A DNA stretch of 64,000 bases. Source: Skeletonema tropicum. Its lineage: Eukaryota > Bacillariophyta > Thalassiosirophyceae > Thalassiosirales > Thalassiosiraceae. Shown piece after piece: positions 1 through 64,000 of this stretch (the first letter of the stretch is position 1; every line of letters begins with the position of its first letter). The position numbers and the translations under genes were made by a program. The stretch spans positions 62,001 through 126,000 of the forward strand of contig JAWZXG010000025.1 in assembly GCA_037178625.1 (NCBI GenBank). Direction: 5' to 3'. The notes under the pieces are model-generated. The model ran no database searches. It saw nothing but the letters and a program-made list of their open reading frames with translations, and was not told the origin of the DNA.

Positions 1-150
1 CAGGTACCCACACCTACCCAAAACCCAGCAAAATGGGGTGGGTATGGGTAGATACCCACACCCACCGACCCATTGGGGTGAACACTTATGTCACTACCCA
101 CAACTACCTACCCAGGGGTATTTCACGTGGGTACACAACCCTGGTATGGA
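1..150. repeat. Degenerate TACCCA/TGGGTA-rich repeat tract
   Basis: The first 150 bases are dominated by short variants of TACCCA and its complement TGGGTA in both orientations, for example TACCCACACC, TGGGTATGGGTAG and CTACCTACCCAGGGG. The tract could fold into G-rich or hairpin structures. It resembles a decayed minisatellite or the edge of a larger repeat cut by the window start. It is not a regular telomere array, because unit length and orientation vary. Confidence 0.5.
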
Positions 151-297
151 GTGCTTGGAGTTAGGTGGAGCTTCTCATGTTTCATCAAGCCCATCCAACA
201 CCCGACACAGACACACAGGAATCACACAGTTTTCTCATAAGATGAGATGATCAGAAGATGATGGTATTGTAGCGCAGCTACAGACACCGCACTGACC

Positions 298-813
298 ATG
301 ACGCCACCGATCTCAGCCCTCCTTCTCGGTATCATCACGATTACCGCTGCCACTGAAAATGGTGACCACCACCATTCCGGGAGAAAAAAGGATAATGACA
401 CAAACCAGCTACTCGAAAGAAGAAAAGTGAAAACGACTCTCTGCAGCACCCAAGATTGCAACGATCAAAACGGCGAAGCAGAACAACTTGGCGTTTGCAA
501 AACCTACCTCACCCCTCTTTCAAATTGCTACAATGCGAAATTTCTATTCCCAGCTGATGTATCATGGGGTGATGTGGATATCTTAGATGAGCTCCACTAT
601 AGACCGGAAATGAAAAAGGCTCCTCCGAATCTGAAGAGAACATTTTATAAAAGTAAGGATGGATCATGTTTGGGTGTGGATTATTCGTGGATTCAACCGT
701 TTGAGGTTTGTGAAGGTCCCTTTGGGCCTCCAAGGCCTTGGGGCAAGTTCTCATTGGTAGACGGCGACTATTTCGCAGCAAATGAAAATGTTGATGGAGT
801 GGTTAAATTTTAA
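298..813 (+). CDS. Small secreted cysteine-containing protein of unknown function
   Basis: A 171-residue reading frame begins MTPPISALLLGIITITAA, a plausible signal peptide, followed by a His-rich and charged stretch and then five cysteines between about residues 49 and 78 and two more near residues 124 and 138. I recognise no family. The TAA stop at 811-813 is followed in the same frame by about 43 further sense codons, reading EFDGADSACREHMEP and ending at a TGA near 942. These look coding-like, with two acidic helices and one more cysteine. The TAA may therefore be a recent nonsense change (CAA to TAA would restore Gln), or the downstream similarity may be chance. There is no obvious neighbour relationship. 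Confidence 0.45.
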   Translation: MTPPISALLLGIITITAATENGDHHHSGRKKDNDTNQLLERRKVKTTLCSTQDCNDQNGEAEQLGVCKTYLTPLSNCYNAKFLFPADVSWGDVDILDELHYRPEMKKAPPNLKRTFYKSKDGSCLGVDYSWIQPFEVCEGPFGPPRPWGKFSLVDGDYFAANENVDGVVKF

Positions 814-2810
814 GAATTTGATGGTGCAGATTCGGCATGCAGAGAGCACATGGAGCCGGCGATTGCGACCGTTTTGAATTTTACAGAGGAATACTTGTTG
901 AGGATAAAACAGCAGAAGGAGCAAAATGATAGCTGGTTTTGATTCGCAATCTGGAGAAGTATGATGGTAGGAGATGTATTACACTTGACGTTTGCTCCAA
1001 TTTGACATGGTCACATAGCTTGCACAATAATAGAAGCCCGACTTGAACGAAAGGTCTATTCAAAACCCATGGCAATAAGTTGAAGACAACCCCACAAACT
1101 CTGTCATCCACAAAATAGGCACGAAACAATGAGTCAATTGCGCAAGGAGGATGAGGCAATTAGATGAGTTATGTATGGTAGAGGTGTTAGAGTATAATAG
1201 CTATCTTCCCTTCTTCCCAAACCATTCAACTCAGAATTAAGAGATCCAATTTGCCAGTTAGTAGTCGAACGTGTATGCATGCTTGCCACCCTTAATTGTT
1301 GCATTTCTTCTTCGTCCTCATTCTCAATATGCTTTAGTTCTCCATTCTATGCTATCATCTGGCTACTTAGCCAGTAGTGTAGCTCAGAGGCATTGGAGGA
1401 GACAGCGGGTAAAGTTGTTGACGAAGGAACGCGTCAGGCTTTACGAACAGCTTGGAGGGCTTAGGCCTGCCACAAGTCAAGCTGCAACTCTGTCTAAAAG
1501 ATCTATCCCTGTAGGTGCAGAATGGGTCCCCTATAGATCTAGACACGGCAAAAGAGTAAGAGTACCCACTGAAGACCATCATAGGTCGGCTAATCCTATA
1601 AACTGTGGTCCTCTACTGCGTAATGGCATGAGGATTGAAAAGGCTCAGATGCATGGCAACATGAGCATCTGGATCACGCTTGAATCTCGGGAAAAGCCTT
1701 TTGTGAAACAACACCTTTTATAGTTCGACGGCGAGCGTTAAACCCAATCTATCATTTTGAAATAAATCATAGATCTAAGTGTGGCAAAGCTAAAGAACTC
1801 ACTCACTCACTCTCTCCCTCTTGACGTGCCAGATGAGACTCTGGTGCCAATTCCAATTCGATTCATTGAACGATGTAAATTGTAGGAGTGTGTTGGGAGT
1901 CTCACCTGTCTGGGACTCGTTCTCCTTCTTTACCTCTTATACTAACTTCCTCGAGAGGAGAGGGATCCTCACGATGATCCTCTCACTCTCGAGTATCTGC
2001 TACTAAGTAACCTATTATATAGCAATGCTCTCTATTCCATACTAGCGACTAGCGAATCGAAGGGTTCTTCATTTACCATTTACTTCATAAGTAATTTGCT
2101 AATTTAGACGGATTTTTTTGTTAGCGCGCAAAGCACGCAAAAATCGTTTTTTTTTTGCAATCGTTTTGCTTGACACGGGGCCAATCGGACGGGGCTTATT
2201 GTTAGTTACAGATGATTGAAGCCGTGATTGAAGGAATGAAGGAATATTTCAACTATATAAAACTCATTCTATTCAATTCTATCCATCAAAGATATCTTGA
2301 AAATCCCAGGTCAACCTTTCATTGCAACCGAAGCCAAATTTGCCATTGTCCTTAAGTATCATTATATGTAACAGATACTCTGGTGGGCCCTACTACAAAA
2401 CGATTATGTTTCAGTCTTTAGAAGACTCTATTGACTGGGCAGTGAGCATCTGAACAACAGAATAGAACAACGAGACGCAGAGCAAGGAGAGCAACATCAT
2501 TCACACTGGACCTCCACTTCACACCTGCCAAACTCAGCATATTGGCCTTCCAATCCGTCGTTGACTCAGTTTGGTGCTTTCTGCAGTCATCTCCTGTAAC
2601 ATCGGTATGGATCATCATTACTCATTCAGTTGCAGAGAGCCGATGTAAAGCAGAGGTCTCTCCTCAATAGGAGTACATAGTAGGTGTAGAGATAGGGTAG
2701 AGATTCGGTCATGTTTGGTAAGGTTGACATGACACGTACAGACACAAGCCTTCTCCCCCGCCAGAGAAACGTCTCGACCTGGGCAATTACCGTCGAAGAG
2801 TGTAGGTAAG
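814..2810. other. Stretch without a convincing gene
   Basis: Only short frames are present. The longest, on the plus strand at about 1271-1723 (150 codons, beginning with a hydrophobic stretch and then Arg-rich), has no recognised motif and I do not call it. Around 2115-2165 there are long T runs around a small GCGCGCAAAGCACGC inverted motif. The stretch looks like old, decayed intergenic DNA. Confidence 0.4.
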
Positions 2811-3372
2811 GTGGTGCCGATGAGCAAGAACTCCGTCAAGAATGTCTTTACTAGTGTTATTGATGGATATTCAAACATGCCAGTGGATCTACAGTTTGCG
2901 ATATCTGATTTGGCACTAGAAATTGAACGTCTTACGACTCGTGACCCTGACTCTACCGAGACAAACATGTCGGGGCATTGTGTTGATGCACCATCAAAAG
3001 AGACGATCAAGAGGCAGAGTAAGATGAGGTTAGCACCAATACGAGAGGTTGCAGCGAAGAAGAAGAAGCAGAAAAAAACTCCAATGGTTGCTCGCACGAC
3101 ATCTCATTTGATAGAAGGCAATCCGAAGGTGTCAGGTTCGTGTTCTTTCTGCAGTGGCGAACGCCATAGAGTCAATTCTTGTCACAAAAGGCAGGAGTAT
3201 AAAATGAATTCTTTCGAGTATTCTCACAACAGATGATCAAAATCGAAATGCCGAAAAAAGTCTACGCCAAAGAATTCACGCTATGCCTTGCGCAGATGAT
3301 TGCGGCAAAGGGGAAGCACCCTTTGCCACCATTCCACGAGATTACTTACACTGCAACTTCATCCTTCACGTA
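2811..3372 (+). pseudogene. Fragment of MULE-type transposase C-terminus with zinc knuckle
   Basis: The 141-codon frame (2811-3236) has a lysine-rich stretch and then CSFCSGERHRVNSC, which fits the C-x2-C-x4-H-x4-C zinc knuckle often found after the SWIM region of MULE-type transposases. After the stop at 3234-3236 the coding character seems to continue in another frame (QMIKIEMPKKVYAKEF, about 3228-3370), which implies a frameshift. No DDE catalytic core or SWIM finger is visible here. The fragment is probably a remnant of a Mutator-like element. The family assignment is an inference from the knuckle and its context, and a retroelement Gag knuckle cannot be excluded. Confidence 0.4.
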
Positions 3373-6300
3373 GCAAGATCATTTGAGACTAGCAGCCGCA
3401 TATGGATATGGTGTGTCAGTTTTATTGGCAATGATGGAGAAGTGTTGGACAATCGCCTGGCTAAAATGATATGGATTACGTTTGATGCAATGAATAGTCT
3501 GTTGACGCACACGCTGAAGAAGAAGAAATATGTCTTTGACAGTTCTGTCAAGAAGAAATGACACACCGGCAGTAATTCTGGAGGTTATCATGATGACAGC
3601 AATGATGATGACATTTGAGGAGCAGCCGATGATGATAAAGATGACGCACCGGCAGTGACGACGATGAAGGAGAGATAATGAGTGGTATCCACATAATATT
3701 CTCTGTGGAACAATGTAGATAAGATAAAAAGCGAGTTAAATGTTGAGACAAATTGATTGCACTCACAGACAAATTATTACAATAGGAATAAGACTCACAT
3801 TTTGAGCTCATCCGCCAATCATCTGCTAATAACTTACACCCACTTGATTAGGACAATGAAACATAACCACCCAAAAGTGACTCTTAATATGCTCCCTCCT
3901 CATCGAATAAATCTCATTCATTGAAGATGCTGCATGATTTAGTCTGCTACTCACTTAATAGACACCCGCAGTGGAAACGTCGCTTCAACTAATTCTGCTG
4001 TGCGGTGCGCAACGTGACTCTAATAATTACCTACGGCACAAATGACACAAAGGATTTAGAGAGGTGATGGGATTCCACTCATTACAGAAAGAATGGCATT
4101 CAAACGAGATTAAGCTGTCGCTTGCACCCAAGAAAGCCGCCCTTTCCTCATGAATTGTCCTCCATCTATTAGTTTTTTCAAACTACCTCATCTCCCTCTT
4201 GGTGCCTTTGCCACTGCCATCTGCTACCAATAACGACAGGCAGCATACTGTTAAATCAACGCTGATAATAATCAGAAAACCGCTGGTGCCAAAGGAGGAG
4301 ATCGGGAGTGGATGGCCTGTGTGTGCGGAGTTGTTTCCGGAAAATCGAAATTCAGTAAATGACGACATATTTTGTGTAGCAGATAAAAAAATAGACACAG
4401 AAGAAAAGAATTATTTACCTAGATTTTTATCGCAAGGAGGTGGTGTGATGATAGGAGTAGTGTTTTTACAGTATTATTTGCCATAATTGGATGGAGTTGG
4501 GTGGCGTCGTAGCTATGGGTAGTAACGCTAGTTAAATTCACCATAGTAACGATTTTTCTTAAATGACCCAAAACTCACCAAATGGCCTTAGCACACCCGC
4601 CGGATTAGTTGTGTTGTAATTGAGATATGTTGTCTACTAGCAATTGCCTAGTTAAATGGTCAATTTGCGTCTATGATGGTTCCTGCAGTGATCAAATCGT
4701 CAAATCACCGCCCCCTCTCGAAGCCATCGGTCCGCCGGGGTCATGTCTCGACATTCGTATCGTTGGTTTCATCTTCATCACCCATGTTGGTGCTCGTAGG
4801 GGTCGGATGTGTCAACACAAGATGGGCCAAAATCGACTGAGTAAAAATGGCGCGCCAGGCCAAAAATCTTACTGAACAAAACATCACCGAAACAACCATG
4901 TTCGTCCACACCGTGCACCATGTTCCGAAACTCCTTGGAAGACGAATGACGGCTCCCTGAGCAGCTCATTGCCTATAGATTCGGCTGCGAACAAATTTGT
5001 ACTGGCAGTGATAAGCTTTTAAGGTCGTAATGCAATTTGACATATGGACATGGAGAATTGCCGTCTGGAGGTATACCATCCCTATCATGAACGATATAGT
5101 CACACGAACATCCAAGTGTAGAGTAAATACAACTTGTATTGAGTTATCTACCGGTGATACTACTAAAGACAGCGCGAAGAAGATTAGGATATCTTCAATC
5201 ATTTACTGGATCCTCTGGCTGAGTGTCTGCTGGACTTGAAAGCAAGAACGAAATAGTAATAGTAAACCCTGGAGTATTCGAATAGATCGTTCATATGATT
5301 ATTCACGGATGAATCTCTGGCATTTGATGCGATCAAGACATTCCCAACAAACCCTACCTTGTCCCTATTGTTGTGTCAAATGACATTTTCAACTCGTCCA
5401 AAGAGAGGCAAGACAAGGCATAAAATGATCCTCAGACAGAATATACTTTGTCATTGTTGTGAAAGTGAATGAAAGACTTTGTGAATTATTCCTCTATCAT
5501 TCATCTCAATTTTGCCCCTGCACACCTTCAATCTTCTATCTTCTCCCAATTTGTCAGCTTTGGGAACCAATTTGGTCATTCCTGCAACTTCATTCTCCCA
5601 CGTTATCTTCAACACTCGCAGAGTGGCCTCCTCGTGATCTTTCTCGGCGATGCAAACGCCCTCAATTGTTCTTGCGGACCAAAAGAAGATCTACCGAGTC
5701 TAAATGATTGGACGACTCCAAAAGAACTAGATTGCACCAAATCACGGGGAGTGTTGAAGATAAAATCCGGTCAGGGCCCAACGACGAAGACTACCGCTCC
5801 AGCCTATTACCACCGACAAGATGCTCTATCCAGTAAACAAACGTATTACTATGTTATTCACGAAGCACTAACATAGTTGATAAAGTAAGAGCATCCTTGG
5901 CTGTTGAGGCTCATGGTGCTCATCCTCCGTATCTTGAGGTCTTCCTCCATATCTTGGCTCTTCAAGATGAGCCTTTTACTACGTCACAGTAAGATAGTTT
6001 CTTGTTGGGTTTCTCACGTTTTGTGTTGTCTAGAGAACCCCGATTTACAGTTCCAACAGGGAGTAGATCTTCTTTGAACAGCCCAGGACTCTTAGCCAGA
6101 GCTCTCTCATGGTAAATCCACTTACAGCTCTCCCCCCCCCCCCCCGAAAAAGGCTCAACAGTCTAAATCACTGCTGGAAGGGGGGTGCTGGACATTGAGG
6201 CAGCATTACGACGATTCAAGGGGACGCACAATTGACATTAGACAAGTTCGACGTTGGCATAATATCACCTCTCCCGCACCCCGTATTATGTAGTGATTAT

Positions 6301-6955
6301 GGTTGCACAATTCGAAGGCTCCGGGCCCGCGGCGCATCCGGTTATGTCTATGAGGTCTTTGGCAAGGGGACTGCAAGTGGAATGGGTCGAATCGGCCAGT
6401 TGGTTGCCGAGAACGAGGTGTTGTGTATCGATGGTCAAATCGGCCGAATGTGATCGAAATAGCTAGCAAAACGCTAATTAAAAAAATGACGAAACCTGAA
6501 ATTCGACCTCCGACCGAATCGATGGAATTGACCCTCTTCCTGCGCACCGAATCGCCGCAAAGGCTTCCAATCCACTCCCAACACGGTACTGAGGTGAATG
6601 GAATCCTATGCGGTCATTTCAGGTGGGCCCCGAAAAGAGAGCCTGGTCCAAAGTCGAACATGCCGTTTTCATCGAGTGAATATTTCTCGACTTGTCGAGC
6701 ACGTAGAGACAAAAGTAACACCTCTACAATGATCTACAGATTATGCTCTTTCCAATGGTATCATTTGTTATTTCATTTGATGCATTATTACAATTTTTAT
6801 GCCTACTGAAAAATTGACCTCATTTCGGGTATTTCAATCTATGTACGGTCTCCTGACAAAATTGCACAGGATGGAAGAAGAGAAAAAATAATGAGTAACT
6901 TATTTAACCTGGTCACTCTCTATTACGAACAGGCCGTGAAGAGTACTTAATTCTG
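3373..6955. other. Long stretch without a convincing gene
   Basis: Several short overlapping frames exist on both strands (for example 4199-4486, 5469-5876, and 6206-6547 on the minus strand), but none has a recognisable domain. A homopolymer of at least 13 C lies at about 6131-6145. A locally GC-rich patch at 6200-6560 carries a weak minus-strand frame with one hydrophobic segment. I see no tRNA, rRNA or complete transposon here. Confidence 0.35.
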
Positions 6956-8406
6956 ATGCATGCTTTGCTTACTACAGAAGCAATACAGCATCATTATCCT
7001 CGGCGCTGTTGGATTGCGACTATTGCCACACTGCTTGCCATCATTCCTTCGTCGCTGAGCTTGCAGCCTCCACGCCACATTGACACAATTGTCGAGAACA
7101 GCCACAAAAAAATGTCCTCGTCCGGCGAACAGATTGACGGATTATGTTCAACATCTCAAAAGGGAAGTAGTGTCGGAGAAGATGACAGCATAATACGCGA
7201 CATCATCCTCAAAGAATCTCGTGGATATGACATCAACTCCCCAACTAATGTCTCAAAAAGATCCAGCTATCTTTCTTGGGATGACTACTTCCTCGCAGTT
7301 GCATACCTCAGCGCTCAGCGTTCCAAGGACCCACATCCCGTGAGGAACTCGAGGAATGGTGCATGTATTGTCGATGCGATGGGGCGCATTGTCGGTATTG
7401 GATATGATGGATTTCCAAGAGGTTGTTCGGACGATTGCCTACCGTGGGCGTCAAATAGTACATCAACAGGTAATGATGACGATGGCTGCAGCAATTTACC
7501 TTGGTTGGAAACGAGGAATCCCTATTTATGTCATGTCATGCGGAAATCAATGCCGTCTTGAACAAGTGTAGTGATGATGTTGTCGGTGGCAGGATGTTTG
7601 TTCCCAATTTTCCTGGAAATGAATGTGCGAAATTTATCATTCAATCTGGTATCAATGAGATTGTTTACGTGAAAGACATTGATGAAGATTCGGACTCCTC
7701 ACGTGCCAGTCGGATTCTATTTGAAGTTGCTGGAGTCAAAATGACCAAGATCAAGCCGAGCATTCCCTCTATTAGGATCAACTTTGCTCCGAATAGTATT
7801 GACAAGGGTCTGTCAAATAATGGAGATGAGGCAAATGGAAAAGACAAAATAGACGAGGATGAAATGGAGAAGTACCTTGGACTAATGCAACGCGAAGGTG
7901 GCATCGATCCATTCAAATTCAAAGTCAGAAAAAGATCCGACTATCTCTCTTGGGATGATTACTTCATGGGAGTGGCGTTTTTGAGTGCTCAACGATCCAA
8001 AGACCCCAATACACAAGTAGGAGCTTGCATTGTCGATGAAAACAAATGTATCATTGGAATAGGATATAATGGATTCCCTCGAGGATGTTCCGATGATTGC
8101 CTCCCATGGTCAAGAACTGGGGATGAATTGCACAAGAAGTATCCATACGTTGTCCACGCAGAAGTGAATGCCATATTGAATAAATGCAGCGCCAATGTGC
8201 GAGGAGCTTCGATATACGTTGCTTTGTTTCCATGTAACGAGTGTTGCAAAGTAATCATCCAATCTGGTGTCAAGGAGGTTGTCTTTTTACATGATACGTA
8301 TCACGATACAGACGCTTGCAAGGCTTCGCGGATGATGTTCAAAATGGCAGGTGTAAAAGTTAGGCAGTACACGCCTGACCAAAACGAGATTGTCATTGAT
8401 TTTTGA
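6956..8406 (+). pseudogene. Tandem-domain dCMP/cytidine deaminase with broken first domain
   Basis: Two zinc-dependent deaminase domains lie in tandem. The second is intact: [15 protein letters not shown], then the HAE zinc/catalytic motif (H at 8155-8157, E at 8161-8163) and PCNEC (Cys codons at 8233 and 8242). It fits the dCMP deaminase family, which makes dUMP for thymidylate synthesis. The first domain is damaged. A 5-bp tandem duplication (GTCAT at 7530-7534 and 7535-7539) shifts the frame exactly at its HAE motif. Its PCxxC motif reads PGNEC, so a zinc-binding Cys has become Gly. The first frame runs 6956-7561 and the second continues to 8406. The N-terminus has a hydrophobic stretch (about residues 18-36). 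A shorter product containing only domain 2 could still be functional, for example from the ATG codons in the linker near 7860. The C-terminal domain assignment is secure; the gene's status is uncertain. Confidence 0.8.
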
Positions 8407-8755
8407 GAAGTCAATGAAGTGGAGAGCGCAAAGAAAGAATGATGACAGTCAACATTGTAGGAACTCTCCAAGCTCGAAGCTAGGTGATACTCTTTGATGT
8501 AGGCCATAGACTCACAAAGAAGTCTTTATGAATGATTGGTTTTCTTATGATGATGCCAATCACAAGCACAAGTCTTTGTGCTCTATGATTGTAATTCAAA
8601 GCCCGGAAATGCATGTCGGCACGCTCTTGTCCATGGGCACAGGCTCGATTCATGTTCCCAAATCTATGTCTTACGTGTGATGAGTACGTTTTGGAGAAGT
8701 AAATGCATGATACTCGCCTACGTAAGTTTGTTATGTGATATGTGGTAATTACTAC
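8407..8755. other. Convergent intergenic spacer
   Basis: A short AT-rich spacer lies between the 3' end of the deaminase gene and the 3' end of the minus-strand lysine-rich gene. It presumably holds both polyadenylation regions. No other feature was seen. Confidence 0.4.
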
Positions 8756-9472
8756 TTAGTCTTTCTTTTGCTTCTTCTTCTTTTTCTTTGAGGACTTCTC
8801 CTCCTTATGTTTTCGCTTCTTACTTTCCTTCTTGGAGTCCTTTTTCGATGGTTTCTCCTCAACATCGTCTTGCTTATCATCATTAGTCTCTGGTGTAGTT
8901 GTATCCTCCTCCGATATCGTCTTATCTTTCTTCTTCTTCTTGTCTTTCTTTTCACTATTAGGAGCAGTTGTGTCCTCCTCCTCCTCCTCCACAACTGCAG
9001 ATTCTTTTGCCTTCTTGGCCTCAAGTTTGGCACGACGCTTCTCTTCAATCTTGGCCTGTCGCTTTGCTTCCAACTTGGCTTGTCGCTTTGCCTCTAACTT
9101 GGCTTCCATCTTTGCCTTTTTCTTTGCTTCCTTCTTGAGCTTCTTTTTCGTTGCTTTATCATGGTTGTTGTTATTATCTTCACTCCCACTACTACTCGAC
9201 ACTAATCCTTTGCAATCATCAAAATTCCGTTTGATTTCCCTCCCATCACCATATTTGGCTGCATCGGATGCCTTGGGATCGTATGTCCCTTCTCGAACGA
9301 AGCCGTGGTAGAGTGGATTGCTTGGCAGTCCATCCTCGCGAACTATTTGGCCATTTACTTCTTTGGTTTTGCACTTTCCTCCGAAATTGTAGTGTGATGA
9401 TACTCCCAGACCTGCCGATCGTTTTAATTTTGAGAGGGTGTCGTGTAGAGCCTGGACCTTTGACTCTTCCAT
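8756..9472 (-). CDS. Lysine-rich, probably nucleolar protein with KEKE coiled-coil repeats
   Basis: The 238-residue protein starts MEESKVQALHDTLSKLKRS. Its conserved-looking N-terminal third (about residues 1-90) contains NPLYHGFVREGTYDP and YGDGREIKRNF. A long charged helix follows (about 110-165), built from repeats of the type EAKRQAKLEAK. It ends in a low-complexity acidic/basic tail finishing KKKKKKQKKD. Such composition is typical of nucleolar or ribosome-biogenesis proteins and supplies several nuclear or nucleolar localisation signals. I do not recognise a defined family. The start codon sits just upstream of the conserved stretch and the intergenic region to Sec61 gamma is divergent, so the start seems reasonable. 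The function is inferred from composition only. Confidence 0.7.
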   Translation of the reverse strand: MEESKVQALHDTLSKLKRSAGLGVSSHYNFGGKCKTKEVNGQIVREDGLPSNPLYHGFVREGTYDPKASDAAKYGDGREIKRNFDDCKGLVSSSSGSEDNNNNHDKATKKKLKKEAKKKAKMEAKLEAKRQAKLEAKRQAKIEEKRRAKLEAKKAKESAVVEEEEEDTTAPNSEKKDKKKKKDKTISEEDTTTPETNDDKQDDVEEKPSKKDSKKESKKRKHKEEKSSKKKKKKQKKD

Positions 9473-10119
9473 GGTTACTACTGCTGATAGAGGCTGTGGT
9501 TGTTAAGTATTTTGCGTGCTGCTGCCGCCTAGCGATGATGGTAATAGGAGTGTAAAAATGGCATGTTTTGTTGGCTGGATGTGATGTGCAAAAGAAAAAA
9601 AGGCGCGAAAGGCGATGAGGCAGGGCGAAAACAGACCACCATTTCCACTTCATTTCTTTCAACGCCGCTATCTACCGCACAATCAACCGCAATACAAGCC
9701 GACCCGTATCATAGCAGAGGTGCGTTGTAGTAGAGCTGACTGCTGTTGTCGAGAGAGACTACTGGATGGGTAGAGTCAATGTGTGGCGGTGCTGATGGGC
9801 ATCGCTCGCCGGTTTATTATTCTTCGTAGGCATGCAGCTGCATTTTAGCTGAGGTGCCTCGTGGATGGATCGCACACCGGCCCTCAAACATGAGGGCGCA
9901 TACATTTCATTCCTCAGAGATTATCTCTCTGCTGATATTTCCGTGCATCATTGCATTCTTCATTCATTGAGACTCATTTTCTAACCTTGACGCCTCTCAA
10001 TTATTGTCACCTCAACTTTCTCCAACTGTATCTAATCTTTGCCACAACTCTCCATTCACGGACTCCATTCGCCGATGAAATATCAATCACCACAGCAATA
10101 AATACAACAAAAATTCAAA
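9473..10119. promoter_or_regulatory. Divergent promoter region of the lysine-rich gene and Sec61 gamma
   Basis: About 650 bp separate the start codons of the two divergently oriented genes. No canonical TATA element stands out. The last 150 bases before the Sec61 gamma ATG are C/T-rich with CATTCATT-like stretches, consistent with a leader and initiator region. The regulatory role is inferred from position only. Confidence 0.35.
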
Positions 10120-10338
10120 ATGGGACAACAAGAAGGATTTAACGAGGTTCTTATCCAACCTCTCCGTCAATTCGCCAAGGACTCCATCCACCTTGTCATG
10201 AAATGCACCAAGCCCGATCGTAAAGAATTCACTGCCATTGCCAGAGCTACAGGTGTTGGCTTTTTGATTATGGGATTCATTGGATTTTTTGTCAAGCTTG
10301 TTCATATTCCAATTAATAACATCCTTGTTGGAAACTAA
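10120..10338 (+). CDS. SEC61G: Sec61 gamma subunit of the ER translocon
   Basis: The 72-residue protein has the hallmark layout of eukaryotic Sec61 gamma/SecE. It has a short polar N-terminus, an amphipathic helix with [21 protein letters not shown], and a single C-terminal membrane helix containing [20 protein letters not shown] followed by INNILVG. It is a tail-anchored clamp of the heterotrimeric Sec61 channel that moves nascent secretory and membrane proteins into the ER. Its length matches the family (about 68-72 residues). The ATG is preceded by an A-rich leader (TTCAAAATGG). There is no intron. It is functionally upstream of the secretory glycosyltransferases in this window, but adjacency is probably coincidental. 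Confidence 0.95.
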
Positions 10339-10759
10339 TTAGGGGTGATAGCTTTGGAAGAATGAAGTTTTGACATGATTCTTTTTGGATCCTTTCAAGT
10401 CTACCCCAGAATCAAATAATTCACTTACTGAAAATGTTTCTCAACGAAGCCTGGTCGCGTCCCATTGTATTACTCTCTTCGGTAGTATGATTCAAGTAGC
10501 GTTGGAGGCATCTCCACGGTCGCCACGTAGTGGGTGGCAATGGTTCGTCGCGTATTCCTTAGATGTGTTGTTTACAGCCGCGACATTGCTCTTCACTCCG
10601 TGGAAACATGGAGGGGGGAACCCGTAGATGCAACGCCGCCACCGTCAGTTGAGGGGGGATTTATTTTCTGTGGGGTCAATTGTTGTAATGTGTCGGGCTG
10701 GGCTACGGCCAAGGTTAGAGTTCCCGACGATCGAAGTATACTACGCAGTGAAATCGGAT
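10339..10759. other. Spacer between Sec61 gamma and the truncated Copia element
   Basis: No recognised gene. The 3' LTR expected downstream of a minus-strand Copia pol is not evident here, so the element is truncated at this side. Confidence 0.35.
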
Positions 10760-13700
10760 CTATATTGACAACTTCACATTAGACAGCGATTGATAAGGCG
10801 TTTTGTTAAGCCAACTGTTCGAAACATCATCGTCATTGCTGCTCATGCTCTTCCTGCTGTGTGCCATTGTTGTCATGTGATAGTCATAATCATCTGATGA
10901 GCCAAAGATTATCTTAATCACTGTAGATGATACAGGACAAGAGAGTTGCGTCGGCTTCTCCCCAAAGAAACGCTCATATGACTCTGACATCTTCTCGATG
11001 TATTTCTTGGGAGCTTGACACAGAACACCATCTTCATCACGGAAGTAGTCACATCCAAGCAGGAATTTGAGAGGCTCGGTTCCTTTCAATTTGAACTTGT
11101 ACTTCTTTTCTAGCGTTTCCGTAATCTTCATCGCGTCCCTAGATGCGATAGTCAAGTCATCCACGTAAGTCGCAATGTACTCGTAATACGAACCATCATT
11201 GGTGGGAACTGGGTACTTGGAGGTAGTTGAAGGTCTTGTGGAGCTAGCGGAAGAACCATTGCCACCTTCATCCTTGTTGTCACTGGGCCAAATAATAGAA
11301 CCATCCTTGCGATGCGCTCGCATCCAAATCTCAGGTTCTGCGGGACACTGAACGAAACCCATCTCTCTCAGGACGTCAGCAAAACGTTCATACCAGCGTA
11401 AACCTGAACTCTTGAGTCCGTAGAGTGCCTTAACAATAACAAGGATATGCCCCTCAAGATTCTGGAATTCGGGACCGGCAATAACATAGACCTTCTCCTT
11501 GGTGTATGCTTCGAGATACGCATTTCCCACATCCGTCTGATAGACTTGTAGCCCATTTAGCTCTGCAAGAAAGATGACGAAACGAATCCCACGGAGAGAA
11601 ACAACACCAGAGTAGACACTTTCAACGGGTGTATCGGTGAGATGGCCTCCAGCAACAACTCGGGACTTGTATCGACCGTCATGCTTCACCGCATACACAA
11701 AATGAAGAGTGATTCTCTTGTATCCTTCAGGAGGTCTACCCTTCGATCTATGGCCATAGTCCTTGAACGTCTTGTACTGGAACAGCTGCTCCTTCTCCAA
11801 TTCTTCACTCTTAAGCCACTTGTTGTTCTTGTTGATCCTATCCAACTCCATAGCTTCATCGTGATTGCGGGGAACTCGATGCCCGTACATGTAGACAGGA
11901 GCTGACTTGTGGGAGAGTCGCTTTGCGGCATTGATCATACGAATTAGTTTCTTCGCATTCTTGGCAGCGTTGCGCAGTCTCAAGCTTGGCCATATTTCAT
12001 CCCACTCCTCAACAAGGTTGTTGTCTCTGGCGTACTCAGCAACAATCCATCTATCCTTGATTGCAATATTGTAGACAGGTTCCAACGTCACCTCCCCAGA
12101 TTCCCACTCGATCAGAATCTTGGGCTTATCACTGCGCCTACATGGCTTCGTATGCCCCTTGATCTGCCTAAATCTCCAAGTACCATCCTCATTCTGTACT
12201 TGCTCCTCAATGAGTCCCAGCATATCGTTGTAATCAACAATCTCATCAAACTTTGCATCCCCAACACGGCATTTGAATTTGATCAGCTCAGGGTTGCTAT
12301 CTCGTTGCCCCTCGAAATCCTCAAGAATACCGACTATTTCAGCTCTGAAACGTTGCCCATCGTCGCGAGTTTTCAAAAGGACAGTCCTCCCCACAAGTTC
12401 ATCAGATTTCAGCTGGTTCAAGTTGGATGGCTTAGCTGATGGTTGGTTCTGATTGGGTTTCCCAGCGGTTGCTCCCCCATCTTCATCACTCTTCTTGCGA
12501 TTACGGCTGCGGCTACGGCTGTGTGGAGTAGTATTGGAAGAAGTAGAGGTTGCTTCCTTGTCGGTGGACTGGACTCGCCATCTTGGACTACGACGAAGTG
12601 GTGTTCCATCACGATTTGTGGCAGTTGTTGGAACTTCTGGACGAACTGTTGCTGGCTCAGTTGCATCCTCGGGAGAAGGCACAAACTCCTCAATAGTTGG
12701 GAAGGCATCATGCCATTGCTGATGAGTATCTCGCTGATCTGGATTGTTATGAGGTGGGATAGGTGATTTCTTGATATCATTCTCGTTCTCCGCTCGAATG
12801 CTCGACCGATAAAGGATGGAATGGGTCTCGGGGTTGTATACCATGAACGTCATACTGTGACCAACGGTCTCAGAGTATCCCAAGAAATGGCAAAGGATCT
12901 CGTTAGATTCCGAAGGAAAACCAGTTCCCATGTCTCTGTAGTTCTTGATATACACCACCTGCCAGAAACGAAAGCAAAGAAGCATGCTAATGTCAGGCGT
13001 TTGCCCAGTCAAGGCTTCATGAGGAGTCCTCCAACCCAAGTTTTCCCTCGCCGTGCGATTGTGGATGAACATAGCATACTTGATGATGAAAAAGATGGAT
13101 TCTGGAGGAGCGCCGGAGGTATTCAGGACCCAATTGCAATACTTCTTAAGTTCTTGGATGTACCGCTCTGCAATATTTTGATTTTGATGATGCGGTTCGG
13201 ACTGCCAGTCTTTAATCTGGAAGGCACGAAGAAGTTCCATGACCCTTGCACTAATTTCAGCCTTAGCCCTGTCAGGGATGAGCAGATCCATTGCTCCACG
13301 GTACCGAATTTCATCCTCAAGGCTCCCAGCAAATTGACCATCCGTAAGCATCCCATGAGCAGACATGTAGTAGCTACGTCGACCTATATAGAATTGACAG
13401 CAGCGATACCCTCCCCATGCTTCAATATCAAAGAAGACCGTGTCTGTACCGACAGCCTCGTGGCGGCGAAAGATGTTGCAAGCAGGAAAATGAGCCTTGC
13501 GCATGTCATAAAGACGACTAGCTTGCGGGATGGAATTATACCACTGGGTAGTAGACCGCATTGTGTGCACAACAACCTCACGGGGTGCATTGAGGAAGAA
13601 TGGACGAAGAGCATCATAATCACGAGCGTGCGCACGAGTCTCATGTACACCAACCACCTGCCCAGTAAGAAGCTCCCCATATTTCTCGACATCACGTAGG

Positions 13701-14361
13701 AGTCCAGGAATCATAGATGGAAATCCAAAATGTTCGTTGACGTTGACTGAGGGAATAATATCTTCCTCGACGGAGATGAGATCAGAGGCAGATGGAGCTT
13801 CATAGAAGGGGAATGGAGATTCTGGATCGGAGTGATGGGAGGATGCGGTGACATTCGCATCGCGGTGAAGAAACTCGCCAACAGCATTGAAGTTCTCAGC
13901 GTTGGGAAGAGGCTCGTTAGGTTGACGCTCATACCAAGTAGGATCGTCAGAGATGACAGAGTCGTGAACTGTAGGTCTCCAAGCCGTGTCAGCAGTCATG
14001 ACAACTTGTGGCAAATGCTCGAGTTCATCGTTGGTGAATGGACGGATGTTGAGATAGGCAAGGCCATCTTGAATATCCAAAGGAATGCGGTAACCGTCCT
14101 CAGTCTCAATGCACTGTCCACCACCAAAAGCAATAGATCTATCATCGACTGTATTCCCATAAGCTTCAAGTTGGATGCTCGAGTGAATACTGCGTCCTCT
14201 CCCCAATAGAGCGTACCGATGAAAGACCGCAATAACAGGACCTCGCTGAGTCAAAACAACACCACCGCAAGTGCCAATCGGCGTCTTAGCCAAGGTATGG
14301 TTGTCGAGGCCGGAAAGATCAACGTGGAGATTGGGAATCACGTTGATAACGCGAAGACTAT
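10760..14361 (-). pseudogene. Ty1/Copia pol, truncated (protease remnant, integrase, reverse transcriptase)
   Basis: A long minus-strand frame encodes Copia polyprotein in the order protease C-terminal part, integrase, reverse transcriptase, which is the Copia rather than Gypsy order. Integrase shows the D...D-x35-E triad (FFDIEAWGG, LIPDRAK, NQNIAERYIQ). The RT has the DVGNAYLEA and LVIVKALYGLK-type blocks and YVDD at about 11156-11167. The frame ends soon after WLNKTPYQS, so RNase H and the 3' LTR are missing. At its N-terminal side the frame continues open to 14361, where the helicase-bearing element starts. The DSGANGG-type protease active site lies on the far side of that insertion, in the gag frame (LADRGANGGVQGD). 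The family is secure, and the copy is non-functional because of both truncation and insertion. It matches diatom Copia elements as I remember them. Confidence 0.9.
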
Positions 14362-14503
14362 TAAACAGGGGCGCGCAGAATGGTGCGATAGTGGTGGCGT
14401 GCAGCGGTGTATGTGGCGGGTTCAGCGCGGGCCCTCGGGGCCTGTAAAGTATTGTGTCGTCATCTTGCTGTTGGCCATTTGCTGTGTGGCTTGTCAGTAG
14501 TCT

Positions 14504-14641
14504 TTATACAACGGAATTCGGCTATAAAGTTGCTCTGCAATGACGTTGGCCTTAATTGGTATAATTGTGCTGTGCACAATTTTACCAATTAGTCTCTTTA
14601 CAATAGAATACGGCTATAAAGTTGCTCTGCAATGACGTTGT
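14504..14641. repeat. Subterminal direct repeat and hairpin in the helicase-bearing element
   Basis: Two copies of a ~48-bp sequence containing GGCTATAAAGTTGCTCTGCA lie at about 14504-14551 and 14592-14641. Between them is an inverted repeat (AATTGGTATAATTGTGC, then TGCACAATTTTACCAATT) that can form a strong hairpin. Such subterminal structures commonly bind a transposition or replication protein. The same arrangement is present in copy 2. Confidence 0.7.
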
Positions 14642-15408
14642 CAATCTTTATCAATGTGAAAAGAAATGTCTTGAATGCAATAAGCCACGAAGTCCTTATT
14701 ACAAGCTAGGAGTTTTTCCAGATGATGGTAGTAAGCAATATAACCGAACTTTTATGATTCATTAATTACGAGTTTCGGTGGAGCTTAGCCACCTTCATCA
14801 GCGGTTCTAATTGCGTGGAGACAGGCCACAAAAAATTTGAATCAAAAGGTCTCAAGAATGAGAAAAGGCGTGGTAGCTGTCATTGTTCTAACGGTCGTAA
14901 GTTTTGTTGGCGTTTCGTGGGCGTGGGCCAGCGTACAAGGCATATCTTTTCCATCGGGGAGATCCAAAGTAGCGAGCAAATTACTTCCGGAACTTCAACT
15001 TGAAGTGTTGGGATTTTCCCCCCTCCTATCCCCGCTGAAATGCCCATTTTCATTGTCATTTAGATGCTATATCTTATGATTTAGATCTAAAAATCGCTTG
15101 ATTTGTGCTAAAAAGGACTTTTCCAGGCTAATTAAGTCAGATTGTCGATGAGCTTCTTCGTTCTTTCCGGTGTGCATCCCCGTCACCCTCTATTTTCTTA
15201 ATTTTTTCTCTGAGTGACGTGGTAAACTTCGTTACTTAAGGAATTAGTACACTTGATTCCAATCGTCTTACGTCACAAAGTACCAGAAGTCAGGTGTTGG
15301 CAAAATCCAATGAACAAAAAAGTATTTAAGTTCATGCAGCAAGTACTCAGGTCGACATTGGCTCAATTACATTATCTGCCGAGTCGTCTATTGATGCAAG
15401 TCTAAATA

Positions 15409-15590
15409 GACGCCGACGTTGGTTGCCGACGTGTTTGCATTTGAATAACTGCCGATCTTTGGCCACGTACTGATCAATACGTCAGTTCTTAACTCCACGT
15501 CGACGTCTTGTGTTGAGCTGAATCTTTTTGTCGACGTGTTGTCGATGTGTTGAACCACAAGATCTTGTGTTGCCGACGTAGCTTACGAAG
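15409..15590. promoter_or_regulatory. Cluster of CGACGT boxes upstream of the element's first gene
   Basis: At least five CGACGT cores (as CCGACGT or GTCGACGT) occur within 180 bp, about 180-360 bp upstream of the ATG at 15772. ACGT-core motifs are typical bZIP binding sites. Role inferred: the element's own promoter or enhancer. The same cluster is mirrored in copy 2 (about 23514-23695). Confidence 0.45.
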
Positions 15591-15771
15591 GAACTCGTTT
15601 ACTTCATGACGTGGTTGGTTATTGATTGCATTGTTCTCTGCTGATTATTGCGCTGGTGCGTTGGCGGCGGTTATGTAGGCAGTTTGTACGTTGTCGAGCC
15701 GTTCAACAGCTCTCATAAATTATGCATTGCATCATTTACATCATCACATTTCTACATTGTCCGAATAAATA

Positions 15772-16553
15772 ATGAAGTTTGGCAACACAAATCCAGTTAT
15801 ATCCACCGTTGGTAGTAATGGTAAGGGCTTCCGTGCCGTGCGGAATCGGAGCAATGTCGATGCACGTCTTACTTCGTCAGGGGTCAAGACTGCTGCTAAA
15901 CCGTCGGCTCCTGTCATTGCATTGAGCGTAACAGACATCAATTGGCGTTTGGTGCGTACCGACGATCGTATCTTCTTTCTGCTAGCGTCTGTTGCATTAG
16001 GCGATGGGTTTGACGTTGCCAAGTTGGAGAAGGAACAACTGCTCTTTTCTGCTCTTTCCGTCTTTGAAGTCGGGTCAATCAAGTACATCCTGAATGAACT
16101 GTCTGAACATTACCCGAATGTCCCAGTTGGTAAGACTGATTCTACTGACAAAGATGATCTGGTGTCTGCAGCGGTCAACTTCTTAATGTTTGCCGCTATT
16201 GCTCAGAAAGGAGGTACAAGCCAAGCGCCGTACACTTCAAATTGTGAGCATTTTTGGTAAGAGAGAAGGTTAAATTTCGTGTGGTTCAAAAGATTTTGGT
16301 ATTTTTGTTCATTGTACCGTTTTACAAATTCTGTCTTTCCTTTTTACTTACAAGTTTTTTTTTCAACCTTCAACTTCACACCAGTGATGAGAACGGGAAA
16401 CTTGTACTTGAAGACAAAACTCATTCGGGCTCCCGTGATCAACCTGTTCAAGATGATGATGAACCGGATTTGTCCGAGAAAGGTGCTGTCACGAAAAAGT
16501 CTAAACCGGTACCTGTCGGAGAGAAGGCCTCTCCTGATTCAACTATCATGTGA
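15772..16553 (+). CDS. Unknown protein of the helicase-bearing element (two exons), copy 1
   Basis: Exon 1 (15772-16256) begins MKFGNTNPVISTVGSNGKG and contains a predicted helical region with LVRTDDRIFFLLASVALGDG. A GT-AG intron (GTAAGA at 16257 to CACACCAG at 16384, 128 nt) joins it in frame to exon 2, which starts with DENGKLVLEDK and is acidic and basic in turn, ending at TGA 16551-16553. Without splicing, the frame stops immediately after exon 1. I do not recognise the family. It lies upstream of, and co-oriented with, the helicase fragment. The donor-like GTGAGT at the end of exon 2 (16550) could also splice further into the helicase exons, making one longer protein; splicing to 16723 would stay in frame. 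Copy 2 carries an intron about 18 bp shorter but the same exons. Confidence 0.6.
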
Positions 16554-16672
16554 GTTTATTTTGTGTGCATGTGCACTGCCGCACTAAGTATCGCTTGCTT
16601 ATTGAATCATTTTAGTATAATCGATCACTGAACAATTTTACCTAATAAACAAATGCAACTGCCTACGTAGAC

Positions 16673-17758
16673 ATGCTGATCAAAACACACGAACGACTGA
16701 AAGTACCAATAGCTAGGCTCAGGTGTCAATTCAGCAGCAGGATGGCGGGCAATAACACAGCATACCAGTCGCACTTTTACGGCAGGAGGCTATTCTACAC
16801 CTTTGATGTGTGCGTAGGTGCACATGTTTGCTTGGAGTCAGCCAACATCGATCCCAACTCAGGATTGTACGTCTCAGCTATTGGGGTAGTTGTCGAGATC
16901 GTTTACGATAAGGATCGCTCCGTTGGACCAAACGGTAAAGGTGAGGTTAGCCTACCGAAGTACATTGTTGTGGATTTCCCTACATACAAACCACCACCAG
17001 GCGAGGACCCATGGGACAAGAACAACCCAACGGTGAGTAAAAGTTGACACACGAAAGACACAAGACAATTGCCACTCTCTGCGAAAACACTACTAACTCA
17101 TTTCATACTGATACAAATGCATCCTACCCCAACTTATTGCGCACAGCACGTGCCAATCCCACCCTACGAGCAGATTTGCAACAGAGGATGCTGCACCGCA
17201 TTATTCATGCCATTGCAAATTGCCTACGCCATCACCATCCACCGCTGTCAAGGACTCGAAGCTGGATTCGACAAAGGAGACCGCTGGAACCGCATGATAA
17301 TAGATCCAGCAGATGAGTTGTGGGAGATTAGCAAGTTTCTTGGAACAATGTACGTGGCTACCAGCAGAGGCAAAACACTTGGCTCCAAAGATCAAGCATA
17401 CCCGTCGGACAGTGCCATATACTGGACCGGAAGCAACATTTCAACGAACCGATTAAAAAATTGCAAGAGAAAGCAAAATGGCCAGTTCTGCGAATCGTAC
17501 AAGAAGCGAGCAAATTGGGTGAAATACTTGGAGGGGAAGGCAGAAGAGTCGAAGACAAGGTATAGCAAGAGAAAGTTGGAAGAAATCACAGAAACATCGT
17601 ACGCAGCAGCAATCAAGGGCAATTTCATCAAAGACAGGACAGACCTGACAACCAGGATTACCAACATCATAACCAACCCGAACAAGAAGTGGAAAGAAGC
17701 GAAGAAGGATCATGAAATCCCAAGTGATTACTTCGCAGGATCTTCATCTGGTGATTAG
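16673..17758 (+). CDS. PIF1-like helicase C-terminal fragment (two exons), copy 1
   Basis: Exons 16673-17032 and 17147-17758 join across a 114-nt intron (GTGAGT...GCACAG, phase 0) to give 323 residues. Exon 1 has the PIF1/Helitron-helicase block DVCVGAHVCLESANIDPNSG followed by a GVVVEIVYD strand. Exon 2 has the motif V and VI equivalents, AITIHRCQG and MYVATSRGKT. The Walker A, Walker B and other N-terminal helicase motifs are absent, so on its own this cannot be an active helicase. It may instead be the 3' part of a longer spliced gene or a captured fragment. Copy 2 differs by a 4-bp deletion that changes its C-terminus. The family assignment rests on motif order and wording; the role in mobility is inferred. 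Confidence 0.7.
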
Positions 17759-18279
17759 TAAAATTGATCACTGCACAGTTTTACAAAACAGACACTTTCT
17801 CAACACAAAGAATACAACAACTCAATTAAGCGTCTGCATCTGGTGATCAGTAAAACATCTGCAAGCGCACGATTCGATATATCAAGCACAGTTTTACAAA
17901 AAGACATTTTCTCGCGACGAAGAAAGACAAAAACTAAATCGACTAACGCCCGTGTAAAACCTGTATTTCTTTCTCGTACAGACCGATTTAGATGCTCAAA
18001 AAGCGCATCTAGTACAGTCAATTTCTCGCTTTCAACAGGTACTTCTTGCTTTCTACATAGGAACACATACAGATCCTACGCCGGTAGTCTCTACCGAGGA
18101 CTCTACGTGTCCCTAAAGTAAACCTTCTCACTAAAAAACACATGTACTGATTCCTACCTATAACTCTGTAGAATAATGGGGGTGAAAAATAATGAATTTT
18201 CCCACCTGTAATAGAAGGGCACCTGCGGCCCCCTATTACGCTGCTCTGCACTCCATGAACGGGGGCCCCGAGGGCCGAT

Positions 18280-19852
18280 CACCTTGGACACCTCCATTAG
18301 CGCCTCTGTCTGCAAGATCACCCTTCCTAGTGTGATGCTTACTCCTTGACACACGGTAAGTGGCATTGTCATCACCTGCATCTGGCTCACGGAAGTCATC
18401 ATCAGTGGACGTGTCATCAGAGAGGGCCTCAGAGCTATCTTCATCATGAGAAACCTCAGTGGAATGAACATGGTAGCGAATAGCCTCCCCATCTGCAGAC
18501 ATCTCGGAAACACCGTCGCCATCAGTAGGGCTAGTCTCGTGAGTGTTTTGCCAATTATCAAGAACTTTGGAGCCAGTACATGCAATATTGTAGGGAACGG
18601 GAGACGAATCCTGGACTGACGGTACAAGTAGACTGACAACTTCACCATTGGCAGACATGACATCATGATAATCAAACTTCAATCTAACTCTAGGATCGGA
18701 CTTCTTGTAGACTCCAGCATAGCGACCGTTACCTCCCCCAGACCCGCCGGATCCACTAGCACTGATTTGGGACGGAATACTGCTTCCACTGTTGCTGCCG
18801 CGGCTGCTGCTGCTGCTTCCACCACTGCTGCCACCACCACCACCACCGCCACCATAGGGCTTCTTCTTCTTCTTCTTCTTCTTGTGTGATGAAGACGAAG
18901 AGGAGGGGCTGTGATGAGACTGCCCATGCAAACCAGAGGAGCGTTGTGAGTGGTGTGAATGCGAACCGCTGGTAGATCCAAAATTCAGCGGACCAAATGG
19001 AATGCTGGTGAAGCCAGAAGAAAGATTACCCATAGTGGTTGGGTGATTATCCACTGAATTGCTGCCCAAACTAAGGTTATCCCCATCCAAACTAAAGTTA
19101 TCCCCACCATCGATCGTACCAAGGAATCTGGAATTGTCTTTGAGCGAATGCCGAGAACCAGATGCCTTCGAAATTGTTCCTTCACGATCAGGATTTGTCA
19201 TCACACTGCTACCGCCATAGGCCCTATCCCGCAATATGTCTGCTTCAGCCTCCGCGGAAAGAACCTCTGCGTGTGCCTTGCGCTCTTCGAGTTCAAGTAG
19301 CCTGAACTTGACAGCGTGTTCGCGTGCAAGGCTGTTCGAAAACGATTGGAATGGGGGGTTGGCATCGCAATAGTTGCAGAATTCGATGTAACCATGACTT
19401 TGAATATCCACCAATCCAGTATTGAGTGGTCCATGCTCGATTTGCAATTCATTGACATACGATAAGCTATGGATCATCCGTTTCTTCCAGAAGTAGCTGA
19501 TGGCACTGGCATCACCACCACAATTCCCATCATCGTCATCTTGATATGAGTCGTTCCGATTCTTAACAGAGTTAACTTCGTCCAGATTCTCAATGAAAGC
19601 GACGTAATCGTACCAACTCTTGATACCTCCTTTTACGAAGACGCTGAGAATGTAAGTGTGGCGTTGAAACCACTCATTCTTGAGGTGAATAAATCTCTTC
19701 CGTAGGATCTCCTTGTTCGGTGAATAAGACGACATCGTTGTATCTAATTCGACGACAGGTAGGACGGGGGATGATGATGATGAGACTGCAACTAGGTTTT
19801 GAACTGTCAACAAGAGCAGCAATAACACTACGTTAGTGATTAGAGCCCTCAT
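18280..19852 (-). pseudogene. Copia gag and protease N-terminus, cut by the helicase-bearing element
   Basis: A minus-strand frame runs from an ATG at 19852 into the inserted element, where it terminates at 18236. It has a Leu-rich hydrophobic N-terminus, a helical region (SNSLAREHAVKFRLLELEER), a Ser/Lys/Gly low-complexity middle, and at its end LADRGANGGVQGD. This resembles the DSGANGG active-site block of Copia-type aspartic proteases, here with Arg in place of Ser. Because the remainder of the protease is at the start of the pol frame at 14.36 kb, gag and pol were one element before the insertion. The gag assignment is from position and this block; the signal-like N-terminus is unusual for Gag. 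Confidence 0.65.
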
Positions 19853-20124
19853 AGTTGATAAGTTACAGTTGAGGATCGTTCCTCTAGGGTGGATTCACGT
19901 CCGCGACAGGTCTGTGGCCGGTTTAATGGCTCACTCGTGAAGCTCTATCTACTCATATAGTTGACTAGATGGGTAGATCTTTTTCCAAACTCCCGGTCGT
20001 CCGGGTTGGCGACGACAATAACAGACGAGTAGAAAGGAACAGCGTTGCTCACTTTGCTTACTCGATGAAGTACCGGTGCTCAGTAAATCAGCCAAATTGG
20101 TTGAAAGACAGAACAAACGATACC

Positions 20125-20326
20125 TGTTAATCTCTTAATCACTGTAGATGATACAGGACAAGAGAGTTGCGTAGTAATAGCAGGTTGTGTTCTTCTACGG
20201 AGAAGACAGCACGTTGTCGACAAACGACGTCTTTATGTTTATTTTTCTTTCCTTTATTGTGAGAAGAACGATGGAATCGCTCCTAACGCAATCTCTATCT
20301 ACATAGACCGTATGTTACCCCTAACA
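20125..20326 (-). repeat. Candidate short LTR (TGTTA...TAACA)
   Basis: This 202-bp segment starts TGTTAATCTC and ends CCCCTAACA, giving 5-bp terminal inverted repeats typical of LTRs. It lies upstream of the gag frame in the correct place for a 5' LTR of the minus-strand Copia. On the gag side the minus strand continues GGTATC, resembling the tRNA-Met primer site of Copia elements. TACC flanks both ends, so a solo LTR with a 4-bp duplication is an alternative. It contains a 39-bp piece (20134-20172) identical to part of pol (10913-10951). Confidence 0.5.
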
Positions 20327-20399
20327 TACCATAACTGTAAGAATCCGTAAATACACGAAATATCATTTCCTGTGTCAGATTATAATAAAATGTGAAGCA

Positions 20400-20835
20400 C
20401 ACGCGTATTGACGACGATGGATACGATTTGGAAGAATGAAGAGCTGCCGGCCAGCCCACACTGGACCTCTCAGATCAGCCACGAGACTGCAGCATCGCTT
20501 CTACGTAAGCTATCCATCTGAGCAGTGCCCATGTGCTTGTGTCCTATCGCCACAAACTATAATGAGCCACTAGAAGCGGCTCATGCGCGTATTGACGACG
20601 ATAAATACGATTTGGAAGAATGAAGAGCTGCCAGCCAGCCCACACTGGACCTCTCAGATCAGCCATGAGACTTAAGTTTCGCATCTACGTAAGCTATCCA
20701 TCTGAGCAGTGCCCATGTGCTTGTATCCTATCGCCACGAACTATAATGAGCCACTAGAAAAGGCTCATGCGCGTATTGACGACGATAAATACGATTTGGA
20801 CGAATGTTGAGCTGCTGGCCAGCTGACACAGGCTA
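20400..20835. repeat. Outlying units of the ~180-bp tandem repeat
   Basis: About 2.4 units of the same repeat that forms the array at 25.1-28.0 kb, recognisable by GCGCGTATTGACGACGAT and CGGCCAGCCCACACTGGA. The last unit is cut off at the border of element copy 2 at 20836. Confidence 0.85.
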
Positions 20836-21268
20836 ATCGGCCCTCGGGGCCCCCGTTCATGGAGTGCAGAGCAGCGTAATAGGGGGCCGCAGGTGCCCTT
20901 CTATTACAGGTGGGAAAATTCATTATTTTTCACCCCCATTATTCTACAGAGTTATAGGTAGGAATCAGTACATGTGTTTTTTAGTGAGAAGGTTTACTTT
21001 AGGGACACGTAGAGTCCTCGGTAGAGACTACCGGCGTAGGATCTGTATGTGTTCCTATGTAGAAAGCAAGAAGTACCTGTTGAAAGCGAGAAATTGACTG
21101 TACTAGATGCGCTTTTTGAGCATCTATATCGGTCTGTACGAGAAAGAAATACAGGTTTTACACGGGCGTTAGTCGATTTAGTTTTTGTCTTTCTTCGTCG
21201 CGAGAAAATGTCTTTTTGTAAAACTGTGCTTGATATATCGAATCGTGCGCTTGCAGATGTTTTACTGA

Positions 21269-22438
21269 TCACCAGATGCAGACGCTTAATTGAGTTGTTG
21301 TATTCTTTGTGGTGAGAAAGTGTCTGTTTTGTAAAACTGTGCAGTGATCAATTTTACTAATCACCAGATGAAGATCCTGCGAAGTAATCACTTGGGATTT
21401 CATGATCCTTCTTCGCTTCTTTCCACTTCTTGTTCGGGTTATGATGTCAGTAATCCTGGTTGTCAGGTCTGTCCTGTCTTTGATGAAATCGCCCTTGATT
21501 GCTGCTGCGGATGATGTTTTTGTGATTTCCTCTAACTTTCTCTTGCTATACCTCGTCTTCGACTCTTCTGCCTTCCCCTCCAAGTATTTCACCCAATTTG
21601 CTCGCTTCTTGTACGATTCGCAGAACTGGCCATTTTGCTTTCTCTTGCAATTTTTTAATCGGTTCGTTGAAATGTTGCTTCCGGTCCAGTATATGGCACT
21701 GTCCGACGGGTATGCTTGATCTTTGGAGCCAAGTGTTTTGCCTCTGCTGGTAGCCACGTACATTGTTCCAAGAAACTTGCTAATCTCCCACAACTCATCT
21801 GCTGGATCTATTACCATGCGGTTCCAGCGGTCTCCTTTGTCGAATCCAGCTTCGAGTCCTTGACAGCGGTGGATGGTGATGGCGTAGGCAATTTGCAATG
21901 GCATGAATAATGCGGTGCAGCATCCCCTGTTGCAAATCTGCTCGTAGGGTGGGATTGGCACGTGCTGTGCGCAATAAGTTGGGGTAGGATGCATTTGTAT
22001 CAGTATGAAATGAGTTAGTAGTGTTTTCGCAGAGAGTGGCAATTGTCTTGTGTCTTTCGTGTGTCAACTTTTACTCACCGTTGGGTTGTTCTTGTCCCAT
22101 GGGTCCTCGCCTGGTGGTGGTTTGTATGTAGGGAAATCCACAACAATGTACTTCGGTAGGCTAACCTCACCTTTACCGTTTGGTCCAACGGAGCGATCCT
22201 TATCGTAAACGATCTCGACTACTACCCCAATAGCTGAGACGTACAATCCTGAGTTGGGATCGATGTTGGCTGACTCCAAGCAAACATGTGCACCTACGCA
22301 CACATCAAAGGTGTAGAATAGCCTCCTGCCGTAAAAGTGCAACTGGTATGCTGTGTTATTGCCCGCCATCCTGCTGCTGAATTGACACCTGAGCCTAGCT
22401 ATTGGTACTTTCAGTCGTTCGTGTGTTTTGATCAGCAT
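21269..22438 (-). CDS. PIF1-like helicase C-terminal fragment, copy 2
   Basis: Exons 22438-22079 and 21964-21269 mirror copy 1, with the same 114-nt intron and the same helicase blocks (AITIHRCQG, MYVATSRGKT). A 4-bp deletion after ITDIIT (loss of CAAC relative to copy 1) shifts the frame, so the last 60 or so residues differ and the product is 351 rather than 323 residues. Whether copy 1 or copy 2 has the ancestral C-terminus cannot be told from these two sequences. Confidence 0.65.
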
Positions 22439-22557
22439 GTCTACGTAGGCAGTTGCATTTGTTTATTAGGTAAAATTGTTCAGTGATCGATTATACTAAA
22501 ATGATTCAATAAGCAAGCGATACTTAGTGCGGCAGTGCACATGCACACAAAATAAAC

Positions 22558-23322
22558 TCACATGATAGTTGAATCAGGAGAGGCCTTCTCTCCGACAGGT
22601 ACCGGTTTAGACTTTTTCGTGACAGCACCTTTCTCGGACAAATCCGGTTCATCATCATCTTGTTGAACAGGCTGATCACGGGAGCCCGAATGAGTTTTGT
22701 CTTCAAGTACAAGTTTCCCGTTCTCATCACTGGTGTGAAGTTGAAGGTTGAAAAGGAAAGACAGAATTTGTAAAACGGTACAATGAACAAAAATACCAAA
22801 ATCATTGAACCACACGAAGGTTAACCTTCTCTCTTACCAAAAATGCTCACAATTTGAAGTGTACGGCGCTTGGCTTGTACCTCCTTTCTGAGCAATAGCG
22901 GCAAACATTAAGAAGTTGACCGCTGCAGACACCAGATCATCTTTGTCAGTAGAATCAGTCTTACCAACTGGGACATTCGGGTAATGTTCAGACAGTTCAT
23001 TCAGGATGTACTTGATTGACCCGACTTCAAAGACGGAAAGAGCAGAAAAGAGCAGTTGTTCCTTCTCCAACTTGGCAACGTCAAACCCATCGCCTAATGC
23101 AACAGACGCTAGCAGCAAGAAGATACGATCGTCGGTACGCACCAAACGCCAATTGATGTCTGTTACGCTCAATGCAATGACAGGAGCCGACGGTTTAGCG
23201 GCAGTCTTGACCCCTGACGAAGTAAGACGTGCATCGACATTGCTCCGATTCCGCACGGCACGGAAGCCCTTACCATTACTACCAACGGTGGATATAACTG
23301 GATTTGTGTTGCCAAACTTCAT
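22558..23322 (-). CDS. Unknown protein of the helicase-bearing element, copy 2
   Basis: Same gene as at 15772-16553, with exon 1 at 23322-22838 and exon 2 ending at 22558. The intron lacks an 18-bp ACTTACAAG-plus-T-tract segment present in copy 1 but keeps GT and CACACCAG ends. Exon 2 has one additional Gln codon (PVQQDDDEP against PVQDDDEP). That both coding frames survive while the intron varies suggests some coding constraint, or recent duplication. Confidence 0.6.
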
Positions 23323-24755
23323 TATTTATTCGGACAATGTAGAAATGTGATGATGTAAATGATGCAATGCATAATTTATGAGAGCTGTTGAACGGCTCGA
23401 CAACGTACAAACTGCCTACATAACCGCCGCCAACGCACCAGCGCAATAATCAGCAGAGAACAATGCAATCAATAACCAACCACGTCATGAAGTAAACGAG
23501 TTCCTTCGTAAGCTACGTCGGCAACACAAGATCTTGTGGTTCAACACATCGACAACACGTCGACAAAAAGATTCAGCTCAACACAAGACGTCGACGTGGA
23601 GTTAAGAACTGACGTATTGATCAGTACGTGGCCAAAGATCGGCAGTTATTCAAATGCAAACACGTCGGCAACCAACGTCGGCGTCTATTTAGACTTGCAT
23701 CAATAGACGACTCGGCAGATAATGTAATTGAGCCAATGTCGACCTGAGTACTTGCTGCATGAACTTAAATACTTTTTTGTTCATTGGATTTTGCCAACAC
23801 CTGACTTCTGGTGCTTTGTGACGTAAGACGATTGGAATCAAGTGTACTAATTCCTTAAGTAACGAAGTTTACCACGTCACTCAGAGAAAAAATTAAGAAA
23901 ATAGAGGGTGACGGGGATGCACACCGGAAAGAACGAAGAAGCTCATCGACAATCTGACTTAATTAGCCTGGAAAAGTCCTTTTTAGCACAAATCAAGCGA
24001 TTTTTAGATCTAAATCATAAGATATAGCATCTAAATGACAATCAAAATGGGCATTTCAGCGGGGATGGGAGGGGGGAAAATCCCAACACTTCAAGTTGAA
24101 GTTCCGGAAGTAATTCAGAGCAAAGCACGTAGCTACGCTACTTTGGATCTCCCCGATGGAAAAGATATGCCTTGTACGCTGGCCCACGCCCACGAAACGC
24201 CAACAAAACTTACGACCGTTAGAACAATGACAGCTACCACGCCTTTTCTCATTCTTGAGACCTTTTGATTCAAATTTTTTGTGGCCTGTCTCCACGCAAT
24301 TAGAACCGCTGATGAAGGTGGCTAAGCTCCACCGAAACTCGTAATTAATGAATCATAAAGAGTTCGGTTATATTGCTTACTACCATCATCTGGAAAAACT
24401 CCTAGCTTGTAATAAGGACTTCGTGGCTTATTGCATTCAAGACATTTCTTTTCACATTGATAAAGATTGACAACGTCATTGCAGAGCAACTTTATAGCCG
24501 TATTCTATTGTAAAGAGACTAATTGGTAAAATTGTGCACAGCACAATTATACCAATTAAGGCCAACGTCATTGCAGAGCAACTTTATAGCCGAATTCCGT
24601 TGTATAAAGACTACTGACAAGCCACACAGCAAATGGCCAACAGCAAGATGACGACACAATACTTTACAGGCCCCGAGGGCCCGCGCTGAACCCGCCACAT
24701 ACACCGCTGCACGCCACCACTATTGCACCATTCTGCGCGCCCCTGTTTATAGATG

Positions 24756-25075
24756 TGTAATGACAACGACGATGAATACAGTATTAATTTACGTATTTGG
24801 AGTAGTTGTGTGCTCTTCGAAGGAGAGAGCTGCTGCTAGCGGTTGAGCTTGCTCATGGAAGATGAGGGGCTCAGAGCTACAGGACAGAATCGTACTAATT
24901 CCAAGACGTAGAACCTTAGTAACGATTCACGAGGCTGACTACTTCCACGTAGTCAGAATCCAGAGCGGCATGCGTCAGGCAGAGAGATCTCGATAAGCGA
25001 TAGCTTAGCGAGCACGTATCCGTATGGTCACAGATACATACGTACCTAAAGGTAGTATGCTACTTGACTATTACA
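24756..25075. repeat. Candidate solo LTR (TGTAAT...ATTACA)
   Basis: The 320-bp interval begins TGTAATGACAAC and ends GACTATTACA, so it has 6-bp terminal inverted repeats of the TG...CA type. It lies between element copy 2 and the tandem array. No target-site duplication and no adjacent coding region support it, so it is tentative. Confidence 0.35.
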
Positions 25076-27990
25076 CCAGCCCACACTGGACATCTCAGAT
25101 CAGCCACGAGACTGTAGCATCGCTTCTACCTAAGCTATCCATCTGAGCAGTGCCCATGTGCTTGTATCCTATCGCCACGAACTATATTGAGCCTCTAGAA
25201 GCGGCTCATGCGCGTATTGACGATGATGGATACGATTTGGAAGAAAGAAGAACTGCCGGTCAGCCCACACTGGACCTCTCAAATCAGCCACGAGACTGTA
25301 GCATCGCTTCTACGTAAGCTATCCATCTGAGCTGTGCCAAGAGCTATATTGAGCCACTAGAAGCGGCTCATGCGCGTAATGAAGACGATGGATATGATTT
25401 GGAAGAATGAAGAGCTGCCGGCCAGCCCAGGTCCGATCAGCCACGAGACTGTAGCATCGTTTCTGCGTAAGCTATCAATCTGAGCAGTGCCCATGAGCTT
25501 GTATAATATCGCCACGAACTATATTGAGCCACTAGAAGCGGCTCATGCGCGTATTGACGACGATGGATACGATTTGGAAGAATGAAGAGCTGCCGGCCAG
25601 CCCACACTGGACCTCTCAGATCAGCCACGAGACTGTAGCATCGCTTCTACGTAAGCTATCCATCTGAGCTGTGCCACGAACTAAAATGAGCCACTAGAAG
25701 CGGCTCATGCGCGTATTGACGACGATGGATACGATTTGGAAGAATGAAGAGCTGCCGGCCAGCCCACACTGGACCTCTCAGATCAGCCACGAGACTTAAG
25801 TTTCGCTTCTATGTAAGCTATCCATCTGAGCAGTGCCCATGTGCTTGTATCCTATCGCCACGAACTATATTGAGCCACTAGAAGCGGCTCATGCGTGTAT
25901 TGACGATGATGGATACGATTTGGAAGAATGAAGAACTGCCGGCCAGCCCACACTGGACCTCTCAGATCAGCCACGAGACTTAAGTTTCGCATCTACGTAA
26001 GCTATCCATCTGAGCAGTGCCCATGTACTTGTATCCTATTGCCACGAACTATATTGAGCCACTAGAAGCGGCTCATGCGCGTATTGACAACGATGGATAC
26101 GATTTGGAAGAATGAAGAGCTGCCGGCCAGCCCACGCTGGACCTCTCAGATCAGCCACGAGACTGTAGCATCGCTTCTACATAAGCTATCCATCTGAGCA
26201 GTGCCCATGTGCTTGTATCCAATCGCCACGAACTATATCGAGCCACTAGAAGCGGCTCATGCGCGTATTGACGACGATGGATACGATTTGGAAGAATGAA
26301 GAGCTGCCGGCCAGCCCACACTGGACATCTCAGATCAGCCACGAGACTGTAGCATCGCTTCTACGTAAGCTATCCATCTCAGCTGTGGCACGAACTATAT
26401 TGAGCCACGACGATGGATACGATTTGGAAGAATGAAGAGCTGCCGGCCAGCCCACAGGACCTCTCAGATGAGCCACGAGTCTGCAGCATCGCTTCTACGT
26501 AAGCTACCCATCTGAGCTGTGCCACGAACTATATTGAGGTACTAGAAGCGGCTCATGCGCGTATTGACGACGATAAATACGTTTTGGAAGAATGAAGAAC
26601 TGCCGGCCAGCCCACACTGGACCTCTCAGATCAGCCACGAGACTGTAGCATCGTTTCTATGTAAGCTATCCATCTGAGCAGTGCCCATTTGCTTGTATCC
26701 TATCGCCACGAACTATATTGAGGTACTAGAAGCGGCTCATGCGCGTATTGACGATGATGGATACGATTTGGAAGAATGTTGAGCTGCCAGCCAGCCCACA
26801 CTGGACATCTCAGATCAGCCACGAGACTGTAGCATCGCTTCTACATAAGCTATCCATCTGAGCAGTGCCCATGTGCTTGTATCCTATCGCCACGAACTAT
26901 ATTAAGCCACTAGAAGCGGCACATGCGCGTATTGACGACGATGGATACGATTTGGAAGAATGAAGAACTGCCGGCCAGCCCACACTGGACCTCTCAGATC
27001 AGCCACGAGACTGTAGCATCGCTTCTACCTAAGCTATCCATCTGAGCTGTGCCAAGAACTATATTGAGCCACGACGATGGATACGATTTGGAAGAATGTT
27101 GAGCTGCCGGCCAGTCCACACTGGACCTCTCAGATCAGCCACGAGTCTGCAGCATCGCTTCTACGTAAGCTACCCATCTGAGCTGTGCCACGAACTATAT
27201 TGAGGTACTAGAAGCGGCTCATGCGCGTATTGACGACGATGGATACGATTTGGAAGAATGAAGAGCTGCCGGCCAGCCCACACTGGACATATCAGATCAG
27301 CCACGAGACTGTAGCATCGCTTCTACGTAAGCTATCCATCTCAGCTGTGGCACGAACTATATTGAGCCACGACGATGGACACGATTTGGAAGAATGTTGA
27401 GCTGCCGGCCAGCCCACACTGGACCTCTCAGATCAGCCACAAGTCTGCAGCATCGCTTCTACGTAAGCTACCCATCTGAGCTGTGCCACGAACTATATTA
27501 AGCCACTAGAAGCGGCACATGCGCGTATTGACGACGATAAATACGATTTGGAAGAATGATGAACTTCCGGCCAGCCCACACTTTGATAAGGCGTTTTGTT
27601 AAGCCAACTGTTCGAAACATCATCGTCATTGCTGCTCATGCTCTTCCTGCTGTGTGCCATTGTTGTCATGTGATAGTCATAATCATCTGATGAGCCAAAG
27701 ATTATAATAAAATGTGAAGCACACGCGTATTGACGACGATGGATACGATTTGGAAGAATGAAGAGCTGCCGGCCAGCCCACACTGGACCTCTCAGATCAG
27801 CCACGAGACTGCAGCATCGCTTCTACGTAAGCTACCCATCTGAGCAGTGCCACGAACTATATTGAGGTACTAGATGCGGCTCATGCGCGTATTGACGACG
27901 ATGGATACGATTTGGAAGAATGTTGAGCTGCCGGCCAGCCCACACTGGACCTCTCAGATTATCCATGTTCTACGTAAGCTATCCATCTGA
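25076..27990. repeat. Tandem array of ~180-bp units (about 17 copies)
   Basis: Units share GCGCGTATTGACGACGATGG, then TTTGGAAGAATGAAGAGCTG, CCGGCCAGCCCACACTGGAC, CATCGCTTCTACGTAAGC and GAGCCACTAGAAGCGGCTCA. Three length classes occur: full (~180 bp), one lacking the CAGTGCCCATGTGCTTGTATC segment (~165 bp), and a shorter one in which GAGCC is joined directly to ACGACGATGG (~145 bp). The last piece of each full unit contains a GAGCCACTAGAAGCGGCTC palindrome, and the short class has lost one arm of it. The array ends at about 27990 after a diverged unit. Confidence 0.9.
27583..27705. repeat. Pol-derived 123-bp patch inside the tandem array
   Basis: These 123 bases are identical to 10790-10912 at the 3' end of the Copia pol frame (the segment encoding DDYDYHMTTMAHSRKSMSSN). 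The patch interrupts a repeat unit and is followed by ATAATAAAATGTGAAGCAC, which also precedes the outlying units at 20.4 kb. Confidence 0.85.
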
Positions 27991-28415
27991 GCAGTGTCAA
28001 TTCGCTTGTATTAGCAAGCATGTAACCATGAAGCGCTACTTTTGTCGAATGTTTTTTTGCTCTAGCAATTCACCAGCTTTTATTTTGTATATTTTGGTCA
28101 ATTTGGAGATCTGTAGTGAGACAATTCTTTTGGTTCTCAATAAAGATATGTTGAAAGCCTTGAACCAAAGGTAATTTTCTCTCTAAAGGGTTACACTTCT
28201 TTGTCTTTGAGCCAGAGATGTTGGCCTCTCTCTAGAGATGTTATATACACGGGTCACAACAAATATAAAAAGGGTCCATGTCCTTGGTCGCAAGAAGAAT
28301 GGTAACGGCCTTCTTGTTGTTACGCCCGAGAGACATCGCTGACCTGCGTTACACACTAGAATATCTATTGATACATAAAAAAAGTTAGATATATTATTTT
28401 CTTCTTGTAAAATGG
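27991..28415. other. Spacer between tandem array and transporter gene
   Basis: AT-rich DNA with no recognised gene. It contains a CTCTCTAGAGAG palindrome around 28230 and presumably the 3' processing region of the minus-strand transporter gene. Confidence 0.35.
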
Positions 28416-29738
28416 TTATGAATTACCTCCCGCTCCTCCCGCTGATGGTACGTCTACCAGTGGATTCTTCGTGTACGTACGAACAGCCAAGATCACAAGA
28501 GTAGCACCAACAAGAAAGAGCTCATTCACTCTGTCATTAAAGAAGACAATGCTCAGAATAGTTGCCAACACTACTGCCACAGAAGTGGCAAATCCTTTTA
28601 ATACAGAATCTGCATACTTCATGACGAATCCCACCAGAAGTCCTGTGATGGCCTGAAAGACAATTATTGTCAACACAATCCAGGTATAACCTTGGAACAA
28701 TCCATTTTGCAGCACAAGATTCCTATCTTCAGTCATGAATATAGGAACAGTCCCAAGTCCAATAGACCAAAATGCAAGCTGCATGTTTCGAACGTAAACG
28801 GAAAGTTGTTTCTGTGTATCAGATTTTTGTTTGAGTACCTTTTCAAAGTAGACGGCGGCAAATCCAGACGTAACGCAGGAGAAAAGCACAGCCAAAAATC
28901 CAATCCAGGGATTCCCCTCATTCGTTGACGAGCTTTGATCTTTATTGGTGGACTGCTGTACAATCACCACGCCTGCGGCCAACATCAGTAACGAGAAATA
29001 TTGACAGTAGGAAATTTTCTTGTCGAGCAAAAGTCTGCTGAAGAAGGCTGTTGTGAATAGTTTACCCTGATTGAGCACTTGATAGACTGGCACAGAAAGG
29101 TTTTTCAGTGCAACAAAGAGTAGATTGTTTTGAATCAGGTAGAGTAGGGCTGGTACAAATAGCTTGAGGGACTCCAAGGTAATCATATTGAACAAAATTG
29201 TTTTCAACATGTCGATTCTATCACTTCTGCCATCTGGATTGAAAGCGATTTCGAGCGACCCGTTCAGCATGAATTTGAGGACTTCCGCAGACACAACCAC
29301 AACCGATGGAATGTATGGGATGTGCTCAGGTCCCACAGCAGTTCGAGAGTAGCGAATCATCAATACAAGCCCTGATTGTTGAAGGACAAGTGCAAACAGA
29401 CTTGCATTTTTGGCCGACCAAACATTCTTCCAAATGAATGAGTCCCCAGCTGCTGGATGAGTTTTTGTGAGAGATACCATTTCTTCATCGACTTCGGTGG
29501 CTGATTCTTCCATCTGTGGTGACTGACAACAGGTAGGTGGTGCGGCTGACAACATCATTGACATGGTGAGGTTCCGTATCGTAGTCCGTAGGAGGTAGTG
29601 TGGAGAGTAGAGTTCACCCTTGGTTGAGCTTGGTGCGGTGGCGGAGATGCGCCAGCCAGACGACCACACGAAAAAGTTTAGTGCAATGGTACAAAAATAC
29701 AGACAGTCGTCAATTTCAATACTTGTAATGACGTGCAT
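28416..29738 (-). CDS. Golgi nucleotide-sugar transporter (UDP-galactose/CMP-sialate transporter type, SLC35A-like)
   Basis: The 440-residue protein carries the nucleotide-sugar transporter fold: about ten membrane helices and the family blocks FALVLQQSGLVLMIRYSR, ALLYLIQNNLLFVALKNL, YQVLNQGKLFTTAFFSRLLL, SGFAAVYFEKVLK and KGFATSVAVVLATILS. Members exchange cytosolic UDP-sugars or CMP-sugars for luminal nucleotide monophosphates in the Golgi, and so feed glycosyltransferases. The UDP-Gal/UDP-GlcNAc/CMP-Sia branch (SLC35A) fits best; the exact substrate cannot be read from sequence. The first ATG (29738) gives an unusual 58-residue leader, so the ATG at 29564 (MSMMLSAAPP) is a plausible alternative start. 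It lies 1.7 kb from a cluster of luminal glycosyltransferases that would need its product. That functional link is an inference. Confidence 0.9.
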   Translation of the reverse strand: MHVITSIEIDDCLYFCTIALNFFVWSSGWRISATAPSSTKGELYSPHYLLRTTIRNLTMSMMLSAAPPTCCQSPQMEESATEVDEEMVSLTKTHPAAGDSFIWKNVWSAKNASLFALVLQQSGLVLMIRYSRTAVGPEHIPYIPSVVVVSAEVLKFMLNGSLEIAFNPDGRSDRIDMLKTILFNMITLESLKLFVPALLYLIQNNLLFVALKNLSVPVYQVLNQGKLFTTAFFSRLLLDKKISYCQYFSLLMLAAGVVIVQQSTNKDQSSSTNEGNPWIGFLAVLFSCVTSGFAAVYFEKVLKQKSDTQKQLSVYVRNMQLAFWSIGLGTVPIFMTEDRNLVLQNGLFQGYTWIVLTIIVFQAITGLLVGFVMKYADSVLKGFATSVAVVLATILSIVFFNDRVNELFLVGATLVILAVRTYTKNPLVDVPSAGGAGGNS

Positions 29739-29890
29739 GCGTTAGCCATGCGAACCCATGCGTTGGTTCCAAAAACTGCGATTTTTGCCCGATTCTTACA
29801 AAAAAACGATTTAATACATCTACATAAAAGTTTTTTCATCTTCTTCGTTCTTCTTCGCTCTCTACATACTCTATAGTGTAGATAAGTAAG

Positions 29891-31398
29891 TAGAGCGTCC
29901 TTAACTTATTACTTACGCAAATTTGGGTTCGCATGAGTTGTGACGTTTTTGTGACCTTGTGGAGCGCGCAAATTTTGGACCAACCGGCACCAAAGTTCTG
30001 GCACCATTTCTCCCACCATTTTTTGAAAATTTTTGAACTGCAGCGGCGTTCTCTCCGGCCGTCCGAGCCCACTCGACATGGCGCTCATGCCCTCCTGGTG
30101 TGGTCGGTCCAGTAATACTATCGTTACTATTACCACTCCATCATGGCACGTGCTCCCGCACGTCGCTTGCGCACCGGCAACCGCCGCCGTGGTGCAAAGA
30201 AGAACAAAACTCGGCATCTTCGACACATGCATCTGAGCCATGCACAAGTTGGTTTTATGGAAGAACTCCATCAGAGGACCCTCTACGAAGGAAGTGTTGC
30301 TTATGTAAGCATTGTCACTGTGCCACAGCTGATCCTTCTTTATGCTCATGTCAGGGACACCATTGGTGATGAATTATCTCAGGCGCTTGTCATGACACTG
30401 TAGGCTGTGCAAGCGCAGCTAAGGCAGCAATGTCTGATGCCCTTGCTGGATTGTCAAGAGATGGCGCACTAACTCCATAACCTGGGGTACGGCAGCCAAC
30501 TTCACTCTCGGCCGACTCATTTTGAATACGCTGCGCTACCTGCTCATTCTCCTTTTCGGCTTTGTCTCTCTCTGCAGCTACCATATCTGCTTTAAGCTGT
30601 CTTGCCAATGTTACCACTGGGGATGGATGATCAGAGAACTCTTCACCACTGAATTCATCAACGATTCCCTTAATTATTACTCTCAATTTCACAGTTGCGG
30701 GGTTTTTGCATTTCCACTTACTATAATGACGGAAAAGTCCATTGCCATCACGCTCACCGCCAGTAGGTTGGCCCTCAAAGAAGGTTGTCATCAAAGCCTT
30801 CCACTTTTCGCCGGTTCCCTGACCGCGCTTGGGAATTTTAAGTACTTCTGTATGGCTAGTTTCGATGAGCATACATACAGCCATTTCATGTAAGTCTGTG
30901 TGGCCAGGTTGTAGACATTTTAAGAATGACTGCAACCCAGGAGGGAACGGGGCAGCGGGAGCCGCAGTGACAGTGGCGGCAGTGGATGGATTTGTTTCGG
31001 ATTCGGACGACATGGTGCATGTGAAATAAGTTGTAGCAACATCACACAACTCCATGGCTGCAGCCACGCCACTGCCACCTGCTCACGTACGTGCTGACGT
31101 TCGTGAGCAGATATTCATTGCTGCTGTCAATACTGCTGCCGAGACTTGCCTAATGACCGCACTTACTTGCTCACCATGGCTGTTGCCAAAGTATTTACTT
31201 GATGTCAAAAAAGAGATATATTAGTTCCTACGTGAAAGAGTGGTCTTATTTACTTACGGAAAAGTTCGATTTTGCGTAAGTAAATCAGCAATTTCTCTTG
31301 TCTTACTTACGCAAAACGTCATCAAAAAAATTCCACAACTCACAAGTGACGTCATTTCGTTCAGTTTTTTGCGTAAGTAATAAGTTAAGGACGCTCTA
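29891..31398. mobile_element. 1.5-kb DNA transposon with 31-bp terminal inverted repeats
   Basis: The sequence starting TAGAGCGTCCTTAACTTATT at 29891-29921 reappears as an exact 31-bp reverse complement at 31368-31398. The inner part of the repeat, TTACTTACGCAAA, recurs twice more near the right end (about 31267 and 31303). Depending on where the repeat is taken to start, the target duplication is TA or AGT. The GAGCGTCCTTAA ends and a 2-3 bp duplication are compatible with PIF/Harbinger- or Mariner-like elements. The only substantial internal gene is the minus-strand frame at 30390-31067, without a DDE core, so this is likely a non-autonomous copy. Confidence 0.8.
30390..31067 (-). CDS. Element-borne protein, possibly a Myb/SANT-like DNA-binding accessory
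   Basis: The 225-residue frame lies wholly inside the TIR element. It has an Ala/Pro-rich N-terminus, a central region with RGQGTGEKWKALMTTFFEG and LFRHYSKWKCKNPATVKLRV, and a charged helix near DMVAAERDKAEKENEQVAQR. The W-containing central helices recall Myb/SANT-type adaptors carried by Harbinger elements, but I cannot confirm the family. An internal ATG (MSSESETNPS, residue 19) could be the true start. A weak plus-strand frame (30143-30403) rich in Arg precedes it and is not called. Confidence 0.5.
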   Translation of the reverse strand: MAAAMELCDVATTYFTCTMSSESETNPSTAATVTAAPAAPFPPGLQSFLKCLQPGHTDLHEMAVCMLIETSHTEVLKIPKRGQGTGEKWKALMTTFFEGQPTGGERDGNGLFRHYSKWKCKNPATVKLRVIIKGIVDEFSGEEFSDHPSPVVTLARQLKADMVAAERDKAEKENEQVAQRIQNESAESEVGCRTPGYGVSAPSLDNPARASDIAALAALAQPTVS

Positions 31399-31423
31399 GT
31401 AGTGAGGTGAATAAACAATAAAC

Positions 31424-33693
31424 ATGCATCGCCATCAAGAAGTAGAAATCGCTGCACAGCCGAGCCAGAGACAGAGGAGGGGCAGCCGCTTGGCGGTGTG
31501 GACCCTCATCATCTCAATCAGCTTTGTTATTCTATCGCTGAGTATATTGGAACCCCTTTCCCGTGGTTCAGTGCAAAATCATGACAGCAAATTTATTTTG
31601 CCGCAGAAAAATGACTCGGTAGAGGGAGGTACCCATGGATTTGCATCGAATGAGACGGGGGGCGGGGAGACTGCATCATCTTCATGTACGTTTTGCGAAA
31701 TTCTGAATGAGCCAGAATTGGTGGTTCCTCAAGCTGGGGGGAAGAGCACCTGCCGCTCAATACAACTGATGGCTGCTAGTGAAATAAATGGAAGTGACAT
31801 TTGTGCGACTCTTCAGAAGGAGGAGAGAGTGTGTTGCCCGGTGGTGTATGAGAGAGCTGAACCAAACGTACTTTTCCGCACTTATGGAACAGACGATTAT
31901 AACTGGACCAAAGCGCGCATCGTCCAGGAAGCGCTAGACACGAGATGGTTTACGTCGGTGAAGTCAATGGGCCCTGAGGATCTTACGGTTGGATTCAGGG
32001 AAGCATTTAAGGATATATTGAAACAATCTCGTGGGGGTGGCTATTGGATATGGAAGTACGATGTCATTGAGCAAGCAATGGGAACAATGAACGAGGGAGA
32101 CTTTCTTGTTTACTTGGACGCTGGATTTAAGATTAACAAGGATGGCGAGGAACGATTCAAGGAATATCTGAAGATTGTGAACGAATCTCAATATGATATG
32201 TTGTGCCTTCAACTGAAATTTCCCGAACACAAATATACGACTGAAAGGATATTTCAGGTGTTCAATGTTTCCATGGAGGATCCCATAAGGTGATCAGGTC
32301 AGTATGTAGGTGGCTTTCTATTAATGCAAAAGGGGCCTCACCTTCGAAGTTGGTTGACAATGGTCAGGGATGCGCTCTTGTCAGATCCTTGGATTGTCAC
32401 TGACAAATATAACAATGAGGCAAAAGCATTTGATGGCGCGTTCATTGATAACAGGCATGACCAGAGTGTATTTAGTGTGTCAAGGAAGATTCATGGCTGT
32501 GAAATGCTCACAGATGAAAGCTACCCTTTCAACCCTTCCTTCCCCTTTTATGCTGCGAGAATGAGAAAGGAGAAAAGAAAATCAGTTGATACAGGCCATC
32601 AAAGAGCTGTTGAGAACATACATTCAAAGCGTCTTCCGCTGCCATCATCATCAGTCTCGGGAGGAGCTATGACTCGATGCATATTTTGCGAGGGCGAGAA
32701 AGTCATTCCAAATCTAGATTTGGTGGTTCCTAAAACTGGTGGACATTCTTGTCGCTCGATCAAGAAGATGGCAGATGGAGAAATGAAAGGAAGTGCCATT
32801 TGTGCGACTCTTCAGAAGGAGGAGAAAATCTGTTGCCCGGAGGTATATGAGTAAGGTTTGTCGTATGACATTGAGCCGCCGTCGGATCCATCATATGATC
32901 GAGTTGCGGCCAAACATCAAGTTACAGTTCAGGGGGAAAGTGACGGCAATGAGAATGTGACAACCTCCCATCCACCTATTCTATATGGACATGGACAGGT
33001 GGAACATCACTGAACGGCGTCTTGGCTAATACGTTCGAGCGCGTTTGTGGACACAAGGGGTACAGTTATGATGCATTCCAAGACAACGAACGAGCCAAAA
33101 TGAAGTCGGAGAAAGGAGAAACAATTCATCCTGCAGGAAGAAGCAGAGTTATGCCAAAGCTCATGAAGGAAATAGGGTTTGAAGAGTGTGATTACATTAG
33201 TCAAGAAAGCGATTGGACATTCTGGAGGGATACTTTTGGGGGTGTTAAATTTCACGGATTAAAGATGGAGTTGCATGTTCCTTGTCGAGACAGGCTTGAT
33301 CACCTCATGTCGCAGTGTAATTTTAAGCATAGGATGCTTGCATGTGACGCCAAGACAGATGAAGAACTGTTCAAGTCTGTGAAAGAGTGCTATGTTGATT
33401 TAAATCGATATGATCATCAACTAAAGGAGCACTTTGATGTGAGGTGCTTTGACTTCAAGACGCAGTTCACTGACTACCCAGAATATATGTCAGGCATTCT
33501 TCAAAAACGTAGGTTTCAGTCAACACCTTATGTGCAGAGAGTGACAAATAAACCTCGCAATCAAACAAATGAATGTATTTGGGGGAATGCAACTGTTTCG
33601 GAAAAGGTTGAGAAATATCTGTTGGAAACTGTCCCATATTATCAATTCTGTGACAAATGCATGGGAAGCGAGAACGAAATCTTTGACAGTTAG
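31424..33693 (+). pseudogene. Gene A: membrane-anchored Cys6-glycosyltransferase-Cys6-sulfotransferase, disrupted
   Basis: A type II membrane protein. A basic N-terminus and membrane anchor (residues about 25-43) are followed by Cys6 module 1 (C88, C91, C110, C127, C137, C138; nt 31685-31840). Next is a GT-A-like domain with GGGYWIWKYDVIEQAM and the DXD-like VYLDAGF (residue ~230). An in-frame TGA at 32291 interrupts it, but the domain continues without frame change (SGQYVGGFLLMQKG) to about 32560. A linker and Cys6 module 2 (32678-32839) follow, then TAA at 32852, then after a frameshift near 32985 a sulfotransferase-like domain starting WTGGTSLNGVLANTFERVCG and ending at 33693. The order shows an ancestral bimodular enzyme like the gene at 42615-45094. 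The first 289 codons could still be translated. No splice pair I tried repairs the lesions. Confidence 0.75.
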
Positions 33694-34348
33694 GGCTTGG
33701 TGAGTAGGCTCATCGAATCCACTGGAATTTGTACATATAACGAAAACTGGAGGAAGCTCAGTTGAGAAGGCAGCTGCAAAAGTAGGAATCATTTGGGGTG
33801 CATGTCACTACATAGAAGTGGAAGAAATAGGTTGCTCCTCCGGATTATTACTCGTGCCGTATCGGTTGGCTCAATTCTCACTTTTACTTTAGTAGTGAAA
33901 AACTAGTTCTTGGCAGAATGACCAGTTCTCGGAATAATGCTTTCTAAAATCAATTCTGGCTCGATTTGAGAGCTTTAAAGCGGGAATATTGTAGCACACG
34001 ATCTTGCGATCAAGGAGATATAATTAGGCAATCGGTAGACCACTTGCTGAATGAGCTGTGTGTGCTCAATGGCAGAAAGTCGACGATTGGCTCGAATCGA
34101 TTTACGGAGTTAGATTCGCCGTAAAAGTCTTGTAATTAAATTTTTTGCTCTCCAGACGGCCCACTTCATTGCCAAGATGCTCACTATCCACCATACCCTC
34201 TCCTCAGAAGATGAAACGATCAACGCCATCAAATACTTTTGCCTCTTGTTATATTTGTCAGTGACAATCCAAGGATCTGACAAGAGCTTATGAGCGATTT
34301 GCAGATTCTCTTGAACGTACCAAAAACTTATTTGTAGTTCAAGATTAT
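33694..34348. other. Spacer with a copy of a gene-cluster intron sequence
   Basis: No gene. At 33846-33891 lies TATTACTCGTGCCGTATCGG and its continuation, a sequence closely related to the intron of the gene at 42615-45094 and to 49268-49312. The rest is AT-rich, with no recognised feature. Confidence 0.6.
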
Positions 34349-34945
34349 GTGCAAGATGAAAACTCCACAGGACACAATGGTTGCACTGCTGTGTTCAGCA
34401 ATCTGTCCAATGAGCCACCAAGATTGTTTGTGACAGAATCCAGTAGATGCGATTGTGCTACAAGACTTGCCAATGATGAAGATATGTGCCCTCATGAAAT
34501 TCTAGCAAAAGGTGGATTTCAAGAATCATTATTCAAGCCAAGACACTTCGCACGAACACGTGTTTCCGGATCCATTATTGGTTGGACGGACACATCTAAC
34601 ACAGGAGAAGGAAACTCTCTTGACGCTATGATAGGATACGAGGCTGAAAACATTTCACCTGCCCAAGGTGACTTATCTGTTGGTAATTTAGATGATGGTA
34701 TGTTAGTGGAAGAAACGAATGAATTGAATGAATGCCCGATTCCGGTCTCAAAGGCGTGTCTGATCGGACACAATGTACAAGGGAACTTAGTACTGAGGCC
34801 CATGAGTTTTTGAGTGCCTTGAAAACTGCCTCAACCCCATTCTGGAGTGCCTTATCGCTGCAACCAACCAAATCGCAAGTAACAGCTCCTGAATACCATC
34901 CTAAACTAATCACTTAATTTTCTAAAAAAAAAAAAAAAAAAAAAA
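34349..34945 (+). pseudogene. MULE-type transposase C-terminal remnant (SWIM finger), followed by a retroposon-like A-tail
   Basis: The frame 34349-34813 includes RCDCATRLANDEDMCPHEIL, which fits the SWIM zinc finger C-x-C...C-x-H found after the DDE domain of Mutator-like transposases. Upstream catalytic sequence is absent, and the frame breaks near 34810. The stretch ends in a 33-bp sequence (34884-34916, AGCTCCTGAATACCATCCTA onward) that also occurs at 60836-60868; both are followed by a long A run. That points to a retroposed 3' end overlapping or inserted in the MULE remnant. Family evidence is the SWIM pattern only. Confidence 0.45.
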
Positions 34946-35065
34946 TCACCTTGGCAATCACCTTGGCCTTGACCCTTGACCTTTGGCTAAGTATGGCTGA
35001 CCTCTTCTGACGACATGATGCGACATTGATGAGACCACAAGTACTTTATCATTCCTACATAACCG

Positions 35066-36301
35066 ATGCAGATATCAGTGAGTGAGAATAAGGGGGTTAG
35101 TGTGATTATATTATTTGCAATGTTTTTCGGGTTGCTAGGTTTACCACTATTTTCGGTAGAGTGTGCTACTGCATTTCATCAACCATCGATACGGTACATC
35201 CACGTCCATCAAAGTCAATGCCGTCATCCAACAATGCCTTTTCTCTACGCTACAAAAAATGAATGCATTGCAGCAAACAAGAAGTATCTGAATCGAAAAC
35301 TTGGATTGACAAAAGATCAATTGCAGAGACTGCAGACAGATGGATTGCCTAACATACTGACACTGGAAGAAGGGATATTGGAGGAACGAGTAGATTGGCT
35401 GAAGAAGCGCCTCAAACTAAAAAACAATAAACAAGTTCGAAAGATTGTTCAACATCAGCCGCATGTATTAGCAAAACTGTCATCTAATTTGGCACAAAAG
35501 ATTGACTACTTACAAACTAGACTACTACTCAGCGATAATTCTTTGAGGAAAATGTTCTTAGAAGCACCTCACTTGATTCCGTGCAGTACAGAAAACATGG
35601 AGGATACGTTGAATTGGCTTCAAAAGCGACTACGCTTGGATGATCGCCAACTGACAAAGTTGATACGCCGGGCCCCGTACACACTGGGATGCAGCGTTTC
35701 TGAAAATCTTGAACCTACGCTCGTTTGGATTCAACAACGCTTAAATGTATTGGATGATTTCTCTATTAGCAGGGTAGTACAGAAAATGCCGCGGATTTTG
35801 CATCTCAACATTGAGGCTAACCTCGAACCTAAATTTGATTGGCTTCAGCATCAATTTAACTTGGATGATGATGCTTTGGGGAAGATGGTGCAACGGTCTC
35901 CAACATTTCTTGGCCTAAGTATTGATACATGGGAAGTGAAATTAGATTGGATAGAGAGGCGTCTTCATTTGTCAGACCAAGACCTCTCGGAATTTATTGT
36001 GAGATATCCGTGTTTACTGAATTGTAACATTGAGTCCAATCTCGATTTGACGCTAAACTTTTACATCGATGCATTGGGAAATGAAAGTGAAGCTGTAAGG
36101 CTAGTCACAAATAATCCTAGCCTATTAGCTTACAGTTTGGAAAAAAGGTTGAAGCCTCGATTGCAGGAGTCACGAGATGCTGGCATATTGATAGATGCTG
36201 GTTGTTTGCGGAGGATTGGACAGTATACCGAAGACTACTGGAAAATGGCTATTTCTTTTGTGCGTGACCATAAAGACCTAGGTATCATAGCCTTACCGTA
36301 G
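35066..36301 (+). CDS. mTERF-like helical-repeat protein, probably plastid-targeted
   Basis: The 411-residue protein is built of about nine repeats of roughly 36 residues, each with a DWLKKRLKLKNNKQVRKIV-type helix pair and a conserved Pro (QHQPHVL, LEAPHLI, RRAPYTL, QKMPRIL, QRSPTFL, VRYPCLL, TNNPSLL), the signature of the mTERF family. These proteins bind organellar nucleic acid and act in transcription termination, splicing or translation in mitochondria and plastids. The N-terminus has a hydrophobic signal (about 11-32) followed by ATAFHQP (residues 34-40). This matches the ASAFAP motif, with Phe at the cleavage site, used by diatoms to target secondary plastids. Single exon. The targeting prediction is from motif only. 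Confidence 0.88.
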   Translation: MQISVSENKGVSVIILFAMFFGLLGLPLFSVECATAFHQPSIRYIHVHQSQCRHPTMPFLYATKNECIAANKKYLNRKLGLTKDQLQRLQTDGLPNILTLEEGILEERVDWLKKRLKLKNNKQVRKIVQHQPHVLAKLSSNLAQKIDYLQTRLLLSDNSLRKMFLEAPHLIPCSTENMEDTLNWLQKRLRLDDRQLTKLIRRAPYTLGCSVSENLEPTLVWIQQRLNVLDDFSISRVVQKMPRILHLNIEANLEPKFDWLQHQFNLDDDALGKMVQRSPTFLGLSIDTWEVKLDWIERRLHLSDQDLSEFIVRYPCLLNCNIESNLDLTLNFYIDALGNESEAVRLVTNNPSLLAYSLEKRLKPRLQESRDAGILIDAGCLRRIGQYTEDYWKMAISFVRDHKDLGIIALP

Positions 36302-36363
36302 GACGAAAAGGGAATGCACTTAGTTGCTCATTAATTATTACTTTTATCTTTAACATAATTAAT

Positions 36364-37281
36364 TTACTCATCATCTTCGGCTTCGAGTTCAGCGTTCTTG
36401 GCATCCTTCTTAGCCTGGACACGGGCTTTCCTCTCCTCAAGAGTGAGCTTGGCTGTACGCTTAAAGGACTTATCTGGACTGAAAGCCTTCTTCTCACTGG
36501 GTGAAGGATCCTCGCGGATCTTCTCGTGAACGCTCTCGTACAACTCCTCAAGACCATCAGCCTCAATATCATTCTCAAGGTATGCAGCGAATTGTGCTTG
36601 GTATTTGGTGTTATCTTCCTCCTCAAGGTATTCCATGTATTCACCAACATGTCCTCCGAAAATACGTTCACGGTGCATGTCGGCATCGTACTCCTTGGAA
36701 TCACGATCGTATCCAGGGAAACGCTTCTCAGAGTGGGGGATGTCCAATCCACCATCAGCGGCACCCTTCAAGGCGCCGAAAATACGGCATCCAGTGGAGG
36801 TGGTCTTTACTCCAACATCCAGAAGAGCGCGGAAGGGACGCTTATCTTCATCGACCTCATCGACGTAGTAAGTAGTCTTACCAATTGTGGTAGAGACGAC
36901 ATTTCCATCAACTTCATCGTTTCCTTCATAGACATCATCGAGTCCAACCTTTTGGAGGAGACGACGAGCACAAAGAAGACCGGTGCAGTAAGCAGCGGCG
37001 TAGTTCTTAAGTCCTACACTCAATCCATAACGGGGCAACTCGTTGGAGCTGGCCGAAGTCAAAATCCTGTCTCCATCGATAAGAGAGTAGGCAATCTGGC
37101 AAATAACCTGCTTATTGGTGAAACGAACGACGAAACGGTATTTGGGAGATTGGTACTTGTTCTTAGCCTGGCAGCAAAGACGCTTGCGTTGACGGTAGTC
37201 GGTCTTTCCCTCGCGACGACGACGGAACTTGACCTGGTACCTCTTGAAGTACGCTTTGGATTTTTGGAGCTTGACGAAAGT
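36364..37281 (-). CDS. RPL5: 60S ribosomal protein uL18 (L5), main exon
   Basis: The exon encodes 305 residues starting [19 protein letters not shown], followed by [24 protein letters not shown]-type [16 protein letters not shown], and [20 protein letters not shown], all hallmark blocks of eukaryotic uL18, which binds 5S rRNA in the large subunit. The length and C-terminal Lys/Ala-rich tail fit the family. There is no ATG directly upstream in frame: the codons before Thr are TGA TAG, and the preceding TTATGATAG is a good 3' splice site. The initiator Met must therefore be in a very short upstream exon. A candidate ATGCAT before GTTAGC lies near 37410 but has a weak donor, so I leave the first exon unplaced. 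Confidence 0.95.
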
Positions 37282-37854
37282 CTATCATAACAATTGATGT
37301 AAAAAGTGGAGAGTTAGTTGATATCGTGTTGAAAAGCAATTTGATAGAATGCAACTTGTGCACGAAGCAATAGATTGAACGCTCAGAATTTCCGAAGACG
37401 CTAACATGCATAGCAACAAAAATCTTGCTAATCCAGGCTAGTATGCATAGTAATAAATTTCCTGCCGATCCAGAGAACCACAGTCGCTACCAGAGCACGC
37501 ACCATGTTGACGAACAGATGAGTCGAAGAAGTGGTCTCCCTTGAGAGAGAGGTGAGATGGGCGCTGTAGAAATCTACTATCGGAATTAGTATCATGCTCT
37601 ATCAGGTCGAAGTAAATGGTAAAGAGGAGGAGACGGACAAAAGCGAAGAGAGATGTTCCCATTTTTGGCGGGACATATCTCGATCGAGATGAATAGAACA
37701 TGGCTAACGATGAGATTTTCCGTCAGCCGTACACTATAGCCACAGCATTACGCCGATCTTTCATCTCAGTCACCTACTGTACTCCATGAGATTAGGCTCT
37801 TAAAAATCGTGGCTGGTATTCACTATTACAAACAAACAAAGACTATCAATCATC
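37282..37854. other. uL18 5' intron and divergent promoter region with gene B
   Basis: No separate gene is supported. The region must contain the uL18 first exon and intron and the promoters of both divergent genes. C/T-rich and CACGATTT-like stretches precede the gene B ATG. Confidence 0.4.
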
Positions 37855-39801
37855 ATGATTCAATCACGATTTTATGCCACTCTAATTCTAATGGTCTTCG
37901 CTGCGGCAAATTTTGCCATCTTCAAGAATTTGCAAACAACTTATTTTCTATCAGTAACTTCAAGTGATAAGCTGCAACAACAGGATACTAGAGCTACTGC
38001 TACCAATCTTGATGGTTTCGAGAGTAAAGCCGACAACGACAATGTCCGCATAATTGCACTTTGCGGCAGGTCATCTCATTTTGATGCCGCATTTCGGAAA
38101 ATATCCGAGTGGCTGCCTCGAATTTTGTATGCGGGAATGTTTCAACCCTCCGAGAACGGAACGAGTCCACAGACTCAGAGGGCTTGGTGTGAAAATAAAA
38201 TTGAGCAATGGGTATCATTGGAGCTGCAGCGGAGGCAAATACCAACGTCCAAGTCGACATCAATTGAAGTGGTTTACTCAGACGATAACAAGTTCAAACA
38301 AAAGTCTACTCTGAATATCACCTTAGTAGGACAATCGAAGGAGCCACCCAAATGGGAAGGTGGAATGCACACACCATCTCAGCTTACTCATTTCCAAAGA
38401 GTTATCCATAGTTGGGGTGAAGTAGCTTGGTCCAAAGGTGTGAAGTGTTCTAAAGACGACTCAAAGCTACATGTATATCGAAGCAGGCAATTGTGGTCAG
38501 TCGCTCAGGAGGAGGATTGTGCAGTAGTGCATCTCCCAGCAATATTGCCTTATATGGAGGGATTCCTGAACAAATTTATACAGACTGGATTGTATCCCAC
38601 CAATGAAACGATGACTTCTTTACTATCACGTCGACTCACACATGATCAAGCTCGTCAAAGCCTCAGATCCAAATCAAGCTTTTGCATCCTAATAACAATG
38701 ACTACATTTCAACCTCGATATTCTACCGATGCGTTGGTGCGACATGCCCTGTGCCGTCTTCTAACAAAGCATTACAAAAAATGTGCAGCAGTTCATTCAT
38801 GGAAGGGGATTAATAAACAGAATATTACTGTTCAAAAAGGCCTCGAAAATGCACATGAAGCAATGAGAGATTACAAGTTTGTTATCACGATGCCAAACCA
38901 TTTTCAAGATGGTTATATAGCCGAGAAAACACTGCATCGATATCTTGCACGGTCAGTAGCAATCACTTCCATTCCAAATATCGGGCAGTATGTCAATGCT
39001 GATGGGATGATAGCGTGTCACTTGCCAGAAGAAGAACTGAGAAAGGTGCAGATGTACTATAAAGGCAACTTCAAATGGATGCCTTTTAATACTACTCCAG
39101 AAATGTGGGATTCCGAAGATGAGATCAAGCCCGTAAAGTATGATCCATATGCAAACAATAGTATGGGGGACGAGCCTGTTTTGAAGTTTGCTACATCTCA
39201 GTGGGAGAAAGCTCTCCAGCCTTGCATCGATGAAATCATTCGAGTAGATCAAGATGACAGTGTGTACATTGAGAAGTTGATGCAGCCGTACGTTCTGAAT
39301 GAAGGGCAGAATTCTATTTTTGATGGATCCTATGTTGCCATGAGCGCGTTGCAATGGTTTCTTTGGAAAAACAGTCCGCTGGTTCAAGGATTAGAAGTTC
39401 AAATTCGTAGTTTGGATGGAATGTGGGAACAAACGCCCGGCTGGGGGAAGCCATTAGAGAAAAAGTTTGAAGATGTGTCTGATTATTATTCGAAAACCAG
39501 AAATGAGGTAGGCTCCTATCCGTATCGTCATACTCAGCATGGATCTGCCCACCAGAACACATCACTGAAAACAAAGACATTGCTACCCACTGCTCCTCAA
39601 GCATCAAGGGTGAATAGCACGACCAAATGCACATTTTGCGACGGCAGGGAAAGCGGTTTCAATCCAGATTGGGTGGTTCTTGAAGCAGGGGAAAATTCTT
39701 GCGGCGCGATAAAGGCAATGGCTGCTGGACAATTGAACGGAAGCGACATATGTGCTACTATTCAGAAGGAGGAGAGTGTGTGTTGTCCGGATCAACATTA
39801 A
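37855..39801 (+). CDS. Gene B: membrane-anchored GT10-like glycosyltransferase with C-terminal Cys6 module
   Basis: The 648-residue type II membrane protein has an N-terminal anchor (residues about 7-24) and a luminal catalytic region. The block DYKFVITMPNHFQDGYIAEK, then RYLARSVAITSIPNIGQYVN, resembles the donor-binding region of alpha-1,3-fucosyltransferases (GT10: YKF-x-L-x-F-E-N ... DY-x-TEK), though the usual FEN is MPN. A spacer is followed by the Cys6 module (C592, C595, C616, C633, C643, C644; nt 39628-39789), and the protein ends three residues after CCP. In sister genes a second enzyme follows such an internal module, so this gene may have lost its second half. Single exon, convergent with gene C. 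The GT10 assignment is moderate. Confidence 0.75.
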   Translation: MIQSRFYATLILMVFAAANFAIFKNLQTTYFLSVTSSDKLQQQDTRATATNLDGFESKADNDNVRIIALCGRSSHFDAAFRKISEWLPRILYAGMFQPSENGTSPQTQRAWCENKIEQWVSLELQRRQIPTSKSTSIEVVYSDDNKFKQKSTLNITLVGQSKEPPKWEGGMHTPSQLTHFQRVIHSWGEVAWSKGVKCSKDDSKLHVYRSRQLWSVAQEEDCAVVHLPAILPYMEGFLNKFIQTGLYPTNETMTSLLSRRLTHDQARQSLRSKSSFCILITMTTFQPRYSTDALVRHALCRLLTKHYKKCAAVHSWKGINKQNITVQKGLENAHEAMRDYKFVITMPNHFQDGYIAEKTLHRYLARSVAITSIPNIGQYVNADGMIACHLPEEELRKVQMYYKGNFKWMPFNTTPEMWDSEDEIKPVKYDPYANNSMGDEPVLKFATSQWEKALQPCIDEIIRVDQDDSVYIEKLMQPYVLNEGQNSIFDGSYVAMSALQWFLWKNSPLVQGLEVQIRSLDGMWEQTPGWGKPLEKKFEDVSDYYSKTRNEVGSYPYRHTQHGSAHQNTSLKTKTLLPTAPQASRVNSTTKCTFCDGRESGFNPDWVVLEAGENSCGAIKAMAAGQLNGSDICATIQKEESVCCPDQH

Positions 39802-40112
39802 TCCCAACATCAACTACTACTGCATTACCTTGCTTTCTCTCTTCTTGAAACTTGCTACTTGGCATTTTTTGCAGCAAGTAAATCTCTATTTCTTTCCTTC
39901 ATCGCATGAGCCCTCCTCGCCTCGACAGTCTTCTCAAAAAGAGGTCTTCTGTCATTCGCACGTCGTGTACGCAAATATCCGACATCATGGGACGATGTTT
40001 GGTGTTCGCACGATGTCACGCCCAGTCCCTACTTCCCATCAACTTAATGGACTGCTATTGCTTGCTGCAGGTAAGGAAGATTGTATTTTGTTTGCACGAT
40101 ATTAGTGTTAGT
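39802..40112. other. Convergent spacer between genes B and C
   Basis: No gene recognised. Weak short frames are present, and no remnant of a second catalytic domain for gene B could be identified. Confidence 0.4.
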
Positions 40113-41756
40113 TTAGTGGAAAAACAACCAACCGGCAATTGGTAGACCCAGCGTTCGACCCCTGGGCAATAGTCCCTCGGTAAACATCATATTTCTATCT
40201 TTCTTATTAGGACCGACACTGTACGCATCTGACTTAGACTGAATATAGTTCTCTGTGAAAGCAACGCTCCACTTAGAACATCGTATCGCTCCGCTCGGCT
40301 CATCTTCCCCATGGAGATGCTCCGCTCGCTGCGCTCGCTTCGCAAGGACCGCAGCACCAGCTACGTAGGGTGGAAAGTAAGGCTCAGGGTATTGGTCTAG
40401 ACTCACATAGTAACGACTTTTGGGGTTTCGAAGAGGTTTCGCATACTTCATGCTGCTAGAACCCCAATAGTGAACAGATGACGGGTGCTTCTCCTTCACG
40501 AGCTGTTCGAGACTTCCCATGGCAACATAAGAATCATCATCAGTTTTCAACGCATGCGAGTAAGTCAAGTTTAGCTCGGACGCCATTATATTGACCACCT
40601 GAAAAAACATCGATGACTTAAATGTGATCAACCTGAAGGACTCCTCCAAATCAACCCATATAATATCTTTATACCTGTGGTATTCTTCTTCGATGTCATC
40701 CCAAGACCCAGCTATAACAAAGAAGACCGTGCTGTCAGCTGCCCACGTAGAACGGATGACATTTCTCCAGCGAAAATTATTGGAAGTTGAGAGAACGCCA
40801 ACAATAATAGCTTTGGGCTTTCCAATAAATGAGCCTGCTTCAGCAGCAAAACGTATTCCCCTGCAAGAAACATTGGCGCTTCGAACGTTAACGTTAACTT
40901 TTGTAAAAACGGTGCTGTTTTCCACATTAGGAGTGCAGTTAGCGAAAGTGCCGGTCCGAACAAGAAGAGCTTCGTTATGATTGTGAAGTAGACCTTCGCG
41001 ATAGTCTACAGATTCTTCTAACCCCTTACCAGACGAAGGTATGAAGTATTTCAATGTCACTTCGTGTGTTTCCACTACGCTAACAACTTGGGCCAGAAAA
41101 AGTTCATTTTGTCTTTCATAGACCACTGGATCACCTATTTTGAAGGGGGCAATCATATTTTGTCGATTTGTAACACCAGAAACACTGGACAACACACTCT
41201 CTCCTCCTTCTGAAGAGCCGAACAAATGGCACTTCCATTCATTTCTCCATCTGCCATCTTCTTGATCGAACGACAAGTATTTCCTCCAGTTTTAGGAACC
41301 ACCAAATCTAAACTTGTAATGACTGCCCCACCCTCGCAAAATGTGCATTGAGTCGTTGCTCCTATTGGTGCCGATGATGATGATTTTGGCGAGAGACGCT
41401 GTGAATCTATCTGCTGCACAGCTCTCTGATGGCCAGCACTGACCGATTTTTTTCTATCCTTTGTATTTGTCATTCCACTACCCAATGTCAAGGTATGGAA
41501 CTGCCATTGTCACAGCTGCAGGAGGTATCATACCGCTGCGTATGTGAGTTATCTTCAAGTACCAAGAGATCACGTGGTATCCATTAGCAATTTCTTGGAA
41601 CGCATTTTTCATCTTGCACATCATGCACGTCCAAAGATAATGATAATACGGGTACGATGATGAACGATGGTATTGTACGGAATGCTCTAGTAAACTACTA
41701 TCGGTCGTTTCCAAAAAACTAGTGCAAATGAAAGTCTTGGCAGTGTACAAGAACAA
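40113..41756 (-). pseudogene. Gene C: Cys6 module plus GT31-type galactosyltransferase, with frameshifts
   Basis: Three overlapping minus-strand frames make one broken gene. Frame 1 (41756-41478) ends AVTMAVPYLDIG. Dropping one T in GGGTAG at the junction would continue it as IGSGMTNTKD. Frame 2 (41491-41153) holds the spacer HQRAVQQ and the Cys6 module (41347-41186). A second frameshift right after CCP leads into frame 3 (to 40113). Frame 3 begins with a small region, FKIGDPVVYERQNELFLAQV, that looks like a Tudor/SH3-like barrel. It is followed by a GT31 beta-1,3-glycosyltransferase domain: WRNVIRSTWA, LKTDDDSYVAM (DXD) and PPYVAGAAVLAKR. GT31 enzymes add galactose or related sugars in the Golgi. 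No membrane anchor is visible, so the 5' half, perhaps a first enzyme, is lost. Sequencing errors could mimic the two frameshifts. Confidence 0.75.
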
Positions 41757-41957
41757 AGAACTACTTGTCTGATAAATTTAGGACCAATCGATTCACATAC
41801 ACAAACACACTATCATCAATGGAAGGAACAATTGAAACAAACAGAGAACGATCTACATTCTTCACCTACAGAATCATCTTCTTGACCTTGTCGTTGGAAT
41901 GGAGTACTTCCAAGCAACACTGAAACAAAGAGCTACTCTGCCAGAAGGAAACTGCAA

Positions 41958-42413
41958 TTGCCTAAAGAAAAGATATGGTCAGGCGGTTGTGACTGTGGTG
42001 CATGCAAATATGAGATTACATTGACACCTCTAACGCAGCTACAGCATTGTTACTGTAACCTGTGTCGGAAGTTGTCTGGCGGTCCGTATAGTACTTGGTT
42101 GCCAGTTGACAAGAAAATTAACGGAAATCTTAAAGTACGTCATGGTTGGCCCTCCAGGGGCGAAATTATCTACAATTATCTAGAGCAATTTTGATGGAAG
42201 CAATCATCATCAAAGTCAGTGACTCTTCTACGCACAACATCCGTTGGTCAAAGGCATATTTGCAATAAATGCCGTGGTACAATGACAATCGCGTACGATG
42301 ATCAATCAAATCTCATTTGGCCTTGTGCAGGTGGGTTGGATGATGCGACTTTGCCGGATAGCAGTGATGAGGAGTGTGTCATATCTGTTGTCGTAGCTTA
42401 CCACCGTGGATAG
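41958..42413 (+). pseudogene. GFA/CENP-V-like zinc protein fragment
   Basis: The frame has GGCDCGACKYEI and HCYCNLCRKLSGGPYSTW, then after an in-frame TGA (42192-42194) continues in the same frame with GQRHICNKCRGTMTIAYDDQ. The paired CxCxxC, CxxC and CxxC motifs are the zinc sites of the glutathione-dependent formaldehyde-activating (GFA)/CENP-V fold. There is no suitable ATG at the 5' end, and the internal stop breaks the domain, so I regard it as a decayed gene unless an unseen intron removes the TGA. Confidence 0.6.
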
Positions 42414-42614
42414 AATTGCCAGAAGATGGTATGAAGAAACTATCTGATGCTTGCTGAGGATGATGTGTAGTTAGCGTTTTATGGATAAGCGTGTTTGTGG
42501 ATGTTCTCAACGCGAGGTCATTCAAAATTCAAGTTTCTAATAATTTGTATTGTACATAATGCATACATTTCTATTGACATGTCGGCTACTTTCACATATA
42601 TATGCACTTATTCA

Positions 42615-45094
42615 CTACTGTTTTAATACTGCATCTCGGTACAACTGAGTCACACTAAAACTACCGCCGTCGAGGTACGCAAGCTCTCGCTCCCACTTCT
42701 CGAGAGCATCATCACACACCACTCGTCTGCCCAAAGCATCATCTGATTCAAGCCAAGCCATCTCGTTCATGAAGTGTTTGAGCGCATTCACGTAAATGAA
42801 AGAATCTGCTGAAGTGAGATTGGCCACCTTTGATAGAGTTGCTCGAGGAAGGTCTCTCAGACTAGAACGCCTCCCCTTATTGTGGTACTGTACATGGACT
42901 GTCCCATTTCTATTCTTTTGATGATTTTCGTGCTTGCAGTGACAAGATTTACTCAAATATGATTTTACGACAGGAGGAGCATTGTTGCCAAGTCGATAGT
43001 ATAGCATGCACTGTGATTCATGGACAAACTCTACCAAAGCTACAAAGTCAAGATCTTCGTAGGTTTTCATTGCAAGAGCCATGTTTGGGTTGAATCCTCC
43101 TATGCCACTGTGCACATAACGATTTCTCGATGTCAATGATCTCGTTTGGAAATTGGCTGGATGATAACAGTTGTAGTGATTATTTGTTTCGTTGCCCATG
43201 GACACGAAGTGATCAAGCCATGAATCAAAGTCAGCTACATCGTCTTCGCTTTCTTCTCCGCTCCTTGGAAAATCTTCACTATCTTGTTGTGTTTGCTTCA
43301 CCCCCCAAGTAGAATATTTGCACATAGTGAACTGACTCCAAACGTGATGTCTTGGGGATCGCAATGAAATGAGTTTATAATCTGCATTTTTACAAACAAA
43401 CTTTTGCTGATGAAAAACGGAGAATTCAGGGCCATCTTCTTTTTTTGGACATATGCTGAGCTTCAGAATTGAATTGAAAAGCCGTATCCAAGTAGATCCA
43501 GCACATTTAGAAATATGGACGAAGCTGAAATTGTCTGATGGATCAAGCCGTGTAATTCGTTTTGGATGTAACGACGAAAATTTCTCATACACAACCGGGC
43601 AACACACTCTCTCCTCCTTCTTCAGAGTCGCACAAATGTTACTTCCAATAATTTCTCCATCTGCCATCTTCTTGATCGAGCGACAAGTATTTCCTCCAGT
43701 TTTAGGAACTACCAAATCTAGTTTTGGAATGACTCTTTCACTCTCGCCCTCGCAAAATTTGCATTGAGTCGTAGCTCCTATTGGTGCCGATGATGAAAAT
43801 GGTGGTTGAAGACGTTCTAAACCAACCTGCTGAACAGCTCCCTGATGGTTTGCATCGACTGAGCGTTCTCTACTTTTGGTATTTGTCATTCCACTGCCCA
43901 CTTTTATTCCCTGCCTTTGCCTTTCTAATCCAGTAATATTACCCCGCACCTTCCCCCAGGCTGGAACAAAAAGTAAAGTGAGATTTGGGCCAACCGATAC
44001 GACACAAGTAATACACTGACACAGAGTGACTTACTATTTGAATACCCACCCTCATGCCAAATTACCAAGGGATTGACCGCGTATATTCTCTTATTAAGCT
44101 CTCTTGCAGCCCTGTAGAAGTTTGGTTCAGGGTCCAAAGAATTATGGTGCACGTTCTGCTTCCTATCCTTGCTGCCATGGATCAATCCACGCTGCAAAGC
44201 GGCATGGAAATCGTCAATGCTGTTCCGAGGGACCACAAAACCATAGGCGCCATAAGAATTGCGCACTCGCCTGTATGGCACTGCAGAGTCTTCGTATGAC
44301 CAAGTATGGCCACCTAGCCAAGCAACGAAAGTATCGCTGGGGAGTTTCGAAAGCAGCTCCCCGCGTTGATTGACATCGCAAAACTCTTGTGTACTATTCT
44401 GAAAAAGACGTGCATCGTCTTCAAGGAAAATTGCCACTTCCTCGTCTAACTGCCTCGCCCTCCATAAACACAAAACCCAAGCATGAGTCACACCGTATCC
44501 CCGGCGCTTATCTAAAGGAGCAGGGCAGTGTTCAATATTTGTGGAAGAGGACGAGGGGCCACATGCCATCCGCCATTTTTCTTTGAAGAGATCTAAACGA
44601 TTGTGATTGCTATCATGTGCCCCTGGAGTTCCTTGGAGCGAGATGACGAATATAGTTTTGGCTGGGGAGAATGGCCGCGGCCGCGGGCAGCACACTCCCT
44701 CCTTCTTCTGAAGAGTTGCACACATGGCACTTCCTTTCATTTGACTAGCTGCCATCGACTTCATCGAGCGACAGGTCTTACCCCCAGTTTGAGGAACCGC
44801 CAAATCTAGATTTGGAATGCCCATATCGCCATTGCAAAAAGTGCATTTAGTGGCAACTTCTTCCGATAATGCTAAAGACTTGTTTTTTTTAGCATTCCTG
44901 TGATTTGCTTGGATGGACAGTTCTCGGCTCTGTCGATTGGCCAAGTTCACAACATTGAGTAGATATCCAACAAACGCTAGAATTAATAAGACAAGGATAA
45001 AGTCTCTCCTTCGCAGCACCAATCTGGTGCACCACTCTCCGTTGCGTTGGCCTCTCTGGCCTTCACTTTCATGTCGATTTCGATTTCGGGTCAT
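42615..45094 (-). CDS. Gene D/E: bimodular Golgi enzyme, Cys6-GT25-like transferase plus Cys6-sulfotransferase
   Basis: Two exons, 45094-44035 and 43960-42615, separated by a 74-nt GT-AG intron (GTAAGT...TTGTTCCAG, phase 1), give an 801-residue protein. Without splicing the first frame ends soon after; with it, YSN joins in frame to TWGKVRGNITG. Order: basic N-terminus, membrane anchor (32-49), Cys6 module 1 (C84-C136), and a GT25-like domain with FVISLQGTPG, GVTHAWVLCLWRA and AIFLEDDARLF (E225-D227). Then come a spacer, Cys6 module 2 (C420-C474), and a carbohydrate-sulfotransferase domain with the PAPS 5' phosphosulfate loop FVHISKCAGSTW (about 500-511) and 3' phosphate motif ISLRSPRHHVWSQF. 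It is probably Golgi-luminal, modifying glycans by sugar and sulfate transfer. This is the intact reference for the cluster. Confidence 0.85.
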
Positions 45095-46096
45095 AATTCT
45101 GTAATGTTACTACAATAATGTGCGTTTCTTTCTGTGATGATCGGACAGAGACGACAAAGAAGCCAGCTGGTAGACATGCACAGCTTTGGCGGTATTGTAG
45201 CATTCGCCATGAAATATCTTAGCGCCTTTCTCAATACTTAAGAAGAGCTCTAGCAGCTGATTGGATTAGCTACAATCTGCTACAATACAATGGTATTGTA
45301 CTTCTTTTGATAGACTTCTATCTCTATCTCTCTCTCTAGAGAGGGAGACGTAGTAGGGGTCGTTTGATATCAGCACCATTCCTGTAGATGGGACTCCCTA
45401 ATATTTGGCACTTTTCTCATAAACGAGACAGGAAATGGTGGCAGTCACTGCGTTCTCTTTTCTGAAAGGGTGGTATCATTGCTACGTATTCCCACAGTAC
45501 CATGCGCTCCTAAGAAATAAAACTTCTGAGATCTGAGAGGAAATCTCATGTCGGAAAACTCACCGCCACCTCCTCACCAACCAACCTGCACCTACCTCAC
45601 CAGCCACCAACCACTCTTGTGGTGAGGAATTAGCTAGTTGAGAGTTAGTTATAGTACTAGTAATGATGCTATGTAGGTTACAGTGTCTATCTAACACTAG
45701 TTTACTGTTACGTAAAAGTTCTCTAGCAAACGTGCATACCTAAGTAAGCTAAGGCCCGTAAGCTCTATCAAGTAGCGAGGTGGTCGAGGACAAGTTAGCA
45801 CATCGACACGATTGTATACAATACAAAGTTAAAACACAAAAGGAAATGGATGTAGATGTGTTTAGTAACATCCGATGTCTGCCATCAAAACAGAGCAGGC
45901 TGGCTAGCGGATCGAATATAGACAAAATGTTTAGTCCTATTGTACATCTATCACGTCATCTTAACATAATTGATCAACTAATTATTGACCTCAGTTACGA
46001 CGAGGCTGTTGATTTCCTCTTCCTCGATGAAAGACGTAATTCTTTAGACCACGTACTGACTGACCAAGTGCCATGACCCTTCTTTTCAAAGAGAGA
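45095..46096. other. Upstream region of gene D/E without a recognised gene
   Basis: The stretch holds the promoter side of gene D/E and AT-rich DNA with CTCTCTCTAGAGAGGGAG near 45330. A weak plus-strand frame (about 45780-46076, 98 codons, no ATG at its start) has no recognised motif and is not called. Confidence 0.35.
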
Positions 46097-46861
46097 TCAG
46101 ACGTTCCTGTCGTAGGTGATGATGATGCTGTCATGCACGCCTTTGTGCATATTATGGAAGCCAAGAGCATCAACATTGATGGGTCGGCCCATGCAATTCC
46201 ACTGTGTCACCGAACACGCCCAAATTAGGATCCCACCCGGCGTTCCTTCTTCTATCGCCCACTTAGCTATGTCCGAATAGAGATCAATTCCAATCGGGTC
46301 CGCCTCCTTCTCCTCAATTTGGTTGTTTTGTTTTGCAACGGATTTCTCTCGCTTCATGCTTGCAATGTAGGCATTCATTTCATCACGATACTCTTCACTT
46401 ACACGAGAGCCCCCGGAGTACTCTGAGCACTTCAATATCGCATCATGGTAATTTCTGATATGCGAAAATCCTTACTGTTTCGTTTTGGCTTCATCTTTCC
46501 ACTTCTTTCCGTGGCTGCAAAATGCCATCATAGGCGCACTAATCAAGTGATTGTAATAAAAGTCCCGTTTTGCTACGTAGTAAAAGCGAGATGGATCGGC
46601 TTTCTGTTCTGGAGTTAAGTTGTACACAACTTCTCTGTAGTATTCGGGCATATGTTCTTCGAAATAATCCTTTGTTTCCTCGTTTCGATTCCTATATTCA
46701 CGGAGATTTTTTATCACATGGCTTCTAGTCTCAAGTACTGCGGCTTCTTGAACTGCACTTAAACAGAAAGAAGACGCGCCGGTGGATGCAGCGGCTGGCG
46801 CTGCCTGCCGCGAGTTTCGCGAGTTTCTTTTTCGACGAGCAGCCGTAACCAACCCAGACAT
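46097..46861 (-). pseudogene. Fragment of a Crypton-like tyrosine recombinase/integrase
   Basis: Two in-phase frames, 46861-46472 and 46435-46097, are separated by one TAA (KTKQ-stop-GFSHIRNYHDAILK). The N-terminal part has an Ala-rich leader and LTPEQKADPSRFYYVAKRDF. The second part has YSDIAKWAIEEGTPGG and SVTQWNCMGRPINVDALGFH, then DSIIITYDRN, where it stops. That block resembles the region around the first catalytic Arg of Crypton/DUF3504-type tyrosine recombinases common in diatom and other stramenopile genomes. The C-terminal H-x-x-R and Tyr are missing. Truncation plus the TAA indicate a dead copy. The family is recalled from motif wording, so only moderate confidence. Confidence 0.5.
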
Positions 46862-49309
46862 GATGTTGTTGTTGTTGGCCTTATTTGTTGCTGATATTCT
46901 TATTAGTGCTATTACTACTACCCTTTCTACATCATATTATGAAGCATGTTGGCGTTCAGGGGGCCAAGCGCCATGGTGTCATGATGCCGCTGTTCGGAAA
47001 TCTTCGGAAATGCTTGGTATTCTTGTCGGAAAAATGAGAATGACTGTAGCTCTTTTGTTAGCACTCTCCGCGCTCTCTGGCTCAGAATCAGCTAGTCGGT
47101 TCTCATTTTTTCAACTAGCTAAATCGGACTCCCACGCTCAGAACTTTTTTACTAACAAATTGTGTGCTTTTGTGTGTAACGCTATGTACCAGAGACCTTA
47201 TTTTACCTTATTTTTTAATTATGTCAAGTACCCAGCAGAACTTCGCTTGTAGTAGCCCGATTTTAATGATTCCAAGAGCAGTTTTATTCTCAGTAGGGTA
47301 GTAGTGAATAGTCTGCCAAATATTATGCTGTGATTCCATCGTCAGCAGCCGTTATAATGGGTATTGCTGTCTCACGGTGTGTCAGCATCTACGTGAAAAA
47401 CGCTAGTAAAAAACCATGGGCTACCTATGGTTGGTACGTAGGAAAATTTTAAAAGCACCTTTTAGTATATATGCGTGAAGATACTCGGAAACTACATAAA
47501 ATTTGTAGTTCAATGGTGTTTTGACCTCGGGTTATAGCCTTTTGCATCATTGAACACTATCACACCGAAGTTTGCTACTCTTAGTTCCCTAGTAATTATG
47601 CAGATATGGCCAATTTTGGTGAGGTAGGAAACTGATTAGGCTGAGGTCAATATTGTGAGTATAAACTATAGATTGATTATTTTCCGAAAGAAGAAGACAT
47701 GCTGAATCGGTTGCAATAGCGAGCGGGCGTTCAATGTGATCATATAACATGCTAAACGTGCTGCCAGTATAGTGAGTTTTTCGGACGCCATGTTTGTTAG
47801 CACTTTTGTTAGTAAATTTTTTTTTTGGCTCCCGCCACTCTCTGGTACATAGCGGTAAACTCTCAGCAAGGAGTCCGATTTTGATAGTCAAACTAACTAG
47901 CAATGAAAACTCTTTTCGCTACGCCACGCGTCGGAATTAGTAGCGTGGCGTAGCGAAGCCCAAAATTAATGTTATTGCTGTCCTTTACTTTAAAAACTCT
48001 GTTGAATGCCCAACTTCAAGTTGTTTTGCCGTGTTTTGCCTGACTCGAGTTCGACCAATTTAGTTTTGTCCTGTAAGTCTAATTTAGTCTTGAGACTGAC
48101 TTTCCGTGACTTAAAAGGTACTGAAGTACCAAATTCCTATGTGAATAAAATGTCCGAAGACAAAAAAGAGTTTTGTCCGAAGACAAAAAAGAGTTCATTC
48201 TTTTGACTCGACTTAAAAATGGCATCTAAAACGACACAACCATGGTGAATATGGGCTCCCTACGACTAGCCATAACTCAGTAACTACCTGGACTTTGACC
48301 CTATTTCAAAGCATCAATGCTATTTATTTTATCTTTAGAAGCTCATTGATACCTTACTTGTCCGCTAACTCCCATGGTTGAAGGCAAAGGTAGGATTTGA
48401 GAGCAAACGTACAGTATTGTAGGTTAGCCTATCTACCTACTTTCTCGAACACTTTCTCCTACAGCCACACATTCCACGTGGAGTTAGGAGCACCTCACGC
48501 GGAGACGAAGATGCCGCCAGCACGCCACTTCTCTATCTCATGCATCATCTTTACCTTTACACGGCCGGGCCGGGCCGGGCCGGCCAAGATGATGAACGCA
48601 TTGTTTTTTCTTCATTGCTCTAAGCAATATCATCAAAAAATATCAAATAGCTTCAGCTTCAATCTTTTTGGGGGTTAACGTTAACCCTTGAGGCAAGCTG
48701 GGTGGTGGGTGGGGCGGAAGAAAACTAACAATTGGTCATTTATTGGATAGAGTAATACTACAGATCGCCTGCACTCATTGTAGTGTGTGGGCTTTTCGGC
48801 ATCGGTTGTCTCTCGCTAGTAGTTTTAAGCGTCCCACTCCCCACTTGTTTGTCTTTGTCCAAACGGGGTATGAAACATCTTTGATGTTCCCGTCTTGCAT
48901 CTAGAGGGGTGTGGGTTCGCATCGTAGATTTACAGCAGCTGTTCATCAAAATTGGGATCACAGAGGCACACGTAAGAACCCAGACGCCATACCTTGAAGA
49001 TATTATAGTCAGAGCAACAACATCAAACATCAAAGACACTAATAGAGGGGAGGAGTGCTGCTTTAGTTGGCAAAAGCAGTCATCAACAAGGGGAGACGGT
49101 GGTGACATCAGCCGTAGCCTTGTAGCGACCACGATCCAAGTTAAGTTTTACGATGAAAAAACAAGATCATCCATCACTTGAATCCCGGGGATATGATAGC
49201 CCATCATGAGAGCATCAAAACTGCGGCAGAGGGTGAGTATTCAAATAGTAGGAAGTCGCTCATAGTGTATTACTCGTGCCGTACGGTTGGCTCAATTCTC
49301 ACTTTTACT
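46862..49309. other. Gene-poor spacer with a strong hairpin and a gene-cluster remnant
   Basis: No convincing gene; plus-strand frames at 46782-47252 and 48909-49181 lack motifs. A run of GGGCC units lies near 48560-48590, followed by a GTTAACGTTAAC palindrome near 48674. At about 49215-49312 the DNA matches the exon 1 end and intron of gene D/E, so this is probably a relic of a paralogue. Confidence 0.45.
47915..47957. repeat. Perfect 15-bp inverted repeat (hairpin)
   Basis: TTCGCTACGCCACGC at 47915-47929 is exactly complementary in reverse to GCGTGGCGTAGCGAA at 47943-47957, with a 13-nt loop. It stands in AT-rich DNA. Possible origins are a miniature transposon end, a Helitron-type hairpin or a transcript processing site. 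Confidence 0.8.
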
Positions 49310-52053
49310 TTACTCTCCAAGGTAGTCTTTTACTGTCTTGAGAATCATACTTGCACTTTTACTTGGGTCAATGCTTTCTCTTTTTAAGGCAAATAGTTGT
49401 GGATGACTCCAAACATCCTCGCCCATTATTTGACCGTAGTATGTCTCGTATTGATCTGCCCCCTTGTGAAAATGGTCATAATCCTCTATGATTATTCGCA
49501 GTCGAAGTAAGAGCGATGAAGAATTCATTTTAATAGAAACAAATCCAGACTCAGCGGATGATATCAGGTGAGCTGCTCCACGGCCATTGCCATCTACCAT
49601 GACAAGACTAATCCTTGATACCTCATTTTGAATCCATACTGTGTGAGAGTTAAGTTGGTAAAGAGGCTTGTGTTGTTTCATTGGAAATTCAAGGCACAAT
49701 ATCAATCTCTTTGATGACTGCCCTTGCAGCAAAATGTCAGTAGTTCCATCATGACTCCAAACCGAACGTGAGAACGCTCCTTCAATCGTCGTCATTGACA
49801 CTTTCTCATCCAATGAACAGGTGGTACTAGAGGACGGAGATTCATTAGAATTGCTAGATTTGACTTCCAAGGATACCAACCCATCCCCTCCCTCTTCCCA
49901 CCACGATTCTATTGCAGGATGACGGATTAAGCCCGCATTAACACATGCTTCTCGTGGCAACGCGATGGGTTTTATCAGCTGCTGCTCATGATTCCATCCC
50001 AAACCATACTTACGAGCATGAGCCCAACGGCAAAGCCGGCAATTATTCCTTCCTAAGACAGGAAGGTACTTATCCATCAAAGCTTTCGGTAGCGGCTCTT
50101 CTCTCCATACATGATATGAGTTGTAGAGAGTCTCATTATTCGCCACTTCAATTAAATATCGGGCCAGCTCTTGTGTTGTTGAGAAGTCATTCACATTGAT
50201 AAATGAGTTTTTAGGGAAAAAATGCTCACCAATGTTTGGCGCCCCAAGGTAAACTGGGATAGTACCGGATTGAAGAGTAAGCCATAACTTCTCGGTGATG
50301 TAGTCGTCTGTGTTTTGATTTTCAAATGCCAAATGGAATAGGTACCTCTGCATAATCTCACTCTTATTTCTCCACTTAGACTCCATCCACTTAGACTCCA
50401 TCCTCACTCCGTTGGGAGGCTCTGCGTTACGCAAACAACTAGACAGGGAATCTACTCGAAAAGATGCCTCTATTAATTTTGTGACGACCTTTTCACGGTG
50501 GTTAATTGATCTGCAATTTGTCGCCAGAAAGCTAGCGCCCTTGATGGCAGTGGTATAGTTCACTGGTGGAAACTCATTGGCAGGAATCCCGAATGTGACC
50601 AGCTCGCGTGCGACCGGATAAGCCCGAGGAATTTCTGATTTGAAAGATGTTGTACCGTAGAATTCCTGTGGAAATCAAAAAGGACAGATGTGGCACATCA
50701 GAACAAAGAGAGAAGTCATGAAGAGATAATAGACCAAGCCCCCGAACTCACATTTCGTTTCCAAGCATTTTCATCTACTCTCACTGGAAATCTTTGCTTC
50801 GAAGTTCGAAGTAGACAATGGATATAAATGAAGGAGCGGGTGAGGTGAGGATAAGATAAAGATAATTTGCAAAAACAATCAGAAGTAGAATGATTTGAAC
50901 ATACCTCTCCCTCTATTGAAAATGTAAACAGCCAATCAGTGCCATACACGTATTGCTGGAAGACTGTACCTCCCTTTGATGGTTCCGCAGCACATTTTAT
51001 ATCGCATTGTTCATCATTCAATAGTCTTGTATTTTCATCGGATGAGAAGGAGTCATCATTGTAGTAGCCATACATTTTGGGGGGTTTGGGCAATTTTTCT
51101 TTACTTGCGATTACATTGGAAGAAAATGTATCATCAAGACGAACACTCAAACGTTTTTTTGAGGCGTTTTTCGTGGTTGATAGTTGTTGCGAACGCAATG
51201 AAGCAATTATTTGTTTTGATGGTAACCCACCCCTTTCTCTGTTTTCGATGAGAATCCCCGGAAACTGGTGTCTATTCTCCATAGTTGGCGGTTGTGGAAA
51301 TGAGTGCGATCTGAAAGCAATCTCATGCATCAAATCTTTTCTTCCTCCACATTTATTGTGAATATCATCATGTGTCAATGGTTTCACACTGTTTGGTCTG
51401 ATGATCAACTTTGCATTGCACAGGAATTTATCACGTTTGGACGGGTTGTAGATGAAGAGATGAGTGGATGTATTTGTAACATTGTCATATGAACTGCAAC
51501 GACGATGCGGCAGCTGTTGTAGCTTCATATCGCACGGGAGAATTTCAACAGTTGTCGTGTTATTAGGCGTTTTGGATGATATAACCTCACTTTCAAGAGC
51601 ATTTGCGCTTTGAGTAGGCCTGGGAAATCTATCTATATCATAATGATGCGATGCTGCCTCGAGCCCTGGGCAGCACACTCTCTTCTCCTTTTGAATAATT
51701 GCACAAATATCACTTCCATTTACTTCTCTAGCAGCCATCAGTTTTATTGAGCCACAAGTTTTGCCACCTGTCCCAGCGACCACCAATTCTGGCTCGTTCA
51801 GAATTTCGCAAAACGTACATGAAGTTGATGTAGCCTCCCCGCCCCCTGTCTCATTCGGATCCCCCCCTTCCGAATGATTTTGTGGCAAAATAAATTTGCT
51901 GTCATGATTTTGCACTGAACCACGGGCAAGGGGTTCCAATATACTCAGCGATAGAATAACAAAGCCGGTTGAGATGATGAGGGTCCACTCCGCCAAGCGG
52001 CTGCCCCTCCTCTGTCTCTGGCTCGGCTGTGCAGCGATTTCTACTTTGGTCAT
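49310..52053 (-). CDS. Gene F: membrane-anchored Cys6-alpha-1,3-fucosyltransferase (GT10)
   Basis: Three exons, 52053-50905, 50796-50752 and 50665-49310, all in phase 0 (introns 108 and 86 nt, GTATGT...CGAAG and GTGAGT...CCACAG), encode 849 residues. The anchor lies at about residues 23-42 and the Cys6 module at C79-C128 (nt 51819-51667). The catalytic region is built from exon 1 to 3. Exon 3 has LFHLAFENQNTDDYITEKLW followed by SGTIPVYLGAPNI, the diagnostic GT10 alpha-1,3-fucosyltransferase motif that binds GDP-fucose. The C-terminal 200 residues are unusual for the family. The N-terminal 130 residues are nearly the same as those of gene A although the catalytic domains differ. The tiny 45-nt middle exon keeps the frame, supporting the model. 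A short in-frame duplication (MESKW twice, near 50378-50405) precedes the motif. Confidence 0.85.
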
Positions 52054-52310
52054 TGCGTTGAGAGTTGAGATGATAATCAATACCTCTGGTACATTCTACT
52101 ACAACCATTTTCGACGAAACCCTCAGCACTTGCTGCAAAGATGAAAACCAAAATTATTGGGGGAATCCCCGATGAGTAAGAGGTGCCCCCATTTATCCCC
52201 TCGAGGTAGAGACCATTCCATCTTGTTGGTACCTATCAGGGCCCCCCCCCCCTTGCCCCCGCCCCCTTTCCAAGGCCTCAAAGAGCTTCATAAAAACCCA
52301 AAAGAACACC
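52054..52310. promoter_or_regulatory. Divergent promoter between gene F and the aminopeptidase
   Basis: Only 257 bp separate the two start codons, so both promoters must lie here or overlap the leaders. A C-rich tract (GGGCCCCCCCCCCCTTGCCC) at about 52240 is the only conspicuous element. Confidence 0.4.
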
Positions 52311-55115
52311 ATGACCATGATGTCCTCAACCGACAAAGCGGCAGGCAGGGTCCTCCTCCCGCTCAATATCAACCCCACTCGCTACGACATCACTCTAACC
52401 CCCGATCTCACCGCCTTCACCTTCACAGGAGTGACCACCATCGAACTCACAACTGCACATGACGTGTCCACCTCCAAGATCATCCTGCACGCCAAAGAAT
52501 TGTGCTTCGCCAGTGCTTCGTACACAATCAAGGGTAACCCAGATGAAGTGCACGAGGCCGAGGAGATTTCCATCAATATGAAATCTACCACGGTCTCCTT
52601 TGGATTTTCCAGTCCCATCCTGCCTGATTCAACTTTGGTACTAACAATTCATTACAATGGATTTTTGAACAATGAAATGGCAGGATTTTATCGCAGCAGC
52701 TATACCGATATTCATGGCACGAAAAAGATCATGGCAAGCACCCAATTTGAAAGCTTGGATGCTCGGCGCTGTTTCCCGTGCTGGGATGAACCAGCACGTA
52801 AGGCAGTGTTTGGGGTTACGTTAATTGTGCCGAAAGAATTGGATGCGTTTAGTAACATGCCAGAATTATCCCACAAAACTTTGGAGGGGGGTACAAAGAA
52901 AGAGTTGACATTTTTGGATACACCTATCATGTCCACGTATTTGCTAGCTTTTGTCATTGGTGAATTCGATTATGTCCAAGCACAAACGTCACATGGGGTT
53001 TTGGTACGTGTGTACACTCCCCCTGGAAAAAGTGAAACGGGTGTCTTTGCTTTACACTGTGCAACGAAGAGTTTAGATGCCTATGATGATTTCTTTGGTA
53101 TTCCGTATCCATTGCCGAAACTGGATATGGTGGCTATACCTGAATTTGCGGCTGGTGCCATGGAGAACTGGGGTTTGGTCACTTACAGGGAGGTGGACTT
53201 GCTAATTGATCCGACCAAGGCGTCGAGTAATCAGAAACAGCGTGTTTGTACCGTAGTCACCCATGAACTTGCACACCAGTGGGTAAGTTGTATTGTTTAC
53301 AACGGTATATCATCTTTCTTTTAAATCGTACTACTTTTCATCTCATATATATGTTTCAAACCCTCATTGGATTTTGCTAACAAACTACGCACAAAACACA
53401 TCCTGACCGAATCTAAGTTTGGAAACCTCGTAACTATGGCTTGGTGGGATGATTTGTGGCTCAACGAAGGGTTCGCGTCTTGGGCGGAGAATTGGGCGGC
53501 AGACCACCTTTATCCCCAGTGGTCCATGTGGGATCAATTTACAACGGGGCATTTGTCGGCGGCTATGAGATTGGATGCGTTGAAATCTAGCCATCCTATT
53601 CAGGTGCCGATTCATCATGCGGAAGAAGTGGAAGAGGTGTTTGATGCCATTAGCTATTGCAAGGGAGGTTCCGTCGTTAAAATGATTCGTGCCGTGTTGG
53701 GCATGAAGGCTTTTCAGAAGGGTCTGGGTAATTACATGAAGAAGTACGCCTACGGTAACACTGAAACATTCGATTTGTGGAAGGCTTGGGAGGACAGCAG
53801 TGGATTGCCTGTGCAAGAGATGATGGCGTCATGGACAGAACAGATGGGTTTCCCTCTTGTTACTGTCACTGATGAAAAATGGGAAAGTGATAAGGTTACC
53901 TTGACGTTGGCACAGGAGTGGTTCTTGTCCGATGGGTCACCACTATCGGCCGAAGATATTGACAAGAAATGGTGTATTCCAATCTTGACGTGCACCGAGG
54001 AAGGCACGCAGCAGGATATGATTTTCATGAGAGAAAAAACGGCCACAGTTACTGTGCCCTTGTCCGAGGGTGGCTGGGTCAAGTTGAATGCAGGACAGGA
54101 CGTACCAATGCGTGTGAAAGTTACGTCTACAATGATTGACCGCTTATCAGTTGGCATTGAGTCAAAAACTCTCCCACCCGCCGACAGGGCTGCTCTTCTC
54201 GGCGATGCTTACGCCCTCGTCAAGGCAGGAAAGATGAATCCTGCAGGATTGATTAGGCTTTTATCGAGTTATAAGAATGAGGACAGCTACATTGTTTGGG
54301 AATCCATCTCTGCCATACTAGGAGGCCTGGACGCTGTCATGTCAGATGATCCGGTAATGAGTGAAAACTTCAGCGCATTGGCAAAGCGCATTGTCCTTGG
54401 ACTTCTTGGCCAGGTTGGATGGGAAGCTAAAAGTGACGATGGCCATTTGGATGTTCTTCTTCGCGGGATGATGATAGGTCTCTTGAGTTCATTCTGTTAC
54501 GATGATGCAAGTGTTGCGGCAGAAGCATTGAAGAGATTCCATGCATTTCAAGCCGATCATAGTGACATGAAGAGCTTGCCCAGTGATATGAGATCGAGCG
54601 TTTTCAGGATTGTTTTGAAGAATGGAACAGCCAAAGAATTTGAAGATGTGAAGGCTTACTTTGACCAGGCTTCCGACAACGCCGAACGAAAGCACGTTCT
54701 GGCATCTCTTGGGCACACACCCGATCCCAAATTGAAGACTGCAACATTGGAATGGGCAATCTCTGGAGAGATCAAGCTTCAGGACTTCTTCTATCCAATG
54801 GGAGCTGTCCGGTCATCATCTAACGAAGGCCGTTCTATCGCTTGGGCTTTCATGCAAAAGAATTTCAACGCTATCAAAGCCATGATTGGAAATGCCAATG
54901 CGTCTCTCATGGATGCAGTAATTGTCAGCTGTGCTGGTGGTTTCTGTTCTGATGAAAAGGCAGATGAAATCGAAGCATTCTTCAAGGCCAATCCTGTCCC
55001 TCGGTCATCCAGGAAGATTCAGCAGACACTTGAGAACATGCGCTCGAATGCCAAGTTCTTGGCACTGCTTCAGAACAGTGAGTTGAAGTCGGACGAATTC
55101 TGGTCAACAGTTTGA
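52311..55115 (+). CDS. M1 family aminopeptidase (puromycin-sensitive type)
   Basis: Two exons, 52311-53282 and 53418-55115 (135-nt intron GTAAGT...ATCTAAG, phase 0), encode 889 residues, typical for the family. Hallmarks are GAMENWG (282-288) for exopeptidase specificity and the zinc motif HELAHQW (H318, E319, H322) with the third ligand E341 in LWLNEGF, 18 residues later. The intron falls exactly between HELAHQW and FGNLVTMAWW, so the splice is certain. The C-terminal half is the ERAP1-like helical domain. It removes N-terminal residues from peptides in the cytosol or organelles downstream of the proteasome. The N-terminus shows no targeting signal; the second or third Met (MTMMSS) could also start. 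Confidence 0.95.
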
Positions 55116-55220
55116 AGGGGCATCCACAGTAGAGAAACGCATTTGTAAGTATATGCGTGTTAAGTAAACAAGAGCTTTATTTCAGGAAATATGAAACTTA
55201 TTTGTATTGATGAATACGGA

Positions 55221-56906
55221 TTAAAATGGAGGCGTAGATTCGACAACAATGCGACACTTCTGAATAGAGGTAGTATCCCCATTATTAGGAGCAAAGCAAA
55301 ATGAATCCAATGCCAGCTTTGATGCATGTAGGCACAATTGGTCATTTTCGTTGACCGCATGTTCATTGCCATGCATGTAATCTCCAACAATGGGGTGTGA
55401 TATGGACGCCATATGAAGTCGTAACTGGTGACCCCTTCCTGTCACTGGCGTGAGTTCCACTCGAGTGACACTCGTCCTATCACCTTTTTTTTGCACTGTG
55501 CCCCAATCTACTGCGTTGTACAAAGTTATCGCTTCTCTCAGAGTATCTGGTACAAATGTTGTATCAGCAGAGCCGTCTCGAATGAATGCAAATGATCCAT
55601 CATCGTGAATATCACATGCCCATTCATTGTGGTCGTCAACCCACACTTTTCCTATTGCGTGAGAAATCGTACCATTACCTGACTCTTTGTCCATGGAACC
55701 CTCTACTAACGCAAGATATCTCTTTTCGACACAACCTTCTACCGCGTCAAGCTCTTTTTCAACACTTTTCTTTTCAAACAACATGTTTGCATTACGCAAT
55801 GCAGTTGGAGTTAATGCGATACAAACAAGACCCGAGGTATCAATATCCAATCTATGAGCGGGGCGCGGCTCAAACGTGGAGTTTTTTCCCAACTGCTTCT
55901 CATACTTGCGTATTCTTTTCTTGAGTTCCCGTCTTTGCATGGAATTCTGTGGTTCTGTTTCAAGTACTCTTTCCCACCAATGTTGTTCGTCTGATTGAGC
56001 TCGTCGGAGCCGTTCTTCGCCTCTTGGATCAGTCTTTAGCCATTGTAGAATGCTCTTTGATAGACACGGATACGTTGGAGAAGTTGGGTTTTCTAATTGC
56101 TGCTTGGTAGGAAGTGTGGACCAGCCGGAGGGTTTGTTTACAAATAATAATTGAGATAGGAATGGAAGTTCGGTGCCGTCGCCCAATACAATCTCCTTCT
56201 TGTAATCATTAGTCAGATTTTGACAATTCTCAATGGTAGGTTCAATTATTTGCCACTTGCTGTTAGCATCCAGTCTAGCATGATCATTAGTTGTTGGCAG
56301 TGACGATGCTAGCTCCATGTTATCATCATCATTGTTCACCACAGCCAACAGTTGACTTTTTGCCTCATACCCTGAAATAAGCACCCGATGCACAAGCTCA
56401 CGTTTATTGCCCTCTGAATTCAACCCTCTCCCCGTCAAGACTTCTCTCAACTCATTCAGTGTCATTTCATTGTATTCCTTCAACGTCTTCTGTCTCTCCT
56501 TGGCAACATACCGAGGATGCTGCTCATCTTCTTTTCGTTTTCCGTCCAAGATTTCCCCCAATCGATCGACCAACTCGCTCTTGTTTCCGCTGACCCTCGC
56601 CCCGTACTGTCGGAGTATATCTTTGACTTCTTTGACAGTTAGGGCTTGGTAGGCTTGGTAGAGGAGAGTGTTGGTGTCTATGGCAATTTCTGGTGGGCAT
56701 GGAGTGGCGCTAAAAAATTGGAGCGGCGGCTGTCTTCGTGCATTTGATGTGGTGATGATTTGTTGCACTCCGCTTATAAAGCCGTGGACGGCAGCAGTTA
56801 GTGTGGTCAAGTAGATTGCCACACAGCAGTAGGCATAGAATAGGGTGGAGGTCATCATCATCCTATCGTTCTGGCGGGGCCGGAGCAAAAAAACGCCAAA
56901 ATCCAT
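55221..56906 (-). CDS. RluA-type pseudouridine synthase with two SAP motifs
   Basis: The 561-residue protein has two SAP-like helix-extension-helix motifs (about 89-121, LTVKEVKDILRQYGARVSGN; and 148-178, MTLNELREVLTGRGLNSEGN). An RluA/RsuA-family catalytic domain follows: LLFVNKPSGWST, HRLDIDTSGL (351-360; the Asp of HRLD is the nucleophile) and RGHQLRLHMASISHPIVGDY. It isomerises uridine in RNA. An N-terminal hydrophobic stretch followed by AVHGFIS suggests secretory and perhaps plastid import through an ASAFAP-like Phe. Translation may begin at the MMM codons (56861) rather than 56906, because the first ATG lies in a CCATACTTTAAGTA repeat. The combination of SAP motifs with RluA suggests an organellar RNA-binding role; this is inferred. 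Confidence 0.9.
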   Translation of the reverse strand: MDFGVFLLRPRQNDRMMMTSTLFYAYCCVAIYLTTLTAAVHGFISGVQQIITTSNARRQPPLQFFSATPCPPEIAIDTNTLLYQAYQALTVKEVKDILRQYGARVSGNKSELVDRLGEILDGKRKEDEQHPRYVAKERQKTLKEYNEMTLNELREVLTGRGLNSEGNKRELVHRVLISGYEAKSQLLAVVNNDDDNMELASSLPTTNDHARLDANSKWQIIEPTIENCQNLTNDYKKEIVLGDGTELPFLSQLLFVNKPSGWSTLPTKQQLENPTSPTYPCLSKSILQWLKTDPRGEERLRRAQSDEQHWWERVLETEPQNSMQRRELKKRIRKYEKQLGKNSTFEPRPAHRLDIDTSGLVCIALTPTALRNANMLFEKKSVEKELDAVEGCVEKRYLALVEGSMDKESGNGTISHAIGKVWVDDHNEWACDIHDDGSFAFIRDGSADTTFVPDTLREAITLYNAVDWGTVQKKGDRTSVTRVELTPVTGRGHQLRLHMASISHPIVGDYMHGNEHAVNENDQLCLHASKLALDSFCFAPNNGDTTSIQKCRIVVESTPPF

Positions 56907-57245
56907 ACTTTAAGTATGATTTTTATTTTCACACGCTTATAACTTTGCGAAAAAGCCATTTCAAGACGAAAACGAGTGCAGAATCGGATTCTACGATGAA
57001 TTTTAGGTTAGGATAGACATTCAGCACCTTATTTTCCACTAATTATATAAGAATCAAATGCACTACAAAAAAAGGTATCAATTAACTTTAAGTATGATTT
57101 TTGCAATGACGAGCAAGTTATGTGTACGTAGGAATTAGTACGTATTCCTACAGAAGCCCCATCATCAAAAACACTCTCACACAATGGCGCTCACTCCTCT
57201 CCTACAAAACCACCTCGTACGCAACCTCCAAACCTACTTTCGACC

Positions 57246-58680
57246 ATGCAGGCAGCAAACACTGGTAGTCAACGTCCTGCCAGGGCAGCGGCCAGTAGGG
57301 CATCACGTCCTAATGCCGCCTCTGCCACAGCAGCAGCTGCCTCTGCCAGCGCTGCTCCTGCCGCACCACCAGCAACTCCGTCTCGTGTGAGGCAAATAGC
57401 TACAAGTGTGCTCAACATAGTGACAAGTCCTCTACGTATTGTTGGAGCTTCTCCTTTTAGTGGTAGTGATGCAAACTCGCCACTGACGGCAACGACTGCA
57501 GACGCTGACTTGACCACCGACGATAATCGTGCCCGAGACGAACCCGATCGTGATCAACAAATCGAAGAACAATTTGTGGCCGACTTCTTAGAGAAAGGAG
57601 ATGGTGGTGACAGCGATGAGGAAGGCGGTGAAATCAACGAACACAACAATTCGGTTGCATTTTTAAATTCAACACAACAGCAGCAACGACTAGAGGACAA
57701 TATTACAATTGAGCAAGATGATATTGCCGACGTACCTGATGAACCAACCATTCCAGGTGCGCCAGAGAATTGGACTCCACCCAAACCTCCTGAAAGTCAT
57801 ACTGGCTACAAACCAAAGCCGGATTCGGGTGCTCCTGAATCATTCCATGACGTTGACAACCCTGCGGGATGGTGCGACTACTTCAAAACGTTTATGGGGC
57901 ATCGAACAAAATGAAGGACGTCAAATTTATCTTGGAACCTACTTTGGAGTTGACAACGTCGATCACATGATTAAGATTGCGAAGATACGATACATATGTT
58001 GGAAGTATTGGCATTCACCTGTGAACCATTGCTTGTCGATTGCAGTTATTGCTGCATACGACATGTACAATGAGTGCTGCGATGGTGGACTTGACCCAGA
58101 ATGGGCCGTCCCAACGAAGGAGAGGATGAAATTCAGCAAGTTTCGCCAGACACTTTCGAAGCAAATGCTGGCATATAATCCAGTGCTTAAGAAGTACCCT
58201 GGAGATAGTCGCTTCCGGACTTTTACTAAGCTGACGCAAGACGAAAGAGCAAGTATGCAATCATCAAACCGAACTACATTGGCAACCATAAAGGAAGGCG
58301 AGCCGCTGCTTGAAGCATTTGTGAAGGCAAAGACACCTGAGGTCGGCTTGGTGCCTCCTCGCCTCTGTGGTCAGTTGGACAATCTCCAGAGGCACTTGTC
58401 TTCAATTGAGAAGAAGTCATGGAAATCACCTTGTGCGATGTGTGGCACATCAACATTATGGAAGTGCACAATATGCAACGCGTGGTTGTGTACAGCCTCG
58501 AACAAGAGTTGGAATGGAGCAGAATGTGCTGTGAGATATCACAACGATTCATGTTTTGGCTTGGCCAATTGTGATCATCAATACACAGGCTTGAAGCGAC
58601 GGTGGCGTGCTCCAACTGACAATGATATTACTAGAAATAAGAACAAAATACAGAGGATGTTGGCGGGGTTAAAGAAGTGA
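57246..58680 (+). pseudogene. piggyBac-like (PGBD) transposase with the catalytic core deleted
   Basis: The frame 57246-57914 has an Ala-rich leader, an acidic middle and PGAPENWTPPKPPESHTGY followed by FHDVDNPAGWCDY, as in the N-terminal domain of piggyBac-type transposases. Another frame (57709-58680) then gives the C-terminal end: YFGVDNVDHMIKIAKIRYIC, YPGDSRFRTF, and a cysteine-rich zinc finger (CAMCGTSTLWKCTICNAWLC). The roughly 300 residues containing the DDD catalytic core are missing, and the two parts are out of frame at about 57890-57910. The copy is dead. CCATACTTTAAGTA at 56903-56916 and its reverse complement at 58822-58835 might mark the ends. Confidence 0.7.
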
Positions 58681-58923
58681 GAGGGTGTTTGTATATGAGT
58701 TTATATTCATCGATAGTATGTTTTGTGTAAATGTTGATATATTTTAGGATTTTATCTGATTTTGGTACTATTCCTATGTAGCGTAGCTACGAGCGAGACC
58801 CTACTTAAAGTAGGTCGACCCTACTTAAAGTATGGTTTGCGCCGGCCGCGCCCGAACGATATGAATATCTCGCTTGATATTATATATTTCCTATCCAGCC
58901 ATAGTGAGTTTTTTGGGGTTATT

Positions 58924-60587
58924 TAAGACTGGTCCAATAAAAATCGAGACAAAAATAAAGGGGCTAATGATGATGGACGAAAATCGGCCATTTTGACAAA
59001 AATCACAAATTTGGCAATATGGGTATAGAAATGATGCTGTTAAGGCGCACCTCATTATTATGCTATTGATAATATTTAGATAAAGCTTTAAAGTAATAAT
59101 TCAGAGATAATCTGTTTGGTATGTCACCAATCAGTTCAGCTTGATGCGTAGGTACATAGGGTGTTTTTTTTAGTTACTGCCGCCACGCGACAGCAGTTTT
59201 TCGCCCCCTCCAAGCGCTCTTCAGCCACTAATTTTGCTCTCCTACAATCCATTATCGATAAACAATGCCAACAAAAGTCCCTAGAAAGAAGGAATCTGCA
59301 CCCGCTGTAGCAGCGCCTCCCGCAGCAGCAGCTACGCCTCCGGGCGGTGTGGCTGTGCAAAATAATTCTGCAGGGCAATCCACCGGAATTCGATCTTCTG
59401 GAAGAATTGCATCTATGCGACAAAAACGAGAAGCAGCTGCTGCCGCCGCCGCCGCCGCTGCGGCCACCACAAATCTTGCCGCTGATTTCGCTGCTGATCC
59501 TCTTGCCGCTCTGCCTTATTGTGGCATGGCTGAACCCCAACCAGTCCGTCGGCCACGGAATAAGAAGACAGACTACAACCGTGATCGAAGTGGAGTCCTC
59601 GAAAGTTTGAGTTTGCCAAAGAATAAAAGACCCTCCCACGACGACATGCTACAGATGCAACGAAACTGTCTTGAGAGATTGAGTGCATTTGATACTTGCC
59701 CATCGTTAAGCAAAAAGAACAAATTTTGCAAATGCAAGTGTTTGACTATTTTACGAGACGAAAATATTCGCGAAGCTGTTGCAACGTACGTCTTGGACTT
59801 TCAAATTAACAGGAAGCTACCTGGTCAAATCAACCAAAATCATATCTTTTCTTTGGGTTCTATGGAAACTAATGCTGCCGAAGGTTGCAAGGAGGGCAGC
59901 AATTTTAAAATCAGTCTTCGTGAGAGTGATAGAGAAGAAGATACGGCAAAGACTACGGGATGTCTCAAGACTGGTTGGTACAACGTACAACAAGTTACCT
60001 GGACGCACCTACACCAATCGGAAGGAGGCTTTGAAGAATCGTGTCAAGGATTTGAAAGAGTTAAAGATGATCTGCTTGAAATAATCCCTACTCCAGGAAT
60101 TAATCCGTTCAAGAGGGCTGAGTTGGTAAATAATTTTAGGAAGGAGATTCCACCATTGTCGGAGAAGACTGGAGAAAGATATGCAGACAATGAGCTCTAC
60201 GTTGACCTCACCCCGGAGGAACTGTCAAAAGTGAAAATGGAGGCAAAGATGAACCATGAAAAGAAGGTAGAGGTAGCAAATATGAAGAAGAGGAAATTTG
60301 CTGATACATTGGAGGCGACTGCTGATACATCGGGGGTATTAGAGGTTGCAAATACGAAGAAGAGGAAGTCTGCTGATACATTGGATGCAACTGCTGATAC
60401 ATCGGACTCGAAAGTTGTGTAAATAATAGTAATAACAATCATTTGTGGCTTGCTATGCTAGTGTTGGATTAGTAAAAAGTGTTCTGTGTCGATATCTCGG
60501 CTCGGCTATTTCGGAAATGGCGTGTGTCCCGGGTTTCTCGCAGTCCGACTAAAAAAGTTAGTCTCGATTTTTATTGGACCAGTCTTA
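58924..60587. mobile_element. 1.66-kb DNA transposon with perfect 27-bp terminal inverted repeats
   Basis: TAAGACTGGTCCAATAAAAA and its continuation at 58924-58950 is found as an exact reverse complement at 60561-60587. If the repeat is taken to begin AAGACTGG, the element is flanked by ATTT on both sides, a 4-bp target duplication. It contains one gene (59265-60422). No DDE core is evident in that gene, so autonomy is doubtful. Confidence 0.8.
59265..60422 (+). CDS. Transposon-borne protein of unknown family
   Basis: The 385-residue frame fills most of the TIR element. It starts with an Ala/Pro-rich, basic region (RSSGRIASMRQKREAA, NLS-like), then RPSHDDMLQMQRNCLERLSA and a CKCKCLTILRDENIREAVATY block that recalls the N-terminal part of transposases in diatom genomes. 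The C-terminus has a twice-repeated 24-residue unit (EVANMKKRKFADTLEATADT, then EVANTKKRKSADTLDATADT) with NLS-like KKRK. The middle lacks any catalytic triad I can identify, so it may be internally deleted. Function beyond transposon association is unknown. Confidence 0.55.
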   Translation: MPTKVPRKKESAPAVAAPPAAAATPPGGVAVQNNSAGQSTGIRSSGRIASMRQKREAAAAAAAAAAATTNLAADFAADPLAALPYCGMAEPQPVRRPRNKKTDYNRDRSGVLESLSLPKNKRPSHDDMLQMQRNCLERLSAFDTCPSLSKKNKFCKCKCLTILRDENIREAVATYVLDFQINRKLPGQINQNHIFSLGSMETNAAEGCKEGSNFKISLRESDREEDTAKTTGCLKTGWYNVQQVTWTHLHQSEGGFEESCQGFERVKDDLLEIIPTPGINPFKRAELVNNFRKEIPPLSEKTGERYADNELYVDLTPEELSKVKMEAKMNHEKKVEVANMKKRKFADTLEATADTSGVLEVANTKKRKSADTLDATADTSDSKVV

Positions 60588-61536
60588 TTTTGGCTTGTAT
60601 GTGCTGCAACTTCGCCTCTGGCATACGATTTCTACGTGAGCTACGTAGGAATCCCTATATCATACACACCTATCTATTGTGTCGATAACTTCTTCCCCAA
60701 CTATTGGAAATGGCCATTCTGTATTCATATTGAGTTGTGGGCATACGGAATGGCCATTCCCAAATCCAAATGAGTTGTAGGGGTACTTTAAAAAATGGCG
60801 GGCTCTAAAGTTCAGATCCAGCTTGCCCAGTACATAGCTCCTGAATACCATCCTAAACTAATCACTTATTTGTATTTAAAAAAAAAAAAAAAAAGCCACT
60901 CTTCGCGTGCGTTTTTCCTTCCGACCAATACACAAAAAATGCCGATCTTATACGATTGGTCGACTTCGAACCAGTTTGTACTATCACCACGGCGCCGACA
61001 ACACCTGCCGCCGCCAGTAACTCCTTTGGGATACATTTGAGATCAACATTGCTGCTGCTACTTTGGATCTGGACGCATATTTTGGCATAGACAGAGAGCA
61101 ACACCTGCAAGACATCATTTTTTGGAGAGCAGAATCCGTCATCCGCTACACAGCAAATATCACCAAACACAATAACAATGGTTATCTACACCCCATCATC
61201 GACTGTAAATGAGTTGCGCTCGTAAAAGCGATGGAGAATATGCATGTAAAACTTGCCGGGGCTCATGAATAGGCATTATACTACACTTCACAGGCATCAC
61301 TTGTAGTGATTCATGCGGGAAGAAGGAGCGATGCCATTGATGCAATCATATTGCAAAGTAGATAGATAGATTATTTTAGTAGATCATATTGCAATGTCAC
61401 ATCGACTTATCAGTACTCTGTGTCACAGTCAGCTGGACATGAATCTTATTTCATGCTCTATGTTTCTCGTTTCTCGTGTTATCGGATTTAAATGTTGGCG
61501 CCCTTTCTTGGAGGGCTGTCAACTAGGTAGGGCTGC
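60588..61536. other. Spacer with a retroposon-like tail
   Basis: No gene. It contains a 33-bp sequence at 60836-60868 identical to 34884-34916 and followed by an A run of about 18 (60878-60895). The remainder is unremarkable. Confidence 0.5.
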
Positions 61537-61544
61537 TCTGTTGC

Positions 61545-62806
61545 AGGAGGGGTGGCCTCAACCTGTCCGCGAAATCGTTACATGTGTAACTGCTGGCTTC
61601 CTCGCTGATGACGTAGGAATTTAATTCCTACGTAAACTTGTACTAGGATCTGTAACATCGGGTTACATGGGTAGGGAGGCTGAACCTCTACGAAAAGTCT
61701 AACATGAAATAACCCCATTATTAATGAACTCAACCAATTACATGCAACTTTCCAACTACATCGAGAATCAAATTCTCTCCAATACGCTTTGCAACCTCTT
61801 CCTTGTTGTAATCTGCATCATATAATTCGACATCTTCATACTCACCAACTTCATTCTTCCGGAGCATTCGAATGTCTACCTTGTATGGCTTTGCTTCTTT
61901 CCCCCACTTCTTACTAGACGATTGACTTATCATCCACTTGTTGTAATGTTTATCATGAATCACCGTGATTGTCCGTTCTTTGGATTTAGTGATGTTGCCA
62001 ATGCCAATGCCATCCTCCTTTTTGTTAGACTTAGTAAGAGGTACATCAGACTTGTTGCCGTCCGCTGCCGCCATGTTGGATTTTTTTTCGGGAACACCAG
62101 GAGGATGGAGGGAAGATACGGCAGATTCTGTTGGTTGACTTTCAGCGGCGGCAATCACTGTTGCTGGGGGGGCAGGCGGATCATTGACGAGAAGGGGGGA
62201 GGTAGATCTGGAGGTAGACGGCAGAGATTCGGAGGGTGCATTATTGACGGAAGTTGTGTCATTAATATTATTCATAGTAGATGTTTTGACAAGACGCTGC
62301 GTTGCAGGGGACGACCCATTCTCCCCATGTCGCTCCGCCTGTACCTCTTTGGACGAAACAGCATTCGACTCAATTTCATTATTGATGTTGTTTTGGGCAA
62401 TGGAGGTGTTGCTGTGACTTTTTTGGTTGTCGACATATTTTGGATTTACCTTCCTCAATCGTTTCGAGCCTACTTCTACTGTGTCCCCTCTCTCTTTACG
62501 CTGCTTGTCAGCCCATTCATCATACTTCATTTTGTTTGACGACATATTGTTGATGATCTATGTTGTCTATTTAATGTTCCATGGTGAATCTCTCTCTCAT
62601 GGACACTATTATTTTTATTTGATGGTCGGTGGTGGTGGCTCGGGAAACTTGTCAGCCAAATCGTTACATGTGTAACTCTCAGATGTCTCGTGGCTGCCAC
62701 ACTATTAGCAAAAATGGTTACAGGAGTAACTGTCCGATGTCTCGTGGCTGACAACTTGGTTACTTAGCGGAATTAGTATGGTTCTACGTACGAGGCCACC
62801 CCTCCT
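61545..62806. mobile_element. 1.26-kb DNA transposon with 8-bp target duplication
   Basis: AGGAGGGGTGGCCTC at 61545-61559 is the exact reverse complement of 62792-62806, and both ends abut the same 8 bases, TCTGTTGC (61537-61544 and 62807-62814). This is a clean terminal inverted repeat plus target duplication. Eight-base duplications are typical of hAT, P or Merlin elements; the termini do not identify which. Small palindromes of the type GTTAC-N4-GTAAC lie inside both ends (about 61578, 62666 and 62710). One gene is inside. Confidence 0.85.
61730..62545 (-). CDS. Transposon-carried protein of unknown function
   Basis: The 271-residue frame lies within the element with the 8-bp duplication. 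It starts MSSNKMKYDEWADKQRKERG and has a long Ser/Asn/Pro-rich disordered middle. It ends in a compact C-terminal domain of about 80 residues: KERTITVIHDKHYNKWMISQ, then KPYKVDIRMLRKNEVGEYED and NLILDVVGKLHVIG. No transposase triad or zinc finger is present, so it is either an accessory protein or host-derived cargo. I do not recognise the C-terminal domain. Confidence 0.55.
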   Translation of the reverse strand: MSSNKMKYDEWADKQRKERGDTVEVGSKRLRKVNPKYVDNQKSHSNTSIAQNNINNEIESNAVSSKEVQAERHGENGSSPATQRLVKTSTMNNINDTTSVNNAPSESLPSTSRSTSPLLVNDPPAPPATVIAAAESQPTESAVSSLHPPGVPEKKSNMAAADGNKSDVPLTKSNKKEDGIGIGNITKSKERTITVIHDKHYNKWMISQSSSKKWGKEAKPYKVDIRMLRKNEVGEYEDVELYDADYNKEEVAKRIGENLILDVVGKLHVIG

Positions 62807-62814
62807 TCTGTTGC

Positions 62815-64000
62815 AGTTGCAGCTTGAACGTACATCTACTTAGCATGCAGTCAACATAACCACAATTTTAATTTATATTATTATTGTCATGTTCGAATTA
62901 GTCTTTATATAGATAGTTGGGACATGCAATGTGTTGAAAAGGATGATTTGGAAACAACTAAGGATTCAGGACGGAATCATTGCACTCGGTATTGTTGTCG
63001 TGTCTGATTTATTAGATGAATAGCAGCGCAATGCATCAAATATATTTCATCGCAACTAATGGGAAATATGAAAAGTTCAAACTTGAAGAATGTATCATCT
63101 GCCGAACCTCGATGGTTTCCTGCGGATACTCTTCTCGCTGACATGAAGACACAAGATGAAACTGTCGATGATGATAAACAATCAAGATGGATTGGAATGT
63201 AGCATCTCGTATACAAAATGGTCGCAACAGATGATGGCAGAAAGTGTGATGAAGGATACATGATGATGTTGTGATGCAAGCTGTCAGATGCAATGAGTAG
63301 TATAATTCCAGACTATACAAGCAGCAAATATTAAAATATTGGACGATAGAAGGCATCGCGTATATATTATATATGTATATACATGCAACAAGCGAAAGAT
63401 TTGAAGTGGATATGACGGTGAAAAGTAGAGCAAATGAATGAATTAGATGTAAACCTTTCAAACCTGCTTCTATATCAGCACAACAACTCAATGTACCTAA
63501 CAAATACCTCCACAAATACCTCCAAGCATCAATAGATAAAATTGCATGGTCTATTTATGCAAATACCCTTCGCCAGTTTAATTATTGATGCTTACTGTTC
63601 ATCACAGTCAAGTATCCAGGCGTTCTAGACAATTCATATATTGTTGCAACAAGAATGAGCGACGACTGTAGCTTAGTATGGCTTGATCTCTATTTCATTT
63701 GACTCTATTCCAGTCCAATAGCTTTCGCTCACAATTGGGAAACATATATATTTACCACTACGACAATGAGATCTTGTTTGCTTTCGAATGCAGTTCCATT
63801 TTTGTACATTCTACACAACATGTCCTGTAAATAGTTGAATAGTATATCCATATGCAGCACACTATTCAGCCTCCACCATCGCCATAATGATCAAAATATT
63901 ATAGATATTCCATTCTTATTTATTGTTGATGGTGTGCCTGATGAGATGTTACTTCTTGTTGCGTGCGCATGCATTGTCTACGAGATGTGTCCTCTTCCAT
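62815..64000. other. AT-rich end of the window without a recognised gene
   Basis: Only short frames, and a TATATATTATATATGTATAT tract near 63362. I see no domain, RNA gene or transposon end. Confidence 0.4.

Follow-up and report, generated by a model that had tools for sequence, protein, structure and literature searches.

Small cysteine-rich domains, WSC among them, occur on secreted algal and fungal proteins. In the cellulosome, a small module, the dockerin, which is a calcium-binding duplicated segment with a cohesin partner, is repeated on many different carbohydrate-active enzymes. NDST, LARGE and EXT are two-domain glycan enzymes, and in polyketide and peptide synthases and in surface-antigen families, recombination between conserved segments gives new domain orders. 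A Dictyostelium GT74-GT2 enzyme described in PMC11468063 is a glycan-modifying chain that combines two catalytic domains.

The 64,000-nucleotide stretch of Skeletonema tropicum DNA analyzed here (the window) encodes copies of a module that resembles WSC-type domains in being short, cysteine-rich and carried by secreted or membrane-anchored carbohydrate-related proteins, but is distinguished by six cysteines, a CCP end, a length of about 52 residues and the lack of a Pfam family. As with dockerin and cohesin, the module sits on varied carbohydrate-active enzymes and in multiple copies on other surface-type proteins; here, however, the enzymes are eukaryotic and biosynthetic, and the module lies between catalytic domains. 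In contrast to NDST, LARGE, EXT and the Dictyostelium enzyme, several different pairs of enzymes are each joined by copies of the same repeated six-cysteine module. As in the synthases and surface antigens, the exchange site would be repeated conserved coding DNA, but the parts concerned are Golgi-type glycosyltransferases and sulfotransferases, and the repeated segment is a six-cysteine one.

The initial annotation had read seven copies of the module in the window, and all seven are present with exact spacing. The motif gave no matches in 20 random sequences, which rules out chance. By motif, m1 (31685..31840) and m2 (32678..32839) in gene 1 and m3 (39628..39789) in gene 2 lie on the forward strand, and m4 (41186..41347) in gene 4, m5 (43596..43763) and m6 (44684..44845) in exons 2 and 1 of gene 3, and m7 (51667..51819) in gene 5 lie on the reverse strand. 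Each module is encoded by roughly 150-170 bp of DNA, and its cysteines would form three disulfides. When 39 modules were scanned singly, no curated Pfam family scored above its cut-off; the only two matches (E 0.068 and 0.099) each came from a single module, and no dockerin match was found at E ≤ 1 for any of the 39. Set A1 comprised 39 of 43 unique modules, with three near-copies and one divergent stretch omitted; one low-complexity match had also been excluded. Searches of PDB sequences and of folds (Foldseek, VIA) found no match to the module, any binder included. A module-only protein search yielded nothing among 24 candidates, probably because candidates were limited by length, unlike whole-protein searches, which gave module-bearing homologs (set A3 comprised 64 of 70 homolog pieces plus the seven window modules). 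No description of the module or of its arrangement with glycan enzymes was found in the titles and abstract starts of the open-licence papers surveyed. We regard it as a small domain, so far uncatalogued, that belongs to secreted proteins.

Gene 1, on the forward strand, begins with its N-terminus, a hydrophobic anchor (about 31493-31549), m1 and the start of GTx, a putative "YLDAG" glycosyltransferase domain with no Pfam match (31424..32290). An in-frame TGA falls within GTx (32291..32293), at a position that is open in the copies at C10:2073k, C10:2155k, C40:142k and C40:357k; the rest of GTx, a Ser-rich linker, m2 and the stop codon follow (32294..32854). The adjacent forward-strand relic ST1 (32855..33693), named a sulfotransferase-like domain from its motif only, is out of frame and has an altered start compared with the open frame at C10:2161k, in which a module (M) precedes ST1. 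Gene 2 (37855..39801, forward strand) encodes an anchor, a GT10-like domain and the C-terminal m3; its weak PF00852 match (14.7 bits, E 0.024) is below the cut-off of 23.9 bits. Gene 4 (40113..41484, reverse strand) runs from a linker and m4 through a change of frame into a GT31 domain (about 40341-40766) and is probably decayed. Its GT31 match spans profile positions 3-155 of 195 and passes the PF01762 cut-off of 23 bits at 72.8 bits; an open GT31 copy at C40:262k scores 107.2 bits.

Gene 3, on the reverse strand, consists of exon 1 (44035..45094; anchor, m6 and GT25-like domain), a 74-nt GT..AG intron (43961..44034) and exon 2 (42615..43960; linker, m5 and the sulfotransferase ST2, about 43544-42618). 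The joined sequence GGYSNTWGKVRGN is identical to P0073, which has the same GT25-like/module joint and a label that points to a transcriptome; two other donors, giving introns of 62 and 56 nt, would also keep the frame. The GT25-like domain has no Pfam match; neither Pfam nor NCBIfam places it in GT25 at E ≤ 0.1, and PDB sequences gave nothing at E ≤ 5. ST2 was assigned to the PAPS-dependent sulfotransferase fold. It is 17% identical to heparan sulfate 6-O-sulfotransferase, from which it differs in having the module and a second enzyme in its chain. A complete module is absent from 72 of 80 ST2 homologs, and these 72 include every homolog recognizably diatom by organism or gene-model name (set A2 comprised 64 of the 80 plus the window protein). 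Gene 5, also on the reverse strand, has a first open frame with anchor and stalk, m7 and stem (50719..52053) and a next open frame (49310..50674) with a GT10 domain (about 50009-50536; 125.6 bits, above the PF00852 cut-off), to which the m7 frame would be spliced. This order is seen again at C10:2126k and C40:294k. In the anchor and stalk of gene 5, positions 51878-52046 are 96% complementary to positions 31440-31608 in gene 1. A type II Golgi enzyme has a short N-terminal tail, a single membrane anchor and a catalytic domain in the lumen; the four window genes examined have hydrophobic segments at their N-termini (Kyte-Doolittle 1.76-2.54). A nucleotide-sugar transporter gene (28416..29741, reverse strand; PF04142, E 1.1e-83) is a neighbor.

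Modules alternate with catalytic domains in single chains. The order in gene 3 is m6-GT25-like-intron-m5-ST2, and elsewhere in the genome GT8-like-M-GTx-M lies within one 792-codon open frame (the best PDB match of the GT8-like domain is 6mw5, E 1.6e-4; its Pfam score is below cut-off). A GT25-like-M-GT31 gene in the genome is open, as is gene 3, and public proteins have the orders M-GT31-M (P0072), M-PF09612-M (P0082) and (partial M)-GT25-like-M (P0085). The module occurs at the C-terminus, between anchor and catalytic domain, or with a catalytic domain on either side. That proteins with predicted anchors and catalytic domains of unrelated glycan-active families share one module, as initially proposed, is borne out.

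We then compared loci pairwise, with 18 of 30 loci as representatives and domain labels given by reading frames. The module is aligned in 134 of 153 pairs. For the 128 of these whose downstream parts differ or were unread, homology is lost at -9 to +39 bp relative to the end of the module (median +1). GT8 genes share 96.2% identity along 1509 bp up to the module, GTx genes and GT10 genes with the same anchor share 91.9% along 442 bp up to it, and GT25-like genes share 83.2% along 1460 bp that run to 27 bp past it. Identity among GTx genes (97.7% over 1692 bp) starts 36 bp before the module, and that among ST1 genes (94.5% over 1077 bp) 19 bp before. Homology that ends at an edge is weak evidence alone, since merely shared domains also give it, so weight rests on the module at C40:357057, where the parent switches within the module. 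All 15 informative sites to the left of the break agree with the GT8 gene, and all 19 to the right agree with m1; the break falls in a 14-bp identical tract. With a 30-bp flank added, one of the 23 sites on the left points to the other parent. For parents chosen by eye, and with counts uncorrected for that choice, 0 of 20,000 permutations were as extreme, both here and for m1, whose left half is like the modules of GT10 genes (13 of 13 sites) and whose right half is like GT25-type modules (24 of 30). Other stand-in parents for m1 gave 5, 99 and 1 of 20,000. From these patterns, m1 seems to be a mosaic too, older and less clean. The initial annotation had proposed an evolving system; edge-ending homology and within-module switches carry this further, indicating module DNA as the place where catalytic domains were exchanged.

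We consider it fairly probable that the module is a portable stalk domain whose repeated DNA acts as a seam where recombination exchanges one glycan-modifying enzyme for another. This reading starts from direct observations: different proteins carry one module, catalytic domains alternate with it, homology breaks off at its edges, and in one case the parent switches cleanly within it. Modules would form arrays on secreted-looking proteins, and largely one lineage of them would have come to sit on Golgi-type membrane-anchored glycan enzymes, serving there as stalk and joint. Of the 22 modules given an enzyme-linked label, two of which have unread partners, 20 fall in one clade (support 96/90), even though the enzymes they accompany are unrelated. 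With many copies nearby, the similar coding DNA could offer patches of homology, and unequal crossover or gene conversion there would swap upstream or downstream parts. The products are presumably active Golgi enzymes that may work on a shared glycan, and the module may keep them close together or close to that glycan.

Possible, though on balance unlikely, is that the module is an adaptor that binds one wall or mucilage glycan or scaffold and brings enzymes to it, flank sharing being a by-product of duplication. Consistent with this, the catalytic domains that could be named beside the module in this genome are all glycan-active or methyltransferase, a GH20 hexosaminidase frame has four modules plus its own putative carbohydrate-binding domain, and some other modules sit on Ser/Thr/Pro-rich proteins. 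However, aromatic residues are scarce (mean about 1.5-2 per module, with almost no Trp), which argues against a stacking-type sugar-binding module only; array modules are acidic, with a net charge averaging -5.4 and -5.8 in two sets, whereas enzyme-linked modules are near neutral (-0.4 and -0.5 in two sets), making a single common ligand less likely; and the fold search matched no binder. At least 63 genomic matches were counted, with up to seven copies each on secreted-looking proteins and others on glycan enzymes with predicted anchors. Eight secreted-looking ORFs without a recognized enzyme domain (on C1, C15, C8 (three), C14, C6 and C19) carry the module, so a dedicated glycan-enzyme adaptor, as first suggested, was not upheld; two C8 single-module ORFs have no hydrophobic N-terminal segment. 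The test set by the initial annotation thus finds the module on secreted-looking proteins without a recognized enzyme domain too, although most enzyme-linked modules share a clade. The module was found beside PF01762 in all three GT31 places in the genome and beside PF00852 in three of five; at each of these three GT10 places a module lies upstream on the same strand. That Golgi enzymes generally carry the module was rejected (PF03407, 1 of 15 places found; PF04577, 2 of 12; PF03567, 1 of 22).

It is rather unlikely that the cluster consists mostly of young neutral duplicates and relics whose fusions are functionless. Three catalytic parts in the window do look decayed, namely GTx with its TGA, the ST1 relic and the frame-changed GT31 beside m4. 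The GTx copies, which are very young (dS 0 to 0.014), show no shortage of amino-acid changes, and the same holds for the GT8 half of the 792-codon fusion (1 synonymous, 6 other changes), so this fusion may be neutral. Against this, the GT25-like domain is under constraint (dN/dS 0.17 between the window and C40:261k; 37 synonymous, 28 other changes), and the m7 exon takes an intermediate value (0.48). Moreover, the frames of gene 3 and of the GT25-like-M-GT31 gene are open, and the GT25-like/module joint is found in P0073 with its transcriptome-type label.

Ordinary domain shuffling, in which only breaks between folded domains survive and module DNA is no seam, seems improbable: most homology edges do fall at a domain boundary, as it predicts, but the switches at C40:357057 and m1 are inside the module, the former across an identical tract as expected of homology-driven exchange. 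Two haplotypes may be present in the assembly, in which C10 and C40 copies are up to 99.7% identical, and the numbers of copies may for this reason be too high. Misassembly of two loci into the GT8-M-GTx-M gene is very unlikely even in a repeat-rich, possibly two-haplotype assembly, as its 792-codon frame stays open and it has differences of its own from both supposed parents (96.2% identity on the left, 97.7% on the right), whose very sequences it therefore does not join.

Chaetoceros and Thalassiosira are among the diatoms reported to secrete fucose-containing sulfated polysaccharide, which aggregates and may add to carbon sequestration (PMC7896085); a term search of the main text of that article returned neither "fucosyltransferase" nor "biosynthe". 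PMC11468063 describes diatom genomes as having no GT23 and on average three GT10 members each, and warns that cross-reaction of the antibodies is possible and that the structure has yet to be validated. With five GT10 places in this genome, three of which follow a module, and every GT31 place found next to one, the cluster offers concrete candidates for such diatom glycans. The module with its seam is a candidate natural case of one protein domain being both joint and recombination seam. Tentatively, and with considerable doubt, the two roles may make up a Golgi "assembly line" in which the lineage would go on producing new chains of one, two and perhaps three enzymes, and these would alter sulfated, fucosylated surface glycans.

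A pattern search of the window (C40:62001-126000) recovered all seven six-cysteine modules (m1 to m7) where the initial annotation had placed them, and no others; 20 random Markov sequences gave no matches. Across the genome (78.4 Mb, 125 contigs), 63 places match the module at E ≤ 0.001 in at least one of four single-module searches (54 from the first, nine added by two further searches, none by the fourth). For divergent copies this count is a minimum, and some alleles may have been counted twice. Copies on C10 and C40 are up to 99.7% identical, stops lie inside two matched places, and one module is apparently split into two matches. No Pfam family was found for 39 scanned modules, no PDB entry matched the module sequence, and fold comparison of the module model returned no matching fold. 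The predicted structure has three short helices (pLDDT 87.2). Of 71 aligned modules, 70 have the CxFC phenylalanine and 68 a glutamate preceding the last cysteines; all 71 have six cysteines, the pattern by which homolog pieces had been selected.

Module-linked enzyme domains above Pfam cut-offs are GH20, GT10, GT31, GT61 (C9), PF03407, Sulfotransfer_2, and an FkbM methyltransferase, in a survey that excludes modules with unread partners (those of C11, of two places on C8, and of C10:1862k). GT8-like, Methyltransf_24, the C18 GT61, and a second GT10 fall below the cut-off. The sulfotransferase-like ST2 was assigned by fold, and the putative glycosyltransferase domains GTx ("YLDAG") and GT25-like and the sulfotransferase-like ST1 are named from motifs alone. 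An unrooted tree of 49 modules was built from 52 columns, with 16 of its 46 inner branches open. One of its clades (support 96/90) holds 20 of the 22 modules labelled as enzyme-linked, including two with unread partners (C11, C8:2214k). Outside this clade lie the first of the modules in the C9 GT61 protein and the module of the GT61 protein on C18, and GH20 modules form a separate group. The GH20 enzyme on C5 bears four modules. At this locus (C5:4150000-4158500), the modules lie upstream of the catalytic domain in a GH20 hexosaminidase frame, and one segment is repeated near both ends of the frame; this may be a merged gene or one that was duplicated in part.

Eight further module-bearing ORFs look secreted and have no recognised enzyme domain: a Ser/Thr/Pro-rich protein on C1 (four modules), ORFs with SdrD_B and PDZ domains on C15 (seven) and C8 (three), one with DOMON and FG-GAP on C14 (three), two adjacent C8 ORFs (two and three), and one each on C6 and C19 (one module each). 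Among public matches from one homolog search, modules occur with PDZ domains in 10/10 and with SdrD_B in 8/10. Array modules are acidic (mean charge -5.4 in one set and -5.8 in another; -4.5 for the GH20 modules), whereas enzyme-linked modules are near-neutral (-0.4 and -0.5), suggesting different surroundings or partners. The modules have few aromatics and nearly no tryptophan, which argues against a stacking sugar-binding domain. We interpret the module as a stalk or joint held by putative disulfides; a binding role is a possible candidate.

Several enzyme domains are chained in single predicted proteins. The m6-GT25-like and m5-ST2 parts fit a single gene, joined by a 74-nt GT..AG intron (44034-43961), although alternative introns of 62 or 56 nt likewise preserve the frame. 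The sequence joined across the 74-nt intron is identical to the public protein P0073, which contains the GT25-like/module joint without the sulfotransferase and whose source label includes an accession of MMETSP, a transcriptome project. The same kind of GT25-like exon precedes module-GT31 at C40:261-263k, with a corresponding 73-nt intron, and at C10:2095-2097k. At C40:357k, a single 792-codon open frame encodes anchor, GT8-like, module, GTx, and module. Other public proteins have the orders module-GT31-module (P0072), module-PF09612-module (P0082), partial module-GT25-like-module (P0085), module-FkbM (P0086), and module-Sulfotransfer_2 (P0090). Names among the ST2 relatives suggest a diatom genome: they include Mediolabrus comicus, Thalassiosira profunda, Skeletonema menzelii, a CCRYP gene model (Cyclotella cryptica), and one truncated to "Core". 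A complete module is missing from 72 of 80 ST2 homologs; as far as gene calls go, this type of sulfotransferase is therefore usually module-free. In two homologs (P0060, P0061), the sulfotransferase directly follows a PF05704/PF04488 glycosyltransferase domain with no module between.

We propose that module DNA is a recombination site at which catalytic domains are swapped. Among 153 pairs of 18 representative loci, the module aligned in 134. In the 128 pairs whose downstream parts differ or are unread, homology ended -9 to +39 bp from the module end (median, +1); in the 121 whose upstream parts differ, it began -137 to +45 bp from the module start (median, +29). Any shared domain would produce such edges, so the informative cases are pairs whose long near-identity is confined to one side. 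The GT8 genes are 96.2% identical over 1509 bp, stopping at the module, as does the anchor and stalk common to GTx and GT10 genes (91.9% over 442 bp). Identity between GT25-like genes with ST2 and with GT31 (83.2% over 1460 bp) stops 27 bp past the module. In the other direction, identity begins 36 bp upstream of the module in GTx genes (97.7% over 1692 bp) and 19 bp upstream for ST1 after GTx versus after a plain anchor (94.5% over 1077 bp).

Parent switches were also found inside modules, with parents picked by eye and permutation counts uncorrected for that choice. At C40:357057, the change falls at a 14-bp identical tract, with 15/15 informative sites agreeing before it (22/23 with a 30-bp flank included) and 19/19 after (0/20000 permutations as extreme). 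Module m1 changes from GT10-gene type to GT25 type near module nucleotide 40 (13/13 and 24/30 sites; 0/20000). Other stand-in parents gave 12/12 and 20/29 (5/20000), 12/14 and 23/33 (99/20000), and 16/16 and 20/28 (1/20000). The m1 switch looks older and is less clean than that at C40:357057. On a larger scale, C10:2.00-2.16 Mb and C40:93-358 kb share near-identical blocks in changed order; they may represent two haplotypes, or else a segmental duplication that has been rearranged.

A nucleotide-sugar transporter gene (PF04142, 28416-29741, minus strand) directly adjoins the glycan-enzyme cluster. A retroelement also lies near the cluster (10763-14503, minus strand; 1247-codon open frame with reverse transcriptase domain PF07727). 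The window has a borderline Rfam tRNA match as well (40102-40173, plus strand; score 29.1 bits, cut-off 29, E 0.058). Together, GT10, sulfotransferases, and GT31 fit synthesis of sulfated fucose-containing glycans. PMC7896085 reports that Thalassiosira secretes such glycans, though PMC11468063 regards their diatom structures as unproven; we infer a link between these secreted glycans and the module cluster.

Gene 1 (anchor-m1-GTx-m2) is interrupted by a TGA and its ST1 part is a relic; m4-GT31 carries a frame change. Synonymous versus other site counts gave no sign of constraint in GTx copies (pairwise, 0-2 synonymous and 2-12 other differences) or GT8 halves (1 and 6). Such decay and unconstrained copies count against a strong functional claim. 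By dN/dS, constraint is seen in the GT25-like domain (0.17) and is intermediate in the m7 exon (0.48). Genes that look functional, young shuffled copies, and relics thus stand together in the cluster, as would be expected if recombination is continuing.
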